Of a DNA stretch of 64,000 nt, positions 1-64,000 are shown piece after piece. The stretch spans positions 248,001 through 312,000 of the forward strand of contig NZ_RXLQ01000006.1 of NCBI RefSeq assembly GCF_003953935.1, read 5' to 3'. How positions within the stretch are numbered: position 1 is the first letter of the stretch; each line of letters opens with the position of its first letter. The notes beneath the pieces were generated by a model, which worked only from the letters and a program-made list of their open reading frames with translations, searched no databases and was not told the origin of the DNA. The position numbers were made by a program, and so were the translations under genes. The stretch is from Massilia atriviolacea (GTDB taxonomy: Bacteria > Pseudomonadota > Gammaproteobacteria > Burkholderiales > Burkholderiaceae_D).

Positions 1-814
1 CGGGATCGTACTGGCCCGCGAGGGCGGCGTCGGCCTCGAGCTCGAAGCGCGTGGCCGGATGCGTGGCATGGGCGTCTTCCATCGCCGCGCGGCACACCTC
101 GCCGACGTCGGCCTCGCGCCGCACGGTCGGCATGCCGCCGCCGAGCTGGGTGCGGGTGTAGCCGATCAGGTCGTCGACCATGCTGCCCATCAGGCGCGCA
201 CCGCGCTTGACGCGCGCGCCGATCTCGCCGGCGTCGGCCGCCGTGCGGATGAGCAGCTCGCCCGCCATCGACATGCTCGACAGCGGCGCGCGCAGGTCGT
301 GCCCGAGGATCGCCAGGAACAGTTCGCGCATGTGGTCCGCGCGCGCCGAGTAGGTCACCACCGACTCGGCCAGGGCCTGGTCGATGGCTTCGTTGAAGCG
401 CACCATTTCGTCGGCCACGTCGGCCGTCATGCGCCGCACCTGCGGCAGCCACAGGCGCAGCACGGTGGCGCGCAGGGCGCGGAACTCGGCGCTCAGCTGG
501 AGCAGGGAAAAATTGCTGGCCTGGCGCAGCGCGCCATGGATCGAGGCCGCGCTGTCGCCAGCGCTGGTGTCGGGCGCCAGGCCCTGCGACTTGGCGATCT
601 GCTGCTGCGGATTCTGATGCGTTTCGATATCGAGCGCGATCGCCTGCAGGATCTGGCGCGCATGGTCGCGCAGCGCCAGGTCGCTCATCTGGCTGGCGGC
701 GGGCAGCAAGGTCTGCGCGAAGCCTTCCCACTCGGTCAGGATGTCTTCCATGCGCTCGTTGATGAAACGGTCGAGTCTCATCGGATGGCCCGTCGTGTCG
801 GCATGCTGTGTCAT
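1..814 (-). CDS. Sensor histidine kinase, 5' part (runs off the left edge)
   Basis: About 271 N-terminal residues are visible; the ATPase half lies outside the window. The first ~160 residues look like a soluble helical sensor region without membrane segments or a signal peptide. The dimerisation/phosphoacceptor helix follows with a clear H-box (GHDLRAPLSS), phosphoacceptor His at about residue 172, and the helix continues to an LxxSMVDDLIxYTR-like stretch typical of the HisKA family. I chose the ATG at 814; an in-frame ATG at 781 is the alternative, and neither has a convincing ribosome binding site. No partner response regulator is visible on this side. The family assignment is secure; the signal sensed is unknown. 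Confidence 0.85.
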   Translation of the reverse strand, partial: MTQHADTTGHPMRLDRFINERMEDILTEWEGFAQTLLPAASQMSDLALRDHARQILQAIALDIETHQNPQQQIAKSQGLAPDTSAGDSAASIHGALRQASNFSLLQLSAEFRALRATVLRLWLPQVRRMTADVADEMVRFNEAIDQALAESVVTYSARADHMRELFLAILGHDLRAPLSSMSMAGELLIRTAADAGEIGARVKRGARLMGSMVDDLIGYTRTQLGGGMPTVRREADVGEVCRAAMEDAHATHPATRFELEADAALAGQYDP

Positions 815-871
815 CCTTCGCAAGGTAGGCGGTCACCCATTGTAAGCGCTCGGCCGCGGCTGCGGCGAATG

Positions 872-1057
872 CTATTGCGGCAGATTATCGTCGTCCAGCA
901 GGGGATCGGACGGGGCGGCGCCGGGAATGGTGTATTTTTCTTCGGCCCAGGCGCCCAGGTCGATCTGTTTGCAGCGCTCGGAACAGAAGGGACGGAACTT
1001 GTTGGCCTCGGTCCATTCGACTTTTTTGGCACAGGTGGGGCAGCTGACTACGGTCAT
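872..1057 (-). CDS. yacG: DNA gyrase inhibitor YacG
   Basis: A 61-residue zinc-ribbon protein. The four zinc ligands are visible as C6-x2-C9 and C25-x3-C29, and the acidic, Pro-rich tail is typical of YacG. In Escherichia coli YacG binds GyrB and inhibits gyrase supercoiling. It sits 13 bases downstream of zapD at the end of the pilD-coaE-zapD-yacG run, the usual order in beta- and gammaproteobacteria, which supports both the call and co-transcription. Confidence 0.93.
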
Positions 1058-1070
1058 GGCAACATCGATT

Positions 1071-1826
1071 TCAGAAATTACAGAGCGTGAGCTCGAACGG
1101 GACGTCTTCTTCCAGCGGCTTGGGCTTGAGATCCCCGCCCTGCGTGGTGAAACGCACCCACAGCATGTACTTGTTGGCGGAAATCTCGGGAATCGCCCCC
1201 ATCGCCTCGTCCATGGTCAGGCGCAGCATCTGGTATACCTTACCCTGAAGCATTTGCTGATAACTGCCGGCGATGGCGATCATCTTGACCGGGCCGCCCG
1301 AGTCGCGCAGCAGGCGCAGCACCAGGGCCAGGGCGTCGAACAGGGGCGCCAGCGGGGCGAACCAGTTGACGATATCGTTGAAGCGCTGTTCGGCCGGGCG
1401 CTTTTGCCAGGCGTAGTAGGACGGCAGGTCGAATTCGCAGGCGCCGCCCGGAATGATGGTGCGGCCGCGAATGCTCATCAGCCATTCGTTGTCGCGCACG
1501 TTCTGGCCGGTCTTGCCCTGGGCCGCGACCAGCGCGGCGCTGACGGTTTCGACCTCGGCCAGGACGGCGTCGAGCATGTCGGCGGCCACGTTCGGATTGG
1601 ACCGGTAGCTCAGCAAGCTTTGCTTCTGGCGTTCGAGTTCCTGCAGCAGGTCGCTCTTGAGATCGGCGCGGCCGGCCACTTCGAGCATGTCGAAAATGGT
1701 GGCCAGGGCGACGTGATGCTGCATTGCATGTTCCTGGTGCACAAAGAACTTGAACTTCTCATACAGGTCTTCCAGCCGCAACAACGTGCGTATGCGCTCG
1801 TTGAAAGGGTATTCGTAGACGATCAA
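1071..1826 (-). CDS. zapD: Cell division protein ZapD
   Basis: A 251-residue cytosolic protein, the normal ZapD length, opening with the family-typical [23 protein letters not shown] N-terminus. ZapD binds the C-terminal tail of FtsZ and cross-links FtsZ filaments in the Z ring. The C-terminal beta-rich half (from about residue 120) carries the conserved LPSYYxW and [11 protein letters not shown] segments. It lies between coaE (79-base gap) and yacG (13-base gap) in the conserved operon order. Start at the ATG at 1826 is supported by alignment of the N-terminus with the family as I know it. Confidence 0.93.
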
Positions 1827-1905
1827 AATGACATCCCTTTACATGGCAGGAGAAGAATCCCGTGATTCTGAACCAAGCGAGGCAAAATTACAAACGCCGC
1901 ACCCC

Positions 1906-2538
1906 TTATCGTGCCATTCTCCCGGAAAATGCCAGATATTGTGCATGCAATAGAGCAATTTGCGCGTCGAGCGCTTCCAGGCTGCCATCGTTATGCAGCA
2001 CGTCGTCGGCCGCGGCCAGCCGTTCGGCGCGGCTGGCCTGGGTAGCCATGATGGCGCGCACCTGGGCTTCGCTCATGGCGTTGCGGCGCATGACGCGGGC
2101 GATTTGCATTTCTTCAGGGCAATCGATGACCAGGACCCGGTCGACCCGCTCGCGCCAGCCGCCGGACTCGACCAGGAGCGGGACCACGTAGATCAGATAG
2201 CTGCCTGTCGCAACGGCGGCCGCGGCGGCGGTGGCGGCGCGGATGCGCGGGTGCAGGATCGCTTCCAGGCGCGCCTTGGCGGCCGCGTCGGAAAACACCA
2301 GTTCGCGCATGCGCACCCGGTCGAGGGCGCCGTCGGCGGTCACGAAGGCCGGGCCGAAGGCGTGCAGCAGGGCGTCCATGGCGGCGCCGCCGGGGGCGCT
2401 CAGGGCGTGCGCGATGACGTCGGTATCGATGATGCTCGCCCCCAGCGCGGCGAAGCGGTCCGACACCGCCGTCTTGCCGCAGCCGATGCCGCCGGTCAGG
2501 CCGACGCTGAATTTGCCGCCATGCGCCGCGCTACCCAT
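1906..2538 (-). CDS. coaE: Dephospho-CoA kinase
   Basis: CoaE phosphorylates the 3'-hydroxyl of dephospho-CoA, the last step of coenzyme A synthesis in the cytosol. The 210-residue product has the P-loop TGGIGCGKT at residues 15-23, followed by the DTD motif ([11 protein letters not shown]) and the lid region. The start codon is separated from the pilD stop by a single base, so translational coupling is likely. The protein is full length and all kinase landmarks are present. Confidence 0.95.
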
Positions 2539-2539
2539 G

Positions 2540-3430
2540 TTACTGGACCCAGTGCTTGACGACGACGTCGGTCACGCCGGCGATCTGCTTGCCGTAGACC
2601 AGGGCGATCAGGCCGGCCGCCGCCAGGTAAGGGCCGAAGGGAATCTTCACATTGCGCTCGCGCCCGCCGAACACGATCAGGCAGATGCCGACCACCGAAC
2701 CGACCGCCGACGAGATCAGGATGATGCTCGGCAGCATGCTCCAGCCCATCCAGGCGCCCAGCGCCGCCAGCAGCTTGAAGTCGCCGTGGCCCATGCCGAC
2801 CTGGCCGCGCAGCTTTTCGTACAAGGTTGCCACCGACCACAGCACCAGATAGCCGGCCACGGCGCCGATGACGGCGTCCTGCAGCGGCACGAAGCTGCCG
2901 TTAATATTGAGCAGGAGGCCGATCCACAGCAGCGGATAGGTCAGCTCGTCGGGCAGCAGCTGGGTGTCGGCGTCGATGAAGGTCATCGCGATCAGCAGGT
3001 AGAGGAAGACCAGGGTCGCCAGCCCGGCGTAGCCGCTGCCGAAGGTCCAGATCAGCAGGGCCGACAGCAGGCCGCTGGCCAGTTCGATGATCGGATACCG
3101 GGGAGAAATTTTGGCCTTGCAGCCTTTGCACTTGCCGCCCAGGACCAGGTAGCTGATCACCGGGATGTTTTCCAGCGCGCCGATCCGGTGCCCGCAATGG
3201 GGGCAGGCCGAGCGCGGCACCGCCAGGTTAAAGGTGTCGGTGTGCACCTGGCGGGTGCCGCAGCCGCAGCCGTACTCGCCGGCCAGGTAGTCGTTATAGT
3301 CGCGCTCCATCATCTTCGGGAGGCGGTAGATGACGACATTCAGGAAGCTGCCGACCAGCAGGCCGAACAGGCCGGCGACGAGGGCCGGTCCCAGGGAACC
3401 GGGGACGGCGAACAAGAAGGATTCCAGCAT
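2540..3430 (-). CDS. pilD: Type IV prepilin peptidase / N-methyltransferase PilD
   Basis: An inner-membrane aspartyl protease that cleaves prepilin leaders and methylates the new N-terminus. The 296-residue protein has the N-terminal zinc-binding tetracysteine arrangement C-P-H-C-x21-C-K-G-C, and both catalytic aspartate motifs ([12 protein letters not shown] and GHGDFK). About eight membrane helices are apparent. The ATG at 3430 gives the normal N-terminus MLESFLF; upstream in-frame codons would add an implausible 88 residues. In relatives pilD directly follows pilC, but here an opposite-strand acyltransferase gene and a terminator separate them, so pilD-coaE-zapD-yacG probably has its own promoter in 3431-3616. 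Confidence 0.94.
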
Positions 3431-3616
3431 GATGCTCCACGTGATGAATTGATCAAGGCAGTTGTGTACAACAAGGCATTTTAGGGGGTTTCGCTCGCTT
3501 TGGGGGAGGCCGATGGGCTTCTGACCGGGCGCAAGGCCGATGTTGTCGCATTTGGACAGCCGACGGCGCCGCCCGCCCATACTGGACGCCTTGGCGCGTG
3601 CCGGATCGAGGCTGCT

Positions 3617-4708
3617 ATGAATGCCAGACAGTACTACTTTCACCTGCTCGACGGCTTGCGCGGGATCGCCGCCCTGATCGTCATGTTTCGCCATACGGGC
3701 TACTTCTGGGGCGGCTGGACCATTCCGCAGAGTTACCTGGCGGTCGACCTGTTCTTCGTGCTCAGCGGCGTGGTGGTGGCCAACGCCTACGAGGCGCGCC
3801 TGCGCGCCGGCCTGGCCCCGGCCCGCTTCGCGCTGCTGCGCCTGATCCGCCTGTATCCGCTCTACCTGCTGGGCAGCCTGATCGGCCTGGTTCCGGTCGT
3901 GGCCGCGCTGCTGGGACTGGCGCCATCCTCACTCGCCTCGCCCCTGCCGCTGGTGTTGCTGGCGGCCGCGCTGCTGTTGCCGCTGGTGTCGGACCCGAAT
4001 CTGTTTCCGCTCAATACCCCGGCCTGGTCGCTGTTTTTCGAGATGCTGGCCAACCTGGCGTATGCGGCCACGCTGCGCCACCTGCACTGCGCGCTGCTGG
4101 CGGCGCTCCTGCTGGCCTCGGCGCTGGGCCTGGCGCTGGCCTTGCAGGCGGCGCCCGAACAGGGCTTGCACGGCGGCTATTCGCCGGCCACCATGCTGCT
4201 CGGCCTGTGCCGGGTGGGCTACGGTTTTTTTGCCGGGGTGCTCTTGCTGCGCCATTTCAACAGCGCCCAAGGGCGGGCGTTGCGGCGCGGCGTGCGCGCC
4301 TGGCTGTGCGGCGCGCTGGTGCTGACCGGCGTGCTCGGCTTGCTGCTGGCGCGGCCGCCGGCGGCGCTGCGCCCCTGCTACGATCTGCTGGCGGTGACGA
4401 TCGCCTTTCCGGCGCTGATTTACCTGGCGATGGGCTGCCGGGTGGCGGGGCGCGCGGCCGTCGCCTGCGCCGTGCTGGGCGCCATCTCGTATCCGCTGTA
4501 TGTCCTGCATGTGCCGCTCGGGCGCCTGCTCAACGGCGCGCTGGGCCTGCTGCTGCCGCAGGCGCCGCCGTCGGCCATGCTGCTGGCCGGCCTGGCCTTC
4601 GCCGGCCTGCTGTTGCCGCTGTGCTGGCTGCTGGAGCGGCGCGTCGACGCGCCGCTGCGGCGCCGCCTGATGCGGATGGCCGGCGTCGCCCAAAAAAAAT
4701 CGCAGTAG
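3617..4708 (+). CDS. Membrane acyltransferase, family 3 (OafA/YrhL type)
   Basis: A 363-residue polytopic protein with about ten hydrophobic helices. The N-terminal LDGLRGIAAL motif and the FRHTG histidine near residue 31 are signatures of acyltransferase family 3, and FFVLSG follows as expected. These enzymes O-acylate extracytoplasmic sugars (lipopolysaccharide, exopolysaccharide, peptidoglycan or Nod factor); the substrate here cannot be read from sequence. I chose the ATG at 3617 because it places the LDGLRG motif at residue 11, as in the family. The gene is inserted on the opposite strand inside the otherwise conserved pilB-pilC-pilD-coaE order. Its stop codon lies inside the pilBC terminator hairpin. 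Confidence 0.88.
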   Translation: MNARQYYFHLLDGLRGIAALIVMFRHTGYFWGGWTIPQSYLAVDLFFVLSGVVVANAYEARLRAGLAPARFALLRLIRLYPLYLLGSLIGLVPVVAALLGLAPSSLASPLPLVLLAAALLLPLVSDPNLFPLNTPAWSLFFEMLANLAYAATLRHLHCALLAALLLASALGLALALQAAPEQGLHGGYSPATMLLGLCRVGYGFFAGVLLLRHFNSAQGRALRRGVRAWLCGALVLTGVLGLLLARPPAALRPCYDLLAVTIAFPALIYLAMGCRVAGRAAVACAVLGAISYPLYVLHVPLGRLLNGALGLLLPQAPPSAMLLAGLAFAGLLLPLCWLLERRVDAPLRRRLMRMAGVAQKKSQ

Positions 4709-4739
4709 CGGCTTGCTGCGGGAGCAAGCGGCTACTGCG
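4692..4739 (-). terminator. Intrinsic terminator of pilB-pilC, overlapping the acyltransferase 3' end
   Basis: A 17-base stem (4701-4717 paired with 4723-4739, one mismatch, loop GCGGG) is followed on the minus strand by eight T residues (A run at 4692-4699 on the plus strand). This is a textbook Rho-independent terminator for transcripts coming from pilC. The acyltransferase stop codon at 4706-4708 is inside the stem. Confidence 0.85.
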
Positions 4740-4773
4740 ACGGGAGCGGATCGGCCCGTGGCGGGCCGGGCGG

Positions 4774-5994
4774 TTACACCACCGCGCCCAGTTTGAAGAT
4801 CGGCAGGTACATGGCAACCACCAGGCCGCCGATGATCACGCCCAGGATCACCATGATCAGCGGTTCCATCAGCGAGGCCAGCGAAGCGACCGCCTCGTCG
4901 ACCTCGTCTTCGAAGAAGCCGGCGACCTTGCCCAGCATCGAATCGAGCGCACCCGATTCTTCACCGATGGCCACCATCTGGGTGACGATCGGCGGGAACA
5001 CGTTGGCATTTTGCATCGCCACGGTCAGGCTGGTACCGGTGCTGACCTCGTTCTGGATCTTCTTGGTCGCTTCCAGGTACAGGGCGTTGCCGGCCGCGCC
5101 GCCGACCGAGTCGAGCGCTTCGACCAGCGGCACGCCGGCCGCGAACATGGTGGCCAGGGTGCGGGTCCAGCGCGCGATCGCCGCCTTGCGGATCACGGGG
5201 CCGAAGATCGGTGCCTTGAGCAGGGTCAGGTCCATGAAGCGCTGCATCTTGAGCGAACGGCGCCAGGACTGGAAGAAGAAGTACAGGCCGGCGAACAGGG
5301 AGCCGAAAATCGCCCACCAGTATTCGACGAAGAAGTCCGAAATGTCCATCACGATCATGGTCGGCGTCGGCAGGTTGGCGCCGAAGCTTTCGAACACCTG
5401 CTTGAACGCCGGCACCACCCAGATCATGATGACGGCCGTGACCAGGAAGGCCACGCCCAGGATCGAGACCGGATAAATCATGGCCGACTTGATCTTGGCC
5501 TTGATGGCCAGGGTCTTTTCCTTGTAGATCGCCAGGCGCGTGAGCAAGTCTTCCAGGATACCGGCCTGTTCGCCGGCGCCGACCAGGTTGCAGAACAGCG
5601 GGTCGAAGTAGAGCGGATACTTGCGGAAAGCGTTGTTCAGGCTGGTACCGGTTTCGATATCGCCGCGCAGTTCCATGATCAGCTTGGACATCGAGGGATT
5701 CGAGTGACCCTTGCCGACGATGTCGAACGATTGCAGCAGCGGCACGCCGGCCTTCATCATCGTGGCCAGCTGGCGCGTGAACAGGGAAATATCCTTGTCG
5801 GTGATTTTCTTACCGCTGCGATAGCGTTTTTTCTTGACCTTGGTCACCATCACGCCCTGGCGCCGCAGGGTCACGTTGACGACGGCTTCGCCCCCGGCAC
5901 GCAGTTCGCCGCGCACGGTCTTGCCAGTCTTGTCCTTGCCTTCCCAGGCATAGACCGACTCCTTGGTGGCGGTTTTGGTTTGAGCGAGTGCCAT
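4774..5994 (-). CDS. pilC: Type IV pilus inner-membrane platform protein PilC
   Basis: A 406-residue GspF/PilC family protein, the usual length. Two T2SSF domains are apparent (about residues 75-200 and 280-400), each with the hydrophobic helices of the family; the FTRQLATMMKAGVPLLQ segment and its second-domain counterpart WTRTLATMFAAGVPLVE are diagnostic. PilC anchors the PilB and PilT motors in the inner membrane. It starts 11 bases after pilB stops and is followed by a strong terminator, so pilB-pilC form one transcript. Confidence 0.95.
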   Translation of the reverse strand: MALAQTKTATKESVYAWEGKDKTGKTVRGELRAGGEAVVNVTLRRQGVMVTKVKKKRYRSGKKITDKDISLFTRQLATMMKAGVPLLQSFDIVGKGHSNPSMSKLIMELRGDIETGTSLNNAFRKYPLYFDPLFCNLVGAGEQAGILEDLLTRLAIYKEKTLAIKAKIKSAMIYPVSILGVAFLVTAVIMIWVVPAFKQVFESFGANLPTPTMIVMDISDFFVEYWWAIFGSLFAGLYFFFQSWRRSLKMQRFMDLTLLKAPIFGPVIRKAAIARWTRTLATMFAAGVPLVEALDSVGGAAGNALYLEATKKIQNEVSTGTSLTVAMQNANVFPPIVTQMVAIGEESGALDSMLGKVAGFFEDEVDEAVASLASLMEPLIMVILGVIIGGLVVAMYLPIFKLGAVV

Positions 5995-6005
5995 ACAGTA
6001 TTTTC

Positions 6006-7733
6006 CTATTCGTTGGTGCAGCCGAGAACTTCTTCAAGGCTGGTCAAGCCTTGTTTTACTTTCATCAGGCCGGAGCGGCGCAGGGATTTGACGCCCTCCG
6101 CTTCCGATTGCGCGGCAATTTCCATCGAATTGCCGTGCGCCAGGATGATTTTTTCGATCGCCGGGGTAATCGGCATGATCTGGTAGATACCGACCCGGCC
6201 CTTGTAGCCGCCGCCCGAGCAGCGGTCGCAGCCGACCGGGCCGTAGGGCTTCCAGCCGCCTTCCAGTTCCTCTTCCCGGAAGCCGGCCGCGAGCAGGATT
6301 TCGCGGCTGGTCTCGACCGGCTTCTTGCAGGTGCACAGGCGGCGCGCCAGGCGCTGGGCGGTGATCATGATCACCGAGGAAGCGATGTTAAAGGGCGCCA
6401 CGCCCATGTTCATCAGGCGCGTCAGGGTCGATGGGGCATCGTTGGTGTGCAGGGTCGAGAACACCATGTGGCCGGTCTGCGCGGCCTTGATGGCGATGTC
6501 GGCCGTTTCCAGGTCGCGGATCTCGCCGACCATGATGATGTCCGGATCCTGGCGCAGGAAGGACTTGAGCGCGACCGGGAAGGTCAGGCCGGAGCGGTCG
6601 TTGATGTTGACCTGGTTCACGCCGGGCAGGTTGATCTCGGCCGGGTCTTCCGCGGTCGAAATATTGATGCCCGGTTTGTTGATCACGTTCAGGCAGGTGT
6701 ACAGCGACACCGTCTTGCCGGAACCGGTCGGCCCGGTCACCAGCACCATGCCGTACGGGCGCTGGATCGCTTCGAGCAGCAATTCCTTCTGGTCCGGATC
6801 GTAGCCGAGCGCGTCGATGCCCATCTGGGCCTGGGTCGCGTCCAGGATACGCATGACGGTCTTTTCGCCGAACAGGGTGGGGCAGGTGCTGACCCGGAAG
6901 TCGATCGCCTTGGTGGGCGACAGGATCAGGCGCATGCGGCCATCCTGCGGCACGCGCTTTTCGGAGATGTCGAGCTTGGAGAGCACCTTGATGCGCGAGA
7001 CCAGCTTGTCGCGGATGGTGATCGGCGGCTGGGCGTGCTCCTTGAGCATGCCGTCCACGCGCAGGCGGATGCGGTAGAATTTTTCGAACGGCTCGAAGTG
7101 GATATCGGACGCGCCCAGGTTGATCGCGTCCATCAGGATCTTGTTGAGGAACTTGACGATCGGCGCGTCTTCGATCTCGGCCGCGCCCTGGTCGATCACC
7201 GTGGACGGCGCGTCTTCCTCGCCGAACTGGATTTCTTCCTGGTCGCCCACCATGTCGTTGATGCTCTGCTCGGCGTTGCGGCCCAGGTTGGACAGCAGGT
7301 TCAGCAGCACGTCGTGCAGCACGATCACCGGCTCGACCGAGGCTTCGCTCTGGAACTTGATCTGGTCGAGCGCCTGGATATTGGTGGGGTCGGAAATCGC
7401 GACCGACATCTTGTTGCCGCGCTTGGCCAGGGCGATCACGCGCTGGCTCTGCATCAGCTTGGCGTCGATGGCGTTGGCCGGCAAGGCATCCAGGTTAAAG
7501 CTCTGCAAATCCATCAGCGGGTAGCCGAAGGTTTCCGCGCAAAACGCGGCCAGGGTGCGCGCGTCGAAGGTGCCGGTCAGCAGCAGGGTGTCGATGAAAG
7601 GGCTCTTGTCCGCCAGCGATTTTTTATGCAGCGAATCGGCTTGCTGCGCACTCAGGCGGCCAGCTTGCATCAGGGCGCGGGCCAGGCCCGGCATCGGGGT
7701 TCCGGGGGTGGTATTCGGGAGGACTGCAGCCAT
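6006..7733 (-). CDS. pilB: Type IV pilus assembly ATPase PilB
   Basis: The extension motor of the type IV pilus. The 575-residue protein has an N-terminal MshEN-type domain, Walker A GPTGSGKT, a GEIRDLETADIA Walker B region, the His box (STLHTNDAPST) and the C-terminal zinc-binding tetracysteine (CTCKKP ... CDRCSGGGYKGR). Start at the ATG at 7733 gives the typical MAAVLP N-terminus; further upstream in-frame ATGs exist but would add an unrelated 46 residues. It is the first gene of the pilBC unit; about 220 bases of AT-richer DNA upstream must hold its promoter, which I could not define. Confidence 0.94.
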   Translation of the reverse strand: MAAVLPNTTPGTPMPGLARALMQAGRLSAQQADSLHKKSLADKSPFIDTLLLTGTFDARTLAAFCAETFGYPLMDLQSFNLDALPANAIDAKLMQSQRVIALAKRGNKMSVAISDPTNIQALDQIKFQSEASVEPVIVLHDVLLNLLSNLGRNAEQSINDMVGDQEEIQFGEEDAPSTVIDQGAAEIEDAPIVKFLNKILMDAINLGASDIHFEPFEKFYRIRLRVDGMLKEHAQPPITIRDKLVSRIKVLSKLDISEKRVPQDGRMRLILSPTKAIDFRVSTCPTLFGEKTVMRILDATQAQMGIDALGYDPDQKELLLEAIQRPYGMVLVTGPTGSGKTVSLYTCLNVINKPGINISTAEDPAEINLPGVNQVNINDRSGLTFPVALKSFLRQDPDIIMVGEIRDLETADIAIKAAQTGHMVFSTLHTNDAPSTLTRLMNMGVAPFNIASSVIMITAQRLARRLCTCKKPVETSREILLAAGFREEELEGGWKPYGPVGCDRCSGGGYKGRVGIYQIMPITPAIEKIILAHGNSMEIAAQSEAEGVKSLRRSGLMKVKQGLTSLEEVLGCTNE

Positions 7734-7956
7734 ATGCGCGCGTGGTTTAAATAGTACGGGGAACGACAAAGCGCCGTCCAGTGGTGACTGTTGCGGCGAA
7801 CTGCCTTGGATCATGCCTCCGAGCATCACATTTGTAAAGTGTTTGCTGCATGGGGGAGGCAACCATACCACGTAGCCAAAATGGAACGTTCTTTTGCCTT
7901 TTGGAACTTCTGTGGTTGGAGTGAAATTGTTGGTGACAGTCTGATCAGGAGCAGGC

Positions 7957-9237
7957 TCAACGCACCGGCGGCCGGGTCAGCTTGACCGTCCTGATCGCCT
8001 GGTTTTGCACCTGGATGACTTCGATCGCCACATTGCCGATTTTCAGGCTGATCGGGGCTTCGGGAATCTCCTGCAATTGCTCCAGCATCAGGCCGTTGAC
8101 TGTCTTGGGACCGTCCAGCGGGAAGGCCAGCCCCAGCCGCTTGTTGATCTCGCGCAGGGGCGCCGTGCCCTCCAGTAAACACTCGCCGCGCGCATCCCAG
8201 CAGAAGTGTTCGCCGAGCGCCGCGCCCGGCACCGAGGTGGTGAAGTCGCCGATCATTTCTTCGATGATATCGTCGAGCGTGACCAGGCCCTGCACTTCGC
8301 CGTACTCGTCGACAATGATGCCGAGGCGCTCCTTGTTTTCCTGGAAATATTGCAACTGTGTAAAGGCACTCGTCTCCTGCGGAATGAAGTAAGGGGCGGT
8401 CAGCAGGCTGCGGAAGTGATCGATGGTCAATTCCTCTTCCTCGTTGAGCAGGGCGATCGCATGGCGCACGTGCAGGATGCCGATGATGCGGTTGATCTCG
8501 CCTTCATAGACGGGCAGCTTGTTGTGGTAGCAGGCGCTCAGCTGGGCCTTGAGTCCGGCGACCGGCACGGCCAGGTTGAGCGCCTCGATCTGGGCGCGCG
8601 GGGTCATGATGTCTTCGATCGAAATGGTATCGAGGTCGAACAGGTTGAGCAGGATGCTCTTGTGCTTTTGCGGGATGAAATTGCCGCCTTCGAGCACGAT
8701 GGCGCGCAGTTCGTCGGGCGAGACGCGGTGGCGGGCGGCGCTGTCGGCCGGCTTGACGCGCAAAATCGTCAGGAACAGGCGCACGAACAGGTTGACGAAC
8801 CAGATCAGCGGCCTGGCCACCGCCATCAGCGGCTTGAGCAGGGCGCTGGCGACCAGCGAAATGGTTTCTGGATAGGTGGCGCCGATGAACTTGGGCGCGA
8901 TTTCCGCGAACACGATCAGCACGAACACCAGCAGGGCGATGGCGACCGCGATGACGCTCTCTTCATAGCCGAACAGCAGGATCGCGATCGCGGTCGCCAG
9001 CACCGTCGCCATGGCGTTGACCAGGGTATTGGCGATCAGGATCAGCGAGAGCAGCTTGTCGGTGCGCTCCAGCAGCCACAGGGTGGTGATGGCGCCGCGA
9101 TGGCCGCGCTTGGCCAGGCTGCGCAGGCGGAATCGGTTGGCGGCCATGAGCGCCGTTTCCGCCATGGCGAAAAAGGCCGAACACAGGATCAGGAAGACCA
9201 GCGCGGCGACAAGCACCCAGGGTGACACGGTATCCAA
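7957..9237 (-). CDS. CNNM/CorC-HlyC family membrane protein with CBS pair
   Basis: A 426-residue protein resembling E. coli YfjD. Residues ~1-180 form a CNNM (DUF21) transmembrane domain with the ETALMAANRFRLRSLAKRG-like signature, ~200-330 a CBS pair containing IMTPRAQI, and ~340-425 a CorC/HlyC domain. Such proteins are implicated in magnesium or cobalt export; the ion is not predictable here. It is separated from pilB by 223 bases and from the protease gene upstream by 165 bases, so it is probably monocistronic. Confidence 0.9.
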   Translation of the reverse strand: MDTVSPWVLVAALVFLILCSAFFAMAETALMAANRFRLRSLAKRGHRGAITTLWLLERTDKLLSLILIANTLVNAMATVLATAIAILLFGYEESVIAVAIALLVFVLIVFAEIAPKFIGATYPETISLVASALLKPLMAVARPLIWFVNLFVRLFLTILRVKPADSAARHRVSPDELRAIVLEGGNFIPQKHKSILLNLFDLDTISIEDIMTPRAQIEALNLAVPVAGLKAQLSACYHNKLPVYEGEINRIIGILHVRHAIALLNEEEELTIDHFRSLLTAPYFIPQETSAFTQLQYFQENKERLGIIVDEYGEVQGLVTLDDIIEEMIGDFTTSVPGAALGEHFCWDARGECLLEGTAPLREINKRLGLAFPLDGPKTVNGLMLEQLQEIPEAPISLKIGNVAIEVIQVQNQAIRTVKLTRPPVR

Positions 9238-9402
9238 GGGTCAGCGTGCGGCAGCGGTAGGAGAACAGGGGAGCATCTTGCGTGGGCCAAGCCCAGAATG
9301 GTGGGTCGCCGGAACGGCAACCGCAGAGCTGCTGATTTTAAGTCAAGCCAGGTCCCGGTGCAAGTTTGACCAGCATTATGTGCGGCAACCATGCGCCCCG
9401 CA

Positions 9403-9963
9403 TCAGCCGTTCCACCAGTGCGAGGTGGTCCCCGCGCCCGGCAGGCGCGCCTGCACCGCTTGATGGATGATGCCGGCCTGCAGCGCCTGGGTAGCGTCGT
9501 AGATGCGCGCGCTGCCGAACAGATTGGTGCGGATATCGTCCTGCACCCCGGCCGCCCTGGTCGCTTCCTCGAAGATGCAGGCATAGCGCTCGGCGTCGAA
9601 ATCGAGGCAGTCGCGCCACTCGCTCACGCGCGAATGGTCGGCCGCGACCAGGCTGCCGAAGCCCCAGTGCAGGGGATGGACCAGGAAGCGCGTGCCGGGA
9701 CAGGCGTAGCGCTTGCCGCCGGCTAGGAAAATCACCACGCCGACCGATTCCACGCTGCCGATGTTATGGGTGGTCAGCGGCAGCGGCAGGGACTTGAGGA
9801 AGAAGTACAGCGCGAAGCCGGCGGTCATATTGCCGCCTTCGGTCGACATATGCAGTTCGATCTCGCTGGCGCCGCTCTGCAGGGCTTGCAGGCAGAGATT
9901 GCGGATGGTGCACACCGCGCTGTGATTGATGGGGCCGATAAAGTGAACGATGTGCAGCGACAT
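9403..9963 (-). CDS. ClpP-like serine protease (orphan)
   Basis: A 186-residue protein of the ClpP/crotonase fold. The glycine-rich oxyanion segment (STEGGNMTAGFAL), a Ser in GSVESVG (S73) aligned with ClpP GQAASMG, and a His in FLVHPLHW (H96) aligned with ClpP MIHQP are visible, so a catalytic dyad is present; the third residue (an Asp) is less certain. It lacks the ClpP N-terminal gating loop and there is no ClpX/ClpA gene nearby, so it is not canonical ClpP. Related short proteins are annotated as ATP-dependent Clp protease proteolytic subunits. Located between the CNNM protein and uraH without obvious coupling to either. Confidence 0.78.
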   Translation of the reverse strand: MSLHIVHFIGPINHSAVCTIRNLCLQALQSGASEIELHMSTEGGNMTAGFALYFFLKSLPLPLTTHNIGSVESVGVVIFLAGGKRYACPGTRFLVHPLHWGFGSLVAADHSRVSEWRDCLDFDAERYACIFEEATRAAGVQDDIRTNLFGSARIYDATQALQAGIIHQAVQARLPGAGTTSHWWNG

Positions 9964-10030
9964 TTTCTCTCCCGAAGCTCTCAGCCCAAGAATAGCAAGT
10001 TTTTGCCGGCTGCACGTTTTCCTTGGCGGC

Positions 10031-10384
10031 TCAGCTGCCCCGGTAGGTCGAATACGACCACGGCGTCACCACCAGCGGCACGTGGTAATTCTGGCTCGGG
10101 TCGGCGATGCCGAAGGCCAGGGTGACCTGGTCGATGAAGCGCGGTTCGGGCAGCGCCACGCCCTGGGCGGCAAAATAATCGCCGGCGGCAAACACCAGCT
10201 CGTAGCGTCCGGCCTGCATGGCCTCGCCTTCGAGCAGGGGCGTGTCGACGCGGCCGTCGCGGTTGGTGGTGACCGTCTTGAGCAGGGTGCGCGCGCCGCT
10301 GCCGAGCGCGTACAGTTCGACCACCACCCCGGCGCCGGGTTTGCCCTGGGTTGTGTCGAGCACGTGCGTACTAAGTTTTCCCAT
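10031..10384 (-). CDS. uraH: 5-hydroxyisourate hydrolase
   Basis: A 117-residue transthyretin-like enzyme hydrolysing 5-hydroxyisourate to OHCU in urate degradation. The N-terminal LSTHVLDTTQGKPG motif and the C-terminal YRGS tetrapeptide, which distinguish the enzyme from true transthyretin, are both present. It is divergent from puuE, with an inverted repeat between them. No uricase or OHCU decarboxylase gene is in the window. Confidence 0.95.
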   Translation of the reverse strand: MGKLSTHVLDTTQGKPGAGVVVELYALGSGARTLLKTVTTNRDGRVDTPLLEGEAMQAGRYELVFAAGDYFAAQGVALPEPRFIDQVTLAFGIADPSQNYHVPLVVTPWSYSTYRGS

Positions 10385-10426
10385 AGTCCATCCTATATGT
10401 TGAAAATGAGGCAGGTTATCGGCACG

Positions 10427-10460
10427 ATCATATACCGGCGTGCGAACAGCGCTATATGAT
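10427..10460. promoter_or_regulatory. Inverted repeat between uraH and puuE, candidate shared operator
   Basis: ATCATATA (10427-10434) is repeated in inverse orientation as TATATGAT (10453-10460), with an 18-base spacer, in the 121-base divergent region between uraH and puuE. AT-rich arms in otherwise GC-rich DNA and the divergent placement suggest an operator controlling both genes. TATATGATCG also occurs inside the palindromes at 19561 and 36675, which may be chance. Confidence 0.4.
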
Positions 10461-10505
10461 GCGCACTATACCCTCCATGCAGCCACTTCCCTCCCGAGCC
10501 CATCC

Positions 10506-11450
10506 ATGACGACTGACGACAACTATCCCCGCGACCTGATCGGCTACGGGCGCACGCCGCCCCATCCCCAGTGGCCGGGCCGGGCGCGGGTGGCGCTGCA
10601 ATTCGTGCTCAACTATGAAGAAGGCGGCGAAAACAATGTCTTGCACGGCGACCCCGCCTCCGAAACCTTTCTTTCCGAAATCATCGGCGCGGCGGCCTTT
10701 CCGATGCGCCACATGAGCATGGAATCGCTCTACGAATACGGCGCGCGCGCCGGTGTGTGGCGCCTGCTGCGCATGTTCGAGGAGCGCAGGCTGCCGCTGA
10801 CCGTGTTCGGGGTGGCCATGGCGCTCAAGCGCAACCCGGAGGCGGTCGCCGCCTTCCAGCAGCTGGGGCACGAAATCGCCTGTCATGGCCTGAAGTGGAT
10901 TTCCTACCAAAACGTGGATGAGGCGACCGAACGCGCCCACATGGCCGAAGCGGTGCGCATCATGCGCGAACTGACCGGGTCCGCGCCGCTGGGCTGGTAC
11001 ACCGGGCGCGACTCGCCGAATACGCGCCGGCTGGTGGTCGAACACGGCGGCTTTGCCTACGATGCCGATCACTACGGCGACGACCTGCCATTCTGGCAAC
11101 AGGTCGAGCACGCCGGCGGCCGCAGCCCGCAGCTGGTGGTGCCGTACACGCTCGACACGAACGACATGCGCTTCGCCGCCATGCAGGGCTTCAATTCCGG
11201 CACCCAGTTCTTCGATTACCTGAAAGACGCCTTCGACGTGCTCTATGCGGAAGGCGATCCGGACGGCCTGGACCAGCCGAAAATGCTCTCGATCGGCCTG
11301 CATTGCCGCATCGTGGGCCGTCCGGGGCGGGCGGCGGCGCTGGCGCGCTTCCTCGATTACGTGCAAAGCCACGACAACGTCTGGATCGCGCGCCGCATCG
11401 ATATTGCCGAGCACTGGAAAAAAGTCCATCCGTATAGTGCTTTTGGATGA
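10506..11450 (+). CDS. puuE: Allantoinase PuuE (polysaccharide deacetylase fold)
   Basis: A 314-residue member of the metal-independent allantoinase family, which opens allantoin to allantoate. Family hallmarks are the N-terminal [16 protein letters not shown], the NYEEGGE segment, [10 protein letters not shown] and the [14 protein letters not shown] motif. I chose the ATG at 10506, which puts the conserved YPRDLIGYG at the N-terminus. Unlike many relatives there is no fused or adjacent OHCU decarboxylase. It is divergent from uraH, and xdhA starts 79 bases downstream. Confidence 0.94.
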
Positions 11451-11529
11451 TAAGCCACATCTCCAAAGAGCTATAATTGTGGGTGCCTTGGGTGTTAACC
11501 TTGCATACTGGGATAAAGCCGAGGCAAGA

Positions 11530-12999
<1,470 letters not shown>

Positions 13000-13009
13000 G
13001 GAGAGCACC

Positions 13010-15346
13010 ATGAACGACGCAGCTACCCCAGCGCTTAAAGCGGCGGCGTGGACCGGCGTGGGCGTCTCGCGCGCGCACGAATCGGCCGCGCTGCACGTGC
13101 TCGGCCAGGCCACCTACACCGACGACATCGCGGAAGTGCAGGGCACCCTGCACGCGGCGCTTGGCTTGTCTTCCAAGGCGCACGCCAACATCACCGCCAT
13201 CGACCTGGACGCCGTGCGCGCCAGCGCGGGCGTGGTGGCGGTGCTGACGGTGGCCGACATCCCCGGCACCAACGACTGCGGCCCGATCGTCCACGACGAC
13301 CCGATCCTGGCCGACGGCCTGGTCATGTACGTCGGCCAGCCGATCTTCATCGTCGTCGCCGACACCCACGACCACGCGCGCCGCGCCGCACGCCTGGCCA
13401 AGGTGACCTACGAGGAACTGCCCGCCATCCTGACGCCGCAAGCGGCGCGCGCCGCGCAATCGTACGTGCTGCCGCCGATGCGCCTCGCGCGCGGCGACTA
13501 CCAGGCCGCCTTCGAAAAAGCGCCGCGTTCGGTCAAGGGCGAGCTGTATGTGGGCGGGCAGGAGCAGTTCTACCTGGAAGGGCAGATTTCCTACGCCATC
13601 CCCAAGGAAGACAAGGGCATGCTGGTGCTGTGCTCGACCCAGCACCCGAGCGAAATGCAGCACGTGGTGGCGCATGCGCTCGGCCTGCACTCGCATCACA
13701 TCGTCGTCGAATGCCGCCGCATGGGCGGCGGCTTCGGCGGCAAGGAATCGCAGTCGGCGCTGTGGGCGGCCGCGTCGGCCATCGCCGCGTCCAGGCTCAA
13801 GCGCCCGGTCAAGCTGCGCGCCGACCGCGACGACGACATGCTCGTCACCGGCAAGCGCCACTGCTTTCATTACGAATACGAAGTCGGCTACGACGACGAC
13901 GGCCGCATCCTCGCCGCCAGGGTCGACATGGTCACCCGCGCCGGCTATTCGGCCGACCTGTCCGGGCCCGTGGCCACGCGCGCGGTCTGCCACTTCGACA
14001 ATACCTATTATCTGTCGGACGTCGACATCCGCGCCGCCTGCGGCAAGACCAACACGCAATCGAATACCGCCTTCCGCGGCTTCGGCGGGCCGCAGGGCGC
14101 GATCGCCATCGAATACGTGATCGACGAAATCGCGCGCGCGCTGGGGCGCGACGCGCTCGACATCCGCCGCCTCAATTTTTACGGACGCGACGAGCGCAAC
14201 GTCACGCCCTACGGCCAGGTCGTGGTCGACAACGTGATCCATGCCCTGTCCGCCGAACTGGAAGAAAGCAGCGAGTACCGCGCCCGCCGCGCCGCGATTG
14301 CCGCGTTCAACGCCGCCAGCCCGGTGCTCAAGAAAGGGCTGGCGCTCACGCCGGTCAAGTTCGGGATTGCGTTTAACGTCACGCACCTGAACCAGGCCGG
14401 CGCGCTGGTGCACGTCTACGTCGACGGCTCGATCATCGTCAACCACGGCGGCACCGAAATGGGGCAGGGCATCAACACCAAGGTGATGCAGGTCGTCGCG
14501 CATGAACTGGGGGTGGACATCGCCAACGTGCGCGCCACCGCCACCGACACCAGCAAGGTGTCGAACACCTCGGCCACGGCCGCATCGACCGGCGCCGACC
14601 TGAACGGCAAGGCGGCCCAGGACGCGGCGCGCCAGATCCGCGAGCGCCTGGCCGGCTATGCGGTCAAGCTGTACGGCGGCGAGGAGGGCGAGGTGGTGTT
14701 TGCCGGCGACACGGTGTTCGTCAACGGCCATGAAGTCGCCTTCCCGGTGCTGGTGCAGAAAGCGTACCTGGCGCGCGTGCAGCTGTGGTCCGACGGCTTC
14801 TACGCCACCCCGGGCCTGCACTGGGATCCGAAGACCATGAACGGCCGCCCGTTCTCCTACTACGCTTACGGCGCCGCCGTGGCCGAAGTGGTGGTCGATA
14901 CGCTGACCGGCGAATGGAAGCTGCTGCGCGCGGACGCGCTGTACGACTCCGGCAAGTCGCTCAACCCGGCCATCGACATCGGCCAGGTCGAAGGCGCCTT
15001 TATCCAGGGCATGGGCTGGCTCACCACCGAAGAACTGTGGTGGAACCCGGCCGGCAAGCTGATGACGCACGCGCCGTCGACCTACAAGATTCCCGGCGTC
15101 TCCGACTGCCCGCAAGACTTCCGCGTGCGCCTGTTCGACAACCGCAACGTCGAGGACAGCATCCACCGCTCCAAGGCGGTGGGCGAGCCGCCGCTGCTGC
15201 TGCCGTTCTCGGTGTTCTTCGCGATCCGCGATGCGATTTCCAGCGTCGGCGGGCACAAGGTGCAGCCGCCGCTGAACGCGCCGGCCACCAGCGAAGAAAT
15301 CCTCAAATCGATTTCCGCTGTCGAAGCGGCGCTCAAGGCGGCGTGA
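13010..15346 (+). CDS. xdhB: Xanthine dehydrogenase molybdenum-binding subunit XdhB
   Basis: The 778-residue molybdopterin subunit. Visible active-site features are the GGGFGGKESQ glycine loop, the FRGFGGPQG segment, GTEMGQG and the catalytic glutamate in KAVGEPPLLL near the C-terminus. An AAGGAG ribosome binding site overlaps the xdhA stop. Its TGA stop overlaps the xdhC start codon by one base, so translation of the maturation factor is coupled. Confidence 0.96.
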   Translation: MNDAATPALKAAAWTGVGVSRAHESAALHVLGQATYTDDIAEVQGTLHAALGLSSKAHANITAIDLDAVRASAGVVAVLTVADIPGTNDCGPIVHDDPILADGLVMYVGQPIFIVVADTHDHARRAARLAKVTYEELPAILTPQAARAAQSYVLPPMRLARGDYQAAFEKAPRSVKGELYVGGQEQFYLEGQISYAIPKEDKGMLVLCSTQHPSEMQHVVAHALGLHSHHIVVECRRMGGGFGGKESQSALWAAASAIAASRLKRPVKLRADRDDDMLVTGKRHCFHYEYEVGYDDDGRILAARVDMVTRAGYSADLSGPVATRAVCHFDNTYYLSDVDIRAACGKTNTQSNTAFRGFGGPQGAIAIEYVIDEIARALGRDALDIRRLNFYGRDERNVTPYGQVVVDNVIHALSAELEESSEYRARRAAIAAFNAASPVLKKGLALTPVKFGIAFNVTHLNQAGALVHVYVDGSIIVNHGGTEMGQGINTKVMQVVAHELGVDIANVRATATDTSKVSNTSATAASTGADLNGKAAQDAARQIRERLAGYAVKLYGGEEGEVVFAGDTVFVNGHEVAFPVLVQKAYLARVQLWSDGFYATPGLHWDPKTMNGRPFSYYAYGAAVAEVVVDTLTGEWKLLRADALYDSGKSLNPAIDIGQVEGAFIQGMGWLTTEELWWNPAGKLMTHAPSTYKIPGVSDCPQDFRVRLFDNRNVEDSIHRSKAVGEPPLLLPFSVFFAIRDAISSVGGHKVQPPLNAPATSEEILKSISAVEAALKAA

Positions 15347-16347
15347 TGGACGACTGGCTCAGCGCCGCCGGTCCCGCCATCCTGGTGACCGTGGCCATCG
15401 TGGAAGGCTCCGGTCCGCGCGAATGCGGCGCCCACATGCTGGTCGACGCCACCCGCGTGGTCGACACCATCGGCGGCGGCCACCTGGAGCAGCGCGCCAT
15501 CGAGACCGCGCGCGCCATGCTGGCCGACGGCCGCCAGCGCCGCATCGAACGCTATGCGCTCGGCCCGAGCCTGGGCCAGTGCTGCGGCGGGGTGGTGCAC
15601 CTGTCGTTCGAACTGCTCGACCAGGCTCACGCCGCGCTGCTCGGCCGGCGCCGCCAGGACGACAGCTGGCGCGTGGTCGCCATCGACGGTGCGCCCGAGA
15701 GCGCGCTGTTCGACGGCGACGGCCGCTGGCTGGCCGGGGCCCGTCCGCCGGTATTCGCGCGCGACCGCGGCGCCTACCTGATGCAGGAGCCGGACGGGCG
15801 CCGCTGGCTGGTCGACCCGGTGTTCGCGCCGCGCGCGCACCTGGTGCTGTTCGGCGCCGGCCACGTGGGCACGGCCATCGTGCGCGCACTGGCGCACTTG
15901 CCATGCACCGTCACCTGGGTCGACCAACGTGACGACATGTTCCCGCCCTGCGTGCCGGCCAACGTGACGGTGGAGGCGAGCGATGTGCCGGAAGCGCTGG
16001 TCGCCGCCGCCCCGGGCAACGCCAGCTACCTCGTCATGACCCACAGCCACGCGCTCGACCAGCGCCTGACGGAAGCGATCATGGCGCGGCCCGACGTGGG
16101 CTGGTTCGGCCTGATCGGATCGAAAACCAAGCGCCGCCAGTTCGAACACCGCCTGCGCGCGCGCGGCGTGGACGCGGCGCGGATTGATACAATGGTCTGC
16201 CCGATCGGGCTGGCCGGCATCACCAACAAGGCGCCGGCGGTCATCGCCGCTTCTGTCTGCGCGCAATTACTGACCGTGTGGGAAGCCATGCAAAGAACGC
16301 CCCCGGCGTTGATGCTACCCTCGGCCGCAATCACCGAAAGAGTCTGA
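15346..16347 (+). CDS. xdhC: Xanthine dehydrogenase accessory protein XdhC
   Basis: A 333-residue XdhC/CoxI family chaperone that binds molybdenum cofactor and is needed for its sulfuration and insertion into XdhB. The N-terminal XdhC domain (AIVEGSGPRECGAHM; IGGGHLEQRA; QCCGG) and the C-terminal Rossmann domain (LFGAGHVGTAI) are both present. The start overlaps the xdhB stop (TGATG) and the stop overlaps the guaD start in the same way, marking a tightly coupled operon. Confidence 0.95.
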   Translation: MDDWLSAAGPAILVTVAIVEGSGPRECGAHMLVDATRVVDTIGGGHLEQRAIETARAMLADGRQRRIERYALGPSLGQCCGGVVHLSFELLDQAHAALLGRRRQDDSWRVVAIDGAPESALFDGDGRWLAGARPPVFARDRGAYLMQEPDGRRWLVDPVFAPRAHLVLFGAGHVGTAIVRALAHLPCTVTWVDQRDDMFPPCVPANVTVEASDVPEALVAAAPGNASYLVMTHSHALDQRLTEAIMARPDVGWFGLIGSKTKRRQFEHRLRARGVDAARIDTMVCPIGLAGITNKAPAVIAASVCAQLLTVWEAMQRTPPALMLPSAAITERV

Positions 16348-17672
16348 TGTCCATCGTAACGAACACCGTGCAAGCCTACCGAGCCAGCTTGCTGCATTTT
16401 CACGCCGACCCGGCCTTCAGCAAGGACGCGTGCGGGTGGCATGAAGACGGCCTGCTGATCGTCGCCGACGGCAAGGTCAGGGCGGCCGGCGACTACGCGC
16501 AGCTGTTGTCCACGCTGCCTGACGGCGTGCAGCCTGTCGATTATCGCGGCAAGGTGATCATGCCGGGTTTTATCGACACCCACCTGCATTTCCCGCAGAC
16601 CGACATGATCGCCTCGCCCGCCCCGGGCCTGTTGCCGTGGCTGGAGACCTACACCTTTCCGACCGAGCGCCAGTTCGGCGACCCGGCGCACGCGCGCGAC
16701 GTGGCCGACTTCTTCCTCGACGAGCTGCTGCGCTGCGGGACCACCACGGCCATGGTGTACTGCACCGTGCACCGCGAATCGGTCGACGCCTTCTTCGAGG
16801 CCAGCGCGGCGCGCCAGCTGCGCATGGCGGCCGGCAAGGTGCTGATGGACCGCAACTGCCCCGAGTTTTTGCGCGATACGGCCGAAGGCGGGGCGCGCGA
16901 CAGCGAAGACCTGATCAACAAGTGGCACAACAAGGGCCGCGCCATGTACGCGATCACGCCGCGCTTTGCGCCTACCTCCACCGAGGCGCAGCTGCGCCTG
17001 AGCGGCGAGCTGGCGGCGGCCTACCCGGACACCTATATCCAGACCCACGTGTCGGAGAATGCGGACGAATGCAGCTGGGTCAAGTCGCTGTTCCCCGATG
17101 CGCGCAGCTACCTGGACGTGTACGACCGCTATGGACTGATGCGCGAGCGCGCCATGTTCGGCCACTGCATCTGGCTCGACGAGCGCGACTTCGCGCGCAT
17201 GGCCGAAACCGGGTCGGCGGCGGCGATCTGCCCGACCTCCAACTTCTTCCTCGGCAGCGGCTTGTTCGATTTCGAGAAGGCCGATGCGGCGCGGGTAGCG
17301 CTGTCGCTGGCGACCGACGTGGGGGCGGGGACGTCCTTCTCCATGTTGCAAACTATGAATGAAGCCTATAAAGTAGCGCGATTGAAAGGCAGCTACCTGC
17401 CGGCCGCGCGCATGTTCTACCTGGCGACGCTGGGCGCGGCGCGCAGCATGCAACTCGAAGGGACCATCGGCAGTTTCGTGGCGGGGGCGGAGGCCGATTT
17501 CATCGTGCTCGACCCGAAGGCGACGCCCTTGCTGGCACGCCGCACGGAGCGCTGCGATAACCTCGAGGAGCTGCTGTTCGCGCTGGCGCTGCTGGGCGAC
17601 GACCGGTGTGTGGGGGCGACGTATGCGGCTGGATGCAAGGTGCATGAGCGAGCAGGCATAACGACGATGTAA
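16347..17672 (+). CDS. guaD: Guanine deaminase
   Basis: A 441-residue zinc amidohydrolase converting guanine to xanthine, the substrate of the XdhABC enzyme encoded just upstream. Metal ligands appear as FIDTHLHFPQ (HxH), THVSEN (His), FGHCIWL (His) and ATDVGAG (Asp); PQTDMIASP is diagnostic of guanine deaminase. Translation is coupled to xdhC through a TGATG overlap. The operon ends with a hairpin at 17693-17718. Confidence 0.96.
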   Translation: MSIVTNTVQAYRASLLHFHADPAFSKDACGWHEDGLLIVADGKVRAAGDYAQLLSTLPDGVQPVDYRGKVIMPGFIDTHLHFPQTDMIASPAPGLLPWLETYTFPTERQFGDPAHARDVADFFLDELLRCGTTTAMVYCTVHRESVDAFFEASAARQLRMAAGKVLMDRNCPEFLRDTAEGGARDSEDLINKWHNKGRAMYAITPRFAPTSTEAQLRLSGELAAAYPDTYIQTHVSENADECSWVKSLFPDARSYLDVYDRYGLMRERAMFGHCIWLDERDFARMAETGSAAAICPTSNFFLGSGLFDFEKADAARVALSLATDVGAGTSFSMLQTMNEAYKVARLKGSYLPAARMFYLATLGAARSMQLEGTIGSFVAGAEADFIVLDPKATPLLARRTERCDNLEELLFALALLGDDRCVGATYAAGCKVHERAGITTM

Positions 17673-17692
17673 GTACCGCTACACGACAAACC

Positions 17693-17718
17693 GTCGCTCC
17701 CGCGCAGGCGGGAGCGAC
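17693..17718. repeat. REP-like hairpin after guaD
   Basis: GTCGCTCCCGC and its inverse GCGGGAGCGAC flank a short loop. No T-run follows, so it is more likely a member of the REP-like palindrome family also seen at 27458, 39801, 46401 and 52394 than a classical terminator, though it could stabilise or end the xdh-guaD transcript. Confidence 0.6.
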
Positions 17719-17746
17719 TGCGACATTTATCGAGAGAAGAAGAACC

Positions 17747-19246
17747 ATGATCCGTAAAACGAGCAGCCTGTTGATCGCCCTGGCGCTGGCGGCGAATGCG
17801 CACGCGGCCGCACCCAACGCCACATCCAGGGCCAACGAAGCGGCCACCGCGCGCCACCTCGCCAGCCTGATTGCCGGCGCCGAGCCGAAGCTGTCCGAAC
17901 TGACCCTGTTCTTCTCGCAGATGCCCAAGGGCGCCGATCTGCACCACCATTACTCGGGCGCCATCTACGCCGAACAATACGTCGACTTCCTCGACAAGCA
18001 GGGCCTGTGCGTCAACAAGCAGACCTACCGCATCGAAACCAGCAAGGCCGTGATCGACGCCCAGCGCGCGCTGCCGGCGGCCGAACGCACCTGCCTCTCG
18101 TCGGCCGAGGTGCTGGCCGACGACTTCACCTACCGCGAGCTGCTGCAGCGCTGGTCGAGCAAGGACTTCTACAACCACGGCGCGATCCAGCCGCCGCCCG
18201 ACCGCCAGTTCTTCCAGACCTTCGGCTTCTTCGGCCCGGTCTCGAACGCCAACTTCAACGAAGGCCTGCAGGAGCTGAAGAAACGCGCCATCGCCGAAAA
18301 CGTCGGCTACATCGAAACCATGTTCAAGCTGGCGCCGATGACCGGCAGCGCCGACGCCGATACGGCCCTGTGGAAGGCCGCCGACGACGCCGCGCTGACC
18401 GCCGCCATGCGCAGCTGGATGGAAAAACTCGACAAGGACGCCACCTTCAACCAGGGCCTGGCCGACTACGTCGAGCGCATCAAGTCCAACCACGCCAACA
18501 TCGACGACGAGCAGTTCACCATGCGCTATCAGGCGTACGTCCTGCGCCTGGTCAATCCCTCGCTGGTCTTCTCGTCGATGCTGGCCGGCTTCAAGGCCGC
18601 CAGCCAGAGCGACCTGATCGTCGGGGTCAATATCGTCGGCCAGGAAAGCCTGGCGCCGTCGATGCGCGACTACGAGCTGCACATGAAGATGTTCCGCTTC
18701 CTGAAGACCCAGTATCCCAAGGTGAAGCTGTCGCTGCACGCGGGCGAACTGGCATTGGGCGACGTGCCGCCGGAAGGGCTCAAGTTCCACATCGAGCAAG
18801 CCCTGAACGTGGCCGGCGCCGACCGTATCGGCCACGGCATCGACCTGGCCCACGAATCGAATGCGATCGCGATCATGAAGACCATGCGCGAGAAGGACAT
18901 TCCGGTCGAGATCAACCTGACCAGCAATGCCTTCATCTCGGGCATCCAGGGCGCCAACCACCCGGTGACCCTGTACCGCAAGTTCGGCGTGCCGTATGTG
19001 ATTTCGACCGACGACGCGGGCGTCACGCGCCACAACCTGTCGCAGGAATACACGCTGTTCGCCAGCCGCTACCAGCCGTCCTACGCCGAAATCAAGAAGG
19101 TCTCCTACAACGGCGTGCGCTACGCCTTCCTGCCCGAGCGCGAAAAGCAGCGCCTGACGCGCCAGCTCGACGAGCGCTTCGCGCGCTTCGAAGCCCAGGT
19201 CGCTTCCTGGCCGACGGCCGGCGGCGTCAGGCCGCGCGCACGCTGA
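17747..19246 (+). CDS. Exported adenosine deaminase-family protein
   Basis: A 499-residue adenosine/AMP deaminase fold protein with a signal peptide (MIRKTSSLLIALALAANAHA, cleavage after AHA at about residue 20), so it should act in the periplasm or outside. The zinc and catalytic residues of the family are intact: HxH in GADLHHHYSG, SLHAGEL (His and catalytic Glu), DRIGHGIDL and the STDDAGV aspartates. It is longer than cytosolic Add (~340 residues) because of a ~130-residue segment after the first motif, which recalls secreted ADGF-type enzymes. It probably deaminates (deoxy)adenosine to (deoxy)inosine. It follows guaD by 74 bases and precedes TonB receptor 1. Confidence 0.85.
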   Translation: MIRKTSSLLIALALAANAHAAAPNATSRANEAATARHLASLIAGAEPKLSELTLFFSQMPKGADLHHHYSGAIYAEQYVDFLDKQGLCVNKQTYRIETSKAVIDAQRALPAAERTCLSSAEVLADDFTYRELLQRWSSKDFYNHGAIQPPPDRQFFQTFGFFGPVSNANFNEGLQELKKRAIAENVGYIETMFKLAPMTGSADADTALWKAADDAALTAAMRSWMEKLDKDATFNQGLADYVERIKSNHANIDDEQFTMRYQAYVLRLVNPSLVFSSMLAGFKAASQSDLIVGVNIVGQESLAPSMRDYELHMKMFRFLKTQYPKVKLSLHAGELALGDVPPEGLKFHIEQALNVAGADRIGHGIDLAHESNAIAIMKTMREKDIPVEINLTSNAFISGIQGANHPVTLYRKFGVPYVISTDDAGVTRHNLSQEYTLFASRYQPSYAEIKKVSYNGVRYAFLPEREKQRLTRQLDERFARFEAQVASWPTAGGVRPRAR

Positions 19247-19253
19247 CCGCCGC

Positions 19254-19283
19254 GCGCCGGTCCCGCATGCGCGGGATCGGCGC
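19254..19283 (+). terminator. Hairpin after the adenosine deaminase gene
   Basis: GCGCCGG-TCCCGC pairs with GCGGGA-TCGGCGC around an ATGC loop, 8 bases after the stop codon. The stem is strong but lacks a following T-run, so termination efficiency is uncertain. The rest of 19284-19909 contains no gene I can support; it holds the promoter complex at 19561-19632 and a leader of about 270 bases. Confidence 0.5.
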
Positions 19284-19560
19284 CATTCTGCCGTTTCCCC
19301 ACCTGCAGCAGCAAAACACGGCACAAGATTTGTCGTGTCATCTTGCGTTATCTCAAAACCCCCTGTTTTTGTTGTAAAAAATGATTGACGTATTGGAAAG
19401 TGTGTGGCCGCCCCGCTACACATTTGCGCGTCCGGGCAAACGTTTGTCGAAATTCTGTATGAAAGGATTTCACCTCAGAACCAAGGATTTATAATCCCGC
19501 CAAGGCCACAAGCCCGGAAAAACGCCTCGGCATGCTCATCTAGCACTACTTTATGCATGA

Positions 19561-19632
19561 ATTTATATGATCGATATATAAATGCATAAACGAAATGGTA
19601 TTTGTCAGCCGCGCAGCCGCTGCTGCATAGTT
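19561..19632 (+). promoter_or_regulatory. Palindromic operator and promoter-like boxes upstream of TonB receptor 1
   Basis: The palindrome ATTTATAT-N7-ATATAAAT (19561-19583) is followed after 16 bases by ATTTGTCA (19600-19607), which contains a -35-like TTGTCA, and then by TGCATAGTT (19624-19632), which contains a -10-like CATAGT at an 18-base spacing. The same three elements occur at 36626-36745 and 45396-45467. If the promoter reading is right the palindrome is centred near -66, typical of a class I activator site, though repression by looping is possible. Start of the receptor gene is about 278 bases downstream. Confidence 0.6.
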
Positions 19633-19909
19633 GCCTGAGGCTGATCCACCAAGCAATCTTGCCAGTCGCCACTTGGTCATGCTGGTGACATATTCAATCA
19701 GTAGACTTGCGCGTTGCGCAGGGGAATGTCGCGGTCGGGCGCGCTCGCTCGACGGACCTGGAATGACGAACACGACAACGGCACGGCGTTTTATTTGACT
19801 GGTTTTTCGTGGCGGCGCCATCCGCGCCGCCAGCGCAGATTTGCAACAAAGTACAGAGGAAAGGCGTCGCCGCCTTTCACCATAACATGTCTTTTTTTGG
19901 GGTTACACA

Positions 19910-22900
19910 ATGATCAAACATAATCGGATGCAGGTCACCAAGCTGGCGCTGGCGCTATCGATCGCGCTGGCGACCTTGCCGGCCATGGCGCAGAACACCA
20001 CGTCGGCCATCGGCGGGCGCATCTCCGCCGCCGACGGCAAGCCAGCCAGCGGCGCGACCGTATCCATCGTCCACGCCGAATCCGGTTCCGTCAGCAATGT
20101 CGTCACCGATGGCGAAGGGCGCTATGTGGCACGCGGCCTGCGTTCGGGCGGTCCGTACACGATCATTATCACCAAAGACGGCATCACGGAAAAACGCGAA
20201 GGCGTGTTCATCCAGCTGGCCGAGACCGCGTCGGTCGACGCTACCCTGGGCGCGCCGATGCAGACCGTGACCATCGCCGGTTCGGCTGCCCGTTCCGACA
20301 AGTTCTCGAAAACCAGCATGGGCGCGGGCACCAACATCGGCTCGACCGAAATCGCCACCCAGGCATCGATCCAGCGCAACCTGCAGGACTACGCCCGTGC
20401 CGACCCGCGCGTGGCCCAGACCGACAAGGAACGCGGCGAAATCTCCGTGGCCGGCCAGAACTCGCGCTACAACTCGCTGACCATCGACGGCGTGGCCGTG
20501 AACGACACCTTCGGCCTGGAATCGAACGGCAGCCCGACCGCCAAGCAGCCGATCTCGATCGAAGCGATCCAGACCGTGCAGGTCAACGTCGCCAACTACG
20601 ACGTGACGCAAAAGGGCTATACCGGCGGCAATATCAACGCCGTCACCAAGTCCGGCACCAACACCGTCAAGGGCAGCGTCTACTACGTCTTCCGTAACGA
20701 CAAGCTGGCAGGCGACCGCTACAACAACGCCAACGACACTTACTACGCGCCGCCATCGTCCAAGGACACCACCGCCGGCTTCACCCTGGGCGGCCCGCTG
20801 ATCCAGGACAAGCTGTTCATTTTCGCCAACTACGAGAAGCTCGAATCGAGCCGTTCGGCGCCGGCCTTCGGCCCGCTGGGCAGCTCGCTGACCAACGTCG
20901 GCCTCACGCCTGCCTTCATTTCCTCGGCCCAGGGCATCGCCAAGGACCGCTTCGGCATCAATGCCGGCACCACCGATATCCCGAGCGGCGCCAAGCTGAA
21001 CGTGGAAGACGCGCTGGTCAAGGTCGACTGGAACATCAGCGACGACCACCGCGCCATGTTCCGTTACTCGAAGACCTCGCAGTCGGAGCCGCAATTTGCC
21101 GGTATTTCGGCCAACGGCCTGTCGCTCAACTCGCAGTGGTATGCGCAGGACAAGTCGATCGAAACCTTCGTGGCCCAGCTGACGTCCGACTGGACCCCGA
21201 ACTTCTCGACCGAATTCAAACTGTCGCAGCGCGACTACGACAGCGTGCCGACCCTGAACTCGCGCCTGCCGTCGATCAGCCTGTCGATGAGCGGCCCTAA
21301 CCCTGCCGGCACGCCGGCATCGGTCCCGACCACCAACCGCTCGCTGAACTTCGGTACCGAAAACAGCCGTCACCGCAACATCCTCGGCACCAAGACCGAC
21401 GACATCTACCTGGGCGCCAACTGGGCCCTGGGCGACCATGAAGTCAAGTTCGGCACCGACTACAGCAACAACAAGGTGTACAACGCCTTCCAGCAAAACA
21501 TTTTCGGTAACTACTCGTTCAGCTGCCAGAACAGCAGCAGCACCTGGACCTACAGCTTCGGCGCCATCACCTGCGGCAGCGCGACCCCGGCCCAGGTTGA
21601 ACAAGCCATCCTGGAAAACTTCAGCAAAGGCCGTCCGAGCTCGTACCAGGTGCAGGTTGCCGCACCTGGCATTAACCTGAACGACGCCGTGGCCGACTTC
21701 GCGCTGAAAAACTACGGCGCGTTTGTGCAGGATACCTGGACCATCAACCCACGCCTGACGCTGACCGCCGGCGTGCGTCTGGATGCCGCCCGCATCAGCG
21801 ACCGTCCGCGCCGCAACAATGCCATCGCCGCGGCGAAGATCGAAGGCAATGCCGCCACCGGCTTGCGCGAAAAAGGCGGTTATGGCCTGGACAACACGAA
21901 TACCTTCGACGGCCAGAACCTGATCCAGCCGCGTTTCGGCATCAACTACAACCTCGACACCACCCGCAAGATGCAAATCCGCGGTGGCGCCGGCCTGTTC
22001 CAGGGTAACGCTGCCGCTGTCTGGCTGTCGAACCCGTTCTCGAATCCTGGCGTGGCAACGACCACCGTCGGTTGCGGCACCGGCACCTTCGCTTCCTGCA
22101 ACGGCGCGACCATCTTCAGCGCCGATCCGGACCAGCAAAAGACCAACTTCGCCGGCGTGACCGCGCCAGCGGCCAACGTCGACATCCTGGCGCAAGGCTT
22201 GCGCCAGCCGTCGGTGTGGAAAGCCAACGTCGCCTTCGACATGGAACTGCCATGGTATGGCCTGGTCTTTTCCGCGGAATACCTGCACGTGAAGTCCAAG
22301 GATGCGATCTTCTACCAGAACCTGAACCTCGGCGCAGCAACCCGCAAGGGCAGCGACGGCCGCGACCTGTTCTACACCGCGCAGGGTTACAACCCATCGT
22401 GCTGGAGCGCGACCGGCAATGCCATCACCAGCGGCGGCGCCTGCGGCGGTTTCCGTTCCAAGGCACTGAGCAACGAATCGTTCGCCAACGTGCTGCTGGC
22501 GCAGAAGACCGACAAGGGCGGCAGCGGCATGGCCACCATGTCGATCAGCCGTCCGATGACCTCGGGCCTGGGCTGGTCGATGGCCTACACCTACACGGAC
22601 GCCAAGGAAGTCTCGCCACTGACCTCGTCGACCTCGAACTCGAACTTCACCGGCCGTTCGGTGTTCAATCCGAACGAAGAAGTCAACGCCAATTCGAGCT
22701 ACCTGGTCAAGAACCGCGTGAACGCCATTGTTAACTTCCAGAAGAACTTCTTCGGTGCTTACAAGACGCGTTTCGGCATGTTCTACGAAGGCCGTTCGGG
22801 CAAGCCATACAGCTGGACCGTCAACAACGACTTGAACGGCGACGGCTCCGGTGGTAACGACCTGATGTACATCCCGTCGGCGCCAGGTTCGGGCCAGGTG

Positions 22901-23332
22901 GTGTTTGCAGGCGACACGGCCACCAGCCGCGTCAACGAAGACAAGTTCTGGGGCATCGTCAACAGCAACAGCGTGCTGAAGAAAGCCGCTGGCGGCGTGG
23001 TTGGCCGTAACACGGACTTCTCGCCATGGAGCAACAGCTTCGACATGCGTATCGCCCAGGAACTGCCAGGCCTGTTCGCCAAGAACAAGGCCGTGTTCAG
23101 CCTCGACTTCTTCAACGTCGGCAACCTGCTGAACAAGAAATGGGGCCGTATCAATGAAGTCGGCTTCCAGGGCGCCGGCGCCCAGGCGCGCAGCTTCGTC
23201 GACTACGTCGGTCTCGATGCACAGGGCCGCTACATCTACAAAGTACGCGACAACGTCGAATCGCTGGACGTTCGCCAGACCAAGGGCGAATCGCAGTGGG
23301 CCATCCAGGCGACCGTCAAGTACGAATTCTGA
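19910..23332 (+). CDS. TonB-dependent receptor with carboxypeptidase-regulatory domain (Oar-like)
   Basis: A 1140-residue outer-membrane receptor. A signal peptide (cleavage after AMA, ~residue 27) precedes a carboxypeptidase-regulatory-like beta sandwich (~30-110), a plug (~125-245, with NSRYNSLTIDGVAVND) and a long beta barrel ending in the aromatic C-terminus VKYEF. The Oar-type architecture suggests import of large or polymeric substrates. Its position between a secreted adenosine deaminase and a 5'-nucleotidase/nuclease cluster, and the shared operator upstream, suggest nucleic acid fragments or nucleosides as substrate; this is inference. An intrinsic terminator follows at 23355. Confidence 0.9.
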   Translation: MIKHNRMQVTKLALALSIALATLPAMAQNTTSAIGGRISAADGKPASGATVSIVHAESGSVSNVVTDGEGRYVARGLRSGGPYTIIITKDGITEKREGVFIQLAETASVDATLGAPMQTVTIAGSAARSDKFSKTSMGAGTNIGSTEIATQASIQRNLQDYARADPRVAQTDKERGEISVAGQNSRYNSLTIDGVAVNDTFGLESNGSPTAKQPISIEAIQTVQVNVANYDVTQKGYTGGNINAVTKSGTNTVKGSVYYVFRNDKLAGDRYNNANDTYYAPPSSKDTTAGFTLGGPLIQDKLFIFANYEKLESSRSAPAFGPLGSSLTNVGLTPAFISSAQGIAKDRFGINAGTTDIPSGAKLNVEDALVKVDWNISDDHRAMFRYSKTSQSEPQFAGISANGLSLNSQWYAQDKSIETFVAQLTSDWTPNFSTEFKLSQRDYDSVPTLNSRLPSISLSMSGPNPAGTPASVPTTNRSLNFGTENSRHRNILGTKTDDIYLGANWALGDHEVKFGTDYSNNKVYNAFQQNIFGNYSFSCQNSSSTWTYSFGAITCGSATPAQVEQAILENFSKGRPSSYQVQVAAPGINLNDAVADFALKNYGAFVQDTWTINPRLTLTAGVRLDAARISDRPRRNNAIAAAKIEGNAATGLREKGGYGLDNTNTFDGQNLIQPRFGINYNLDTTRKMQIRGGAGLFQGNAAAVWLSNPFSNPGVATTTVGCGTGTFASCNGATIFSADPDQQKTNFAGVTAPAANVDILAQGLRQPSVWKANVAFDMELPWYGLVFSAEYLHVKSKDAIFYQNLNLGAATRKGSDGRDLFYTAQGYNPSCWSATGNAITSGGACGGFRSKALSNESFANVLLAQKTDKGGSGMATMSISRPMTSGLGWSMAYTYTDAKEVSPLTSSTSNSNFTGRSVFNPNEEVNANSSYLVKNRVNAIVNFQKNFFGAYKTRFGMFYEGRSGKPYSWTVNNDLNGDGSGGNDLMYIPSAPGSGQVVFAGDTATSRVNEDKFWGIVNSNSVLKKAAGGVVGRNTDFSPWSNSFDMRIAQELPGLFAKNKAVFSLDFFNVGNLLNKKWGRINEVGFQGAGAQARSFVDYVGLDAQGRYIYKVRDNVESLDVRQTKGESQWAIQATVKYEF

Positions 23333-23354
23333 TGCCTGGCTAAGTAATCCAAGG

Positions 23355-23386
23355 AACGGCCGGTGGCGACACTGGCCGTTTTTTTT
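23355..23386 (+). terminator. Intrinsic terminator of TonB receptor 1
   Basis: AACGGCC (23355-23361) pairs with GGCCGTT (23374-23380) and is directly followed by T residues to 23386. A clear Rho-independent terminator, separating the receptor transcript from the nuclease cluster. Confidence 0.88.
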
Positions 23387-23468
23387 CGTCCCGCGCGATA
23401 CATTCCCGCTACATTTCGGAGGGCATGGCGTCCGCTGCGGCATGCGCTCTTCGGTTATCCTACTGTCC

Positions 23469-25157
23469 ATGAAACTATTCTCAAGGCCCCTCTGCGCCGC
23501 GCTCGCCGCGGCCTTCCTGTCGGCGGGCTGCGCCACGCGCCCGACGGCCCCGATCGAGATCAACCTGGTAGCCCTGAACGACTTCCACGGCCATCTCGAT
23601 TCCACCAAATTCCAGTACACCAGCATCCACGCCAGCGGCCAGCAGACCGTGCAGGCCGGCGGCGTGGACACCATCGCCGCCGCCGTCCAGGCCTGGCGCC
23701 GCGAAGACAAGGACCTGCTGTTCGTCGGCGCCGGCGACCTGATTGGCGCCTCGCCGGCCATGTCGTCGATGTGGGCGGACGAGCCGGCGCTGGAGGCGCT
23801 GACCATGGCCGGCATGCGCATTTCGTCGGTCGGCAATCACGAATTCGATAACGGCCGCGCCGAACTGCTGCGCCAGCAGCGCGGCGGCTGCGACTCGATC
23901 CGTCCGCAAAAGGCTTGCCAGTTCGCGCCCGACTTCCGTGGCGCCGGCTTTACCTATCTGGCCGCCAACGTGATCGACGACGCCACCGGCAAGCCCTTCC
24001 TGCCGGCCTACCGGATCGAAGACGTCAAGGGCGTCAAGGTCGGCCTGATCGGCGCCGTGCTGCGCAACACCGCTTCGGTGGTGCTGGCTTCGGGCATCGT
24101 CGGATTGACGTTCGAAGACGAGGCGAGCGCCATCAACCGCGTGCTGCCGGCCATGCGCGCCGAGGGCGCACAGGTCTTCGTGGTGCTGATCCACGAAGGC
24201 GGACACACGCCGGAGCCGTTCGACAAACCCGATTGCAGCGCCCTCAAAGGGCCGGTGGTCGATATCGTCAAAAAGCTCGATCCGGCCATTCGCGTGATCG
24301 TCAGCGGCCATTCGCATACGGGCTTCCAGTGCAAGGTCGACGGACGCGTGGTGACCCAGGGCGAGATGGGCGGCCATGTCCTGTCGCGCATCAAGATGAT
24401 GGTCGATCCGGCCAGCGGCGCGGTGCGCGACATCGCGGTGCGCAACGTGATCATGAAACCGGGCCAGTATCCGCCCGACGAACGCGTGTCGGCCTACCTG
24501 AAGCTGGCGAAGGAACGCAGCGAGGCGGCGCTGGCGCGGCCGGTGGCGCGCGTGGCCGTGCGCTCGATCGACAAGAAGGAAAGCGCGGCCGGCGAAACCG
24601 TGCTTGGCGGCGTGATCGCCGATGCCGTGCTGGCCGCCACCAGATCGCAGGGCGTGCAGATCGGCTTCATGAACATGGGCGGCATGCGCCAGGACCTCGA
24701 CGTCGGCGCCAGTCTCACCGCCACCTACGGCGACGTGCAGATCGTGCTCCCGTTCGGGAACACCATCGTCGCCATGGACATGACAGGCGCCCAGATCCGC
24801 GCGCTGCTGGAACAGCAGTGGGCGCGCCCGAAGGCCAGCGTGGTCTCGGTGCTGCAGGTGTCGGACGGCTTCAGCTACCGCTGGAACCCGGCCGCGCCGA
24901 AGGGCCAGCGCGTGATCCACGACAGCGTTACCCTGAACGGCAAGGTGCTCGACGACGCCGGCGTGTACCGCGTGGCTGGCAATAACTTCCTGGCCGAAGG
25001 CGGCGACAGCTTCCCGGCGTTCGCCGCCGCGACCAACAAGCGCGATACGCAGATCCGCGATATCGACGCCGTGGTGCAGTTCCTGATCCAGCAGGACAAG
25101 GCGGGCAAACCGGCGGGCGCCGAAACGCCGCCGGGCCGCATCGGGACGGCGCAATGA
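23469..25157 (+). CDS. 5'-nucleotidase/UshA-family lipoprotein
   Basis: A 562-residue metallophosphoesterase plus 5'-nucleotidase C-terminal domain. The lipobox LSAGC near residue 20 predicts membrane anchoring through Cys. Metal-binding motifs are ALNDFHGHLD, GDLIGASP, GNHEFD and SGHSHTG; the C-terminal substrate domain (from about residue 340) includes NMGGMRQDL. It would remove 5' phosphates from nucleotides before uptake. The ATG at 23469 fits the lipoprotein signal peptide best; an upstream in-frame ATG (MRSSVILLS) is possible. Its stop overlaps the start of the next gene, so it heads a three-gene operon. Confidence 0.92.
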   Translation: MKLFSRPLCAALAAAFLSAGCATRPTAPIEINLVALNDFHGHLDSTKFQYTSIHASGQQTVQAGGVDTIAAAVQAWRREDKDLLFVGAGDLIGASPAMSSMWADEPALEALTMAGMRISSVGNHEFDNGRAELLRQQRGGCDSIRPQKACQFAPDFRGAGFTYLAANVIDDATGKPFLPAYRIEDVKGVKVGLIGAVLRNTASVVLASGIVGLTFEDEASAINRVLPAMRAEGAQVFVVLIHEGGHTPEPFDKPDCSALKGPVVDIVKKLDPAIRVIVSGHSHTGFQCKVDGRVVTQGEMGGHVLSRIKMMVDPASGAVRDIAVRNVIMKPGQYPPDERVSAYLKLAKERSEAALARPVARVAVRSIDKKESAAGETVLGGVIADAVLAATRSQGVQIGFMNMGGMRQDLDVGASLTATYGDVQIVLPFGNTIVAMDMTGAQIRALLEQQWARPKASVVSVLQVSDGFSYRWNPAAPKGQRVIHDSVTLNGKVLDDAGVYRVAGNNFLAEGGDSFPAFAAATNKRDTQIRDIDAVVQFLIQQDKAGKPAGAETPPGRIGTAQ

Positions 25158-26368
25158 TGTCCCTTCGGCGCGGCCTCGCCGCACTGCTTGCGCTGGTCCT
25201 GGGACCGCAGGCGCAGGCCGGATTTTCGATTCCCGGCTATGAACTGGTGCACACGGCGCCGGTGGAAACCACGCTCGTCAACCCCGACCTGCGCAGCAGC
25301 GCCGCAGTGTGGACCCAATTGTTCGACGAAGCGCGCAGCGAGATCGCGATCGGCCAGTTCTACGCCATCAGCAAGGCCGGCACCCCGTTCGACAAGGTGG
25401 TGGAACGGCTGGAGGCGGCCGGCGCGCGCGGCGTGAAGATCCGCTTCCTGCTCGACAAGAAGGGCATCGGCCTGTCCGATCCGGGCACCCTGGAGCGGCT
25501 GCGCAAGATCCCGAATCTGGAGATGCGCGTGCTCGATTACGCGCAGTTGACCGGCACCGGCATCATCCACGCCAAGTACCTCGCGGTGGACAGGAAGGCG
25601 GCGTTTATCGGCAGCCAGAACTTCGACTGGCGCGCGTTCACCCACATCCACGAGACCGGCCTGTTGATCACCGATGCGGCCATGGTGGCGCAGGTGCAGG
25701 CCGTGTTCGAACGCGACTGGCAGGCGCAGTCGCTGCTGGCGGCCAGGCTGGCCGTGCCGCGCGCGGTGTCCGCCAGCGTTGCGCCGCAGGCCGCGCAGCT
25801 GGTCGCCAGCCCGGCGGCCTACAATCCTCCCGGCGTAGCCGATTCCGAAGCGGTGCTGCCGGCCTTGCTGGCCGATGCGAAGAGCGAAGTGCGGATCCAG
25901 CTGCTCGACTACGCCCCGCTCGGCTACGGGCCCGACAACACGCGCCCGTACTACGGCGTGATCGACAACGCGGTGCGCGCAGCGGCTGGGCGCGGCGTGA
26001 AGATCAAGCTGATGGTCTCGAACTGGAACACCGACCAACCCGGCATCGCCTACCTGAAAAGCCTGGCGCTGCTGCCGAACGTGGAGGTGCGCATCGTCAC
26101 CTTGCCGGTGGCCTCGACCGGGCCGATTCCGTTCGCGCGCGTCATCCACAGCAAGACCATGACGATCGACGGCAAGCTGGCCTGGGTCGGCACCAGCAAC
26201 TGGGCCGGCGGCTACTTCGACAAGTCGCGCAACCTCGAAGTCGTGCTGCGCAACGAGAAGATGGCGCAGCGCCTTGGCGCGCTGCACGAGCAGGCCTGGA
26301 GCTCCTCGTACGCGGCGCCGATCGACGTCAAGCATGACTATCCAAAACCGAACAAGGGAAATGAATGA
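25154..26368 (+). CDS. Exported phospholipase D-fold protein (two HxK motifs)
   Basis: A 404-residue protein with a signal peptide (cleavage after AQA, ~residue 22) and two PLD half-domains. The catalytic motifs are HAKYLAVDRKAAFIGSQN (first) and HSKTMTIDGKLAWVGTSN (second), so both halves look active. The fold covers phospholipases, cardiolipin synthases and nucleases of the Nuc type. Because it is translationally coupled to a 5'-nucleotidase upstream (ATGATG overlap) and an S1/P1 nuclease downstream, an exported nuclease or phosphodiesterase role is the most likely; phospholipid hydrolysis cannot be excluded. Confidence 0.85.
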   Translation: MMSLRRGLAALLALVLGPQAQAGFSIPGYELVHTAPVETTLVNPDLRSSAAVWTQLFDEARSEIAIGQFYAISKAGTPFDKVVERLEAAGARGVKIRFLLDKKGIGLSDPGTLERLRKIPNLEMRVLDYAQLTGTGIIHAKYLAVDRKAAFIGSQNFDWRAFTHIHETGLLITDAAMVAQVQAVFERDWQAQSLLAARLAVPRAVSASVAPQAAQLVASPAAYNPPGVADSEAVLPALLADAKSEVRIQLLDYAPLGYGPDNTRPYYGVIDNAVRAAAGRGVKIKLMVSNWNTDQPGIAYLKSLALLPNVEVRIVTLPVASTGPIPFARVIHSKTMTIDGKLAWVGTSNWAGGYFDKSRNLEVVLRNEKMAQRLGALHEQAWSSSYAAPIDVKHDYPKPNKGNE

Positions 26369-27420
26369 TGAACAAACTGGCTTGTGTACTGGCGCTCGGC
26401 GCCGCCTTCGTGTCGGTGGACGCGCTGGCCTGGGGCGCCGAAGGGCACCGCGCGGTCGGCGCCATCGCCGAGAAACTGATCAAGGGCAGCAACGCGGAAA
26501 AACAGGTCGCGGCCTTGCTGCTGCCGGGCGAGAGCCTCGAATCGATCACCGTGTGGGCCGACAGCGCCAAGGGCGGCGCCGGCTACACGCCGCCGACCGC
26601 CGAGATGAACGCCTACACGGCGGTCAACCCGCGCCACAACGAGTATCACTACACCGACATCCCGTTCCAGAACGAGCACTATCACGATGGCGCGGTGGGT
26701 ACGGCCGATGTCGACATCGTGCAGACGCTCAAGCAGGCCATCGCGGTATTGCAGGGCAAGACCGACCCGGCGCTCAATCCCAACAAGCTGACCAAACGCC
26801 AGGCCTTGCTGCTGGTGGCGCACATGACCGGCGACATTCACCAGCCGCTGCATGTGGGTGCGGCCTTCGTGAGCAAGGATGGCAAGTTCGTGGTGCCGAA
26901 GAAGCACGAGGATATCGACAGCCTGAATATCTACGATTCGCGCGGCGGCAACAGCCTGCTGCTCGACGACGACAAGCTGACGTCCCTGAGCGCGAAGCTG
27001 ATCGAAGGCGAAGCCAAGCCGCTGCCGCCGGGCGCGCAGAAGTGGACCACGCGGCCGTTCCACTCGTACTGGGACAGCACCGTGGTCGACTACGCGATGC
27101 GCCGCATCAGCACCAGGACGCCGGAGCAGTTTGCGCAGAAGGTCATCGACAGCAAACCGGTGGTGGCGAAGAACACGGGCGACGCCACCAGCTGGCCGTA
27201 CCAGTGGGCCGACGATGCGCTGGCTGCGTCCAAGCTGGCGTATTCGGACGTGACGCCGGGCGCCATAGGCAAGCAGACCAACCGCAAGGGCGAGACCTAT
27301 TACACCTTCGGGCTGGAGATGGGATCGAACTACCCGGTGCCCAGTTCCGCGCTGGCCAAGACGCAGCTGATCAAAGGTGGATACAACCTGGCGTCGCTGC
27401 TGCAAACCATTTGGCCATAA
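26365..27420 (+). CDS. Exported S1/P1-type nuclease
   Basis: A 351-residue zinc nuclease that degrades single-stranded DNA and RNA to 5'-mononucleotides and has 3'-nucleotidase activity in characterised relatives. The signal peptide ends after DALA so that mature residue 1 is Trp (WGAEGHRAVG), which is itself a zinc ligand in this family. Other ligands are seen in NEYHYTDIPF, HMTGDIHQPLHV and the D-x-GGN segment. The start overlaps the previous stop by four bases. Its mononucleotide products would be substrates for the 5'-nucleotidase of the same operon. Confidence 0.93.
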   Translation: MMNKLACVLALGAAFVSVDALAWGAEGHRAVGAIAEKLIKGSNAEKQVAALLLPGESLESITVWADSAKGGAGYTPPTAEMNAYTAVNPRHNEYHYTDIPFQNEHYHDGAVGTADVDIVQTLKQAIAVLQGKTDPALNPNKLTKRQALLLVAHMTGDIHQPLHVGAAFVSKDGKFVVPKKHEDIDSLNIYDSRGGNSLLLDDDKLTSLSAKLIEGEAKPLPPGAQKWTTRPFHSYWDSTVVDYAMRRISTRTPEQFAQKVIDSKPVVAKNTGDATSWPYQWADDALAASKLAYSDVTPGAIGKQTNRKGETYYTFGLEMGSNYPVPSSALAKTQLIKGGYNLASLLQTIWP

Positions 27421-27457
27421 GTGCCGTAGGTCAGTTATTTCCAGCCCCTATCTCGTC

Positions 27458-27477
27458 GTCCCCGCGCAGGCGGGGAC
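27458..27477. repeat. REP-like hairpin
   Basis: GTCCCCGC and GCGGGGAC form a hairpin with the surrounding motif CGTCGTCCCCGCGCAGG and a CCCAAGTTCG flank that is shared with the repeat at 52394. It lies in the 88-base gap between the nuclease and MipA genes. Confidence 0.6.
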
Positions 27478-27508
27478 CCAAGTTCGCAATGTCACCTTGG
27501 ACTCCCAC

Positions 27509-28330
27509 ATGAAACTCGCCGCTGCCATCCTGCTCGCATTTCCGATCGTCGCCTGCGCCGCACCGGCCGAAAACAAGCCGCTCCCTCTATGGGAAGCCGG
27601 CGTCCTTGGCGGTGTTGCGTCCACGCCGGCCTACCCCGGTTCGGCCGACCGCTCGTCGCGCGGCCTGCTGCTGCCGTTCCTGATCTACCGGGGCAAGGTA
27701 TTCCGCGCCGATCAATCGGGCATCGGCGCGCGCCTGGTCAAGCGCGAAGCGGTCGAACTCGACGTCGGCCTGGCCGCCTCGCTGCCGGCGCGGTCGGACG
27801 ATGTGGCTGCGCGCGCCGGCATGCCGAACCTCGGCACCTTGCTCGAATTCGGCCCGCGCCTGAAGGTGCGCGTAACCGAGCCGAGTGCGTCGAGCCGGAT
27901 TCGCCTCGACATCCCGCTGCGCGCCGTGATCGAAGCGCGCGCCGGCGTGCGCACGCAGGGTTTCACCTTCGAGCCGAAGGTGGTGTACGAGATGCGCAGC
28001 GCCGACGGCCTGTGGACTTTCGATGCCAACGCGGGCGTGGTCATCGGCGACAAAAAGGTAAACCGCTACTTCTACGAAGTGCAGCCGCAGTATGCCAATT
28101 CCACGCGGCCGGCCTATCAGGCCGATGCGGGGTTGATGCTGACGCGGGTGGGGGCGAGCGCCTCGCGCATGATCAACCAGGATGTGCGCATCTTCGGCTT
28201 CATGCGCCTGGAGAGTTATGCGGGCGCTGCCAATGAAGACAGCCCGCTGATGAAGAAGAAGTCCGGCGCGTCGGCAGGGGTGGCGTTTGCGTGGACCTTG
28301 GGCCGGTCGACGCGCATGGCGGGTGATTGA
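27509..28330 (+). CDS. MipA/OmpV family outer-membrane protein
   Basis: A 273-residue exported protein (signal peptide ending near AFPIVACAA) of the MipA/OmpV beta-barrel family: LWEAGVLGGVASTPAYPGS near the mature N-terminus and the LLPFLIYRGKVFRAD strand are typical. E. coli MipA is a scaffold for MltA and PBP1B, but most homologues are uncharacterised outer-membrane barrels. Downstream of an exported nuclease operon, a diffusion or anchoring role in nucleotide uptake is possible but unproven. Confidence 0.85.
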   Translation: MKLAAAILLAFPIVACAAPAENKPLPLWEAGVLGGVASTPAYPGSADRSSRGLLLPFLIYRGKVFRADQSGIGARLVKREAVELDVGLAASLPARSDDVAARAGMPNLGTLLEFGPRLKVRVTEPSASSRIRLDIPLRAVIEARAGVRTQGFTFEPKVVYEMRSADGLWTFDANAGVVIGDKKVNRYFYEVQPQYANSTRPAYQADAGLMLTRVGASASRMINQDVRIFGFMRLESYAGAANEDSPLMKKKSGASAGVAFAWTLGRSTRMAGD

Positions 28331-28380
28331 AGAGTATTGCAAGTACCGCTATGGTGTGGCGCCGAATGAGTCCTATGGGA

Positions 28381-28518
28381 TCATGATTTCTGCTGCATGA
28401 CATACGGTGCCTGAATTGTCAGGAATTCTAACGTCAATTCATCAGCTAGCTGCGATTTACCAATTTCAATATGTTCCCAAAGCGTTGCCACTTCACGCAA
28501 ACTGCGTTGTTTTGGCAT
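28381..28518 (-). CDS. Small hypothetical protein (45 residues)
   Basis: A 45-residue reading frame beginning MPKQRSLREVATLWEHIEIG preceded by a good AGAGGA ribosome binding site six bases upstream. It has no similarity I recognise and no signal peptide. Base composition is clearly more AT-rich than in neighbouring genes, as for the whole 28.3-29.7 kb stretch. A longer version starting at 28629 is possible but lacks a comparable binding site. It might belong to the adjacent bacteriocin locus. Confidence 0.4.
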   Translation of the reverse strand: MPKQRSLREVATLWEHIEIGKSQLADELTLEFLTIQAPYVMQQKS

Positions 28519-28689
28519 CGTATCCTCTCTTCCAGCTGGAAGCGCTCCGGAATTCAACGTGCTTTTTTTCGCACGTTCCGTCTGGAAAATATCATCGTCA
28601 ATTAATGCAGGGGCGGCACTGCGCACCATTTAATCCATTGTGCGGATCGTTACCCTGATAGTGTGGTTTTCTTCAGCGATCTGTGTATT

Positions 28690-28719
28690 TTTGCATTGAT
28701 GTGTAAGCGATCACAATAA
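28690..28719 (+). promoter_or_regulatory. Candidate sigma-70 promoter of the bacteriocin gene
   Basis: TTGCAT (28690-28695) and AATAAT (28714-28719) are 18 bases apart in AT-rich DNA, about 120 bases before the peptide gene. The spacer contains TGTGT-N6-TCACA, similar to a CRP site. The remainder of 28519-28837 shows no supported gene. Confidence 0.4.
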
Positions 28720-28837
28720 TTGCGCCTTATCAACGTGAATTCATAGTTGCCTATTATGATTTGTCAGCGGGCAGGGTCTGGGGTCTGCAAGGCCACCGAA
28801 GCGGCAACCGGTGCATACAGAGGTCATTGGAGAATAT

Positions 28838-29065
28838 ATGAAAACGTTGACAATCGATGAAATCGGTGAAGTTTCTGGCGGTGGCAGAGTTAGTGAGGGT
28901 GTTGTCACAATCGGTGTAAGTGCCGGCTCAGCACAAATCGGTGCATTTCTCGCCGGCGCGAGATTGGGTGGAACTTTCGGAGCCGCAGCAGGCCCTATGG
29001 GGGCCGTTGTAGGGGCCATTGTCGGCGGGGGGCTAACCTTGGCATATTTGCGCTCCAAAAATTAG
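28838..29065 (+). CDS. Double-glycine-leader bacteriocin precursor (class II-like)
   Basis: A 75-residue peptide. The first 15 residues, MKTLTIDEIGEVSGG, are a textbook double-glycine leader (hydrophobic/acidic spacing, E-x-VSGG cleavage site). The predicted 60-residue mature peptide is rich in Gly and Ala, has no Cys, and contains many GxxxG-type helix-packing motifs and a long hydrophobic segment (AAAGPMGAVVGAIVGGG), then ends with a basic LRSKN tail. A TTGGAGAA binding site precedes ATG 28838. No PCAT/C39 peptidase ABC exporter is in the window, so export must use one encoded elsewhere. A toxin for competitors is the likely role; a signalling peptide is the alternative. Confidence 0.8.
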   Translation: MKTLTIDEIGEVSGGGRVSEGVVTIGVSAGSAQIGAFLAGARLGGTFGAAAGPMGAVVGAIVGGGLTLAYLRSKN

Positions 29066-29073
29066 AAGTGATT

Positions 29074-29105
29074 CGAAAATCGTAAATAAAGCGAACGATT
29101 TTTCG
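29074..29105 (+). terminator. Weak hairpin after the bacteriocin gene
   Basis: CGAAAATCG (29074-29082) pairs with CGATTTTTCG (29096-29105) with one bulge, directly after the stop codon. The stem is AT-rich and only T-rich DNA follows, so it is a weak terminator or read-through attenuator before the membrane protein. Confidence 0.4.
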
Positions 29106-29188
29106 TCGGCGTTTTTGTTGGGCGGTGTGATTTTGGCGTCTCACTGCCCAGAGTTCATTAGAATCAGTCTATAGTTGGAGAGAGCGCG

Positions 29189-29680
29189 ATGCATGATAGT
29201 CTAAAAACAACTGATAATATTTCCGGGATCTCTTATCCTAAACCCGTTTGGCGCTATATTCTTCTTTTTCAATCCTGGTCCCAGCTAGGTTCATGGTTGG
29301 TGATCGTTTTATCGACCACTTTAATAATGTGTGGATTGTTCTTGGAATTAAAGGAGGTCGCGACCATTTGGGAGCTATTTCTGGGTGTCGCGTTGGGGTC
29401 GCTGGTCTCCGTGTTCATGGTGTTGCCCGCACAAGTCAAAGTGTCTTCTAACAGTGCTGCTGTCGATCAAGGCGTAGCCCAGGCGCTCGAACACATGCAT
29501 TACGTTGAAAGTCATCGGACCGTTGACACCGTTTTCTACCGCCAGAAGCTACCGAGATTTTTACGCTGGAGAGAGGGAGCAATGGTCGTTCGAAAGTACC
29601 CTGAGAGCTTAGTGATAGATGGCCCTCGTGCCGTTTTGGGAAGAGTAAGGGCGGAGCTCATGAGTGCAACTCGCGGATGA
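29189..29680 (+). CDS. Two-helix membrane protein, candidate bacteriocin immunity protein
   Basis: A 163-residue protein I do not recognise. Two membrane helices are evident at about residues 33-53 and 61-83, followed by an ~80-residue soluble C-terminal part. A GGAGAG binding site supports ATG 29189. Codon use is AT-richer than the surroundings, matching the bacteriocin precursor 123 bases upstream in the same direction. A small membrane protein beside a class II-like bacteriocin is often its immunity factor; that role is inferred from position only. Confidence 0.6.
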   Translation: MHDSLKTTDNISGISYPKPVWRYILLFQSWSQLGSWLVIVLSTTLIMCGLFLELKEVATIWELFLGVALGSLVSVFMVLPAQVKVSSNSAAVDQGVAQALEHMHYVESHRTVDTVFYRQKLPRFLRWREGAMVVRKYPESLVIDGPRAVLGRVRAELMSATRG

Positions 29681-29707
29681 CTGTGGCTTGCTGTCGTACG
29701 ACCTTGG

Positions 29708-30583
29708 TCATTGTTTGGAGGGGACAAATCCTCTGAGGTGCAGGGCCATAAAATTTCCGATGCGCGTTTCATACTCGCGCGTCGCGAAGCCATGAAAGTC
29801 TGTATGCGCCGCTCCGGGCACAATCCACAGCTGCTTCGGTTCCGGCACAGCCGCGTAAATGCGGCGGGTTTCAAGCTCGCTGGTATGCTTGTCGAACTCT
29901 CCGCCCACCACCAGGGTAGGGCAGGCCAGCGCGCCGGCCGCGTCGATCGGCCGTAGCTGTTCCAGCGTCAGGTCCAGCCGCAAAGGCAGTTGCCATAGCA
30001 GCAGCGGCGCCAGTGCACCACCCGCGCTGCCCAGGTGCAGGCGCAGCCGGTTCTCGATGGCTTCTTCAATCGTCGGATACATCGCCTCGATCACCAGCGC
30101 GTCGATCTCGCGTCCCGGTCTGGATAGCACCAGCGCGGCGGCGCCGAGCGACATGCCGATCACCCCACTCCGTTCGCCGGGCTGTTCGCGTTTGAGGTAA
30201 GCCAGCGCGGCGCGCACGCCATCGGCCTCCCGCACTCCGAAGCCGATGCGCTTCCCCGCGCTTTCCCCGTGCGCCTGCTGATCGATCAGCAGCACGCCAT
30301 AACCAAGACCTGTGAGAAAGCGCGCCCGTCCCAGCATCTGCAGGCGGTTGCCGCGCACGCCGTGCAGCAGCAGGACAACGCCGGCGCCCGGCGTGCCGCG
30401 CGCCATCCAGCCCTGTACGGGGCCGGCGGCGCTGGCAATGGCGACGGAGGATGCGGGAAAGCCGGGAGGCGCGGCGCCGATGGCGCGCCGCGCGGGAGAA
30501 CTGAGGTATTCGCCGGCGCCGAACAGCGCCGCCAATCCCAGCAACAGCAGACAGGCGAAGGTGGCCAGGCCACGCTTCGCCAT
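29708..30583 (-). CDS. Alpha/beta hydrolase with N-terminal membrane anchor
   Basis: About 291 residues. An N-terminal hydrophobic helix (~6-25) acts as signal anchor or signal peptide. The hydrolase core shows LLLHGVRGNR (oxyanion region), the nucleophile elbow GMSLGAAA, the acid in GGEFDKHT and the catalytic His in GAAHTDFH, so the triad is complete. The reading frame also has a TTG start at 30592 that overlaps the permease stop as TTGA, so coupling to the ABC operon is likely whichever start is used. Substrate unknown; esters or lipids are typical for this family. Confidence 0.82.
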   Translation of the reverse strand: MAKRGLATFACLLLLGLAALFGAGEYLSSPARRAIGAAPPGFPASSVAIASAAGPVQGWMARGTPGAGVVLLLHGVRGNRLQMLGRARFLTGLGYGVLLIDQQAHGESAGKRIGFGVREADGVRAALAYLKREQPGERSGVIGMSLGAAALVLSRPGREIDALVIEAMYPTIEEAIENRLRLHLGSAGGALAPLLLWQLPLRLDLTLEQLRPIDAAGALACPTLVVGGEFDKHTSELETRRIYAAVPEPKQLWIVPGAAHTDFHGFATREYETRIGNFMALHLRGFVPSKQ

Positions 30584-30588
30584 GGAGG

Positions 30589-31557
30589 TCAACGCGATTT
30601 GACGAACGGCTTGCCGATCGCTTTGGGCGCGACCGACTTGGCCATCAGCCCGGCCAGCACGATCACGGTCACCACGTACGGCACCATCTGGATCAGCGAA
30701 CCCGGAATGCGGCCGATACCGGGCAAGTCCACGCCTTCGATCTGGATCTGCACCGCGCTGAAAAAGCCGAACATCATGCAGCCCAGTGCCGTGTACATCG
30801 GCCGCCAGTTACCGAACACCAGCGCGGTCAGCGCCAGGTAGCCGGCACCGGCCGACATATCGCGCAGGAAGAAGCCGCTCTGCACGATCGCCAGGTACGC
30901 GCCCGAGAACGAGCACAGGATGCCCGCCACCAGCATCGCCATGTAGCGCGTGGTGGCGACGCTGACGCCGGCCGCATCGGCCGCGTGCGGATTTTCGCCG
31001 CAGGCGCGCAGGCGCAGGCCGAAGCGGCTGTGGTAGATCACCCAGTGCACCAGCGGGATCAGCGCGAACGCCAGGTACACCAGCGCCGAATGGCCGCCGA
31101 TCACATGCCCGTAGAACCAGCCGATGAAGGGAATGCCGGCCAAGGCCTCGGTGCCCGGCAGGACGATGTCGAACAGGCGCGCCTGGCCCAGGTCCGGCGT
31201 GCGGCCGCCCTGCTGGTAGAAGAACTGGGCCAGCACGAAGGTCAGGCCGCTCATGGCGATGTTGATCGCGATCCCGCCGACCAGCTGGTTGCCCTTCTGG
31301 GTGATGCTGACGTAACCCTGCAGCAGCGCCAGGGCGGCCGACACGGCCACGCCGGCAGCCACGCCGTACCAGGCGTTCTGGGTGGTGAAGGCGACGGCTG
31401 CCGAGACGAACGCGCTGGCCAGGATCTTGCCCTCCAGGGCGATATCGACCACGCCGCTGCGTTCGGCGAACAGGCCGGCCATCGCGGCAAAAATCAGCAC
31501 GGGGGCATTGCGGATCGTGGAGACGACAATGCTGGATAGATGAAGGTCTTCGAACAT
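30589..31557 (-). CDS. Nucleoside-type ABC transporter permease 2
   Basis: A 322-residue BPD_transp_2 family permease with about nine helices; the N-terminal RNAPVLIFAAMAGLFAERSG and the VDIALEGK motif are typical of the nucleoside importers that pair with BMP-family binding proteins (BmpA/NupA-type systems). It follows permease 1 with a three-base gap and is the fourth gene of the BMP importer operon. Confidence 0.9.
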   Translation of the reverse strand: MFEDLHLSSIVVSTIRNAPVLIFAAMAGLFAERSGVVDIALEGKILASAFVSAAVAFTTQNAWYGVAAGVAVSAALALLQGYVSITQKGNQLVGGIAINIAMSGLTFVLAQFFYQQGGRTPDLGQARLFDIVLPGTEALAGIPFIGWFYGHVIGGHSALVYLAFALIPLVHWVIYHSRFGLRLRACGENPHAADAAGVSVATTRYMAMLVAGILCSFSGAYLAIVQSGFFLRDMSAGAGYLALTALVFGNWRPMYTALGCMMFGFFSAVQIQIEGVDLPGIGRIPGSLIQMVPYVVTVIVLAGLMAKSVAPKAIGKPFVKSR

Positions 31558-31560
31558 GGC

Positions 31561-32639
31561 TTATCCTTTGCGAATGTTAAGCAGCTTCAGGACAGCTGGG
31601 GCATACAGGTTTTCCATCGCGCCGCAGAACAGGATGATCAGCCCCTGGATGAAGATGAAGGTCTCTTGCGGGATGTTCGGTTTTTCCAGCGACAGGTCGA
31701 AGCCGCCCTGGATCAGTGCACCGAACAAGACGCTCGACAGGAAGATGCCGACCGGGTGCTGGCGTCCCATCAGCGCAATCGCGATGCCGATGAAACCGGC
31801 GCCGGCCGGGAAGTTCAGGCTCAGGTAATGGGTCGAACCCATGACCGAATTGACCGCGGCCAGGCCGGCCAGGGCGCCCGAGATCAGCATCGCGACGATA
31901 ATCATGCCGCTGATCGACACGCCGGCGTAGTGCGCCGCGTTTTGATTCAGGCCCGTGGCGCGCAGCTTGTAGCCCCACGACGAACGCCACACCATCACGC
32001 CGTAGATGACCAGGGCGGCGATCGCAATCAGGAAGCCGACGTTGAGCGGCGTGTCGCCAAGGATCGGGAACCATTCGTTCAGGCGCGGCATGGCGCCGGC
32101 TTCCGAGAACACGCGGCTGGCCGGATTTTGCTGGCCTTCCGGGATCAGGTATTTGACGATGATGAAGTTCATCAGGCTGGCCGCGATGAAGTTGAACATG
32201 ATGGTCGTGACCACCACATGGCTGCCGCGCTTGGCCTGCAGGTAGCCGGGCAAGAATGCCCATGCCGCGCCGAACACCGCGCTGCCCAGCATCGCGGCGG
32301 GAATCAGCAGCCAGGCCGGCAGCGAGTGATCGAGCGTGAGCATGACCACCGTCAGTCCCAGGCCGCCGACGTACATCTGGCCTTCGCTGCCGATGTTGAA
32401 CAGGCCGGCCTTCATGGCGATCGATACCGACAGGCCGGTAAAGATGAAGGTGCTGGCGTAGAACAGCGTGTAGCTCAGGCCTTCCGGATTGATGACGGCG
32501 GAATCGATCAGGATGCCGAGCGACTCGGTCGGGCTTTCGCCGAGCAGGTGGATCACCAGCGCGGCCACCAGCAAGGCCGATAGCAGGTTCAGTACAGGCA
32601 GGACAAACGCGCTTGCCCAGCGTGGGAGTTCGGTCGTTT

Positions 32640-32643
<4 letters not shown>
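31561..32643 (-). CDS. Nucleoside-type ABC transporter permease 1
   Basis: A 360-residue inner-membrane permease of the same family, with the FNIGSEGQMYVGGLG motif near residue 85 that contacts the ATPase. The start overlaps the ATPase stop by four bases (ATGA). Together with permease 2 it forms the heterodimeric channel of the BMP importer. Confidence 0.9.
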
Positions 32644-34169
<1,526 letters not shown>

Positions 34170-34205
34170 AGCGGTCAGTGGTGAGTAGTAAAGGTAAATG
34201 AGTTC

Positions 34206-34247
34206 AAAAGCGCGCCGGGCTGGTTCTCACCAGCGCGGCGCGCTTTT
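34206..34247 (-). terminator. Strong hairpin between binding-protein and ATPase genes (attenuator)
   Basis: An 18-base inverted repeat (AAAAGCGCGCCG arm and its inverse, loop TTCTCA) is flanked by A and T runs. In the minus direction it ends in TTTT, so it can act as a partial terminator. Such a structure after the first ABC gene would raise the amount of binding protein over the membrane components. Confidence 0.7.
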
Positions 34248-34265
34248 CTGGAGTGCGGGGAAAAT

Positions 34266-35261
34266 CTAGACCGGGCAGCTGCTGCCAACGCGGTAGTCGA
34301 CCACTTTGACTTTGCCGCTGACGATGTTGGCCTTGGCTTCGTTGACGCGTTTTTCGATTTCCGGCGTGACGACCGCGCGGTTATCCTTGTCCAGCGCCCA
34401 ATCGACGCCGCCTTCCTTCAGGCCCTTGTGGGTGACGCCGGCTTTCCAGGTACCGTTCTTCACCTGCATGAAGGAGTCGTAGATCGCCAGGTCGACGCGC
34501 TTGACCATGGAGGTCAGCATGGTGCCCGGATGGAGATAGTTCTGGTTCGAGTCGACGCCGATGGCCAGCTTGCCTTTTTCCTTGGCCGTCTGCAGGGTGC
34601 CCATGCCGCTGCCGCCGGCAACGGCGAACACCACGTCCACGCCACGGTCGAACTGCGCGCGCGCCAGCTCGCCGCCCTTGGCCGGATCGTTCCAGGCCGC
34701 GGCGGTGGTGCCGACCATGTTCTGCATGGTCTCGATTTTCGGATTGGTCGCTTTCGCGCCCTGGGCGTAACCGCAGGCGAAGGTGCGGATCAGCGGAATG
34801 TCCATGCCGCCCACGAAGCCGATTTTTTTCGACTTCGATGCGATGGCGGCGGCCACGCCGGCCAGGTAGGAGCCTTCTTCTTCCTTGAACAGGATCGAAT
34901 TGACGTTGTTACCCTTGGCTACAGCGTCGATCAGCACGAAGCGCACGTTCGGGAATTCCTGCGCGACCTTCTGCACGGCCTGGGTCTGCGAGAAGCCGAC
35001 GGCGGCGATCAGGTCCATCTTCTTGCGCGCCAGGCCGCGCAGCACTTGCTCGGCCTGGGTATCGCTGCTGGCCTGCGCCTCGATGTATTTGATGTTGGTC
35101 TCTTTCTTGAAGCGCTCGGCGCCTTCGAAAGCGGACTGGTTGAACGACTTGTCGAACTTGCCGCCGGCGTCGTACACGATGCCCAATTTCGGGTCGGCAG
35201 CCGCGGCGCTCGCCGCGACGCACAGCGCCGCGATCGTGATACTAAGTTGCTTTAATTTCAT
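34266..35261 (-). CDS. BMP-family periplasmic nucleoside-binding protein
   Basis: A 331-residue substrate-binding protein with signal peptide (cleavage ...ASAAAA, ~residue 22) and no lipobox, hence periplasmic. KLGIVYDAGGKFDKSFNQSAFEG and the VGGMDIPLIRTFACGYAQGA segment are hallmarks of the BMP/PnrA family, whose characterised members bind purine nucleosides. An AGGAG binding site precedes the ATG at 35261, ruling out the longer frame. It follows transaldolase by 79 bases and opens the importer genes. Confidence 0.93.
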   Translation of the reverse strand: MKLKQLSITIAALCVAASAAAADPKLGIVYDAGGKFDKSFNQSAFEGAERFKKETNIKYIEAQASSDTQAEQVLRGLARKKMDLIAAVGFSQTQAVQKVAQEFPNVRFVLIDAVAKGNNVNSILFKEEEGSYLAGVAAAIASKSKKIGFVGGMDIPLIRTFACGYAQGAKATNPKIETMQNMVGTTAAAWNDPAKGGELARAQFDRGVDVVFAVAGGSGMGTLQTAKEKGKLAIGVDSNQNYLHPGTMLTSMVKRVDLAIYDSFMQVKNGTWKAGVTHKGLKEGGVDWALDKDNRAVVTPEIEKRVNEAKANIVSGKVKVVDYRVGSSCPV

Positions 35262-35340
35262 GACTTCACTCCTGGAAAGCGATATTGTACCCGGCACACC
35301 GGCTGCGATGGGACGAAAGGAATGCGTAAGCTTAACGACA

Positions 35341-36420
35341 CTAAGCAAGCAAAGCCAGCAAATTGGCGTGTGCTTGCTCGAATTGTGTCAGTCCGGCGCG
35401 CAAGAGGTCGTTACCAATTGTATCGAGTTCGATGCCGTGGCGGCCCAGTTGCGTCAGTACCGCGCGCGCCCCGTCGACGTCCTCGATCAGCGACAGGCGC
35501 GCTTGGCCATGGTCGCGAAACGCCGCCAGGGTCGCATCGGGCACGGTATTGACGGTGTCCGCGCCGATCAGTTCTTCGACGTAGACGACGTCGCGCATGG
35601 CCGGATCCTTGACGCCGGTGCTGGCCCACAGCAGCCATTGCGGCGTGGCGCCGAAGGCGGCGAAGATGGCGAAGCCGCTGTCGTTGCGGGACTCGTGGTA
35701 GGCCACGCGCGCGGCGGCGATGGCCGCCTTGCCGCGCAGGGCCGCGGCGGCCGGCGGCAGCAGGGCGTCGACGGCGGCGTCGACCCGGCTGATAAATACA
35801 CTGGCCACGCTGGCGATGCGCTGCACCGACAGTGTGGCTTCCAGGCGGCGCGCCAGGCCACGGCGATGCGCGGCGCGCACGGCGGCCAGCTGTCCGGCGC
35901 TGAAAATCAGGGTGACGTTCACGTTGATGCCGGCGTAAATCACTTCTTCCAGCGCCGCGATGCCCGCTTCGGTGGCGGGAATCTTGATCATCGCATTCGG
36001 CCGGCCGATCGCGGCCCACAGGCGCTGGGCCTCGGCCAGCGTGCCGGCGGCATCGTGCGCCAGGCGCGGCGAGACTTCGAAGCTGACAAAACCCGCACGC
36101 CCGTCGCTGTCGGCGTACAGGGGCGCGAACAGGTCGCACGCGGCCTGCACGTCGGGCAGGACCAGCGCTTCGAAGCGCGCTTCAGGATCGGCATGGGCCG
36201 CGCGCAAAGCCGGCAGCGCGGCCTGGTAGGCGCCATCGCTGCGGATCGCGTTGTAGAAAATGGAGGGATTCGAGGTCACGCCCTGGATGCCGTCGTCGGC
36301 GATCCAGCGCGCCAGCTGGTTTGAAGCGATCAGGTCGCGGCTGAGCTTATCGAGCCAGATTTGCTGGCCCAGCCCGGCGACGGCCTTGAGGCGGCTGGCG
36401 GATGCACTAACTTGGTTCAT
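35341..36420 (-). CDS. tal: Transaldolase
   Basis: A 359-residue class of transaldolase that moves a dihydroxyacetone unit between sedoheptulose 7-phosphate and glyceraldehyde 3-phosphate. Motifs GVTSNPSIF near the N-terminus and NAMIKIPAT, containing the Schiff-base Lys, are intact. It is first in line before the nucleoside importer on the minus strand and divergent from TonB receptor 2. That makes sense if it drains pentose phosphate released from nucleosides. Confidence 0.93.
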   Translation of the reverse strand: MNQVSASASRLKAVAGLGQQIWLDKLSRDLIASNQLARWIADDGIQGVTSNPSIFYNAIRSDGAYQAALPALRAAHADPEARFEALVLPDVQAACDLFAPLYADSDGRAGFVSFEVSPRLAHDAAGTLAEAQRLWAAIGRPNAMIKIPATEAGIAALEEVIYAGINVNVTLIFSAGQLAAVRAAHRRGLARRLEATLSVQRIASVASVFISRVDAAVDALLPPAAAALRGKAAIAAARVAYHESRNDSGFAIFAAFGATPQWLLWASTGVKDPAMRDVVYVEELIGADTVNTVPDATLAAFRDHGQARLSLIEDVDGARAVLTQLGRHGIELDTIGNDLLRAGLTQFEQAHANLLALLA

Positions 36421-36448
36421 GGCAATTTTCCTGGCGAACTATGTCGTA

Positions 36449-36460
36449 TTGTTGCAACAA
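36449..36460. promoter_or_regulatory. 12-base perfect palindrome before transaldolase
   Basis: TTGTTGCAACAA lies 29 bases upstream of the tal start codon, between it and the promoter complex at 36626. It may be an operator or an RNA hairpin in the tal leader; nothing else in the sequence decides between these. Confidence 0.35.
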
Positions 36461-36625
36461 CTTATGTGGCGAAAATCACGCGTCGAATCGCGCGTCTTTA
36501 CGTGTCGAACCTGCTCCTCCAGGCCCCTGTTGCGGAGCCGGTTTCGTCGCCGTGTTCGCTACGCCCGGAAGTGCGCAAGGCTAGGGAATATTGCGCCGCG
36601 CCAAATTGCGCAGGCACAGCTTTAG

Positions 36626-36745
36626 AACTATGCATCAGCCAGAATATGTATGGCAAATACGATTTTGCTTGCTCATTTATATGATCGAAATATAAATGAA
36701 AACGCATTTGCCATGATTTCGGGTCAATTCTTTTCATGCTACGAT
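36626..36745. promoter_or_regulatory. Shared operator with divergent promoter-like boxes (tal/ABC and TonB receptor 2)
   Basis: The central palindrome ATTTATAT-N7-ATATAAAT (36675-36697) is flanked on both sides by the promoter box: ATTTGCCA on the minus strand exactly 16 bases away (plus-strand ATGGCAAAT 36650-36658), and ATTTGCCA on the plus strand 8 bases away (36706-36713). TGCATAGTT follows on the minus strand (36626-36634) and an extended -10-like TGCTACGAT on the plus strand (36737-36745). One operator could thus serve both divergent transcripts. Apart from this and the 36449 palindrome, the 485-base gap holds no gene I can support. Confidence 0.6.
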
Positions 36746-36905
36746 GCCCAGGCAGCAACAAAATACGGACGGAAACGCAGTCGCAGCAGGGTGATCGGGG
36801 CCATTTTGTGCGCTGCAAGGCGCCGTCAGCCAGGGTCGTCCATGCCGATGCGAACCGGAACGCAGGTTTCATCAAATGGTTCATCGACCTAAGGAATTAC
36901 CTACA

Positions 36906-39197
36906 ATGACAATCAAGAGCAAGCAGTTCGCCACCCGTTCGCTGATCGCGCTGGCAGTCGCCGGCGCCTTTCCGCTGCACGCCGCGCTGGCACAGGACAA
37001 GCCAGCCGAACAAGCCAGGCCGCAGGCCGGCCAGCTGGAAACCGTCATCGTGACCGCGCAGCGCCGTTCCGAGAACATCAAGGACGTGCCGATGGCGATC
37101 ACCACGCTCAAAGGCGAAAAGCTCGACGTGCTGACCTCCGGCGGCCAGGACATCCGCTTCCTGTCGGGCCGTTCGCCAAGCCTGAACATCGAATCCGACT
37201 ACGGCCGTTCGTTCCCGCGCTTTTACATCCGTGGCCAGGGTAATACCGATTTCGACCTGAACGCATCGCAGCCGGTCGGCCTGGTGGTCGACGACATCGT
37301 GCAGGAAAGCCCGATGCTCAAAGGCTTCCCGGTGTTCGACGTCGACCAGGTGGAAGTGCTGCGCGGCCCGCAGGGCACCCTGTTCGGCCGTAACTCGCCG
37401 GCCGGCGTGATCAAGTTCGACTCGGCCAAGCCGGTCATCGGCAAGCAGGAAGGCTATGCCACCGTCGGCATCGGCAACTACCGCGCGCGCAACCTGGAAG
37501 GCGCGGTCAACCTGCCGATCAGCGACACCGTCGCCGCGCGCATCTCGGTGCAGTCGCAGAACCGCGACGACCGCGTGCACAGCGCCCGTCCGGGCAACGG
37601 CACCAAGAATTTCGAAGGCTACCACGACGATGCGCTGCGCCTGCAGGTGCTGGTCAAGCCGACCAGCGCCTTCAGCGCCCTGTTCAATGTGCATGCGCGC
37701 GACATGGATGGCAGCGCGACCCTGTTCCGCGCGAATATCCTGAAAAAAGGCACGAATGAACTGGTCGACGGCTTCGAATACAGCCGTTACGACACCGATG
37801 GCGTCAACGAACAGCGCCTCGCCACCGAAGGCGCCAGCATGCGCCTGCGCCTGGACCTGGCCGGGGTGACGCTGCATTCGATCACCGGCTACGAGTCGGC
37901 CGACTTCTACAGCCGCGCCGACGTCGACGGCGGCTACGGCGCCGTGTACGCGCAGCCGATGGGCCCGAGCTACGCCAACCAGGCCGCGTTCATTCCCTTC
38001 GTGGTCGAAACGGCCGACGTGCTGCCGAAGCACCGCCAGTTCACCCAGGAGTTCCGCGCGGAGTCGGTCAACAGCGGTCCGCTGCAGTGGATCGCCGGCC
38101 TGTTCTACTTTAACGAAGACATCCAGATCGACAGCATCAGCTTCGACTCGCTGGCGCCGGGCAATCCGCAGAACCCGTTCTTCGCGACCCAGTTCCAGGA
38201 CACCAAATCGTGGGCCGCTTTCGGTTCGCTGAACTACACCGTGTCCGACAAGTTCAAGCTGCGCGGCGGCCTGCGCTACACCAACGACAAGAAGAACTTC
38301 GCCGCCAAGCGCGTCGAACTGACCACCGCCGGTCCTTTCGGGATCAGCAACGAGTCGACCAACGTCAGCTGGGACCTGTCCGGTACCTACGCCCTCAGCC
38401 CCGACTCCAACCTGTTCGCGCGCGTCGCCACCGGCTATCGCGCACCGAGCATGCAGGGCCGCCTGAACGGCCTGGCCGACCGTCCATCGTTCGCCGAAGC
38501 CGAAAAAGCGCTGTCGTACGAAGCCGGTATCAAGCAGGACCTGTTCAACCGCCGCGCGCGCCTGTCGGCCAGCGTGTTCCAGTACCGCGTCAAGGACAAG
38601 CAGCTGACCGCCGGTTCGGGCCAGATCAACATGAACCAGTTGATCAACGCCGACCGCGTGACCGGCCAGGGTGTGGAACTGGACTTCCAGGCCAACCTGT
38701 CTGACGCACTGCGCATGACCCTCGGCGGCAGCTTCAACGACACCGAAATCAAGGACTCCGACCTGTTCGTGCAAACCTGCGGCAATGAGCCGAACACCAA
38801 GGGCGTGAACGGTTGCACCCCGACCGGCGTGGCGGGTCCTTTCGCGTACACCCAAAAGCTGAACGGCAACCCGCTGCCGCGCGCACCGAAGTGGCAGGCC
38901 AACTTCACCCTGCGTTACAGCGTGCCGCTGGCCGATGGCGAGTTCTTTGCGTACACCGACTGGGCTTATCGCAGCACCTACAATATGTTCCTGTACGAAG
39001 CCAAGGAATACAAGGCCAAGTCGCTGGTCGAAGGCGGCCTGCGCATGGGCTACAAGTGGGATAACTACGAAGTGGCAGCGTTCGCGCGCAACATCACCGA
39101 CAAGGTACAGTCGGTCGGCGCGATCGACTTCGACAACCTGACCGGCATCGTCAACGAACCGCGTACCCTGGGCGTGCAGCTCAAGGCGACGTTCTAA
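36906..39197 (+). CDS. TonB-dependent receptor 2
   Basis: A 763-residue outer-membrane receptor. Signal peptide (cleavage after ALAQ, ~residue 31), TonB box-like LETVIVTAQRR, a plug domain (~50-165 with VEVLRGPQGTLFGRNSPAG) and a 22-strand-type barrel ending in LKATF. ATG 36906 is preceded by TAAGGAA and gives a normal signal peptide. The class resembles receptors for small molecules rather than the long Oar-type. The shared operator with the nucleoside importer suggests nucleosides as substrate; this is inference from context. Confidence 0.9.
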   Translation: MTIKSKQFATRSLIALAVAGAFPLHAALAQDKPAEQARPQAGQLETVIVTAQRRSENIKDVPMAITTLKGEKLDVLTSGGQDIRFLSGRSPSLNIESDYGRSFPRFYIRGQGNTDFDLNASQPVGLVVDDIVQESPMLKGFPVFDVDQVEVLRGPQGTLFGRNSPAGVIKFDSAKPVIGKQEGYATVGIGNYRARNLEGAVNLPISDTVAARISVQSQNRDDRVHSARPGNGTKNFEGYHDDALRLQVLVKPTSAFSALFNVHARDMDGSATLFRANILKKGTNELVDGFEYSRYDTDGVNEQRLATEGASMRLRLDLAGVTLHSITGYESADFYSRADVDGGYGAVYAQPMGPSYANQAAFIPFVVETADVLPKHRQFTQEFRAESVNSGPLQWIAGLFYFNEDIQIDSISFDSLAPGNPQNPFFATQFQDTKSWAAFGSLNYTVSDKFKLRGGLRYTNDKKNFAAKRVELTTAGPFGISNESTNVSWDLSGTYALSPDSNLFARVATGYRAPSMQGRLNGLADRPSFAEAEKALSYEAGIKQDLFNRRARLSASVFQYRVKDKQLTAGSGQINMNQLINADRVTGQGVELDFQANLSDALRMTLGGSFNDTEIKDSDLFVQTCGNEPNTKGVNGCTPTGVAGPFAYTQKLNGNPLPRAPKWQANFTLRYSVPLADGEFFAYTDWAYRSTYNMFLYEAKEYKAKSLVEGGLRMGYKWDNYEVAAFARNITDKVQSVGAIDFDNLTGIVNEPRTLGVQLKATF

Positions 39198-39220
39198 GCA
39201 CCGTCCTGACGCCATCACCG

Positions 39221-39258
39221 GCCCCGCACGTCGCAAGATGTGCGGGGCTGATTTTATT
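39221..39258 (+). terminator. Intrinsic terminator of TonB receptor 2
   Basis: GCCCCGCAC (39221-39229) pairs with GTGCGGGGC (39240-39248), followed by TGATTTTATT. Good Rho-independent terminator 24 bases after the stop codon. Confidence 0.85.
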
Positions 39259-39267
39259 GGAATGACC

Positions 39268-39741
39268 ATGAAGCCACTCCGTATCCTGATCGCCGGCGCA
39301 GCGCTGTGCGGTATCTGCTCCATCGCCGCAGCGCAGGCCAGGAAAGATGCCATGTGCGAGGCGATCGACAATTTCGCCGACGGCATCGCGGCCGGCGAAA
39401 AACGCTCATTCGTACTAGAGACAAAGCTTGAGAATGGTCCGATCGGGTCGAAGTCCTGCAAACCTTCCGCCATGGATGCGAAAGGCCGGGCGGTCTGCGA
39501 GTCGATGCTGACGCACACCTCGACCGAATTTATGGGGCATAACATCTCGCGTGTGATTGCATGCGTCACCCGTAGCCCGCAGCTGATACGCAAAGGCGTC
39601 TCTGTGGACTCGCTGTCCGGTGAGTTCACCGTCTACGGAGAGCAAGCCGACACGCATGTCAAATACCAGTTCAATTCCCCACACGACAAGCGCAATTTTG
39701 TCGCGATTGGCATCACGGGTGCCGAGAGCGAAGAAGAATAG
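39268..39741 (+). CDS. Exported hypothetical protein
   Basis: A 157-residue protein with a signal peptide (MKPLRILIAGAALCGICSIAAAQA). The mature part has four Cys residues that could form disulfides, no recognisable domain and an acidic C-terminus. TTGGA upstream supports ATG 39268; ATG 39262 adds two residues. It begins just after the receptor terminator, so it is probably transcribed separately, and a REP-like hairpin follows its stop. Confidence 0.65.
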   Translation: MKPLRILIAGAALCGICSIAAAQARKDAMCEAIDNFADGIAAGEKRSFVLETKLENGPIGSKSCKPSAMDAKGRAVCESMLTHTSTEFMGHNISRVIACVTRSPQLIRKGVSVDSLSGEFTVYGEQADTHVKYQFNSPHDKRNFVAIGITGAESEEE

Positions 39742-39800
39742 GGCGCCGGGCCGGTATCGGGTAAGATTCCCCGGCCTTCCTTGAGGCCTCTATCCCACCG

Positions 39801-39844
39801 CCGTCGTTCCCGCGCCGAGGGCCTCCTTGGCGCGGGAACGACGG
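39801..39844. repeat. REP-like perfect hairpin
   Basis: CCGTCGTTCCCGCGCC and its exact inverse (16 bases) enclose a 12-base loop between the exported protein and the 5-oxoproline transporter operon. Sequence of the stem matches the other REP-like elements in the window; it may also act as a bidirectional transcription barrier. Confidence 0.65.
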
Positions 39845-39860
39845 CTTATCCGGAGAATCC

Positions 39861-40553
39861 ATGCAAACAGCCGTCAACCTGTGGCCGCTCATCGGCGTCG
39901 CCGTCATCATCGTCGGCTTCGTGCTGCGCGTGCATCCCGTGCTGGTCGTCGTCGCCGCGTGCGGGGCCACCGGCCTGGCCGTCGCGATGCCGGTCGAAGC
40001 GCTGCTCGCCTCCCTCGGCAGCGCCTTCATCAAAACCCGCAACCTGCCGATGATCCTGCTGCTGCCGCTGGCCGCCATCGGCCTGCTGGAACGCTTCGGC
40101 CTCAAGGAGCACGCGCAGGCCAGTATCGCCAAGATCGAATCGGCCACCACCGGCCGCCTGCTGATCGTCTACCTGTTCGTGCGCGAAGTGTCGGCCGCCT
40201 TCGGCCTGACCAGCCTTGGCGGCCACCCGTCGATGGTGCGTCCGCTGGTCGCGCCCATGGCCGAAGCGGCAGCCGAAACGCGCAAGGGAACGATCACCGA
40301 CAAGCTGCGCTACCGCATCCGCGCCATGTCGGCCGCCACCGACAACGTCGGCCTGTTCTTCGGCGAAGATGTCTTTGTCGCCTTCGGCGCCATCGTCCTG
40401 ATGCAAACCATCCTCGCGGCCGAAGGGATTCCGGTCAATCCGCTGCACATTGCGATGTGGGGCATTCCCACCGCGATCACCGCCTTCATCATCCATGCGT
40501 GGCGCCTGCACCGCTTCGACGCCGAGATCGCGCGCGACGGAGCGGCCAAATGA
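39861..40553 (+). CDS. 5-oxoproline transporter, DUF969 family subunit
   Basis: A 230-residue inner-membrane protein with about six helices, of the DUF969 family (LPMILLLPLAAIGLLERFGL and SAATDNVGLFFGEDVF are conserved). It is always paired with a DUF979 protein, here with a four-base overlap, and the pair is predicted to transport 5-oxoproline (pyroglutamate). The adjoining pyroglutamyl peptidase gene supports that role. Confidence 0.85.
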   Translation: MQTAVNLWPLIGVAVIIVGFVLRVHPVLVVVAACGATGLAVAMPVEALLASLGSAFIKTRNLPMILLLPLAAIGLLERFGLKEHAQASIAKIESATTGRLLIVYLFVREVSAAFGLTSLGGHPSMVRPLVAPMAEAAAETRKGTITDKLRYRIRAMSAATDNVGLFFGEDVFVAFGAIVLMQTILAAEGIPVNPLHIAMWGIPTAITAFIIHAWRLHRFDAEIARDGAAK

Positions 40554-41506
40554 TCGTCCTGGAATACTTTTACCTGGCGCTGGGCGCCATGCTGGCCGCG
40601 TCGGCCGTCATGTCCCTGCGCGACAAGGACAATCCGCGCCGCTATTCAAGCGCCTTGTTCTGGGCCCTGTACGCCCTGGTCTACCTGGCTGGCGAGCGGA
40701 TTGCGCCGGCGCTGGTCGGCGTGATCATGATCGTGATGGCGCTCATTGCCGGCTGCGGCGGCGTCAAGCTCGGCAAATACGGCGTGCGCACGGTGGAGGA
40801 AAAGACGAGCAGCGCGCGCCGTCTCGGCCACCTGCTGTTCATCCCCGCGCTGATTATTCCGGTGGTGACCATGATCGGCTCGACCCTGCTCAAGGATGTT
40901 GACATCGGCGGCCTGCCGCTGCTCGAAACGAAGCACATCACCCTGGTCAGCCTGGGCTGCGCGTCGGTGCTGGCGATCGGCGCGGCCTGCTGGCTGACCC
41001 GCGCCACGCCGCTGCAGGGCATGCGCGAATGGCGCCGCCTGACCGACGCCGTCGGCTGGGCGGTGGTGCTGCCGCATATGCTGGCCGTCCTCGGGCTGCT
41101 GTTCGCGGAGGCGGGTGTGGGCAAGGCGGTTGCCCACATCACGACGTCCTACATCGACATGGATTCGCGCTTCGTCGCGGTGGTGGTGTTTTGCGCCGGC
41201 ATGGCGCTGTTTACGATCATCATGGGCAACGGCTTCGCGGCCTTTCCTGTGATGGCGGGCGGCGTCGGGATTCCGATCCTGGTCCAGCAGTACGGCGCCA
41301 ACCCGGCGGTGATGGCCGCCATCGGCATGTTCAGCGCGTATTGCGGCACCTTGATGACGCCCATGGCCGCCAACTTCAATGTGGTGCCGGTGGCGCTGCT
41401 CGAACTGCCCGACAAGCACGCGGTGATCAAGGCGCAGATACCGACCGCGCTGCCGCTGCTGGTGGCGAATATCTTCCTGCTGTATTTTTTGATGGGCCAA
41501 CAATGA
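40550..41506 (+). CDS. 5-oxoproline transporter, DUF979 family subunit
   Basis: A 318-residue polytopic membrane protein (about nine helices) of the DUF979 family; the [20 protein letters not shown] and [17 protein letters not shown] stretches are characteristic. Start and stop both overlap neighbouring genes by four bases (ATGA), so DUF969, DUF979 and pcp are translated as one coupled unit. Confidence 0.85.
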
Positions 41507-42147
41507 ACAGGACAGTGCTGCTGACAGGCTTCGAGCCTTTCAACAAAGAGACCGTCAATCCGGCCTGGGAGGCGGTGCGCTCGCTGGCAGGACACGAGGG
41601 CGAGGGCTACCGGGTCGAAGTACGCCAGCTGCCGTGCGTGTTCGGCGTGGCCGGCGAGGTGCTGCGCGCGGCCATCGGCGAGGTAAAACCAGCGGTGGTG
41701 ATCGCGGTCGGGCAGGCCGGGGGCAGGGTGGACCTGTCGGTCGAACGCATCGCCATCAATATCGACGACGCGCCGATTCCCGACAACGCCCAGTGCCAGC
41801 TGGTCGACAAGCCGGTGGTTGAGGGCGGGCCGGCGGCGTACTTTTCCACCCTGCCGATCAAGGCCATCGTGGCGCGCCTGCGCGAGGCCGGCTTGCCGGC
41901 ATCCGTCTCGCAGAGCGCCGGCACCTTCGTGTGCAATCATGTTTTCTACAGCCTGATGCACCAGATGGCGGGCGGCGACGTGCGCGCCGGCTTCATTCAC
42001 ATCCCCTACCTGCCGCAGCAGGCCGCAGCCCACCCGGGCGCGCCCAGCATGGCGCTGGCGGAGGTCGTGCGGGGATTGACGATCGCGCTGGAAGCGGCAC
42101 TGGCCACCGGCGACGACATCCGCGTCGCCGGCGGCGCAGTCGATTAA
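41503..42147 (+). CDS. pcp: Pyroglutamyl-peptidase I
   Basis: A 214-residue cysteine peptidase removing N-terminal pyroglutamate from peptides. The LLTGFEPF N-terminus, catalytic Glu in the [12 protein letters not shown] region, catalytic Cys in [14 protein letters not shown] and catalytic His in [10 protein letters not shown] are all present. Coupled to the DUF979 gene. Its stop codon TAA ends exactly where the inverted-repeat element 42147-42262 begins. Confidence 0.95.
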
Positions 42148-42262
42148 GAGCCTATCTCAATAGATCGGAGTCGCTGCTGGCGCGCCATGCGGCCTCCTCG
42201 CGCCTTGCCCTCGCATGCCATGCATCGCCATCAGCTTCCCCCGACCTGCTGAGACAGGCTCT
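42147..42262. repeat. 116-base MITE-like element with 24-base terminal inverted repeats
   Basis: Left end AGAGCCTATCTCAATAG... and the inverted right end AGAGCCTGTCTCAGCAG... match at 19 of 24 positions, and all five differences are transitions. The core carries no gene. The element fills the whole gap between the converging pcp and LysR genes, and both stop codons touch its ends, so it may supply part of each 3' end or act as a bidirectional terminator. No transposase is nearby; a mobilisable miniature element is the likely origin. Confidence 0.6.
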
Positions 42263-43160
42263 ACGCGCTCGGATTGAGGATGTTCAGGAACGCCCGCACC
42301 ACCGGCGCATCGTCCTGCGTGGTGTAGGTGATGTACAGATTGGCCGACGGCGCGTTGGTCTTGATCGGCAAGAAGATCACGCCCGGCCAGCCGATGCGGC
42401 TGGTCGTTTCCGGCATCAGGGCCACGCCCAAGCCCGCGCCCACCATCGCCAGCAAGGTTTGCGGCTCGGACGCCTCCTGGAAAATCGTCGGCTGGAACCC
42501 GGCCTTGACGCAGCACTGGATCAGGTAGCGCGGAAAGGCCGACTTGTCCAGCGCCAGCGTGAGCATCGGCTGGTCCGCAATGTCGGTCAGTTCGATCCAC
42601 GGCTGCGTCGCCAGCGGATGGTGCTCGTTGACCGCCACGCACACGTTCTCGCGAAAGCACAGTTCCTGGCGCAGGTTGTCGTGTTTGAGCTCATCTTCGT
42701 CGAGTTTGGGCTCGCGCCAGAATCCCACGTCGATCTGCTTGGCGCGCAGCGCTTCGTACTGCACGTTCGGCCCCGATTCGTGCAGGGTCCAGGTCACGCG
42801 CGGGAACTTGGTCTGGAATTCTTCGAGCAGGCTGGGAATCGGTCCCCACATGGCCGAACCGACGATGCCCACCCGCAGGCGACCGACTTCGCCACGGTCG
42901 ATCTGGCGGATGGTGTCGATCGTCATGCGCATCTTGGCCAGCAGGTCCGATGCTTCTCCCATCAGCGCCTTGCCCGCCACGGTCAGTTCGAAGGTGCGGG
43001 TGGTGCGCGCGAACAGGCGCACGCCCAGTTCGCTCTCTAACTTCATGATCTGCTGGCTCAAAGGCGGCTGCGAGATGTGCAGCCGCTCGGCGGCGCGGCT
43101 GAAGCTCTTTTCTTCAGCTACCGCCAGGAAGTACTTGAGCTGTTTCAGGTCGATGGACAT
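42261..43160 (-). CDS. LysR-family transcriptional regulator
   Basis: A 299-residue LTTR. The winged helix-turn-helix is at residues ~5-62 (LKQLKYFLAVAEEKSFSRAA; LHISQPPLSQQI), followed by the linker helix and a periplasmic-binding-protein-like effector domain. It converges on pcp and its stop overlaps the inverted-repeat element. It is 29 bases downstream of psuG on the same strand, so it might be co-transcribed with psuK-psuG; its target is unknown. Confidence 0.92.
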   Translation of the reverse strand: MSIDLKQLKYFLAVAEEKSFSRAAERLHISQPPLSQQIMKLESELGVRLFARTTRTFELTVAGKALMGEASDLLAKMRMTIDTIRQIDRGEVGRLRVGIVGSAMWGPIPSLLEEFQTKFPRVTWTLHESGPNVQYEALRAKQIDVGFWREPKLDEDELKHDNLRQELCFRENVCVAVNEHHPLATQPWIELTDIADQPMLTLALDKSAFPRYLIQCCVKAGFQPTIFQEASEPQTLLAMVGAGLGVALMPETTSRIGWPGVIFLPIKTNAPSANLYITYTTQDDAPVVRAFLNILNPSA

Positions 43161-43189
43161 GTGGGCAGGTGGGTGGGTGGATGGATCGG

Positions 43190-44119
43190 TCAGATCGGCT
43201 GCAGGCCTGGCAGGTCGCGCATGGCCACGGCCAGCTCGGCGCCTACCTGGGCGTTGTGCTTGACCAGCGCGATGTTGGTCATCAGGCTGCGCCCTTCGGT
43301 CAGGGTCTTGATGCGCGCCAGCAGGAACGGGGTGACCAGCTTGCCGGCCACGCCGCCGTCGTGCGCTTCCCTCAATGCCTGTTCGGTGATGCCGTCGATT
43401 TCATCCTTTTGCATGGCAAACGCTTCCGGCACCGGATTGCTGACGACGATGCCGCCGTTGAGGCCAAGCTGCCATTTGGTCTGGATAAAGGCCGCCTGCT
43501 CCAGCGCCGTATCGAGCTGGAAGTCGGCCTTGAAGCCGCTGTCGCGCGTGAAGAAGGCCGGGAATCCCGGCTGGCCGACGCTGATCACCGGCACGCCATG
43601 GGTTTCCAGGTATTCGAGCGTGAGGCCGATGTCGAGGATCGACTTGACGCCGGCGCACACGACCGCCACGTTGGTGCGCGCCAGTTCCTGCAGGTCGGCC
43701 GAGATGTCGAAGCTGGTCTCGGCGCCGCGATGCACGCCGCCGATGCCGCCGGTCACAAAAACGTGAATGCCGGCCAGCTGCGCGCAGATCATCGTCGCGG
43801 CCACGGTGGTGGCGCCCAGGCGGCCTTGCGAGAGCACGTACGGCAGGTCGCGGCGCGAGACCTTCATGGCGTCCGGCGAGGTGGCCAGCAGCTCGAGCTG
43901 CTCGGCCACCAGGCCGATGCAGATTTTGCCTTCGATGATGGCGATGGTGGCCGGTACCGCGCCGGCGGCGCGGATGACGTGTTCGACTTCCTGCGCCATC
44001 GTCACGTTTTGCGGATACGGCATGCCGTGCGAGATGATGGTCGACTCGAGGGCGACGATCGGTTTGCCGGCCGCGCGGGCGGCGGCGACTTCGGGCGAGA
44101 ACAAGAGGTATTGGTGCAT
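43190..44119 (-). CDS. psuG: Pseudouridine-5'-phosphate glycosidase
   Basis: A 309-residue enzyme splitting pseudouridine 5'-phosphate into uracil and ribose 5-phosphate, so it breaks the C-C glycosidic bond of pseudouridine from RNA turnover. The N-terminal [17 protein letters not shown], the [13 protein letters not shown] segment and the catalytic-region Lys residues are typical of PsuG. It starts two bases after the kinase gene ends, giving a psuK-psuG operon. Confidence 0.95.
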
Positions 44120-44121
44120 GG

Positions 44122-45276
44122 TCAGTCCTGGTAGAGAGCGTTGAACGGTTGCTGGGCGCCGGGCAGGGCGTCGGGATTCGGAATCTCGGCGAGGACTTCC
44201 GCCGTCAGGTAAGGGCACACGGTTTCTTCGCAGGCGAGTGTCATGGCCGACAACTGCAGGCCGCGCCGGCAGGCCAGCGTCAGATCGTCGTCGCCCTGGA
44301 ACAGGGACCAGCATACCGCAGCGGCAAAGGCGTCGCCCGCACCGGTGACGTCGACGATGCGCGCCGCCGGCGCGTCCAGCTGGGCGATGCCGCTGGCGGT
44401 GGTGTAGATCACGCCGGTGGCGCCGCGCGTGACGATGACGTCCTGCGCGCCCTGCGCCTGGATGGCGCGGCAGGCGGCCAGGAAGTCGGCGTCGGTCTTG
44501 AGCGGCGTACCGATGCGCGCTTCGAGTTCGCCCTGGTTCAGGATCAGCAGGCGCAGGCCGCGCAGGTCGTCCGGCAGGTGCGCCATTTTCGGCTGCGATA
44601 CCGCCACCAGCACCAGCGGCACCGCGCCGCGCGCGGCATCGTCGAGCAGCATGCGCAGGGTCTCGCGCGGCAGGTTCAGGTCGGCCACGATCAGGGCGCC
44701 GACGGCGCGCTGCGGCTGGCGCGTGTCCAGGAAGGCGGGCGTGAGGGCGTCGTACAGGGCCATGTCGGCCAATGCCAGCAGCATTTCGCCATGGTCGTCC
44801 AGCACCGCGGTGTAGGTGCCGCTGCACACGCCCGTCAGGTGCAGGCTGGCGCGGGTGTCGATCCCGGCCGCCTCGGCGTGCGCCAGCAGCGCCTTGCCGG
44901 AGGAGTCGTCGCCGATGGCGGTGATCAGCGCGACGGGCGCGGACAGGCGCGCCAGGTTCTCGGCGATGTTGCGGGCCACGCCGCCGAACGATTCGTCCTG
45001 GCGCGCCGGATTCGAGGTGCCCATCCTGAGCGTGGCGAGGGAGCGCAGCTTGCGGTCGAGGTTGGCCGCGCCGAGGCAGACGATGGGCCGGTTATCGGGC
45101 AGCACATAGGCGCGCCCGAGCAGGCGGCGGTCGCGGATCAGGCCGGCGATGTAGCCGGCCACGGCGGAGCGCGACAAACCCAGCACGCTTGCCAGGTCCT
45201 GCTGCGAGATGAAGGGATTTGCACGGATCAGTTCGTACAACTGGTCTTTTTTGGAGAGTTCGGTCACAATATGCAA
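44122..45276 (-). CDS. psuK: Pseudouridine kinase with N-terminal helix-turn-helix
   Basis: A 384-residue PfkB-family kinase fused to a DNA-binding domain. Residues ~1-60 form a winged HTH ([27 protein letters not shown]); residues ~65-370 carry the PfkB fold with [14 protein letters not shown] near the start and the catalytic DVTGAGDAF. It phosphorylates pseudouridine for PsuG. The HTH resembles that of E. coli YeiI, so the enzyme may also regulate its own operon or the divergent nucleoside operon. The intergenic DNA contains the palindromes 45323-45335 and 45396-45418. Confidence 0.9.
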
Positions 45277-45322
45277 TCATTAAACAATTGTTGGCGATGT
45301 TAGACAAATGTCTTAATGCTGT

Positions 45323-45335
45323 CAATCAATGATTG
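45323..45335. promoter_or_regulatory. Palindrome upstream of psuK
   Basis: CAATCA-A-TGATTG is a perfect 13-base palindrome 47 bases upstream of the psuK start, next to a near-palindrome AGACAAATGTCT (45302-45313). Either could be the operator for an autoregulating HTH-kinase. Confidence 0.4.
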
Positions 45336-45395
45336 TGTCCTGCTCTCCTATAGTGTGCCTGATTGGATGGTGGCGTCCAAGGGATTCTAGCGTGG

Positions 45396-45467
45396 ATTTA
45401 TATGTTCCGCGTATAAATGAGGAAGAAAAATGGTATTTGCCATACATATCCCTGATCATGCATAGTT
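45396..45467 (+). promoter_or_regulatory. Operator and promoter-like boxes of the nucleoside phosphorylase/deo operon
   Basis: ATTTATAT-N7-GTATAAAT (45396-45418, one arm mismatch) is followed after exactly 16 bases by ATTTGCCA (45435-45442) and by TGCATAGTT (45459-45467) at the same distances as upstream of TonB receptor 1. -35-like TTGCCA and -10-like CATAGT are 18 bases apart; a TATAAT at 45467-45472 is a second possible -10 but at a poor spacing. The start codon is 86 bases further on. Confidence 0.6.
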
Positions 45468-45552
45468 ATAATAGTTAGCGAACCCATTCTCCACGCCGCC
45501 TGACAGCAGCGCCGCGTGGCAGCGCCCTCCCCGAAACAGATAAGGAATCCAC

Positions 45553-46395
45553 ATGTCGAATAACACTCCCTTCGAAGCCGCCGATATCATCCGCGCCCGC
45601 AAACCTGGTTTCGAGCCGCGCGTGGCGATGATCCTCGGTTCCGGCCTTGGCGTGCTGGCCGAGCAGATGACCGACGCGGTCTCGATCGGTTTCGACGAAC
45701 TGCCTGGCTTCCCGATCAGCACCGTGCACGGTCACGCCGGCGAGCTGGTACTGGGCACCCTGGCGGGCGTGAACGTGGTGTGCATGAAGGGCCGCGGCCA
45801 CTTCTACGAAGGTTACGGCATGGGCGTGATGACCAGCGCCGTGCGCACCATGAAGCTGCTCGGTTGCGAGATGCTGTTCGTGACCAACGCGGCCGGTTCG
45901 CTGCGCACCGAAGTCGACGCGGGCAGCCTGGTGGCCCTGACCGACCATATCAACTGGCTGCCCGGCACGCCGATGGTCGGCCCGAACGACGACCGTTTCG
46001 GCCCGCGCTTTTTCAGCATGGCCAATGCCTACGACAGCGATATCCGCAACGTGGTCAAGGAGACCGCCGCAGCCAAGGGCATCACGCTGCACGAGGGTGT
46101 GTTCATTGCGTACCCGGGCCCGAACTTCGAAACCGCCGCGGAAATCCGCATGATGGCCAAGCTGGGCGCGGACGTGGTGGGCATGTCGGTGGTGCCGGAA
46201 GTGGTGTCGGCGCGTCACTGCGGCCTGAAGGTGGTTGGCGTGTCGGTGATCACCAACCTGGCGGAAGGGATGTCGCCGTTCCCGCTGTCGCACGAGCAGA
46301 CCCTGAAGTACGCGGCGATCGGCGCCAAGGACCTGGTGGCCCTGATTCCAGCGTTCCTGGAGCGCATTGCGCAACAACCGCGCGCCGCCGCCTGA
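45553..46395 (+). CDS. Purine nucleoside phosphorylase (PNP-II / xanthosine phosphorylase type)
   Basis: A 280-residue trimeric-class PNP that splits purine (deoxy)nucleosides to base and (deoxy)ribose 1-phosphate. It is very like E. coli XapA through most of its length: MILGSGLGVLAEQ, STVHGHAGELVLG, MKGRGHFYEGYGM, FVTNAAGSL and AYPGPNFETAAE. XapA's extra residues Tyr (in AYPGPNFE) and Asn (in VITNLAEG) that permit xanthosine as substrate are conserved, so a broad range including xanthosine is likely. It leads the operon xapA-like/deoB/deoC/ALDH/deoA/cdd. Confidence 0.92.
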   Translation: MSNNTPFEAADIIRARKPGFEPRVAMILGSGLGVLAEQMTDAVSIGFDELPGFPISTVHGHAGELVLGTLAGVNVVCMKGRGHFYEGYGMGVMTSAVRTMKLLGCEMLFVTNAAGSLRTEVDAGSLVALTDHINWLPGTPMVGPNDDRFGPRFFSMANAYDSDIRNVVKETAAAKGITLHEGVFIAYPGPNFETAAEIRMMAKLGADVVGMSVVPEVVSARHCGLKVVGVSVITNLAEGMSPFPLSHEQTLKYAAIGAKDLVALIPAFLERIAQQPRAAA

Positions 46396-46400
46396 TTGAC

Positions 46401-46447
46401 CACCGTCGCTCCCGCCTTCGCGGGGGCGACGGTGGAGGTCTTTTTCT
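46401..46447 (+). terminator. Hairpin with T-run between phosphorylase and deoB
   Basis: CACCGTCGCTCCCGC pairs with GCGGGGGCGACGGTG around CTTC (46401-46434), with a T-rich stretch at 46440-46447. The stem belongs to the REP-like family of this window; here it can work as a partial terminator that lowers deoB expression relative to the phosphorylase. Confidence 0.6.
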
Positions 46448-46484
46448 CTATCTGAACCCGAACCCTTCTGAAGCGAGCGATCCC

Positions 46485-47678
46485 ATGTCACGCGCATTTA
46501 TCCTCCTGCTTGATTCCTTCGGCCTCGGCGCCACCCCCGACGCCGACAAGTTCGGCGACACCGGCGCCAACACCTTCGGCCACATCGCCGCCTGGGCTGC
46601 CGCACAAGGCAAGCCAATGCAGCTTCCTCACCTCGAACGCCTCGGCCTGGCCGCCGCCGCCCACCTGGCCAGCGGCGAGTGGGCCGCCGGCTTCGACCAG
46701 CGCGACGGCTTCACCGGCGCCTACGGCGCGGCGCGCGAGCGCTCCACCGGCAAGGACACCCAGAGCGGCCACTGGGAAATCGCCGGTGTCCCCGTCGAAT
46801 TCGACTGGGGCTACTTCCCGCGCACCGTGCCGTCCTTTCCGGCCGAACTGACCGACAAGCTGCAGCAACTGACCGGCGTGGTCGGCTACCTCGGCAACTG
46901 CCACGCGTCCGGCACCGAGATCATTAACAAGCACGGCGACGAGCATGTCGCCACCGGCAAGATCATCGTCTACACCTCGGGCGACTCGGTGATGCAGATC
47001 GCCGCGCACGAAGAACACTTCGGCCTCGAACGCCTGTACGCCGTGTGCGAAGCGGCCTTCGAACTGGTCAAGCCGTACAACATCGGCCGCGTGATCGCGC
47101 GTCCCTTCCTGGGCGAGAACGGCAACTACCGCCGCACCAGCAACCGCCACGACTACGCCGTCGCGCCACCGTCGCCGACCCTGCTCGACCATGTCAAGAA
47201 CGAAGGCGGAGAAGTCATCGGCCTCGGTAAGATCAGCGACATCTTCGCGACCCAGGGCATCTCGCGCGTGGTCAAGGGCGTGGACAACATGGCCCTGTTC
47301 GACGCGCTGCTCAAGGTGGCCGACGAAGCGGGCGACAAGTCGCTTACTTTTGTGAACTTCGTCGACTTCGACCAGGCCTTCGGCCACCGCCGCGACGTGG
47401 CCGGCTACTCGAACGCGCTGCACGAGATGGACGCGCGCCTGCCGGAATTCATGGCCAAGCTCAAGGAAGGCGACCTGGTGGTAATCACCGCCGACCATGG
47501 CTGCGACCCAAGCTGGCCGGGCTCGGACCACACGCGCGAGCATATTCCGATGATCTTCTTCGGCCCGGGCGTCGCCGCGCGCGCGCTGCCGGTATCGAAC
47601 ACCTTCTCCGACATCGGCGCCACGCTGGCCAAGCACCTCGGCGTCAAACCACTTTCCAACGGAACCGCTCTGCTATGA
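46485..47678 (+). CDS. deoB: Phosphopentomutase
   Basis: A 397-residue alkaline phosphatase-superfamily mutase converting (deoxy)ribose 1-phosphate to the 5-phosphate. Metal site motifs LLDSFGLGATPDA, the phosphoacceptor Thr region GKDTQSGHWEI, FVDFDQAFGHRRD and TADHGCDPSWPGSDHTRE are complete. It uses the sugar phosphate released by the phosphorylases at either end of the operon and hands deoxyribose 5-phosphate to DeoC, whose gene overlaps it by four bases. Confidence 0.96.
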   Translation: MSRAFILLLDSFGLGATPDADKFGDTGANTFGHIAAWAAAQGKPMQLPHLERLGLAAAAHLASGEWAAGFDQRDGFTGAYGAARERSTGKDTQSGHWEIAGVPVEFDWGYFPRTVPSFPAELTDKLQQLTGVVGYLGNCHASGTEIINKHGDEHVATGKIIVYTSGDSVMQIAAHEEHFGLERLYAVCEAAFELVKPYNIGRVIARPFLGENGNYRRTSNRHDYAVAPPSPTLLDHVKNEGGEVIGLGKISDIFATQGISRVVKGVDNMALFDALLKVADEAGDKSLTFVNFVDFDQAFGHRRDVAGYSNALHEMDARLPEFMAKLKEGDLVVITADHGCDPSWPGSDHTREHIPMIFFGPGVAARALPVSNTFSDIGATLAKHLGVKPLSNGTALL

Positions 47679-48631
47679 CTCACAATTCCGCATTCAAACG
47701 CAACGAGGCGGTTGGCCTCGATCTCGGCTGGGTCAACCAGATCAAAGTCAACCGCAATGCCTCGGACCGCCGCGCCGCCAGCCTGGCCAATCGCCGCACC
47801 GTCAAGAAAGAATACCAGGCCGCGTGGCTGATCAAGGCGCTGCAATGCATCGACCTGACCACCCTCGGCGGCGACGACACGCCGGGCCGCGTCGAGCGCC
47901 TGTGCATGAAGGCCCTGCGCCCGCTGCGCGCGGACCTGATGGAGGCGCTGGGCGTATCCAACCTGACCACCGGCGCGGTCTGCGTGTACCACGAGATGAT
48001 TACCCCGGCCGCCAGGATCCTGCAGGGCCGCTTGCCGATCGCCGCCGTCTCGACCGCATTCCCTGCGGGCCTGGCCAGCATGGAAACCAAGGTGCGCGAG
48101 ATCGAACTGTCGGTCGCCGCCGGCGCCACCGAAATCGATATCGTCATCACCCGCCAGCACGTCCTGACCGGTAACTGGCAGGCGCTGTACGACGAAATGG
48201 TCGCCTACCGCAAGGCCTGCGGCGAAGCGCACGTGAAAGCCATTCTCGCCACCGGCGACCTGCTCACGCTGGAGAACGTGGCCAAGGCCTCGTGGGTGTG
48301 CATGATGGCCGGCTCGGACTTCATCAAGACCTCCACCGGCAAGGAAGGCGTCAACGCCACCATCCCGGTCGCCCTGACGATGGTGCGCACCATCCGCGAA
48401 TACCACGAGCAGTACGGCTTCCAGGTCGGCTTCAAGCCGGCCGGCGGCGTATCGAGCGCCAAGAGCGCGCTGCAGTACCTGACCCTGATGAAAGAGGAAT
48501 TGGGACGCGAGTGGCTGGAGCCGCATCTGTTCCGCATCGGCGCATCGAGCCTGCTGACCGACATCGAGCGCCAGCTCGAACACTACGTCACCGGGAACTA
48601 CTCGGCCAACCATCGCCACGCGCAACCATAA
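47675..48631 (+). CDS. deoC: Deoxyribose-phosphate aldolase
   Basis: A 318-residue class I aldolase splitting deoxyribose 5-phosphate into acetaldehyde and glyceraldehyde 3-phosphate. The two catalytic lysines are seen in HVKAILATGD and FIKTSTGKEG, and GFKPAGGVSSAKSAL follows. It is longer than E. coli DeoC (259) because of an N-terminal extension of ~50 residues common in this clade. The acetaldehyde product fits the aldehyde dehydrogenase gene that follows 17 bases later. Confidence 0.95.
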   Translation: MTHNSAFKRNEAVGLDLGWVNQIKVNRNASDRRAASLANRRTVKKEYQAAWLIKALQCIDLTTLGGDDTPGRVERLCMKALRPLRADLMEALGVSNLTTGAVCVYHEMITPAARILQGRLPIAAVSTAFPAGLASMETKVREIELSVAAGATEIDIVITRQHVLTGNWQALYDEMVAYRKACGEAHVKAILATGDLLTLENVAKASWVCMMAGSDFIKTSTGKEGVNATIPVALTMVRTIREYHEQYGFQVGFKPAGGVSSAKSALQYLTLMKEELGREWLEPHLFRIGASSLLTDIERQLEHYVTGNYSANHRHAQP

Positions 48632-48648
48632 ACCCCAACGGATTCGTC

Positions 48649-51027
48649 ATGCCAACAATTAACGAGATTCTTCAAACTATGGACTACGGCCCTGCACCCG
48701 AGAGCACCAAAGAAGCGCAAGCATGGCTGGACCAGCATGAGCGCCGCTTCGGGCTGTTCATCGATAACGCCTGGACCGATTCGTCCGACACCTTCGCCTC
48801 GACCAATCCGGCCGACGGCAAGGAACTGGCGCAGCTGACCCAGGCCAGCAACGCCGACGTCGACCGCGCGGTGGAAGCGGCGCGCCGCGCCCAGCCGGGC
48901 TGGGTGGCGCTGGGCGGCCATGGCCGCGCGCGCGTGCTGTACGCGCTGGCGCGGCTGCTGCAAAAGCATGCGCGCCTGTTCGCGGTCATCGAAACGCTCG
49001 ACAACGGCAAGACGATCCGCGAAACGCGCGACGCCGACCTGCCCTTGGCAAGCCGTCACTTCTACCATCACGCCGGCTGGGCGCAGCTGCAGTCGGAAGA
49101 ATTTGCCGACTACCGCGCCGTGGGCGTGGTGGGGCAGATCGTGCCCTGGAACTTCCCGCTGCTGATGCTGGCCTGGAAAATCGCACCGGCGCTGGCCGCC
49201 GGTAACACGGTCGTCTTCAAGCCGGCCGAATTCACCTCGCTGTCCGCGCTGCTGTTCGCCGAGATCTGCCAGCAGGCCGGCGTGCCGGCCGGCGTGGTCA
49301 ACATCGTCACCGGCGACGGCCGCGTGGGCGAGGCCATCGTCAACCACGCGGGCATCGACAAGATCGCCTTTACCGGCTCCACCGAAGTGGGCCGCATCAT
49401 CCGCAAGGCCACCGCCGGCAGCGGCAAGAAGCTCTCGCTCGAACTGGGCGGCAAGTCGCCGTTCATCGTGTTCGAAGACGCCGACCTCGACGCCGCCGTC
49501 GAAGGACTGGTCGACTCGATCTGGTTCAACCAGGGCCAGGTCTGCTGCGCCGGTTCGCGCCTGCTGGTGCAGGAGTCGATTGAAGAACGCTTCCTCGCCA
49601 AACTGCGCGCGCGCATGGACAACCTGCGTCTCGGCTCGCCCATCGAAAAATCGGTCGATATCGGCGCGCTGGTCGATCCGATCCAGCGCCAGCGCATCGA
49701 AGGCCTGGTCGAAGCGGCGCGCGCCGAAGGCTGCACCATCTACCAGCCTGCGTGCGAACTGCCGGCCACCGGCTCGTGGTTCCCGCCAACCCTGATCACG
49801 GGCGCCTCCACCTCGGCCGGCATCGCCCAGACCGAAGTGTTCGGACCGGTGCTGGTCGCGATGAGCTTCCGCACCCCGGTCGAAGCGGTCCAGCTGGCGA
49901 ACAACACCGTCTATGGCCTCGCCGCCTGCGTGTGGTCCGAGTCGATCAGCCTCGCGCTCGACCTGGCGCCGCAGATCAAGGCCGGCGTGGTGTGGATTAA
50001 CACCGCCAACCAGTTCGACGCCGCCTGCGGCTTCGGCGGCTACCGCGAGTCCGGCTTCGGCCGCGAGGGCGGCAAGGAAGGCATGTACGAGTACATGACG
50101 GCGCTGTCGGAAGACGCGCGTCCGGCCGCACCGGGCGTGGCAATCAAGGGCAAGGCCAAGCCGGCCGAGGCACCGGGTCCGTTCGCCATCGACCGCACCG
50201 CCAAGATGTACATCGGCGGCAAGCAGGCGCGCCCCGACGGCGCCTACACCCGCGCGATCGTTGGCGCCAACGGCGCATTCGTGGGCGACGTGGGCGAGGG
50301 CGGCCGCAAGGACATCCGCAACGCCGTGGAAGCGGCGCACAAGGCGTCCGGCTGGGCCAAGGCCACCTCGCACAACCGCGCGCAGGTCCTGTACTACATC
50401 GCCGAGAACCTGGCGATCCGCGCCGACGAATTCGCGGCGCGCCTGGCCGCCATGACCGGCGCCAAGAATCCGGAGAAGGAAGTGCAGGCATCGATCGAGC
50501 GCCTGTTCTACTATGCCGCGTGGGCCGACAAGTACGACGGCCTGGCGCACCAGCCGCCGATGCACGGCATCACCGTAGCGCTCAACGAGCCGGTGGGCGT
50601 GATCGGCATCATCTGCCCGAACGAGTCGCCGCTGCTCGGCTTCATCTCGCTGGTGGCGCCCGCGCTGGCGCTGGGTAACCGCGTGATCGCGGTGCCGTCG
50701 GAAGCGTATCCGCTGGCGGCGACCGACCTGTATCAGGTCCTCGACACCTCGGACCTGCCGGGCGGTGCACTGAACATCATCACCGGCAGCGCCGACGAAC
50801 TGGCCAAGACCCTGGCGACGCACTCGGACGTGGATGCCGTGTGGCGCCACGACGGCTCGGCGGAAGGCTGCGCCGAAGTCGAACGCCTGTCGGCCGAATC
50901 GCTCAAGCGCACCTGGGTGGGCGGCGGCAAAGGACGCGACTGGTACGACACCAAGCAGGCCGGCGGACGCGCGGTACTGGCGCACGCGAGCCAGGTCAAG
51001 AATGTCTGGATTCCGTACGGCGTGTAA
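48649..51027 (+). CDS. Double-domain aldehyde dehydrogenase (ALDH16-like)
   Basis: A 792-residue fusion of two ALDH modules. The first (~30-500) is complete, with the NAD-binding GSTEVGRII, the general-base Glu in LELGGKSPFIV and the catalytic Cys in GQVCCAGSR. The second (~510-792) repeats the NAD-domain pattern (YIGGKQARPDG; ICPNESPLLGF) but lacks the GQxC catalytic segment and much of the catalytic domain. This arrangement matches ALDH16, known from animals and some bacteria, where the second domain is structural. Between deoC and deoA the obvious substrate is acetaldehyde from deoxyribose breakdown, giving acetate and NADH. Confidence 0.88.
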   Translation: MPTINEILQTMDYGPAPESTKEAQAWLDQHERRFGLFIDNAWTDSSDTFASTNPADGKELAQLTQASNADVDRAVEAARRAQPGWVALGGHGRARVLYALARLLQKHARLFAVIETLDNGKTIRETRDADLPLASRHFYHHAGWAQLQSEEFADYRAVGVVGQIVPWNFPLLMLAWKIAPALAAGNTVVFKPAEFTSLSALLFAEICQQAGVPAGVVNIVTGDGRVGEAIVNHAGIDKIAFTGSTEVGRIIRKATAGSGKKLSLELGGKSPFIVFEDADLDAAVEGLVDSIWFNQGQVCCAGSRLLVQESIEERFLAKLRARMDNLRLGSPIEKSVDIGALVDPIQRQRIEGLVEAARAEGCTIYQPACELPATGSWFPPTLITGASTSAGIAQTEVFGPVLVAMSFRTPVEAVQLANNTVYGLAACVWSESISLALDLAPQIKAGVVWINTANQFDAACGFGGYRESGFGREGGKEGMYEYMTALSEDARPAAPGVAIKGKAKPAEAPGPFAIDRTAKMYIGGKQARPDGAYTRAIVGANGAFVGDVGEGGRKDIRNAVEAAHKASGWAKATSHNRAQVLYYIAENLAIRADEFAARLAAMTGAKNPEKEVQASIERLFYYAAWADKYDGLAHQPPMHGITVALNEPVGVIGIICPNESPLLGFISLVAPALALGNRVIAVPSEAYPLAATDLYQVLDTSDLPGGALNIITGSADELAKTLATHSDVDAVWRHDGSAEGCAEVERLSAESLKRTWVGGGKGRDWYDTKQAGGRAVLAHASQVKNVWIPYGV

Positions 51028-51068
51028 GCCTGCGGTCCGGGAAAAAACAACACAAGTAAAGGCAGCAC

Positions 51069-52391
51069 ATGTTCTTAAATCAGGAAATCATCCGCAAAAA
51101 ACGCGATGGCGGAGCTCTCTCGGCTGAAGAGATCCAGTTCTTCGTGCGCGGCATCACCGACGGCAGCGTCACCGAAGGCCAGATCGCGGCACTCGCGATG
51201 GCGGTCTTCTTCAACGACATGAACATGGACGAGCGCGTGGCCTTCACCCTGGCCATGCGCGACTCCGGCCAGGTCATGGAATGGCGTTCGCTGAACCTGC
51301 CCGGCCCCGTGGTCGACAAGCACTCGACCGGCGGCGTGGGCGACGTGGTCTCGCTGATGCTCGGACCGATGATCGCGGCCTGCGGCGGCTTCGTGCCGAT
51401 GATCTCCGGCCGCGGCCTGGGCCACACCGGCGGCACGCTCGACAAGTTCGATTCGATTCCCGGCTACTGCACGGTGCCGGACCCGGAACTGTTCCGCACC
51501 GTCGTCAAGGACGTGGGCGTGGCCATCATCGGCCAGACCGCGCAGCTGGCGCCGTCGGACAAGCGCTTCTACAGCATCCGCGACACCACGGCGACGGTCG
51601 AATCGGTGGCCATGATCACCGGCTCGATCCTGTCGAAGAAGCTCTCCGCCGGGCTCGATGCGCTGGTCATGGACGTCAAGGTCGGCACCGGCGCCTTCAT
51701 GCCGAGCTACGACAAGTCGGTCGAACTGGCCGAGAGCATTGTCGCTGTCGGTAACGGCGCGGGCACGCGGACCTCGGCCCTGCTGACCGAGATGAACGAG
51801 TCGCTCGGCCCGGTGGCCGGCAACGCGCTGGAAGTGCGCCTGGCGATGGATTACCTGACCGGCCGTTCGCGTCCGGCGCGCCTGCACGAAGTGACGATGG
51901 CGCTGTGCGCCGAGATGCTGGTGCTGGGCAAGCTGGCCGCCAACGAAGCCGACGCCCGCGCCAAGCTGCAGGCGGGCCTGGATTCCGGCGAAGCGGCCGA
52001 GCGCTTTTCGCGCATGGTCGCGGCGCTGGGCGGCCCGGCCGATCTGGTCGAGCGTCCGGATGCGTATCTGGAAAAGGCGCCGATCGTGGTGCCGGTACCG
52101 GCGCTGCAGGCCGGCTTTGCGACGGCGACCGATTGCCGTGGCCTGGGCCTGGCGGTGGTCAGCCTGGGCGGCGGACGCCGTCGTCCGGAAGACGCGATCG
52201 ACTTTGCGGTTGGCTTGACTGAGCTGGTGGAACTGGGCGACGCGATTGCGGTCGGCCAGCCGCTGGCGATGGTGCACGCGCGCACGCAGGCTGCGGCCGA
52301 ACAGGCGGTGCGCGAGGTGCAGGCTGCGTACAAGGTTGGCGATAGCAAGCCGGCTGCGAATCCGATCATTTACCGCACGATCCGCCCATAG
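51069..52391 (+). CDS. deoA: Thymidine phosphorylase
   Basis: A 440-residue pyrimidine phosphorylase cleaving thymidine and deoxyuridine to base and deoxyribose 1-phosphate. Signature residues are in [13 protein letters not shown], the phosphate site [14 protein letters not shown], and KVGTGAFM. Length equals E. coli DeoA. It follows the aldehyde dehydrogenase by 41 bases and is separated from cdd by a double hairpin. Confidence 0.96.
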
Positions 52392-52393
52392 AT

Positions 52394-52484
52394 CGTCGCA
52401 CCCGCGCAGGCGGGTGCCCAGGTTCGTTCCGGAGCTGATGGCTGCGAAGCAAACCTGGGTACCCGCCCTGGGCGGGGACGACGG
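52394..52484. repeat. Composite REP-like element (two hairpins joined by a bridging stem)
   Basis: Two GC-rich palindromes in opposite orientation (CCCGC-GCAG-GCGGG and CCCGCCCTGGGCGGG) are joined by a further pairing of CCCAGGTT (52417-52424) with AACCTGGG (52452-52459), and outer CGTCG/CGACG bases close the structure. The arrangement resembles the paired REPs of BIME elements. It fills the 126-base gap between deoA and cdd and may limit read-through or protect upstream mRNA. Confidence 0.65.
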
Positions 52485-52517
52485 TTTTCAGGATGTGGGA
52501 GTGAACAAGGAACACCC

Positions 52518-52922
52518 ATGAAATACGAAAAACTCATCACCGAAGCCACCGCAGCCCGTCTGCTGGCCTACACCCCGTACTCGAACTTCCAGGTCGGCGC
52601 CGCCCTCGAATGCAAGGACGGCCGCATCTTCCGTGGCTGTAACATCGAAAACGCGTCCTACGGCTTGTGCAACTGCGCCGAGCGCACCGCCTTCTTCAGC
52701 GCGCTCGCGCACGGCTACAAGCCGGGCGACTTCACCGCGCTGGCCGTGATCGGCCAGACCGACGGCCCCATCGCCCCCTGCGGCGCCTGCCGCCAGGTGA
52801 TCCTGGAATTGGGCGGCAACGACCTGCCGATCGTGCTGACCAACCTCCATGGCGACATTCTCGAAACGACGGCGGCCGGCCAGCTGCCGAACGCGTTCGG
52901 CGGCTGGGACCTGAAGAAGTAA
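52518..52922 (+). CDS. cdd: Cytidine deaminase
   Basis: A 134-residue homotetrameric-type cytidine deaminase converting (deoxy)cytidine to (deoxy)uridine, which DeoA-type enzymes can then phosphorolyse. Zinc ligands and catalytic Glu are C53-A-E55 and P87-C88-G-A-C91. Its stop codon is three bases from the start of the next gene. Confidence 0.95.
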   Translation: MKYEKLITEATAARLLAYTPYSNFQVGAALECKDGRIFRGCNIENASYGLCNCAERTAFFSALAHGYKPGDFTALAVIGQTDGPIAPCGACRQVILELGGNDLPIVLTNLHGDILETTAAGQLPNAFGGWDLKK

Positions 52923-54573
<1,651 letters not shown>

Positions 54574-54595
54574 GGTGTGCTCCTCGATGGCTGCT

Positions 54596-55027
54596 TTATT
54601 CGAAGGGGTCGTAGGTGCCAAAGGTCCAGACGTGGCCCTCCAGGTCGCGGCAGGTGAAGCTGCGCCCGCCGTAGTCTTCGTCCTTGATGTCCATGACGAT
54701 TGGCGCGCGCGCCGACAGCACGCGGTCGTAGACGGCGTCCGCGTCTTCCACCACCACGCAGATGGTCTGGGTCTGTGCGCCGCCGATCTCGTCGGGTTGC
54801 TTCATCAGTTTGCTGTATTCGGAGTCGATGGCGGAGGTCGATCCGAGCATCACCATGCCGTTGCCGAACGATAATTGCGCGTGCAGGATGGTGTTGTTGT
54901 CGCCGGGGACGACGAGTTGCTTCTGGAAACCAAAATGATGGCAGAGCCAGTCGATGGCGGCCGGCGCGTCGCGGTAGCGCAGGCAGGGGATGACGTTGGC
55001 GCGGGTTTGCTTGGGGGTTGCTGACAT
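54596..55027 (-). CDS. VOC family protein 2
   Basis: A 143-residue VOC protein of the type often labelled glyoxalase (VIPCLRYRDAPAAIDWLCHHFGF; FTCRDLEGHVWTFGTYDPF). It resembles PhnB-like/YdhR-neighbour proteins of unknown role rather than methylglyoxal-converting GlxI. Paired with VOC protein 1. Confidence 0.82.
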   Translation of the reverse strand: MSATPKQTRANVIPCLRYRDAPAAIDWLCHHFGFQKQLVVPGDNNTILHAQLSFGNGMVMLGSTSAIDSEYSKLMKQPDEIGGAQTQTICVVVEDADAVYDRVLSARAPIVMDIKDEDYGGRSFTCRDLEGHVWTFGTYDPFE

Positions 55028-55096
55028 GTTCCTTCTCCTGGACAGGTGATCGGAAAAGCAGGGTATATGGTACTGGATTATCGCCGCCCCGGGTTT

Positions 55097-55855
55097 TTAC
55101 ATTTGCTGGAACAGGTGCGCGTGATTGCGGCTCACTTCGAGCAGCGCCGGGTGGTTGCGCACCCTGAGCATCTGGCGTCCGCGATCGTCGCGGGTGACCT
55201 CGGCAATGGCGTCCACGCGCACCAGGGTGGAACGGTGGATGCGCCAGAATTCGTCGGGATCGAGTTCGTCGGCCAGCTCCTTGAGCGTCTTGCGGATCAA
55301 CAGTTGCGCCTGCGCCGTCTGCACCAGCGTGTACTTGTCGTCGGACTGGAAGAACAGGATTTCGCGCGTGCTGATCATGCGCAGGTTGCTGCCCACCTGG
55401 GCCTGGATCCAGCGCAGGTAGGCGGGCTTTCTGGCTTCGCCCTGCTGCAGGATTTGGGTCAGCTGGCGCAGTTGTTCGCCGATGTTTTCCGGCGCGCGGG
55501 TCAGGCGCGTGCGCAGCCGCTCGCACGTTACGCGCAGGCGCTCGGCCACCACCGGCTTGAGCAGGTAATCCATGGCGCCCTGTTCGAAGGCGTCCAGCGC
55601 GTACTGGTCGTAGGCGGTCACGAACACGATGTGGCAGCGGTTGTACAACTGGCGCGCCGCTTCGATGCCGCCCTGGCCCGGCATGCGGATGTCGAGGAAG
55701 ACGATGTCCGGCCGGTGCCGGTCGGCCATGCTGACGGCATCGAGGCCGTTGGCCGCTTCGCCGGCGATGACCAGGTCCGGCCAGACCTCGGCCAGGCGCG
55801 CGCGCAGCTGGTCGCGCATGGGGGATTCGTCGTCGACGATCAGTGCACTGGCCAT
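55097..55855 (-). CDS. LytTR-family response regulator
   Basis: A 252-residue regulator. Receiver domain (~1-120) has the acidic pair VDDES, the phosphoacceptor Asp in FLDIRMPG, Thr in FVTAYD and Lys in LLKPV; the LytTR DNA-binding domain (~145-250) contains FFQSDDKYTLVQT and FWRIHRSTLVRVDAI. It starts one base after the stop of the histidine kinase gene. An AlgR-like pair is the nearest comparison; the target genes are unknown. Confidence 0.92.
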   Translation of the reverse strand: MASALIVDDESPMRDQLRARLAEVWPDLVIAGEAANGLDAVSMADRHRPDIVFLDIRMPGQGGIEAARQLYNRCHIVFVTAYDQYALDAFEQGAMDYLLKPVVAERLRVTCERLRTRLTRAPENIGEQLRQLTQILQQGEARKPAYLRWIQAQVGSNLRMISTREILFFQSDDKYTLVQTAQAQLLIRKTLKELADELDPDEFWRIHRSTLVRVDAIAEVTRDDRGRQMLRVRNHPALLEVSRNHAHLFQQM

Positions 55856-55856
55856 C

Positions 55857-56750
55857 TCAGCGAGTCTCCTGCATGGAATAAGGTATCCGCAGCGACGCCA
55901 GCGCGCCGCCCTCGGGGGGCATTTCGATCACCAGTTCGGCACGCGCGCCGAACAGCAGGAACAGGCGTTCGCGAATGTTCGCCAGCCCCACGCCGCCTTC
56001 GCCCGCGTGCATGCAGAATCCCGCGCCATTATCGCGCACATCGACGTGCATGGTGTCGTCCACCAGGCGCGCGCTGACGTCGATGCGCCCGCCCTCGATC
56101 TTCGGCTCCAGCCCGTGCTTGATGGCGTTTTCGATCAGGATTTGCAGCATCATCGGCGGGAAGGGCGTGTGTTCGAGGTGCGCGGGCACGTCGAAGCCGA
56201 CCGCGAGCCGCTCCTTCATGCGCGCCTGCATGATGGCCAGGTAGGCGCGCGACAGCTGCACCTGGCGCCCCAGCGTGCCGCCGCCTGCCGCGCGCATCTG
56301 CGGCAGGGTCGAACGCAGGTAGTCGATCAGGTGCATGTGGATGCGCGCCGCCTGCGGCGGGTCGGTTTCGATCAGCTGGCCGATCAGGGCCAGGGTATTG
56401 AACAGGAAGTGCGGCTCGACCTGCGCCTGCAGGGTCGCCATCTGCGCTTCCAGCAGGCGCCGTTCGAGCACGGCGACGCTGGCTTCGGCGGTCGCTTCGC
56501 GCGCGACCAGTTCGGCCTTGCGCTTGCCGCCGGCGAGCACTTTCACGCCGTACGAGATGATGATGTACCAGATCGCCGGTTCGGGCAGGGTCAGCGCCAG
56601 GCCGAAGGCCATGGCCAGGAACCAGGTGATGAACAGCTGGCGCCATTCCACTACGGCAAGCCAGTCGAAGAAGTTCCACCATAACACTGTGGCTTGCGCG
56701 AGGGAATCGCGCAGGAAATCCATGACCTTGTTCAACTGGCTTGCCTTCAC
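55857..56750 (-). CDS. LytS-type sensor histidine kinase
   Basis: A 297-residue His_kinase-family protein with two N-terminal membrane helices (~38-80) and little periplasmic sequence. The phosphoacceptor is in EPHFLFNTLALIGQL, followed by N-box ILIENAIKHGLEP and G-box DNGAGF ... GVGLANIRERL. I use the GTG at 56750, four bases from the upstream stop and preceded by GGCGAG; ATG 56723 is the alternative. It is the partner of the adjoining LytTR regulator. Confidence 0.9.
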   Translation of the reverse strand: MKASQLNKVMDFLRDSLAQATVLWWNFFDWLAVVEWRQLFITWFLAMAFGLALTLPEPAIWYIIISYGVKVLAGGKRKAELVAREATAEASVAVLERRLLEAQMATLQAQVEPHFLFNTLALIGQLIETDPPQAARIHMHLIDYLRSTLPQMRAAGGGTLGRQVQLSRAYLAIMQARMKERLAVGFDVPAHLEHTPFPPMMLQILIENAIKHGLEPKIEGGRIDVSARLVDDTMHVDVRDNGAGFCMHAGEGGVGLANIRERLFLLFGARAELVIEMPPEGGALASLRIPYSMQETR

Positions 56751-56754
56751 GCTG

Positions 56755-57036
56755 TTACTCGCCGTCGGCCTTGACCGGGGTGTAGGGCGTGGCCGGGCCG
56801 CGCGTGGCGCGGTCGGTCAGGTAGCCGTTGACCAGTTTGACGGCCATGAACAGGACGAACAGGGTGAGCACCAGCGGAACGATGGTCAGCAGCAGGGCCA
56901 GGCCCACAGCGCCGAGCAGCAGGGTCGGCCAGGACATGGTCGAAATGGCGCCGACCGCGTACCTGGCTGCCTTGACCAGGGTGCGGCCGAGGTCTTCCAG
57001 GCTGGCAAAAAAGGACGTAAAGGCAGGGTTGTTCAT
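56755..57036 (-). CDS. Small membrane protein
   Basis: A 93-residue protein with an amphipathic N-terminus and one long hydrophobic region (~37-70) that could be two short helices, then a polar tail. A CTGGAGAA site precedes ATG 57036. It is four bases upstream of the histidine kinase start, so it might modulate that kinase. No known family recognised. Confidence 0.65.
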   Translation of the reverse strand: MNNPAFTSFFASLEDLGRTLVKAARYAVGAISTMSWPTLLLGAVGLALLLTIVPLVLTLFVLFMAVKLVNGYLTDRATRGPATPYTPVKADGE

Positions 57037-57166
57037 GTGCTTCTCCAGGGGAGGGTTGTCGATGGAGAGACTGTAGCAAGGGCGGCGAAATTGCTCTACC
57101 GTTGTCCGACGAAGTGCGCAAAACGGGGGCTGACTGGCCCCAAGCGGCGATAAGCGGGCCGCACGC

Positions 57167-57328
57167 CTAAGTACTCGCCCAGAAATAAATGTGTTTTTGG
57201 CTGCCAGAACCGGCGCGTTGCTGCGTTGGCTCCTGCTTGCAGTGCTCGCACTGCCGCGCACTCGCCGCCTTGCACCGCATCCGTTTCTGTTTGCCAAAAC
57301 TCACATTTATTTCCGGTCAAGTACTTAG
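57167..57328. repeat. 162-base MITE-like element with ~36-base terminal inverted repeats
   Basis: The ends CTAAGTACT...AGAAATAAATGTG...TTTTTGGC (57167-57201) and the inverse at 57293-57328 match at about 31 of 36 positions. The ends are strikingly AT-rich against a GC-rich ~90-base core. The nitrilase gene reads into it and takes its TAA stop (57325-57327) from the repeat tip. No transposase is nearby. A non-autonomous transposable element or a large paired palindrome is likely. Confidence 0.65.
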
Positions 57329-58065
57329 CGCAGCGGGACCACCCTGCCGCCATCGTCGTCGGCGATCACCAGCAGCTCGCCCGGCCCCGGCGCGGCGACG
57401 ATCAGCCGGCCGCCGCGCGCCCAGATCGCGCTGCGGCCGGCGCTCTCGTAGCCGCCCGACGCATGCGCGTGATTGGCCATCAATACGCCCATGCCGAACA
57501 GCTTTGCGTAGCCGGCCAGCTGGGCGCTATCCTTGTCGTAGCCGCCGTTCGATATCAGCGAGCCGGCCGCGTACAGCGCGGCCCCGGCCACCGCCGCCGC
57601 GTGCGCGTGCTGCTGCTGGGCGGTGTCGGCGCAGATCGCCAGCGCCACCTTGCTGCCGCGCACATCGTGCAACTGGCTGATGGCGCTGCCGGCCTTGACG
57701 TGCCGTTCTTCGCCCGCGTGCAGGAAGTGCTTGCGGTAGGCCGACGTGCGCCCGTCGGCATGGAAGGTGATCGCGCCGATGCCGGGCAGGGCATCGGCGT
57801 TGGCCAGCGGCGCGCCGACCACCAGCGTCATCTTGGCGTCGGTGGCGCGCTCGCGCAGGGGCGCCAGCAGGGCGTCGTCGGCCTTGAGCGCGCAGGCGGC
57901 CATGCCGGCCAGCTCGTAGCCGCACAGCGACAGCTCGGGGAACACCAGCAACTGCACGCCTTCCCGGGCGGCGGCGTCGATGAAGGCCAGGTGGTGCGCC
58001 ACGTTGGCCGCGATGTCGAGCGGCGCCGCTGCGCATTGGGCGGCCGCGTAGCGCAGGCCGGCCAT
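57325..58065 (-). CDS. Carbon-nitrogen hydrolase (nitrilase superfamily)
   Basis: A 246-residue amidase-fold protein. The Glu-Lys-Cys triad is seen in FPELSLCGYE, AYRKHFLHAGEE and LAICADTAQQ. The length is slightly short for the superfamily, and the last residues VVPLR precede a stop supplied by the repeat element, so the original C-terminus may have been altered. Its start overlaps the stop of the GNAT gene (TGATG). Possible substrates include omega-amides or carbamoyl compounds such as N-carbamyl-beta-alanine; the sequence does not decide. Confidence 0.82.
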   Translation of the reverse strand: MAGLRYAAAQCAAAPLDIAANVAHHLAFIDAAAREGVQLLVFPELSLCGYELAGMAACALKADDALLAPLRERATDAKMTLVVGAPLANADALPGIGAITFHADGRTSAYRKHFLHAGEERHVKAGSAISQLHDVRGSKVALAICADTAQQQHAHAAAVAGAALYAAGSLISNGGYDKDSAQLAGYAKLFGMGVLMANHAHASGGYESAGRSAIWARGGRLIVAAPGPGELLVIADDDGGRVVPLR

Positions 58066-58619
58066 CAGCGCGCCTCCCAGCCGCGCCGCAGCAGGCCGTA
58101 ATACTCGGTGTCGCAGATCTCGCCGTTGACGATCCAGCGTTCCGGCATATAGCCCTCTTTTTGAAAGCCCATGCGCAGCAGCAGCCTGGCCGAGGCCAGG
58201 TTGCGCGGGTCGATATCGGCTTCGATGCGGTTCATGTTCATTTCCTTGAACAGGTAGTCGAGCGTGGCGCGCATCGCTTCGCTCAGGTAGCCCTTGCCCC
58301 AGAAGGCGCTGGCCAGCGCGTAGCCGATCTCGCAGCGCCGGTTCTGCGCATGGAAGGCGTGCGGGTTGATGGTGCCGATCAGCTTGCCCGTCTCGCGCAG
58401 GATCAGCCCAAGCTGCATGCTGCTGCCGTTGCCGTAGCCGTCCAGCGCGCGCGCAATCGCCGCGTCGCCCTGGGACGGGTCGGTCCAGGCGGTGCCGCTG
58501 AAGTAGCGCATCACCGCCGGGTCGGCGTGGATGGTGTACAGCGCCTGGGTGTCGCTGGCGTGCAGGAAGCGCAGGGTCAGGCGCTCGGTCTGCAAGGTGA
58601 CGGGGAGAATTTCTGGCAT
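58065..58619 (-). CDS. GNAT-family N-acetyltransferase (RimJ/RimL-like)
   Basis: A 184-residue acetyltransferase: TERLTLRFL at the N-terminus, GYALASAFWGKGYLSEAM (acetyl-CoA pyrophosphate loop) and NLASARLLLRMGFQKEG are characteristic of the RimJ/RimL/SpeG-like group acting on protein N-termini or small amines. Coupled to the downstream nitrilase gene. Confidence 0.88.
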   Translation of the reverse strand: MPEILPVTLQTERLTLRFLHASDTQALYTIHADPAVMRYFSGTAWTDPSQGDAAIARALDGYGNGSSMQLGLILRETGKLIGTINPHAFHAQNRRCEIGYALASAFWGKGYLSEAMRATLDYLFKEMNMNRIEADIDPRNLASARLLLRMGFQKEGYMPERWIVNGEICDTEYYGLLRRGWEAR

Positions 58620-58825
58620 GGGGCGCTCTGGCAGATTGGTCGATTGACAAGAATACACGAATGCGGCGAATCGGGCCTGCGCAGGCCTCATCTCGCGGCA
58701 TTGATTCTTTCTCCTCGACAAAAATAGCACGACCTGATCCCACGCGCACCCAAGGCATGGTCCTACTCGTTTAGACAGCTGGCAATGTAAGAATGTCTGT
58801 TCGATAAGTTCATCAGGAGACAGTC

Positions 58826-59323
58826 ATGAAAACCAGGATCGCGATGTCCCTCGTCGCCCTCATGATCGGCGGCGCGGCATGGGCGCAAACCCAGGGCGGC
58901 ACCAGCGGCGCGGCCACCACCCAGTCCAGCGCCACGAATACGGGAACGGCCGCGCGCGGCGATGTGACCCGGGCCAATCCGGACAGGCAGAGTCGTAACC
59001 GCACTCCGGCTCCGCAGAACCGCGACAAGTCGCTGGAAGAGCGCGACGTGGCCAACGACCTGCGCGACAGCAGCACCAACACCAGTACGGCGAACACCGC
59101 GGCGCGCGATGCGGACCGCTCGTCGACCGGCGGCGGCACCGAGATGCGCGGTTCGTCCGGCACCAGCGGGATGACCGGCAGCGGCGCTCCCAACAGCACC
59201 GGGACGAAAAGCGCCAACGAAGCGGCGAGGAATGGCGATGTGCCGATATCGGGCAATCGCCCACGCGGCATGAACAGTACGGGACCGGTCGACGACAAGT
59301 CGGCCGTGCAGCCGATCCGCTGA
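58826..59323 (+). CDS. Exported low-complexity protein
   Basis: A 165-residue protein with a signal peptide (cleavage after AWA, ~residue 20). The mature part is almost entirely Ser, Thr, Asn, Gly, Ala and charged residues, with no hydrophobic core, hence probably disordered. A CAGGAGACAGTC site supports ATG 58826. No family recognised; a surface or stress-related role can only be guessed. Confidence 0.65.
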   Translation: MKTRIAMSLVALMIGGAAWAQTQGGTSGAATTQSSATNTGTAARGDVTRANPDRQSRNRTPAPQNRDKSLEERDVANDLRDSSTNTSTANTAARDADRSSTGGGTEMRGSSGTSGMTGSGAPNSTGTKSANEAARNGDVPISGNRPRGMNSTGPVDDKSAVQPIR

Positions 59324-59352
59324 GCGCAAGTGGGCGGCAGCGCCAGGTAGCG

Positions 59353-60009
59353 CTAGGCGGCTGCGATGCCGAAGCGCACCCGGTAGCGTAGTGTGCTGAC
59401 GCGTTTTGCCCCTTCCAGTTCGACGTAGACGGGTTGGTCGTCGGCCATCGGCGGCCCCCCGGCCGCCCGCATCCCGCCGAAGCCCCAATCGTCGCCGCCG
59501 CAGGCTCCAAGCTCCTCGATCTGGTTGACGCGCGACAGTCTGACCTTCGCTTCCATGGCAATGAGCTCGGCCTTTTTGCGCGCATTCGCGATCGCGGCGG
59601 TGTGCGCGGCCGAGCGCGCGTCGTCGGAAGACTCGAACTGCGGCGCCAGCATGGACACGCTCAGGGTATAGCGCTGGTGTTCGAAAATCGGCTGCAACGC
59701 ATCGAGCGCGCCATACAGGCGCTTGGCCTCGGAACACGCGATCAGGATGCGGAAGCTGCGCTCCTGTCCCGGCTTGGCCTTCTTCCAGAACCACGGCTGC
59801 CAGATGGCGCTGCCGCCTTCGCTCATTTCTTGCGGCGCGATGCCCGAGCTTTTGAGTACGCGGATGCAGTCGTCGCGCAGCGCGCCCGCTTCGCTGATGG
59901 CGTTGTCGGTCGTGGTGGCACGCACCGAGATCGACAGGTCGGCACGGTAGGTATTTACCTGTTCGACCAGCGCCGACTCGCCGGTGACTTCTATGTATGA
60001 ATCGATCAT
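59353..60009 (-). CDS. SIMPL (DUF541) domain protein
   Basis: A 218-residue protein matching the SIMPL/DUF541 pattern: early IEVTGES, then ADLSISVRA and an internal helical AAIANARKKAELIA segment. Members such as BP26 form channel-like assemblies in the periplasm, but no signal peptide is visible here even with the longer start at 60042, so this copy is probably cytosolic. No conserved partner is adjacent. Confidence 0.78.
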   Translation of the reverse strand: MIDSYIEVTGESALVEQVNTYRADLSISVRATTTDNAISEAGALRDDCIRVLKSSGIAPQEMSEGGSAIWQPWFWKKAKPGQERSFRILIACSEAKRLYGALDALQPIFEHQRYTLSVSMLAPQFESSDDARSAAHTAAIANARKKAELIAMEAKVRLSRVNQIEELGACGGDDWGFGGMRAAGGPPMADDQPVYVELEGAKRVSTLRYRVRFGIAAA

Positions 60010-60031
60010 GATGTTCTTATGCGGCTGTGTT

Positions 60032-60712
60032 TCAGCGATCATACGCGATCGGTGCGGGCGCCGTGTCGGTAATGGCCACCGCCGCCAGCACCATGTGCGT
60101 GATCATGGCTTCGGCGTCGTCGAAGTCCTTGCGCGCGAGCTGTTTGCGGTTCAGCACCAGCGCCATCTGCGCCGAAAAGTCGGCGTACGACTGCGTCATG
60201 GCCCAGATCGCGAACAGCAGGTGGGTGGCGTTGATCGGACCGATGCGGCCCTGTGCGATCCAGCGTTCGAACACCTCGATATCCTTGCGCAGCAGCGGCA
60301 CCACGCGGCTCTGGATCTGCTGCCCGTACAGCTGCGCGCCGCCGATCACTTCCATCGCGTACACGCGCGAGGCCCACGGCTGTTCGCGCGAAAAGCGCAG
60401 CTTGGCCTGGATGTACGCGCGCAGCATGTCGCGCGGTTCCTGGCCCGGATCGGCCAGGGTGGCCATGCGCGCCAGCCAATCGTCCAGTACCCCGTCGAGC
60501 ACGCGCTCGTACAGCGCCTGCTTGGTCGGAAAATAGTACATCAGGTTCTGCTTCGACAGGCCGGCCTGCTCGGCGATGGTGGCGATCGAGGCGCCTTCGT
60601 AGCCGCATTCGGCGAACACGCGCACGGCCACGCCGGTGATGTCGGCTTCGAGCTTGTCGCGGTTGAGGATGCGGCGTTTGACGGCGGGTGTGCGCGGAAC
60701 GGTGGCGGCCAT
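60032..60712 (-). CDS. TetR-family regulator, RutR-like
   Basis: A 226-residue TetR protein. The HTH (ASIATIAEQAGLSKQNLMYYFPTKQALY) and the C-terminal domain (WASRVYAMEVIGGA; HLLFAIWAMTQSYADFSAQM) closely follow RutR, the uracil-responsive repressor of pyrimidine degradation in E. coli. It is eight bases downstream of the MocR gene, next to beta-alanine catabolic genes, which fits control of reductive or Rut-type pyrimidine breakdown. No rut or pyd genes are inside the window. Confidence 0.85.
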   Translation of the reverse strand: MAATVPRTPAVKRRILNRDKLEADITGVAVRVFAECGYEGASIATIAEQAGLSKQNLMYYFPTKQALYERVLDGVLDDWLARMATLADPGQEPRDMLRAYIQAKLRFSREQPWASRVYAMEVIGGAQLYGQQIQSRVVPLLRKDIEVFERWIAQGRIGPINATHLLFAIWAMTQSYADFSAQMALVLNRKQLARKDFDDAEAMITHMVLAAVAITDTAPAPIAYDR

Positions 60713-60720
60713 GGCGATTC

Positions 60721-62187
60721 TCAGCGTAGCGATTGCAGGAAGCCGATCAACGCGGGCGCATCGGCGGCATACGCCACGTTGAAGCGGAACCAGATGCTCG
60801 GGGACGGGCGCAGCATGAAAAATTCGTAAGGCGAGAGCAAGATCCCGGCGCGCAGCGCGCGGTCGGCGATGGCCTTGCCGTTAAATTCCGGCGTCGGTGC
60901 GATGGGCCAGCCGGCGCTGACGAACATGCCGCCGCGCGGCCGCGCCAGCGGCTCCATGCCGGCCTCCAGCAGGCGTTCGATGGTGCGCTCGCGCCCCGAG
61001 CGCAGTTGATCGGTCAGGCGCTCCACCATGCGCCTGTAGGGACGCGCCGAGATCGCGTGGTACACCGCGCGCTCGTTGATCTCGGACGTGGTCAGCCCGG
61101 TCAGCATCTTCACGCGCAGCAGTTCGGGAATCAGCGAGTTCGATGCGCAGATCGAGCCGACCCGCAGCACCGGCGAGAGCGTCTTGGAAAAGCTGCCGAC
61201 CCGGATCACGCGCCGCAAGCCGTCCATGGCGGCCAGCGAGGCGTCGCCGCCGGCGGCCAGTTCGCGGTAGATGTCGTCTTCCACCAGCCAGAAGTCGAAC
61301 TGCTCGGCGGCCAGCAGCAGGCGGTGCGCCTGCGCCTGCGTGAGCGAGGTGCCGAGCGGATTTTGCAGCACGGTGTTGACGAACATGAGCTTGGGCTGGG
61401 TGCTTGCCGCCTGCGCCATCAACGCTTCCATATCCAGCCCGTCCGGTCCGCGCGGGATGCCGACCGCAATGCAGCCGTGATGGCGGATCAGCGAGAGCAG
61501 GTTGCTGTAGCCCGGGTCTTCGACAAATACCGTGTCGCCCGGCTTGGTCAGGGTGCGCAGGATCAGGTCGAAGGCGTGGGTGGCGCCGTTGGTCAGCAGG
61601 ATCTGGTCGGGCGTGACGGCGAACAGTTCTTCGCCCAGCGATGAGGCCATGTGCTGGCGCAGGGTGGGAAAGCCGAGCGGATGGCCGTAGCCGCGCAGGC
61701 GGCTGGCCGGAATCTTCATGGCGTGGCGCACCGCGTCGAGCACCGTGTCGTCGCCGTACCATTCCGGGGGCAGCCAGCCGGCGCCCACCGGCAGCGCGTC
61801 CGAGACGCCGGAATACAGGTCGGGGGTGAGGGCGTCGATGGCGGCGGGCGTGGGCTGCAGCGCCAGTTGCTGCGGCGCGCTGGCGGCCTCGCTGCGCGCC
61901 ACGAAAAAGCCCGAGCCGCGCCGCGAACTCAATAGCCCCAGGGTGAGCAGGCGGTCGTAGGACTCCACCACCGTGAAGGTGCTCACCCCGTTACACTTTG
62001 CGAAACGTCGAACCGAGGGCATCTTGGTGCCCACCCGCAGTTCGCGCCGGTTTACCATCAGCGCGATGGCCGCCACGATCTGGTCGACCAGGCCGCCGCG
62101 CTTGCTGCGCTCGATCGACAGCACCGGCCAGCCATCCCCGCAATTGCCAGGAGGCATGTCCTCACGCGGAATGTCGCTGTCATCCAT
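60721..62187 (-). CDS. MocR-family transcriptional regulator (GntR HTH plus aminotransferase fold)
   Basis: A 488-residue protein: winged HTH (~27-95, LRVGTKMPSVRRFAKCNGVSTFTVVESY split over two helices) followed by a type I aminotransferase-like domain with the PLP Lys in GSFSKTLSPVLRVG. MocR proteins bind PLP and an amino compound to control nearby genes. It is divergent from the transaminase gene with 173 bases between, containing a palindrome at 62309-62324, so beta-alanine or a related omega-amino acid is the likely signal. Confidence 0.92.
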   Translation of the reverse strand: MDDSDIPREDMPPGNCGDGWPVLSIERSKRGGLVDQIVAAIALMVNRRELRVGTKMPSVRRFAKCNGVSTFTVVESYDRLLTLGLLSSRRGSGFFVARSEAASAPQQLALQPTPAAIDALTPDLYSGVSDALPVGAGWLPPEWYGDDTVLDAVRHAMKIPASRLRGYGHPLGFPTLRQHMASSLGEELFAVTPDQILLTNGATHAFDLILRTLTKPGDTVFVEDPGYSNLLSLIRHHGCIAVGIPRGPDGLDMEALMAQAASTQPKLMFVNTVLQNPLGTSLTQAQAHRLLLAAEQFDFWLVEDDIYRELAAGGDASLAAMDGLRRVIRVGSFSKTLSPVLRVGSICASNSLIPELLRVKMLTGLTTSEINERAVYHAISARPYRRMVERLTDQLRSGRERTIERLLEAGMEPLARPRGGMFVSAGWPIAPTPEFNGKAIADRALRAGILLSPYEFFMLRPSPSIWFRFNVAYAADAPALIGFLQSLR

Positions 62188-62308
62188 CCAGATTTCCTTT
62201 GCTGCGATGCCGCAAACTGTATTGTTTGCGCTACCGATACGGTTGGCGGGTTTTGCGATTTGTGTATATGTGCCATAGTTGATCTGCTGACTATTATTGC
62301 ATCATCAT

Positions 62309-62324
62309 TTTGCCAACTGGTAAA
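62309..62324. promoter_or_regulatory. Palindrome in the MocR/transaminase divergent region
   Basis: TTTGCCAACTGGTAAA is symmetrical except for two base pairs (TTTnCCAn-nTGGnAAA). It lies 36 bases before the transaminase start and 121 bases from the regulator start, a suitable place for a MocR or RutR-like operator. Confidence 0.4.
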
Positions 62325-62360
62325 TTATTTTTTTGGTTGTAAAAATTCTTGGAGAGTCGC

Positions 62361-63677
62361 ATGAACGAATCCAGACCCGCGTCGATGTCCTCGTTTTGGA
62401 TGCCATTTACCAATAATCGCGATTTCAAAGCCAACCCGCGCCTGCTGGTATCGGCCGAGGGAATGTACTACAAGGATGTCGACGGCAATACCGTGCTCGA
62501 CGGCACCGCCGGCCTGTGGTGCGTGCCGTGCGGGCACAATCAGCCGAAGATCGTGGCCGCCGTGCGCGAGATGGTCGGCCAGCTCGACTTCGCACCCACG
62601 TTCCAGATGGGCCATCCGGCCGCCTTCGACCTGGCCGAAAAACTGATGGACTATACCGGCCGCCGGTTCGGCCACGTCTTCTACACCAACTCCGGCTCGG
62701 AGGCGGTCGATACCGCGCTGAAGATGGCGCTGGCCTACCACCGCGCGCGCGGCGAAGCGGGGCGCACGCGCCTGATCGGGCGCGAGCGCGGTTACCACGG
62801 CGTCGGCTTCGGCGGCATTTCGGTGGGCGGCATCGGCGGCAACCGGCGCACCTTCGGGCCGCTGCTGCCGGGTGTCGACCACCTGCCGCACACGCACAAC
62901 CTGGACAAGAACGCGTACTCGCGCGGCGAGCCGGAACACGGCGCCAACCTGGCCGATGAACTGGAACGCATCGTCGCGCTGCACGACGCCTCGACCATCG
63001 CCGCCGTGATCGTGGAACCGGTGGCCGGGTCCACCGGCGTGCTGGTTCCGCCCAAAGGGTATCTGAAACGCCTGCGCGAACTGTGCACCAAGCACGGCAT
63101 CCTGCTCATTTTCGATGAAGTCATCACCGGCTTCGGGCGCCTGACCACGCCGTTCGCGTTCGACTATTTCGACGTGGTGCCGGACATGGTCACCTGCGCC
63201 AAGGGCCTCACCAACGGCATGGTGCCGATGGGCGCGGTGTTTACCAGGCAGCATATCCACGACGCCTTCATGGACGGCCCGGCCGGCATCGAGCTATTCC
63301 ACGGCTACACCTATTCGGGCCATCCGCTGGCCTGCGCCGCCGCGCTGGCGACCCTGGACGTCTTCGAAGAACAGAAGATCCTCGACAACGCCAAGGCCGT
63401 GCAGGAGTACTGGACCGACGCGGTGCATTCGCTCAAGGGCCTGCCGCACGTGATCGATATCCGCACGATCGGGCTGGTGGCCGGCATCGAGCTCGCGCCC
63501 ATCGACGGCAAGCCGGGCGCGCGCGCGTTCGGCGCCTTTAAGAAGGCCTTCGCCGAGGGCGTGTTGATCCGCACGACGGGCGACATCATCGCCCTGTCGC
63601 CGCCGCTGGTGCTGGAGAAGAAGCACATCGACGAGTTGTTCGGCAAGCTGGCAACCATCCTCAAGAACCTGGACTGA
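62361..63677 (+). CDS. Omega-amino acid (beta-alanine)--pyruvate transaminase
   Basis: A 438-residue class III aminotransferase resembling BauA of Pseudomonas. The aromatic N-terminal FWMPFTNNRDFKANPR, the TNSGSEAVDTALKMA motif, RERGYHGVGFGGISVGGIGGN, the PLP Asp in IFDEVITGFGR and the PLP Lys in TCAKGLTNGMVPMGA are present. It would convert beta-alanine, the end product of uracil breakdown, to malonate semialdehyde, the substrate of the next gene product. A GGAGAG site at 62351 fixes the ATG at 62361. Confidence 0.9.
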   Translation: MNESRPASMSSFWMPFTNNRDFKANPRLLVSAEGMYYKDVDGNTVLDGTAGLWCVPCGHNQPKIVAAVREMVGQLDFAPTFQMGHPAAFDLAEKLMDYTGRRFGHVFYTNSGSEAVDTALKMALAYHRARGEAGRTRLIGRERGYHGVGFGGISVGGIGGNRRTFGPLLPGVDHLPHTHNLDKNAYSRGEPEHGANLADELERIVALHDASTIAAVIVEPVAGSTGVLVPPKGYLKRLRELCTKHGILLIFDEVITGFGRLTTPFAFDYFDVVPDMVTCAKGLTNGMVPMGAVFTRQHIHDAFMDGPAGIELFHGYTYSGHPLACAAALATLDVFEEQKILDNAKAVQEYWTDAVHSLKGLPHVIDIRTIGLVAGIELAPIDGKPGARAFGAFKKAFAEGVLIRTTGDIIALSPPLVLEKKHIDELFGKLATILKNLD

Positions 63678-63681
63678 CCTT

Positions 63682-64000
63682 ATGAGCACTCTCGAGACGC
63701 AGTTGGACACCATCACCCATTACATCAACGGCGCCAAGGTCGATACGGCCAGCGGCCGTTACGCCGATGTCTTCAATCCCGCCATGGGCGCGCCCTGCGC
63801 GCGCGTGGCGCTGGGGACGGCGGACGATGTGGATGCCGCAGTCGCCGCGGCGGCCGCGGCGTTTCCCTCATGGTCCGCCACGCCGCCGCTGACGCGCGCG
63901 CGGGTCCTTTTCAAGTACCTGCAGTTATGCCAGGCGCATACCGACGAATTTGCGGCCATGCTCACGCGCGAACATGGCAAGACGTTTTCGGACGCGCAGG
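63682..64000 (+). CDS. mmsA: Methylmalonate-semialdehyde dehydrogenase, N-terminal part (cut by the right edge)
   Basis: The first 106 residues of a CoA-acylating aldehyde dehydrogenase: HYINGAKVDTASGRYADVFNPA and LFKYLQLCQAHTDEFAAML followed by TREHGKT are typical of MmsA. It would convert malonate semialdehyde from the transaminase to acetyl-CoA. It begins four bases after the transaminase stop. The catalytic region is outside the window. Confidence 0.85.
   Translation, partial: MSTLETQLDTITHYINGAKVDTASGRYADVFNPAMGAPCARVALGTADDVDAAVAAAAAAFPSWSATPPLTRARVLFKYLQLCQAHTDEFAAMLTREHGKTFSDAQ

What the first reader, a model, noticed from the sequence alone, without database searches (positions are those of the whole stretch)
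19561..45467. Conserved operator-promoter module at three nucleoside loci
An ATTTATAT-N7-ATATAAAT palindrome occurs at 19561-19583, 36675-36697 and 45396-45418 (last with one mismatch). In three of four possible directions an ATTTGyCA box begins exactly 16 bases beyond it, and TGCATAGTT follows 36-40 bases beyond it. The sites precede TonB receptor 1, tal/ABC importer plus TonB receptor 2 (divergent), and the purine nucleoside phosphorylase-deo operon. These loci are 9-17 kb apart, so shared architecture implies one regulator. Centred near -66, the palindrome looks like an activator site. I know of no described regulator with this motif; the factor may be encoded outside the window.
Basis: partly seen in the sequence, partly recalled or inferred. 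Interest (0 to 1): 0.85.

Follow-up and report, generated by a model that had tools for sequence, protein, structure and literature searches.

The report
XapR-type nucleoside regulon with TonB receptors
Three matching DNA switches in a bacterium close to Massilia most likely let one regulator, encoded in the same stretch and related to E. coli XapR, turn on nucleoside uptake and breakdown together; the kind of switch is known, but its set of targets is wider here than in E. coli.

Summary
ATTTATAT-N7-ATATAAAT lies at the three stated places, and the fuller module ATTTAT-N11-ATAAAT-N14-GTATTTGyCA occurs three times in the window without mismatch, never in shuffles. It recurs at fixed spacing before the same genes in related genera. 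The two boxes are best read as the -35 region, probably overlapped by a second activator site, and the -10. It passes the NCBIfam model on which E. coli XapR scores best and groups with enterobacterial XapR in a tree. That gene was found in 101 of 294 family genomes; all 101 carry the module, against 21 of the other 193. The rival HTH-PfkB protein fails in both directions, on few independent contrasts. Enterobacterial xapA promoters have the same geometry with other half-sites. Best reading: a XapR-type activator with an enlarged regulon (pnp-deo operon, tal/Bmp-ABC importer, two outer-membrane receptors). Binding, activation and inducer are inferred, not shown.

The parts
19561..19583 (.). 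palindrome 1 (upstream activator site, inferred)
   Evidence: 0 mismatches; composite 19561-19607 + with 0 mismatches
19598..19607 (+). GTATTTGTCA: -35 region TTGTCA and probable second activator site
   Evidence: TTTGyC at +18 in 3 of 4 promoters of this gene class kept for the count
19626..19631 (+). CATAGT, putative -10
   Evidence: among 4 promoters of this class GCATAk at +42 in 2 and at +41 in 2
   Evidence: PF25183, PF13620; no plug-domain hit in that search, so the TonB label is inferred
23154..28330 (+). 5'-nucleotidase, PLD-like, S1/P1 nuclease and MipA genes after receptor 1
   Evidence: membership in one transcript is inferred
36675..36697 (.). palindrome 2, between two divergent genes
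   Evidence: 0 mismatches
36651..36660 (-). GTATTTGCCA on the tal/Bmp side
   Evidence: composite 36651-36697 - with 0 mismatches; 9 of 9 tal promoters
36627..36632 (-). CATAGT, putative -10 on the tal/Bmp side
   Evidence: 9 of 9 tal promoters
36740..36745 (+). TACGAT within TGCTACGAT, putative extended -10 on the receptor 2 side
   Evidence: TGCTAnnrT in 19 of 19
30589..36420 (-). tal, Bmp-type binding protein, ABC ATPase and two permease genes
   Evidence: PF00923, PF02608, PF00005, PF02653 twice
36876..39197 (+). TonB-dependent receptor 2
   Evidence: PF00593 and PF07715
42261..43160 (-). XapR-family LysR-type regulator, the proposed binder
   Evidence: NF007439 323 bits, cut-off 290
44122..45264 (-). 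winged-HTH/PfkB kinase fusion, divergent from palindrome 3: rival binder
   Evidence: PF00294 and PF13412; 167 bits against cut-off 561 for its best NCBIfam model
45396..45418 (.). palindrome 3
   Evidence: 1 mismatch to the 16-base palindrome, 0 to the composite
45433..45442 (+). GTATTTGCCA: -35 region and probable second activator site
   Evidence: TTTGyC at +18 in 72 of 73 pnp promoters
45461..45466 (+). CATAGT, putative -10
   Evidence: GCATAk at +42 in 70 of 73 pnp promoters
45553..54194 (+). XapA-type purine nucleoside phosphorylase, then phosphopentomutase-type, deoC, aldehyde dehydrogenase, deoA and two deaminase genes
   Evidence: one transcript is inferred

Best explanation
The three sites are operator-promoters of one XapR-type LysR activator encoded in the window at 42261-43160 (-). 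The 23-bp palindrome (core ATTTAT-N11-ATAAAT, a T-N11-A box) is its main site at -66; GTATTTGyCA, about three helical turns downstream, overlaps the -35 and is the weaker activation site; CATAGT is the -10. With a nucleoside bound, the regulator is expected to engage the -35 region and recruit RNA polymerase, so that outer-membrane uptake, the Bmp/ABC importer, transaldolase and the pnp-deo pathway rise together. Palindrome 2 probably serves two divergent promoters at equal distance. Shown: the sites, their spacing, conservation, gene context, co-occurrence with the regulator gene and its family. Inferred: binding, activation, inducer, the -35/-10 assignment.
For: Module unique to three places in window and genome. 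Fixed spacing in 72 of 73 (box) and 70 of 73 (-10) pnp promoters. All 101 family genomes in which the LysR gene was found carry the composite, against 21 of the other 193; the same pattern with one more base in the linker is in 17 of 294. G019 has the LysR gene, no HTH-PfkB hit, and two 0-mismatch modules, one beside the LysR gene. NF007439: window protein 323 bits, G019's 319, E. coli XapR 531, cut-off 290; three other LysR proteins tested score 193-253. 40% identity with XapR over 296 residues. Tree: sister to enterobacterial XapR, 90/73, inside a clade of 100/97. In 13 of 13 xapA promoters of Enterobacterales a 23-bp palindrome stands N14 before (G/A)TATTGG, with TATAAn at +43 to +48 in 12 of 13. 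PMC7205307 (passages): two XapR sites in the xapAB promoter, one partly over -35, one upstream; losing the upstream one greatly weakens the xanthosine response.
Against: No binding or expression data. LysR and HTH-PfkB genes are linked and share 100 genomes, so the co-occurrence rests on few independent contrasts (G019 on one side; g32 and g2 on the other). G184 has a 0-mismatch module without a LysR hit at E<=1e-90. The 16-base palindrome alone is also found without the LysR gene, for instance with 0 mismatches in G012 and G053, where no second box was found. A CidR-like LysR gene in G202 stands beside a similar palindrome, so the motif is not exclusive to XapR. The sister grouping with XapR is only moderately supported (90/73). 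The palindrome is degenerate in part of genus g18 (15 of 24 pnp promoters at 2-4 mismatches to the 16-base form). Half-sites differ from those of Enterobacterales.
Confidence: 0.85

Rival explanations
1. The HTH-PfkB fusion (44122-45264) binds the palindrome and senses a nucleoside or sugar through its kinase domain.
For: It lies directly beside palindrome 3, has an HTH domain, and is found in 100 of the 101 genomes that have the LysR gene.
Against: Of 16 genomes with it but without the LysR gene (15 of g32, 1 of g2), 3 have a composite hit; the fetched stretches of all 16 show none. G019 lacks it and has two 0-mismatch modules.
Confidence: 0.06
2. Another regulator encoded elsewhere (another LysR-type protein or another family) binds the palindrome.
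For: LysR-type genes are many; a CidR-like one in G202 stands beside a similar palindrome; G184 has the module without the gene at the cut-off used.
Against: Complete agreement of module and the 42261-43160 orthologue in 101 of 101 genomes; XapR promoters have the same geometry. PunR matches only over the HTH region, 38% of 87 residues.
Confidence: 0.08
3. AT-rich chance similarity or a structural DNA feature without a dedicated regulator.
For: The sites are AT-rich spots in a window of 65% G+C; hits at the mismatch limit do occur in genomes without the regulator.
Against: 0 in shuffles; 0 reversed-pattern hits in 17 of 17 genomes of the own genus; a one-base change of the linker cuts the scan from 122 to 17 of 294 genomes; arms and boxes are kept while spacers vary.
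Confidence: 0.01

Closest known systems
E. coli XapR and the xapAB promoter
   Same: LysR-type regulator of the same NCBIfam model; controls a XapA-type phosphorylase gene, 67% identical here; 23-bp palindrome, N14, TATT box over -35, -10 at +43 to +48.
   Different: 40% identity; half-site ATTTATA here, ATyrATA there; here the module also precedes tal/Bmp-ABC and receptor genes and the phosphorylase leads into deo genes, whereas E. coli has xapA-xapB.
E. coli PunR (LysR-type, purine nucleoside transporter)
   Same: LysR type, purine nucleosides (listing and abstract start only).
   Different: Own model NF008294; resemblance to the window protein confined to 87 residues of the HTH region.
CytR and DeoR of E. 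coli
   Same: Co-ordinate nucleoside uptake and deo genes (recalled).
   Different: Repressors of other families with other operators (recalled; not compared here).

Membership tests
XapR family | Passes the NCBIfam equivalog on which E. coli XapR scores best (NF007439; that PRK09986 means XapR is recalled, its description says only LysR family) | tested here: met
   323 bits, cut-off 290; XapR 531
XapR family | Groups with enterobacterial XapR in a protein tree | tested here: met
   Sister at 90/73 within 100/97; 41 rows, 39 of the 80 loci used
XapR family | Linked to a xanthosine-phosphorylase-type gene preceded by its site | tested here: met
   TIGR01699 410.6 bits, cut-off 370.9; module before it
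XapR family | Same operator-promoter geometry as xapA | tested here: met
   13 of 13 for N14, 12 of 13 for the -10
XapR family | Same half-site sequence | tested here: not met
   ATTTATA here, ATyrATA in Enterobacterales; not taken as a defining feature of the protein family
XapR family | Activation of transcription in response to xanthosine | not testable with these tools
   needs expression and binding assays
LysR-type activator promoters | T-N11-A dyad near -65 plus a second site near -35 | tested here: met
   ATTTAT-N11-ATAAAT centred at -66 and a conserved -35-side box; that the box is a binding site is inferred
HTH-PfkB regulator (rival) | Presence tracks the module | tested here: not met
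   3 of 16 genomes with it but without the LysR gene have a hit; G019 has modules without it

The most novel reading that the evidence does not exclude
In Oxalobacteraceae a XapR-type activator has been widened from one operon to a whole nucleic-acid scavenging programme, with rewritten half-sites but unchanged promoter geometry; and one operator drives two divergent promoters of unlike make, one with the -35-side activator box and one with only an extended -10 at the same distance.
Probability: 0.55. Interest if true: 0.5.

Novelty: new variant of a known kind. Interest (0 to 1): 0.42.

Why it matters
It names a testable regulator for a conserved nucleoside regulon of Massilia, Duganella, Janthinobacterium and kin, ties two outer-membrane proteins of unknown substrate to nucleosides, and offers two XapR lineages with equal promoter geometry but different half-sites, useful for studying how LysR specificity changes. 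The mechanism itself is that of a known activator family, so the surprise is modest.

Tried and rejected
HTH-PfkB as binder: favoured at first for its place beside palindrome 3, dropped. PunR: dropped. A match further upstream of E. coli xapA (ATTAAT-N11-ATAAAT, 1 mismatch) was first taken as the homologous site; 16 of 2000 plain shuffles do as well, none of the other 12 records has a 1-mismatch copy, and the site at N14 fits better. The C18:25645 palindrome lacks the second box and is treated as chance.

Literature: searches listed no paper on this regulon in Oxalobacteraceae; titles and abstract starts were seen, and only PMC7205307 was opened, as passages. The library holds open-licence papers only; the 1995 and 1999 XapR papers are not held. 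Regulon databases could not be searched.

Limits of counts. Promoter spacing was measured on 100 fetched stretches plus the window, not on all 101 LysR-positive genomes, and only within 450 bases of a gene. Rows with more than 4 mismatches were dropped: pnp 1 of 74 (G019, where pnp lies inside an operon), TBDT1 2 of 6, Bmp 10 of 11, ABC 46 of 52, tal 0 of 9, TBDT2 0 of 19. Five g32 ABC rows that stayed in have neither box. In G019 the -10 stands at +42 instead of +43. The palindrome pattern was written after seeing the alignment; its spacing to the box was not fitted to the window module. The comparison was tallied by hand from the two tables, and rechecked. 'Without the LysR gene' means no hit at E<=1e-90. 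Of the 21 such genomes with a composite hit, matches of 16 are in the capped list: 14 at 3 mismatches only, G202 at 2, G184 at 0.
Full report
What was checked. The palindrome ATTTATAT-N7-ATATAAAT is at 19561, 36675 and 45396 as stated, and 100 shuffles of the window give none. The window is C54:248001-312000 of a 7.36-Mb genome in which, at up to 1 mismatch, one further copy exists. With the second box added (ATTTAT-N11-ATAAAT-N14-GTATTTGyCA) the window holds three copies, each without mismatch, and the genome three at up to 3 mismatches.

What surrounds it. Site 2 lies between tal/Bmp/ABC importer genes and a TonB-dependent receptor gene with plug and barrel. Site 3 precedes a XapA-type phosphorylase followed by phosphopentomutase-type, deoC, aldehyde dehydrogenase, deoA and deaminase genes. 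Between sites 2 and 3 lie a LysR-type gene, 42261-43160 (-), and a winged-HTH/PfkB fusion, 44122-45264 (-).

Conservation. In 73 pnp promoters of five genera (g1 14, g4 4, g6 5, g18 24, g40 26) TTTGyC stands at +18 in 72 and GCATAk at +42 in 70; tal promoters 9 of 9 for both; TBDT1 promoters 3 of 4 for the box and 2 of 4 at +42, 2 at +41. Spacer columns vary while the arms, AAGAAAAA, GGTATTTGCCATACATAT and TGCATAGT are kept. The receptor 2 direction has no such box but keeps TGCTAnnrT in 19 of 19. In the 101 stretches (100 fetched, and the window) 129 modules were found: 74 before pnp, 38 before Bmp, 9 before tal, 6 before TBDT1, 1 before ABC genes, 1 at a stretch edge; the 15 stretches of g32, 1 of g2, 4 of g12 and 1 of g26 held none. 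The stretches were chosen around this cluster or around palindrome hits, so the genome-wide evidence is.

Which protein binds. The palindrome alone, at up to 1 mismatch, is in 101 of 294 family genomes and 18 of 44 genera, some without the regulator. The composite is in 122 of 294, and with one base more in the linker in 17 of 294. The LysR gene is in 101 of 294, six genera. All 101 carry the composite; so do 21 of the other 193, of which 16 have listed matches: 14 at 3 mismatches, one at 2, one (G184) at 0. The HTH-PfkB gene is in 116 of 294: 100 shared with the LysR gene and 16 without it (15 of g32, 1 of g2), of which 3 have a composite hit. G019 has the LysR gene, no HTH-PfkB hit, and two modules without mismatch: one between the LysR gene and ABC-pnp-deo genes, one before Bmp/ABC genes. 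In evolutionary terms these are few contrasts, but both directions agree.

What kind of LysR protein. It scores 323 bits on NF007439 (cut-off 290), the model on which E. coli XapR scores 531; three other LysR proteins score 205, 193 and 253. It is 40% identical to XapR over 296 residues. In a tree of 41 LysR proteins it is sister to enterobacterial XapR (90/73) within a clade of 100/97 that also holds two Xanthobacteraceae proteins. Named records with close relatives are of Massilia, Duganella, Janthinobacterium, Rugamonas and Pseudoduganella.

The XapR promoter compared. Upstream of xapA in E. coli and 12 other records of Enterobacterales, 13 of 13 hold ATyrATA-N9-TATyrAT with 0 (7) or 1 (6) mismatch, N14, then GTATTGG (12) or ATATTGG (1); TATAAn stands at +43 to +48 in 12 of 13 and one base earlier in the other. 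The window module has palindrome, N14, GTATTTG, and CATAGT at +43 to +48. PMC7205307 (passages) reports two XapR sites in the xapAB promoter, one partly over -35 and one upstream, and a strong loss of response to xanthosine without the upstream one. This fits the palindrome as upstream site and GTATTTGyCA as the -35-side site.

Most likely working. Nucleosides enter through the outer-membrane proteins and the importer; one of them, by analogy xanthosine or another purine nucleoside, binds the LysR protein, which activates the four promoters; a positive loop through uptake is expected as described for E. coli. No module was found directed at the LysR gene in the window, in line with the statement in PMC7205307 that xapR seems not to be autoregulated. 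Inducer, binding and activation are inferred.

Results that do not fit neatly. G184 carries a perfect module at the end of a 7.7-kb contig, with no LysR hit at the cut-off. In G202 a CidR-like LysR gene stands beside a similar palindrome, so the palindrome belongs to more than one LysR lineage. In part of g18 the palindrome is worn while the boxes are intact.

Verdict.

Noticed in passing
L297:4836, L298:5199, L308:5170 (g6, Janthinobacterium-type): A further module with 1 mismatch, far from the cluster, before a response-regulator gene pair that follows a large LTD/exonuclease-endonuclease-phosphatase protein gene (gene families tested in L297 only). The capped list shows such a site in 16 of the 26 g6 genomes.
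   Followed up: partly
L299:5038, L300:5105 (g6): A second receptor 2-like gene (71% and 74%) lies opposite an HD_5-domain gene, with a module of 2-3 mismatches between them.
   Followed up: partly
L296:7578 (G184, g23): A 0-mismatch module at the end of a short contig in a genome without a LysR hit at E<=1e-90; the gene it would drive is cut off. Unexplained; contamination or a missing contig is possible.
   Followed up: partly
L307:1136 and 2606 (G202, g7): Similar palindromes with an AAAAAAAGTATTT box beside a CidR-like LysR gene, an SBF-family transporter gene and a 2-dehydropantoate 2-reductase gene; other g7 genomes have like hits.
   Followed up: partly
L201 (E. coli xapA upstream): Besides the conserved site, ATTAAT-N11-ATAAAT stands further upstream; not found at 1 mismatch in the 12 other records.
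   Followed up: partly
window 11245-19246: Xanthine dehydrogenase-type subunits, an amidohydrolase and an adenosine deaminase-family gene lie just before site 1, extending the purine theme.
   Followed up: no
window 44122-45264: The HTH-PfkB fusion is kept beside pnp in five genera and is also found in g32 near Bmp/ABC genes; its own role, kinase or regulator, is open.
   Followed up: partly
g32 stretches L092-L106: In most of these 15 stretches a second, 26-30% similar PfkB-like gene lies near the HTH-PfkB gene and Bmp/ABC genes, without any module.
   Followed up: no
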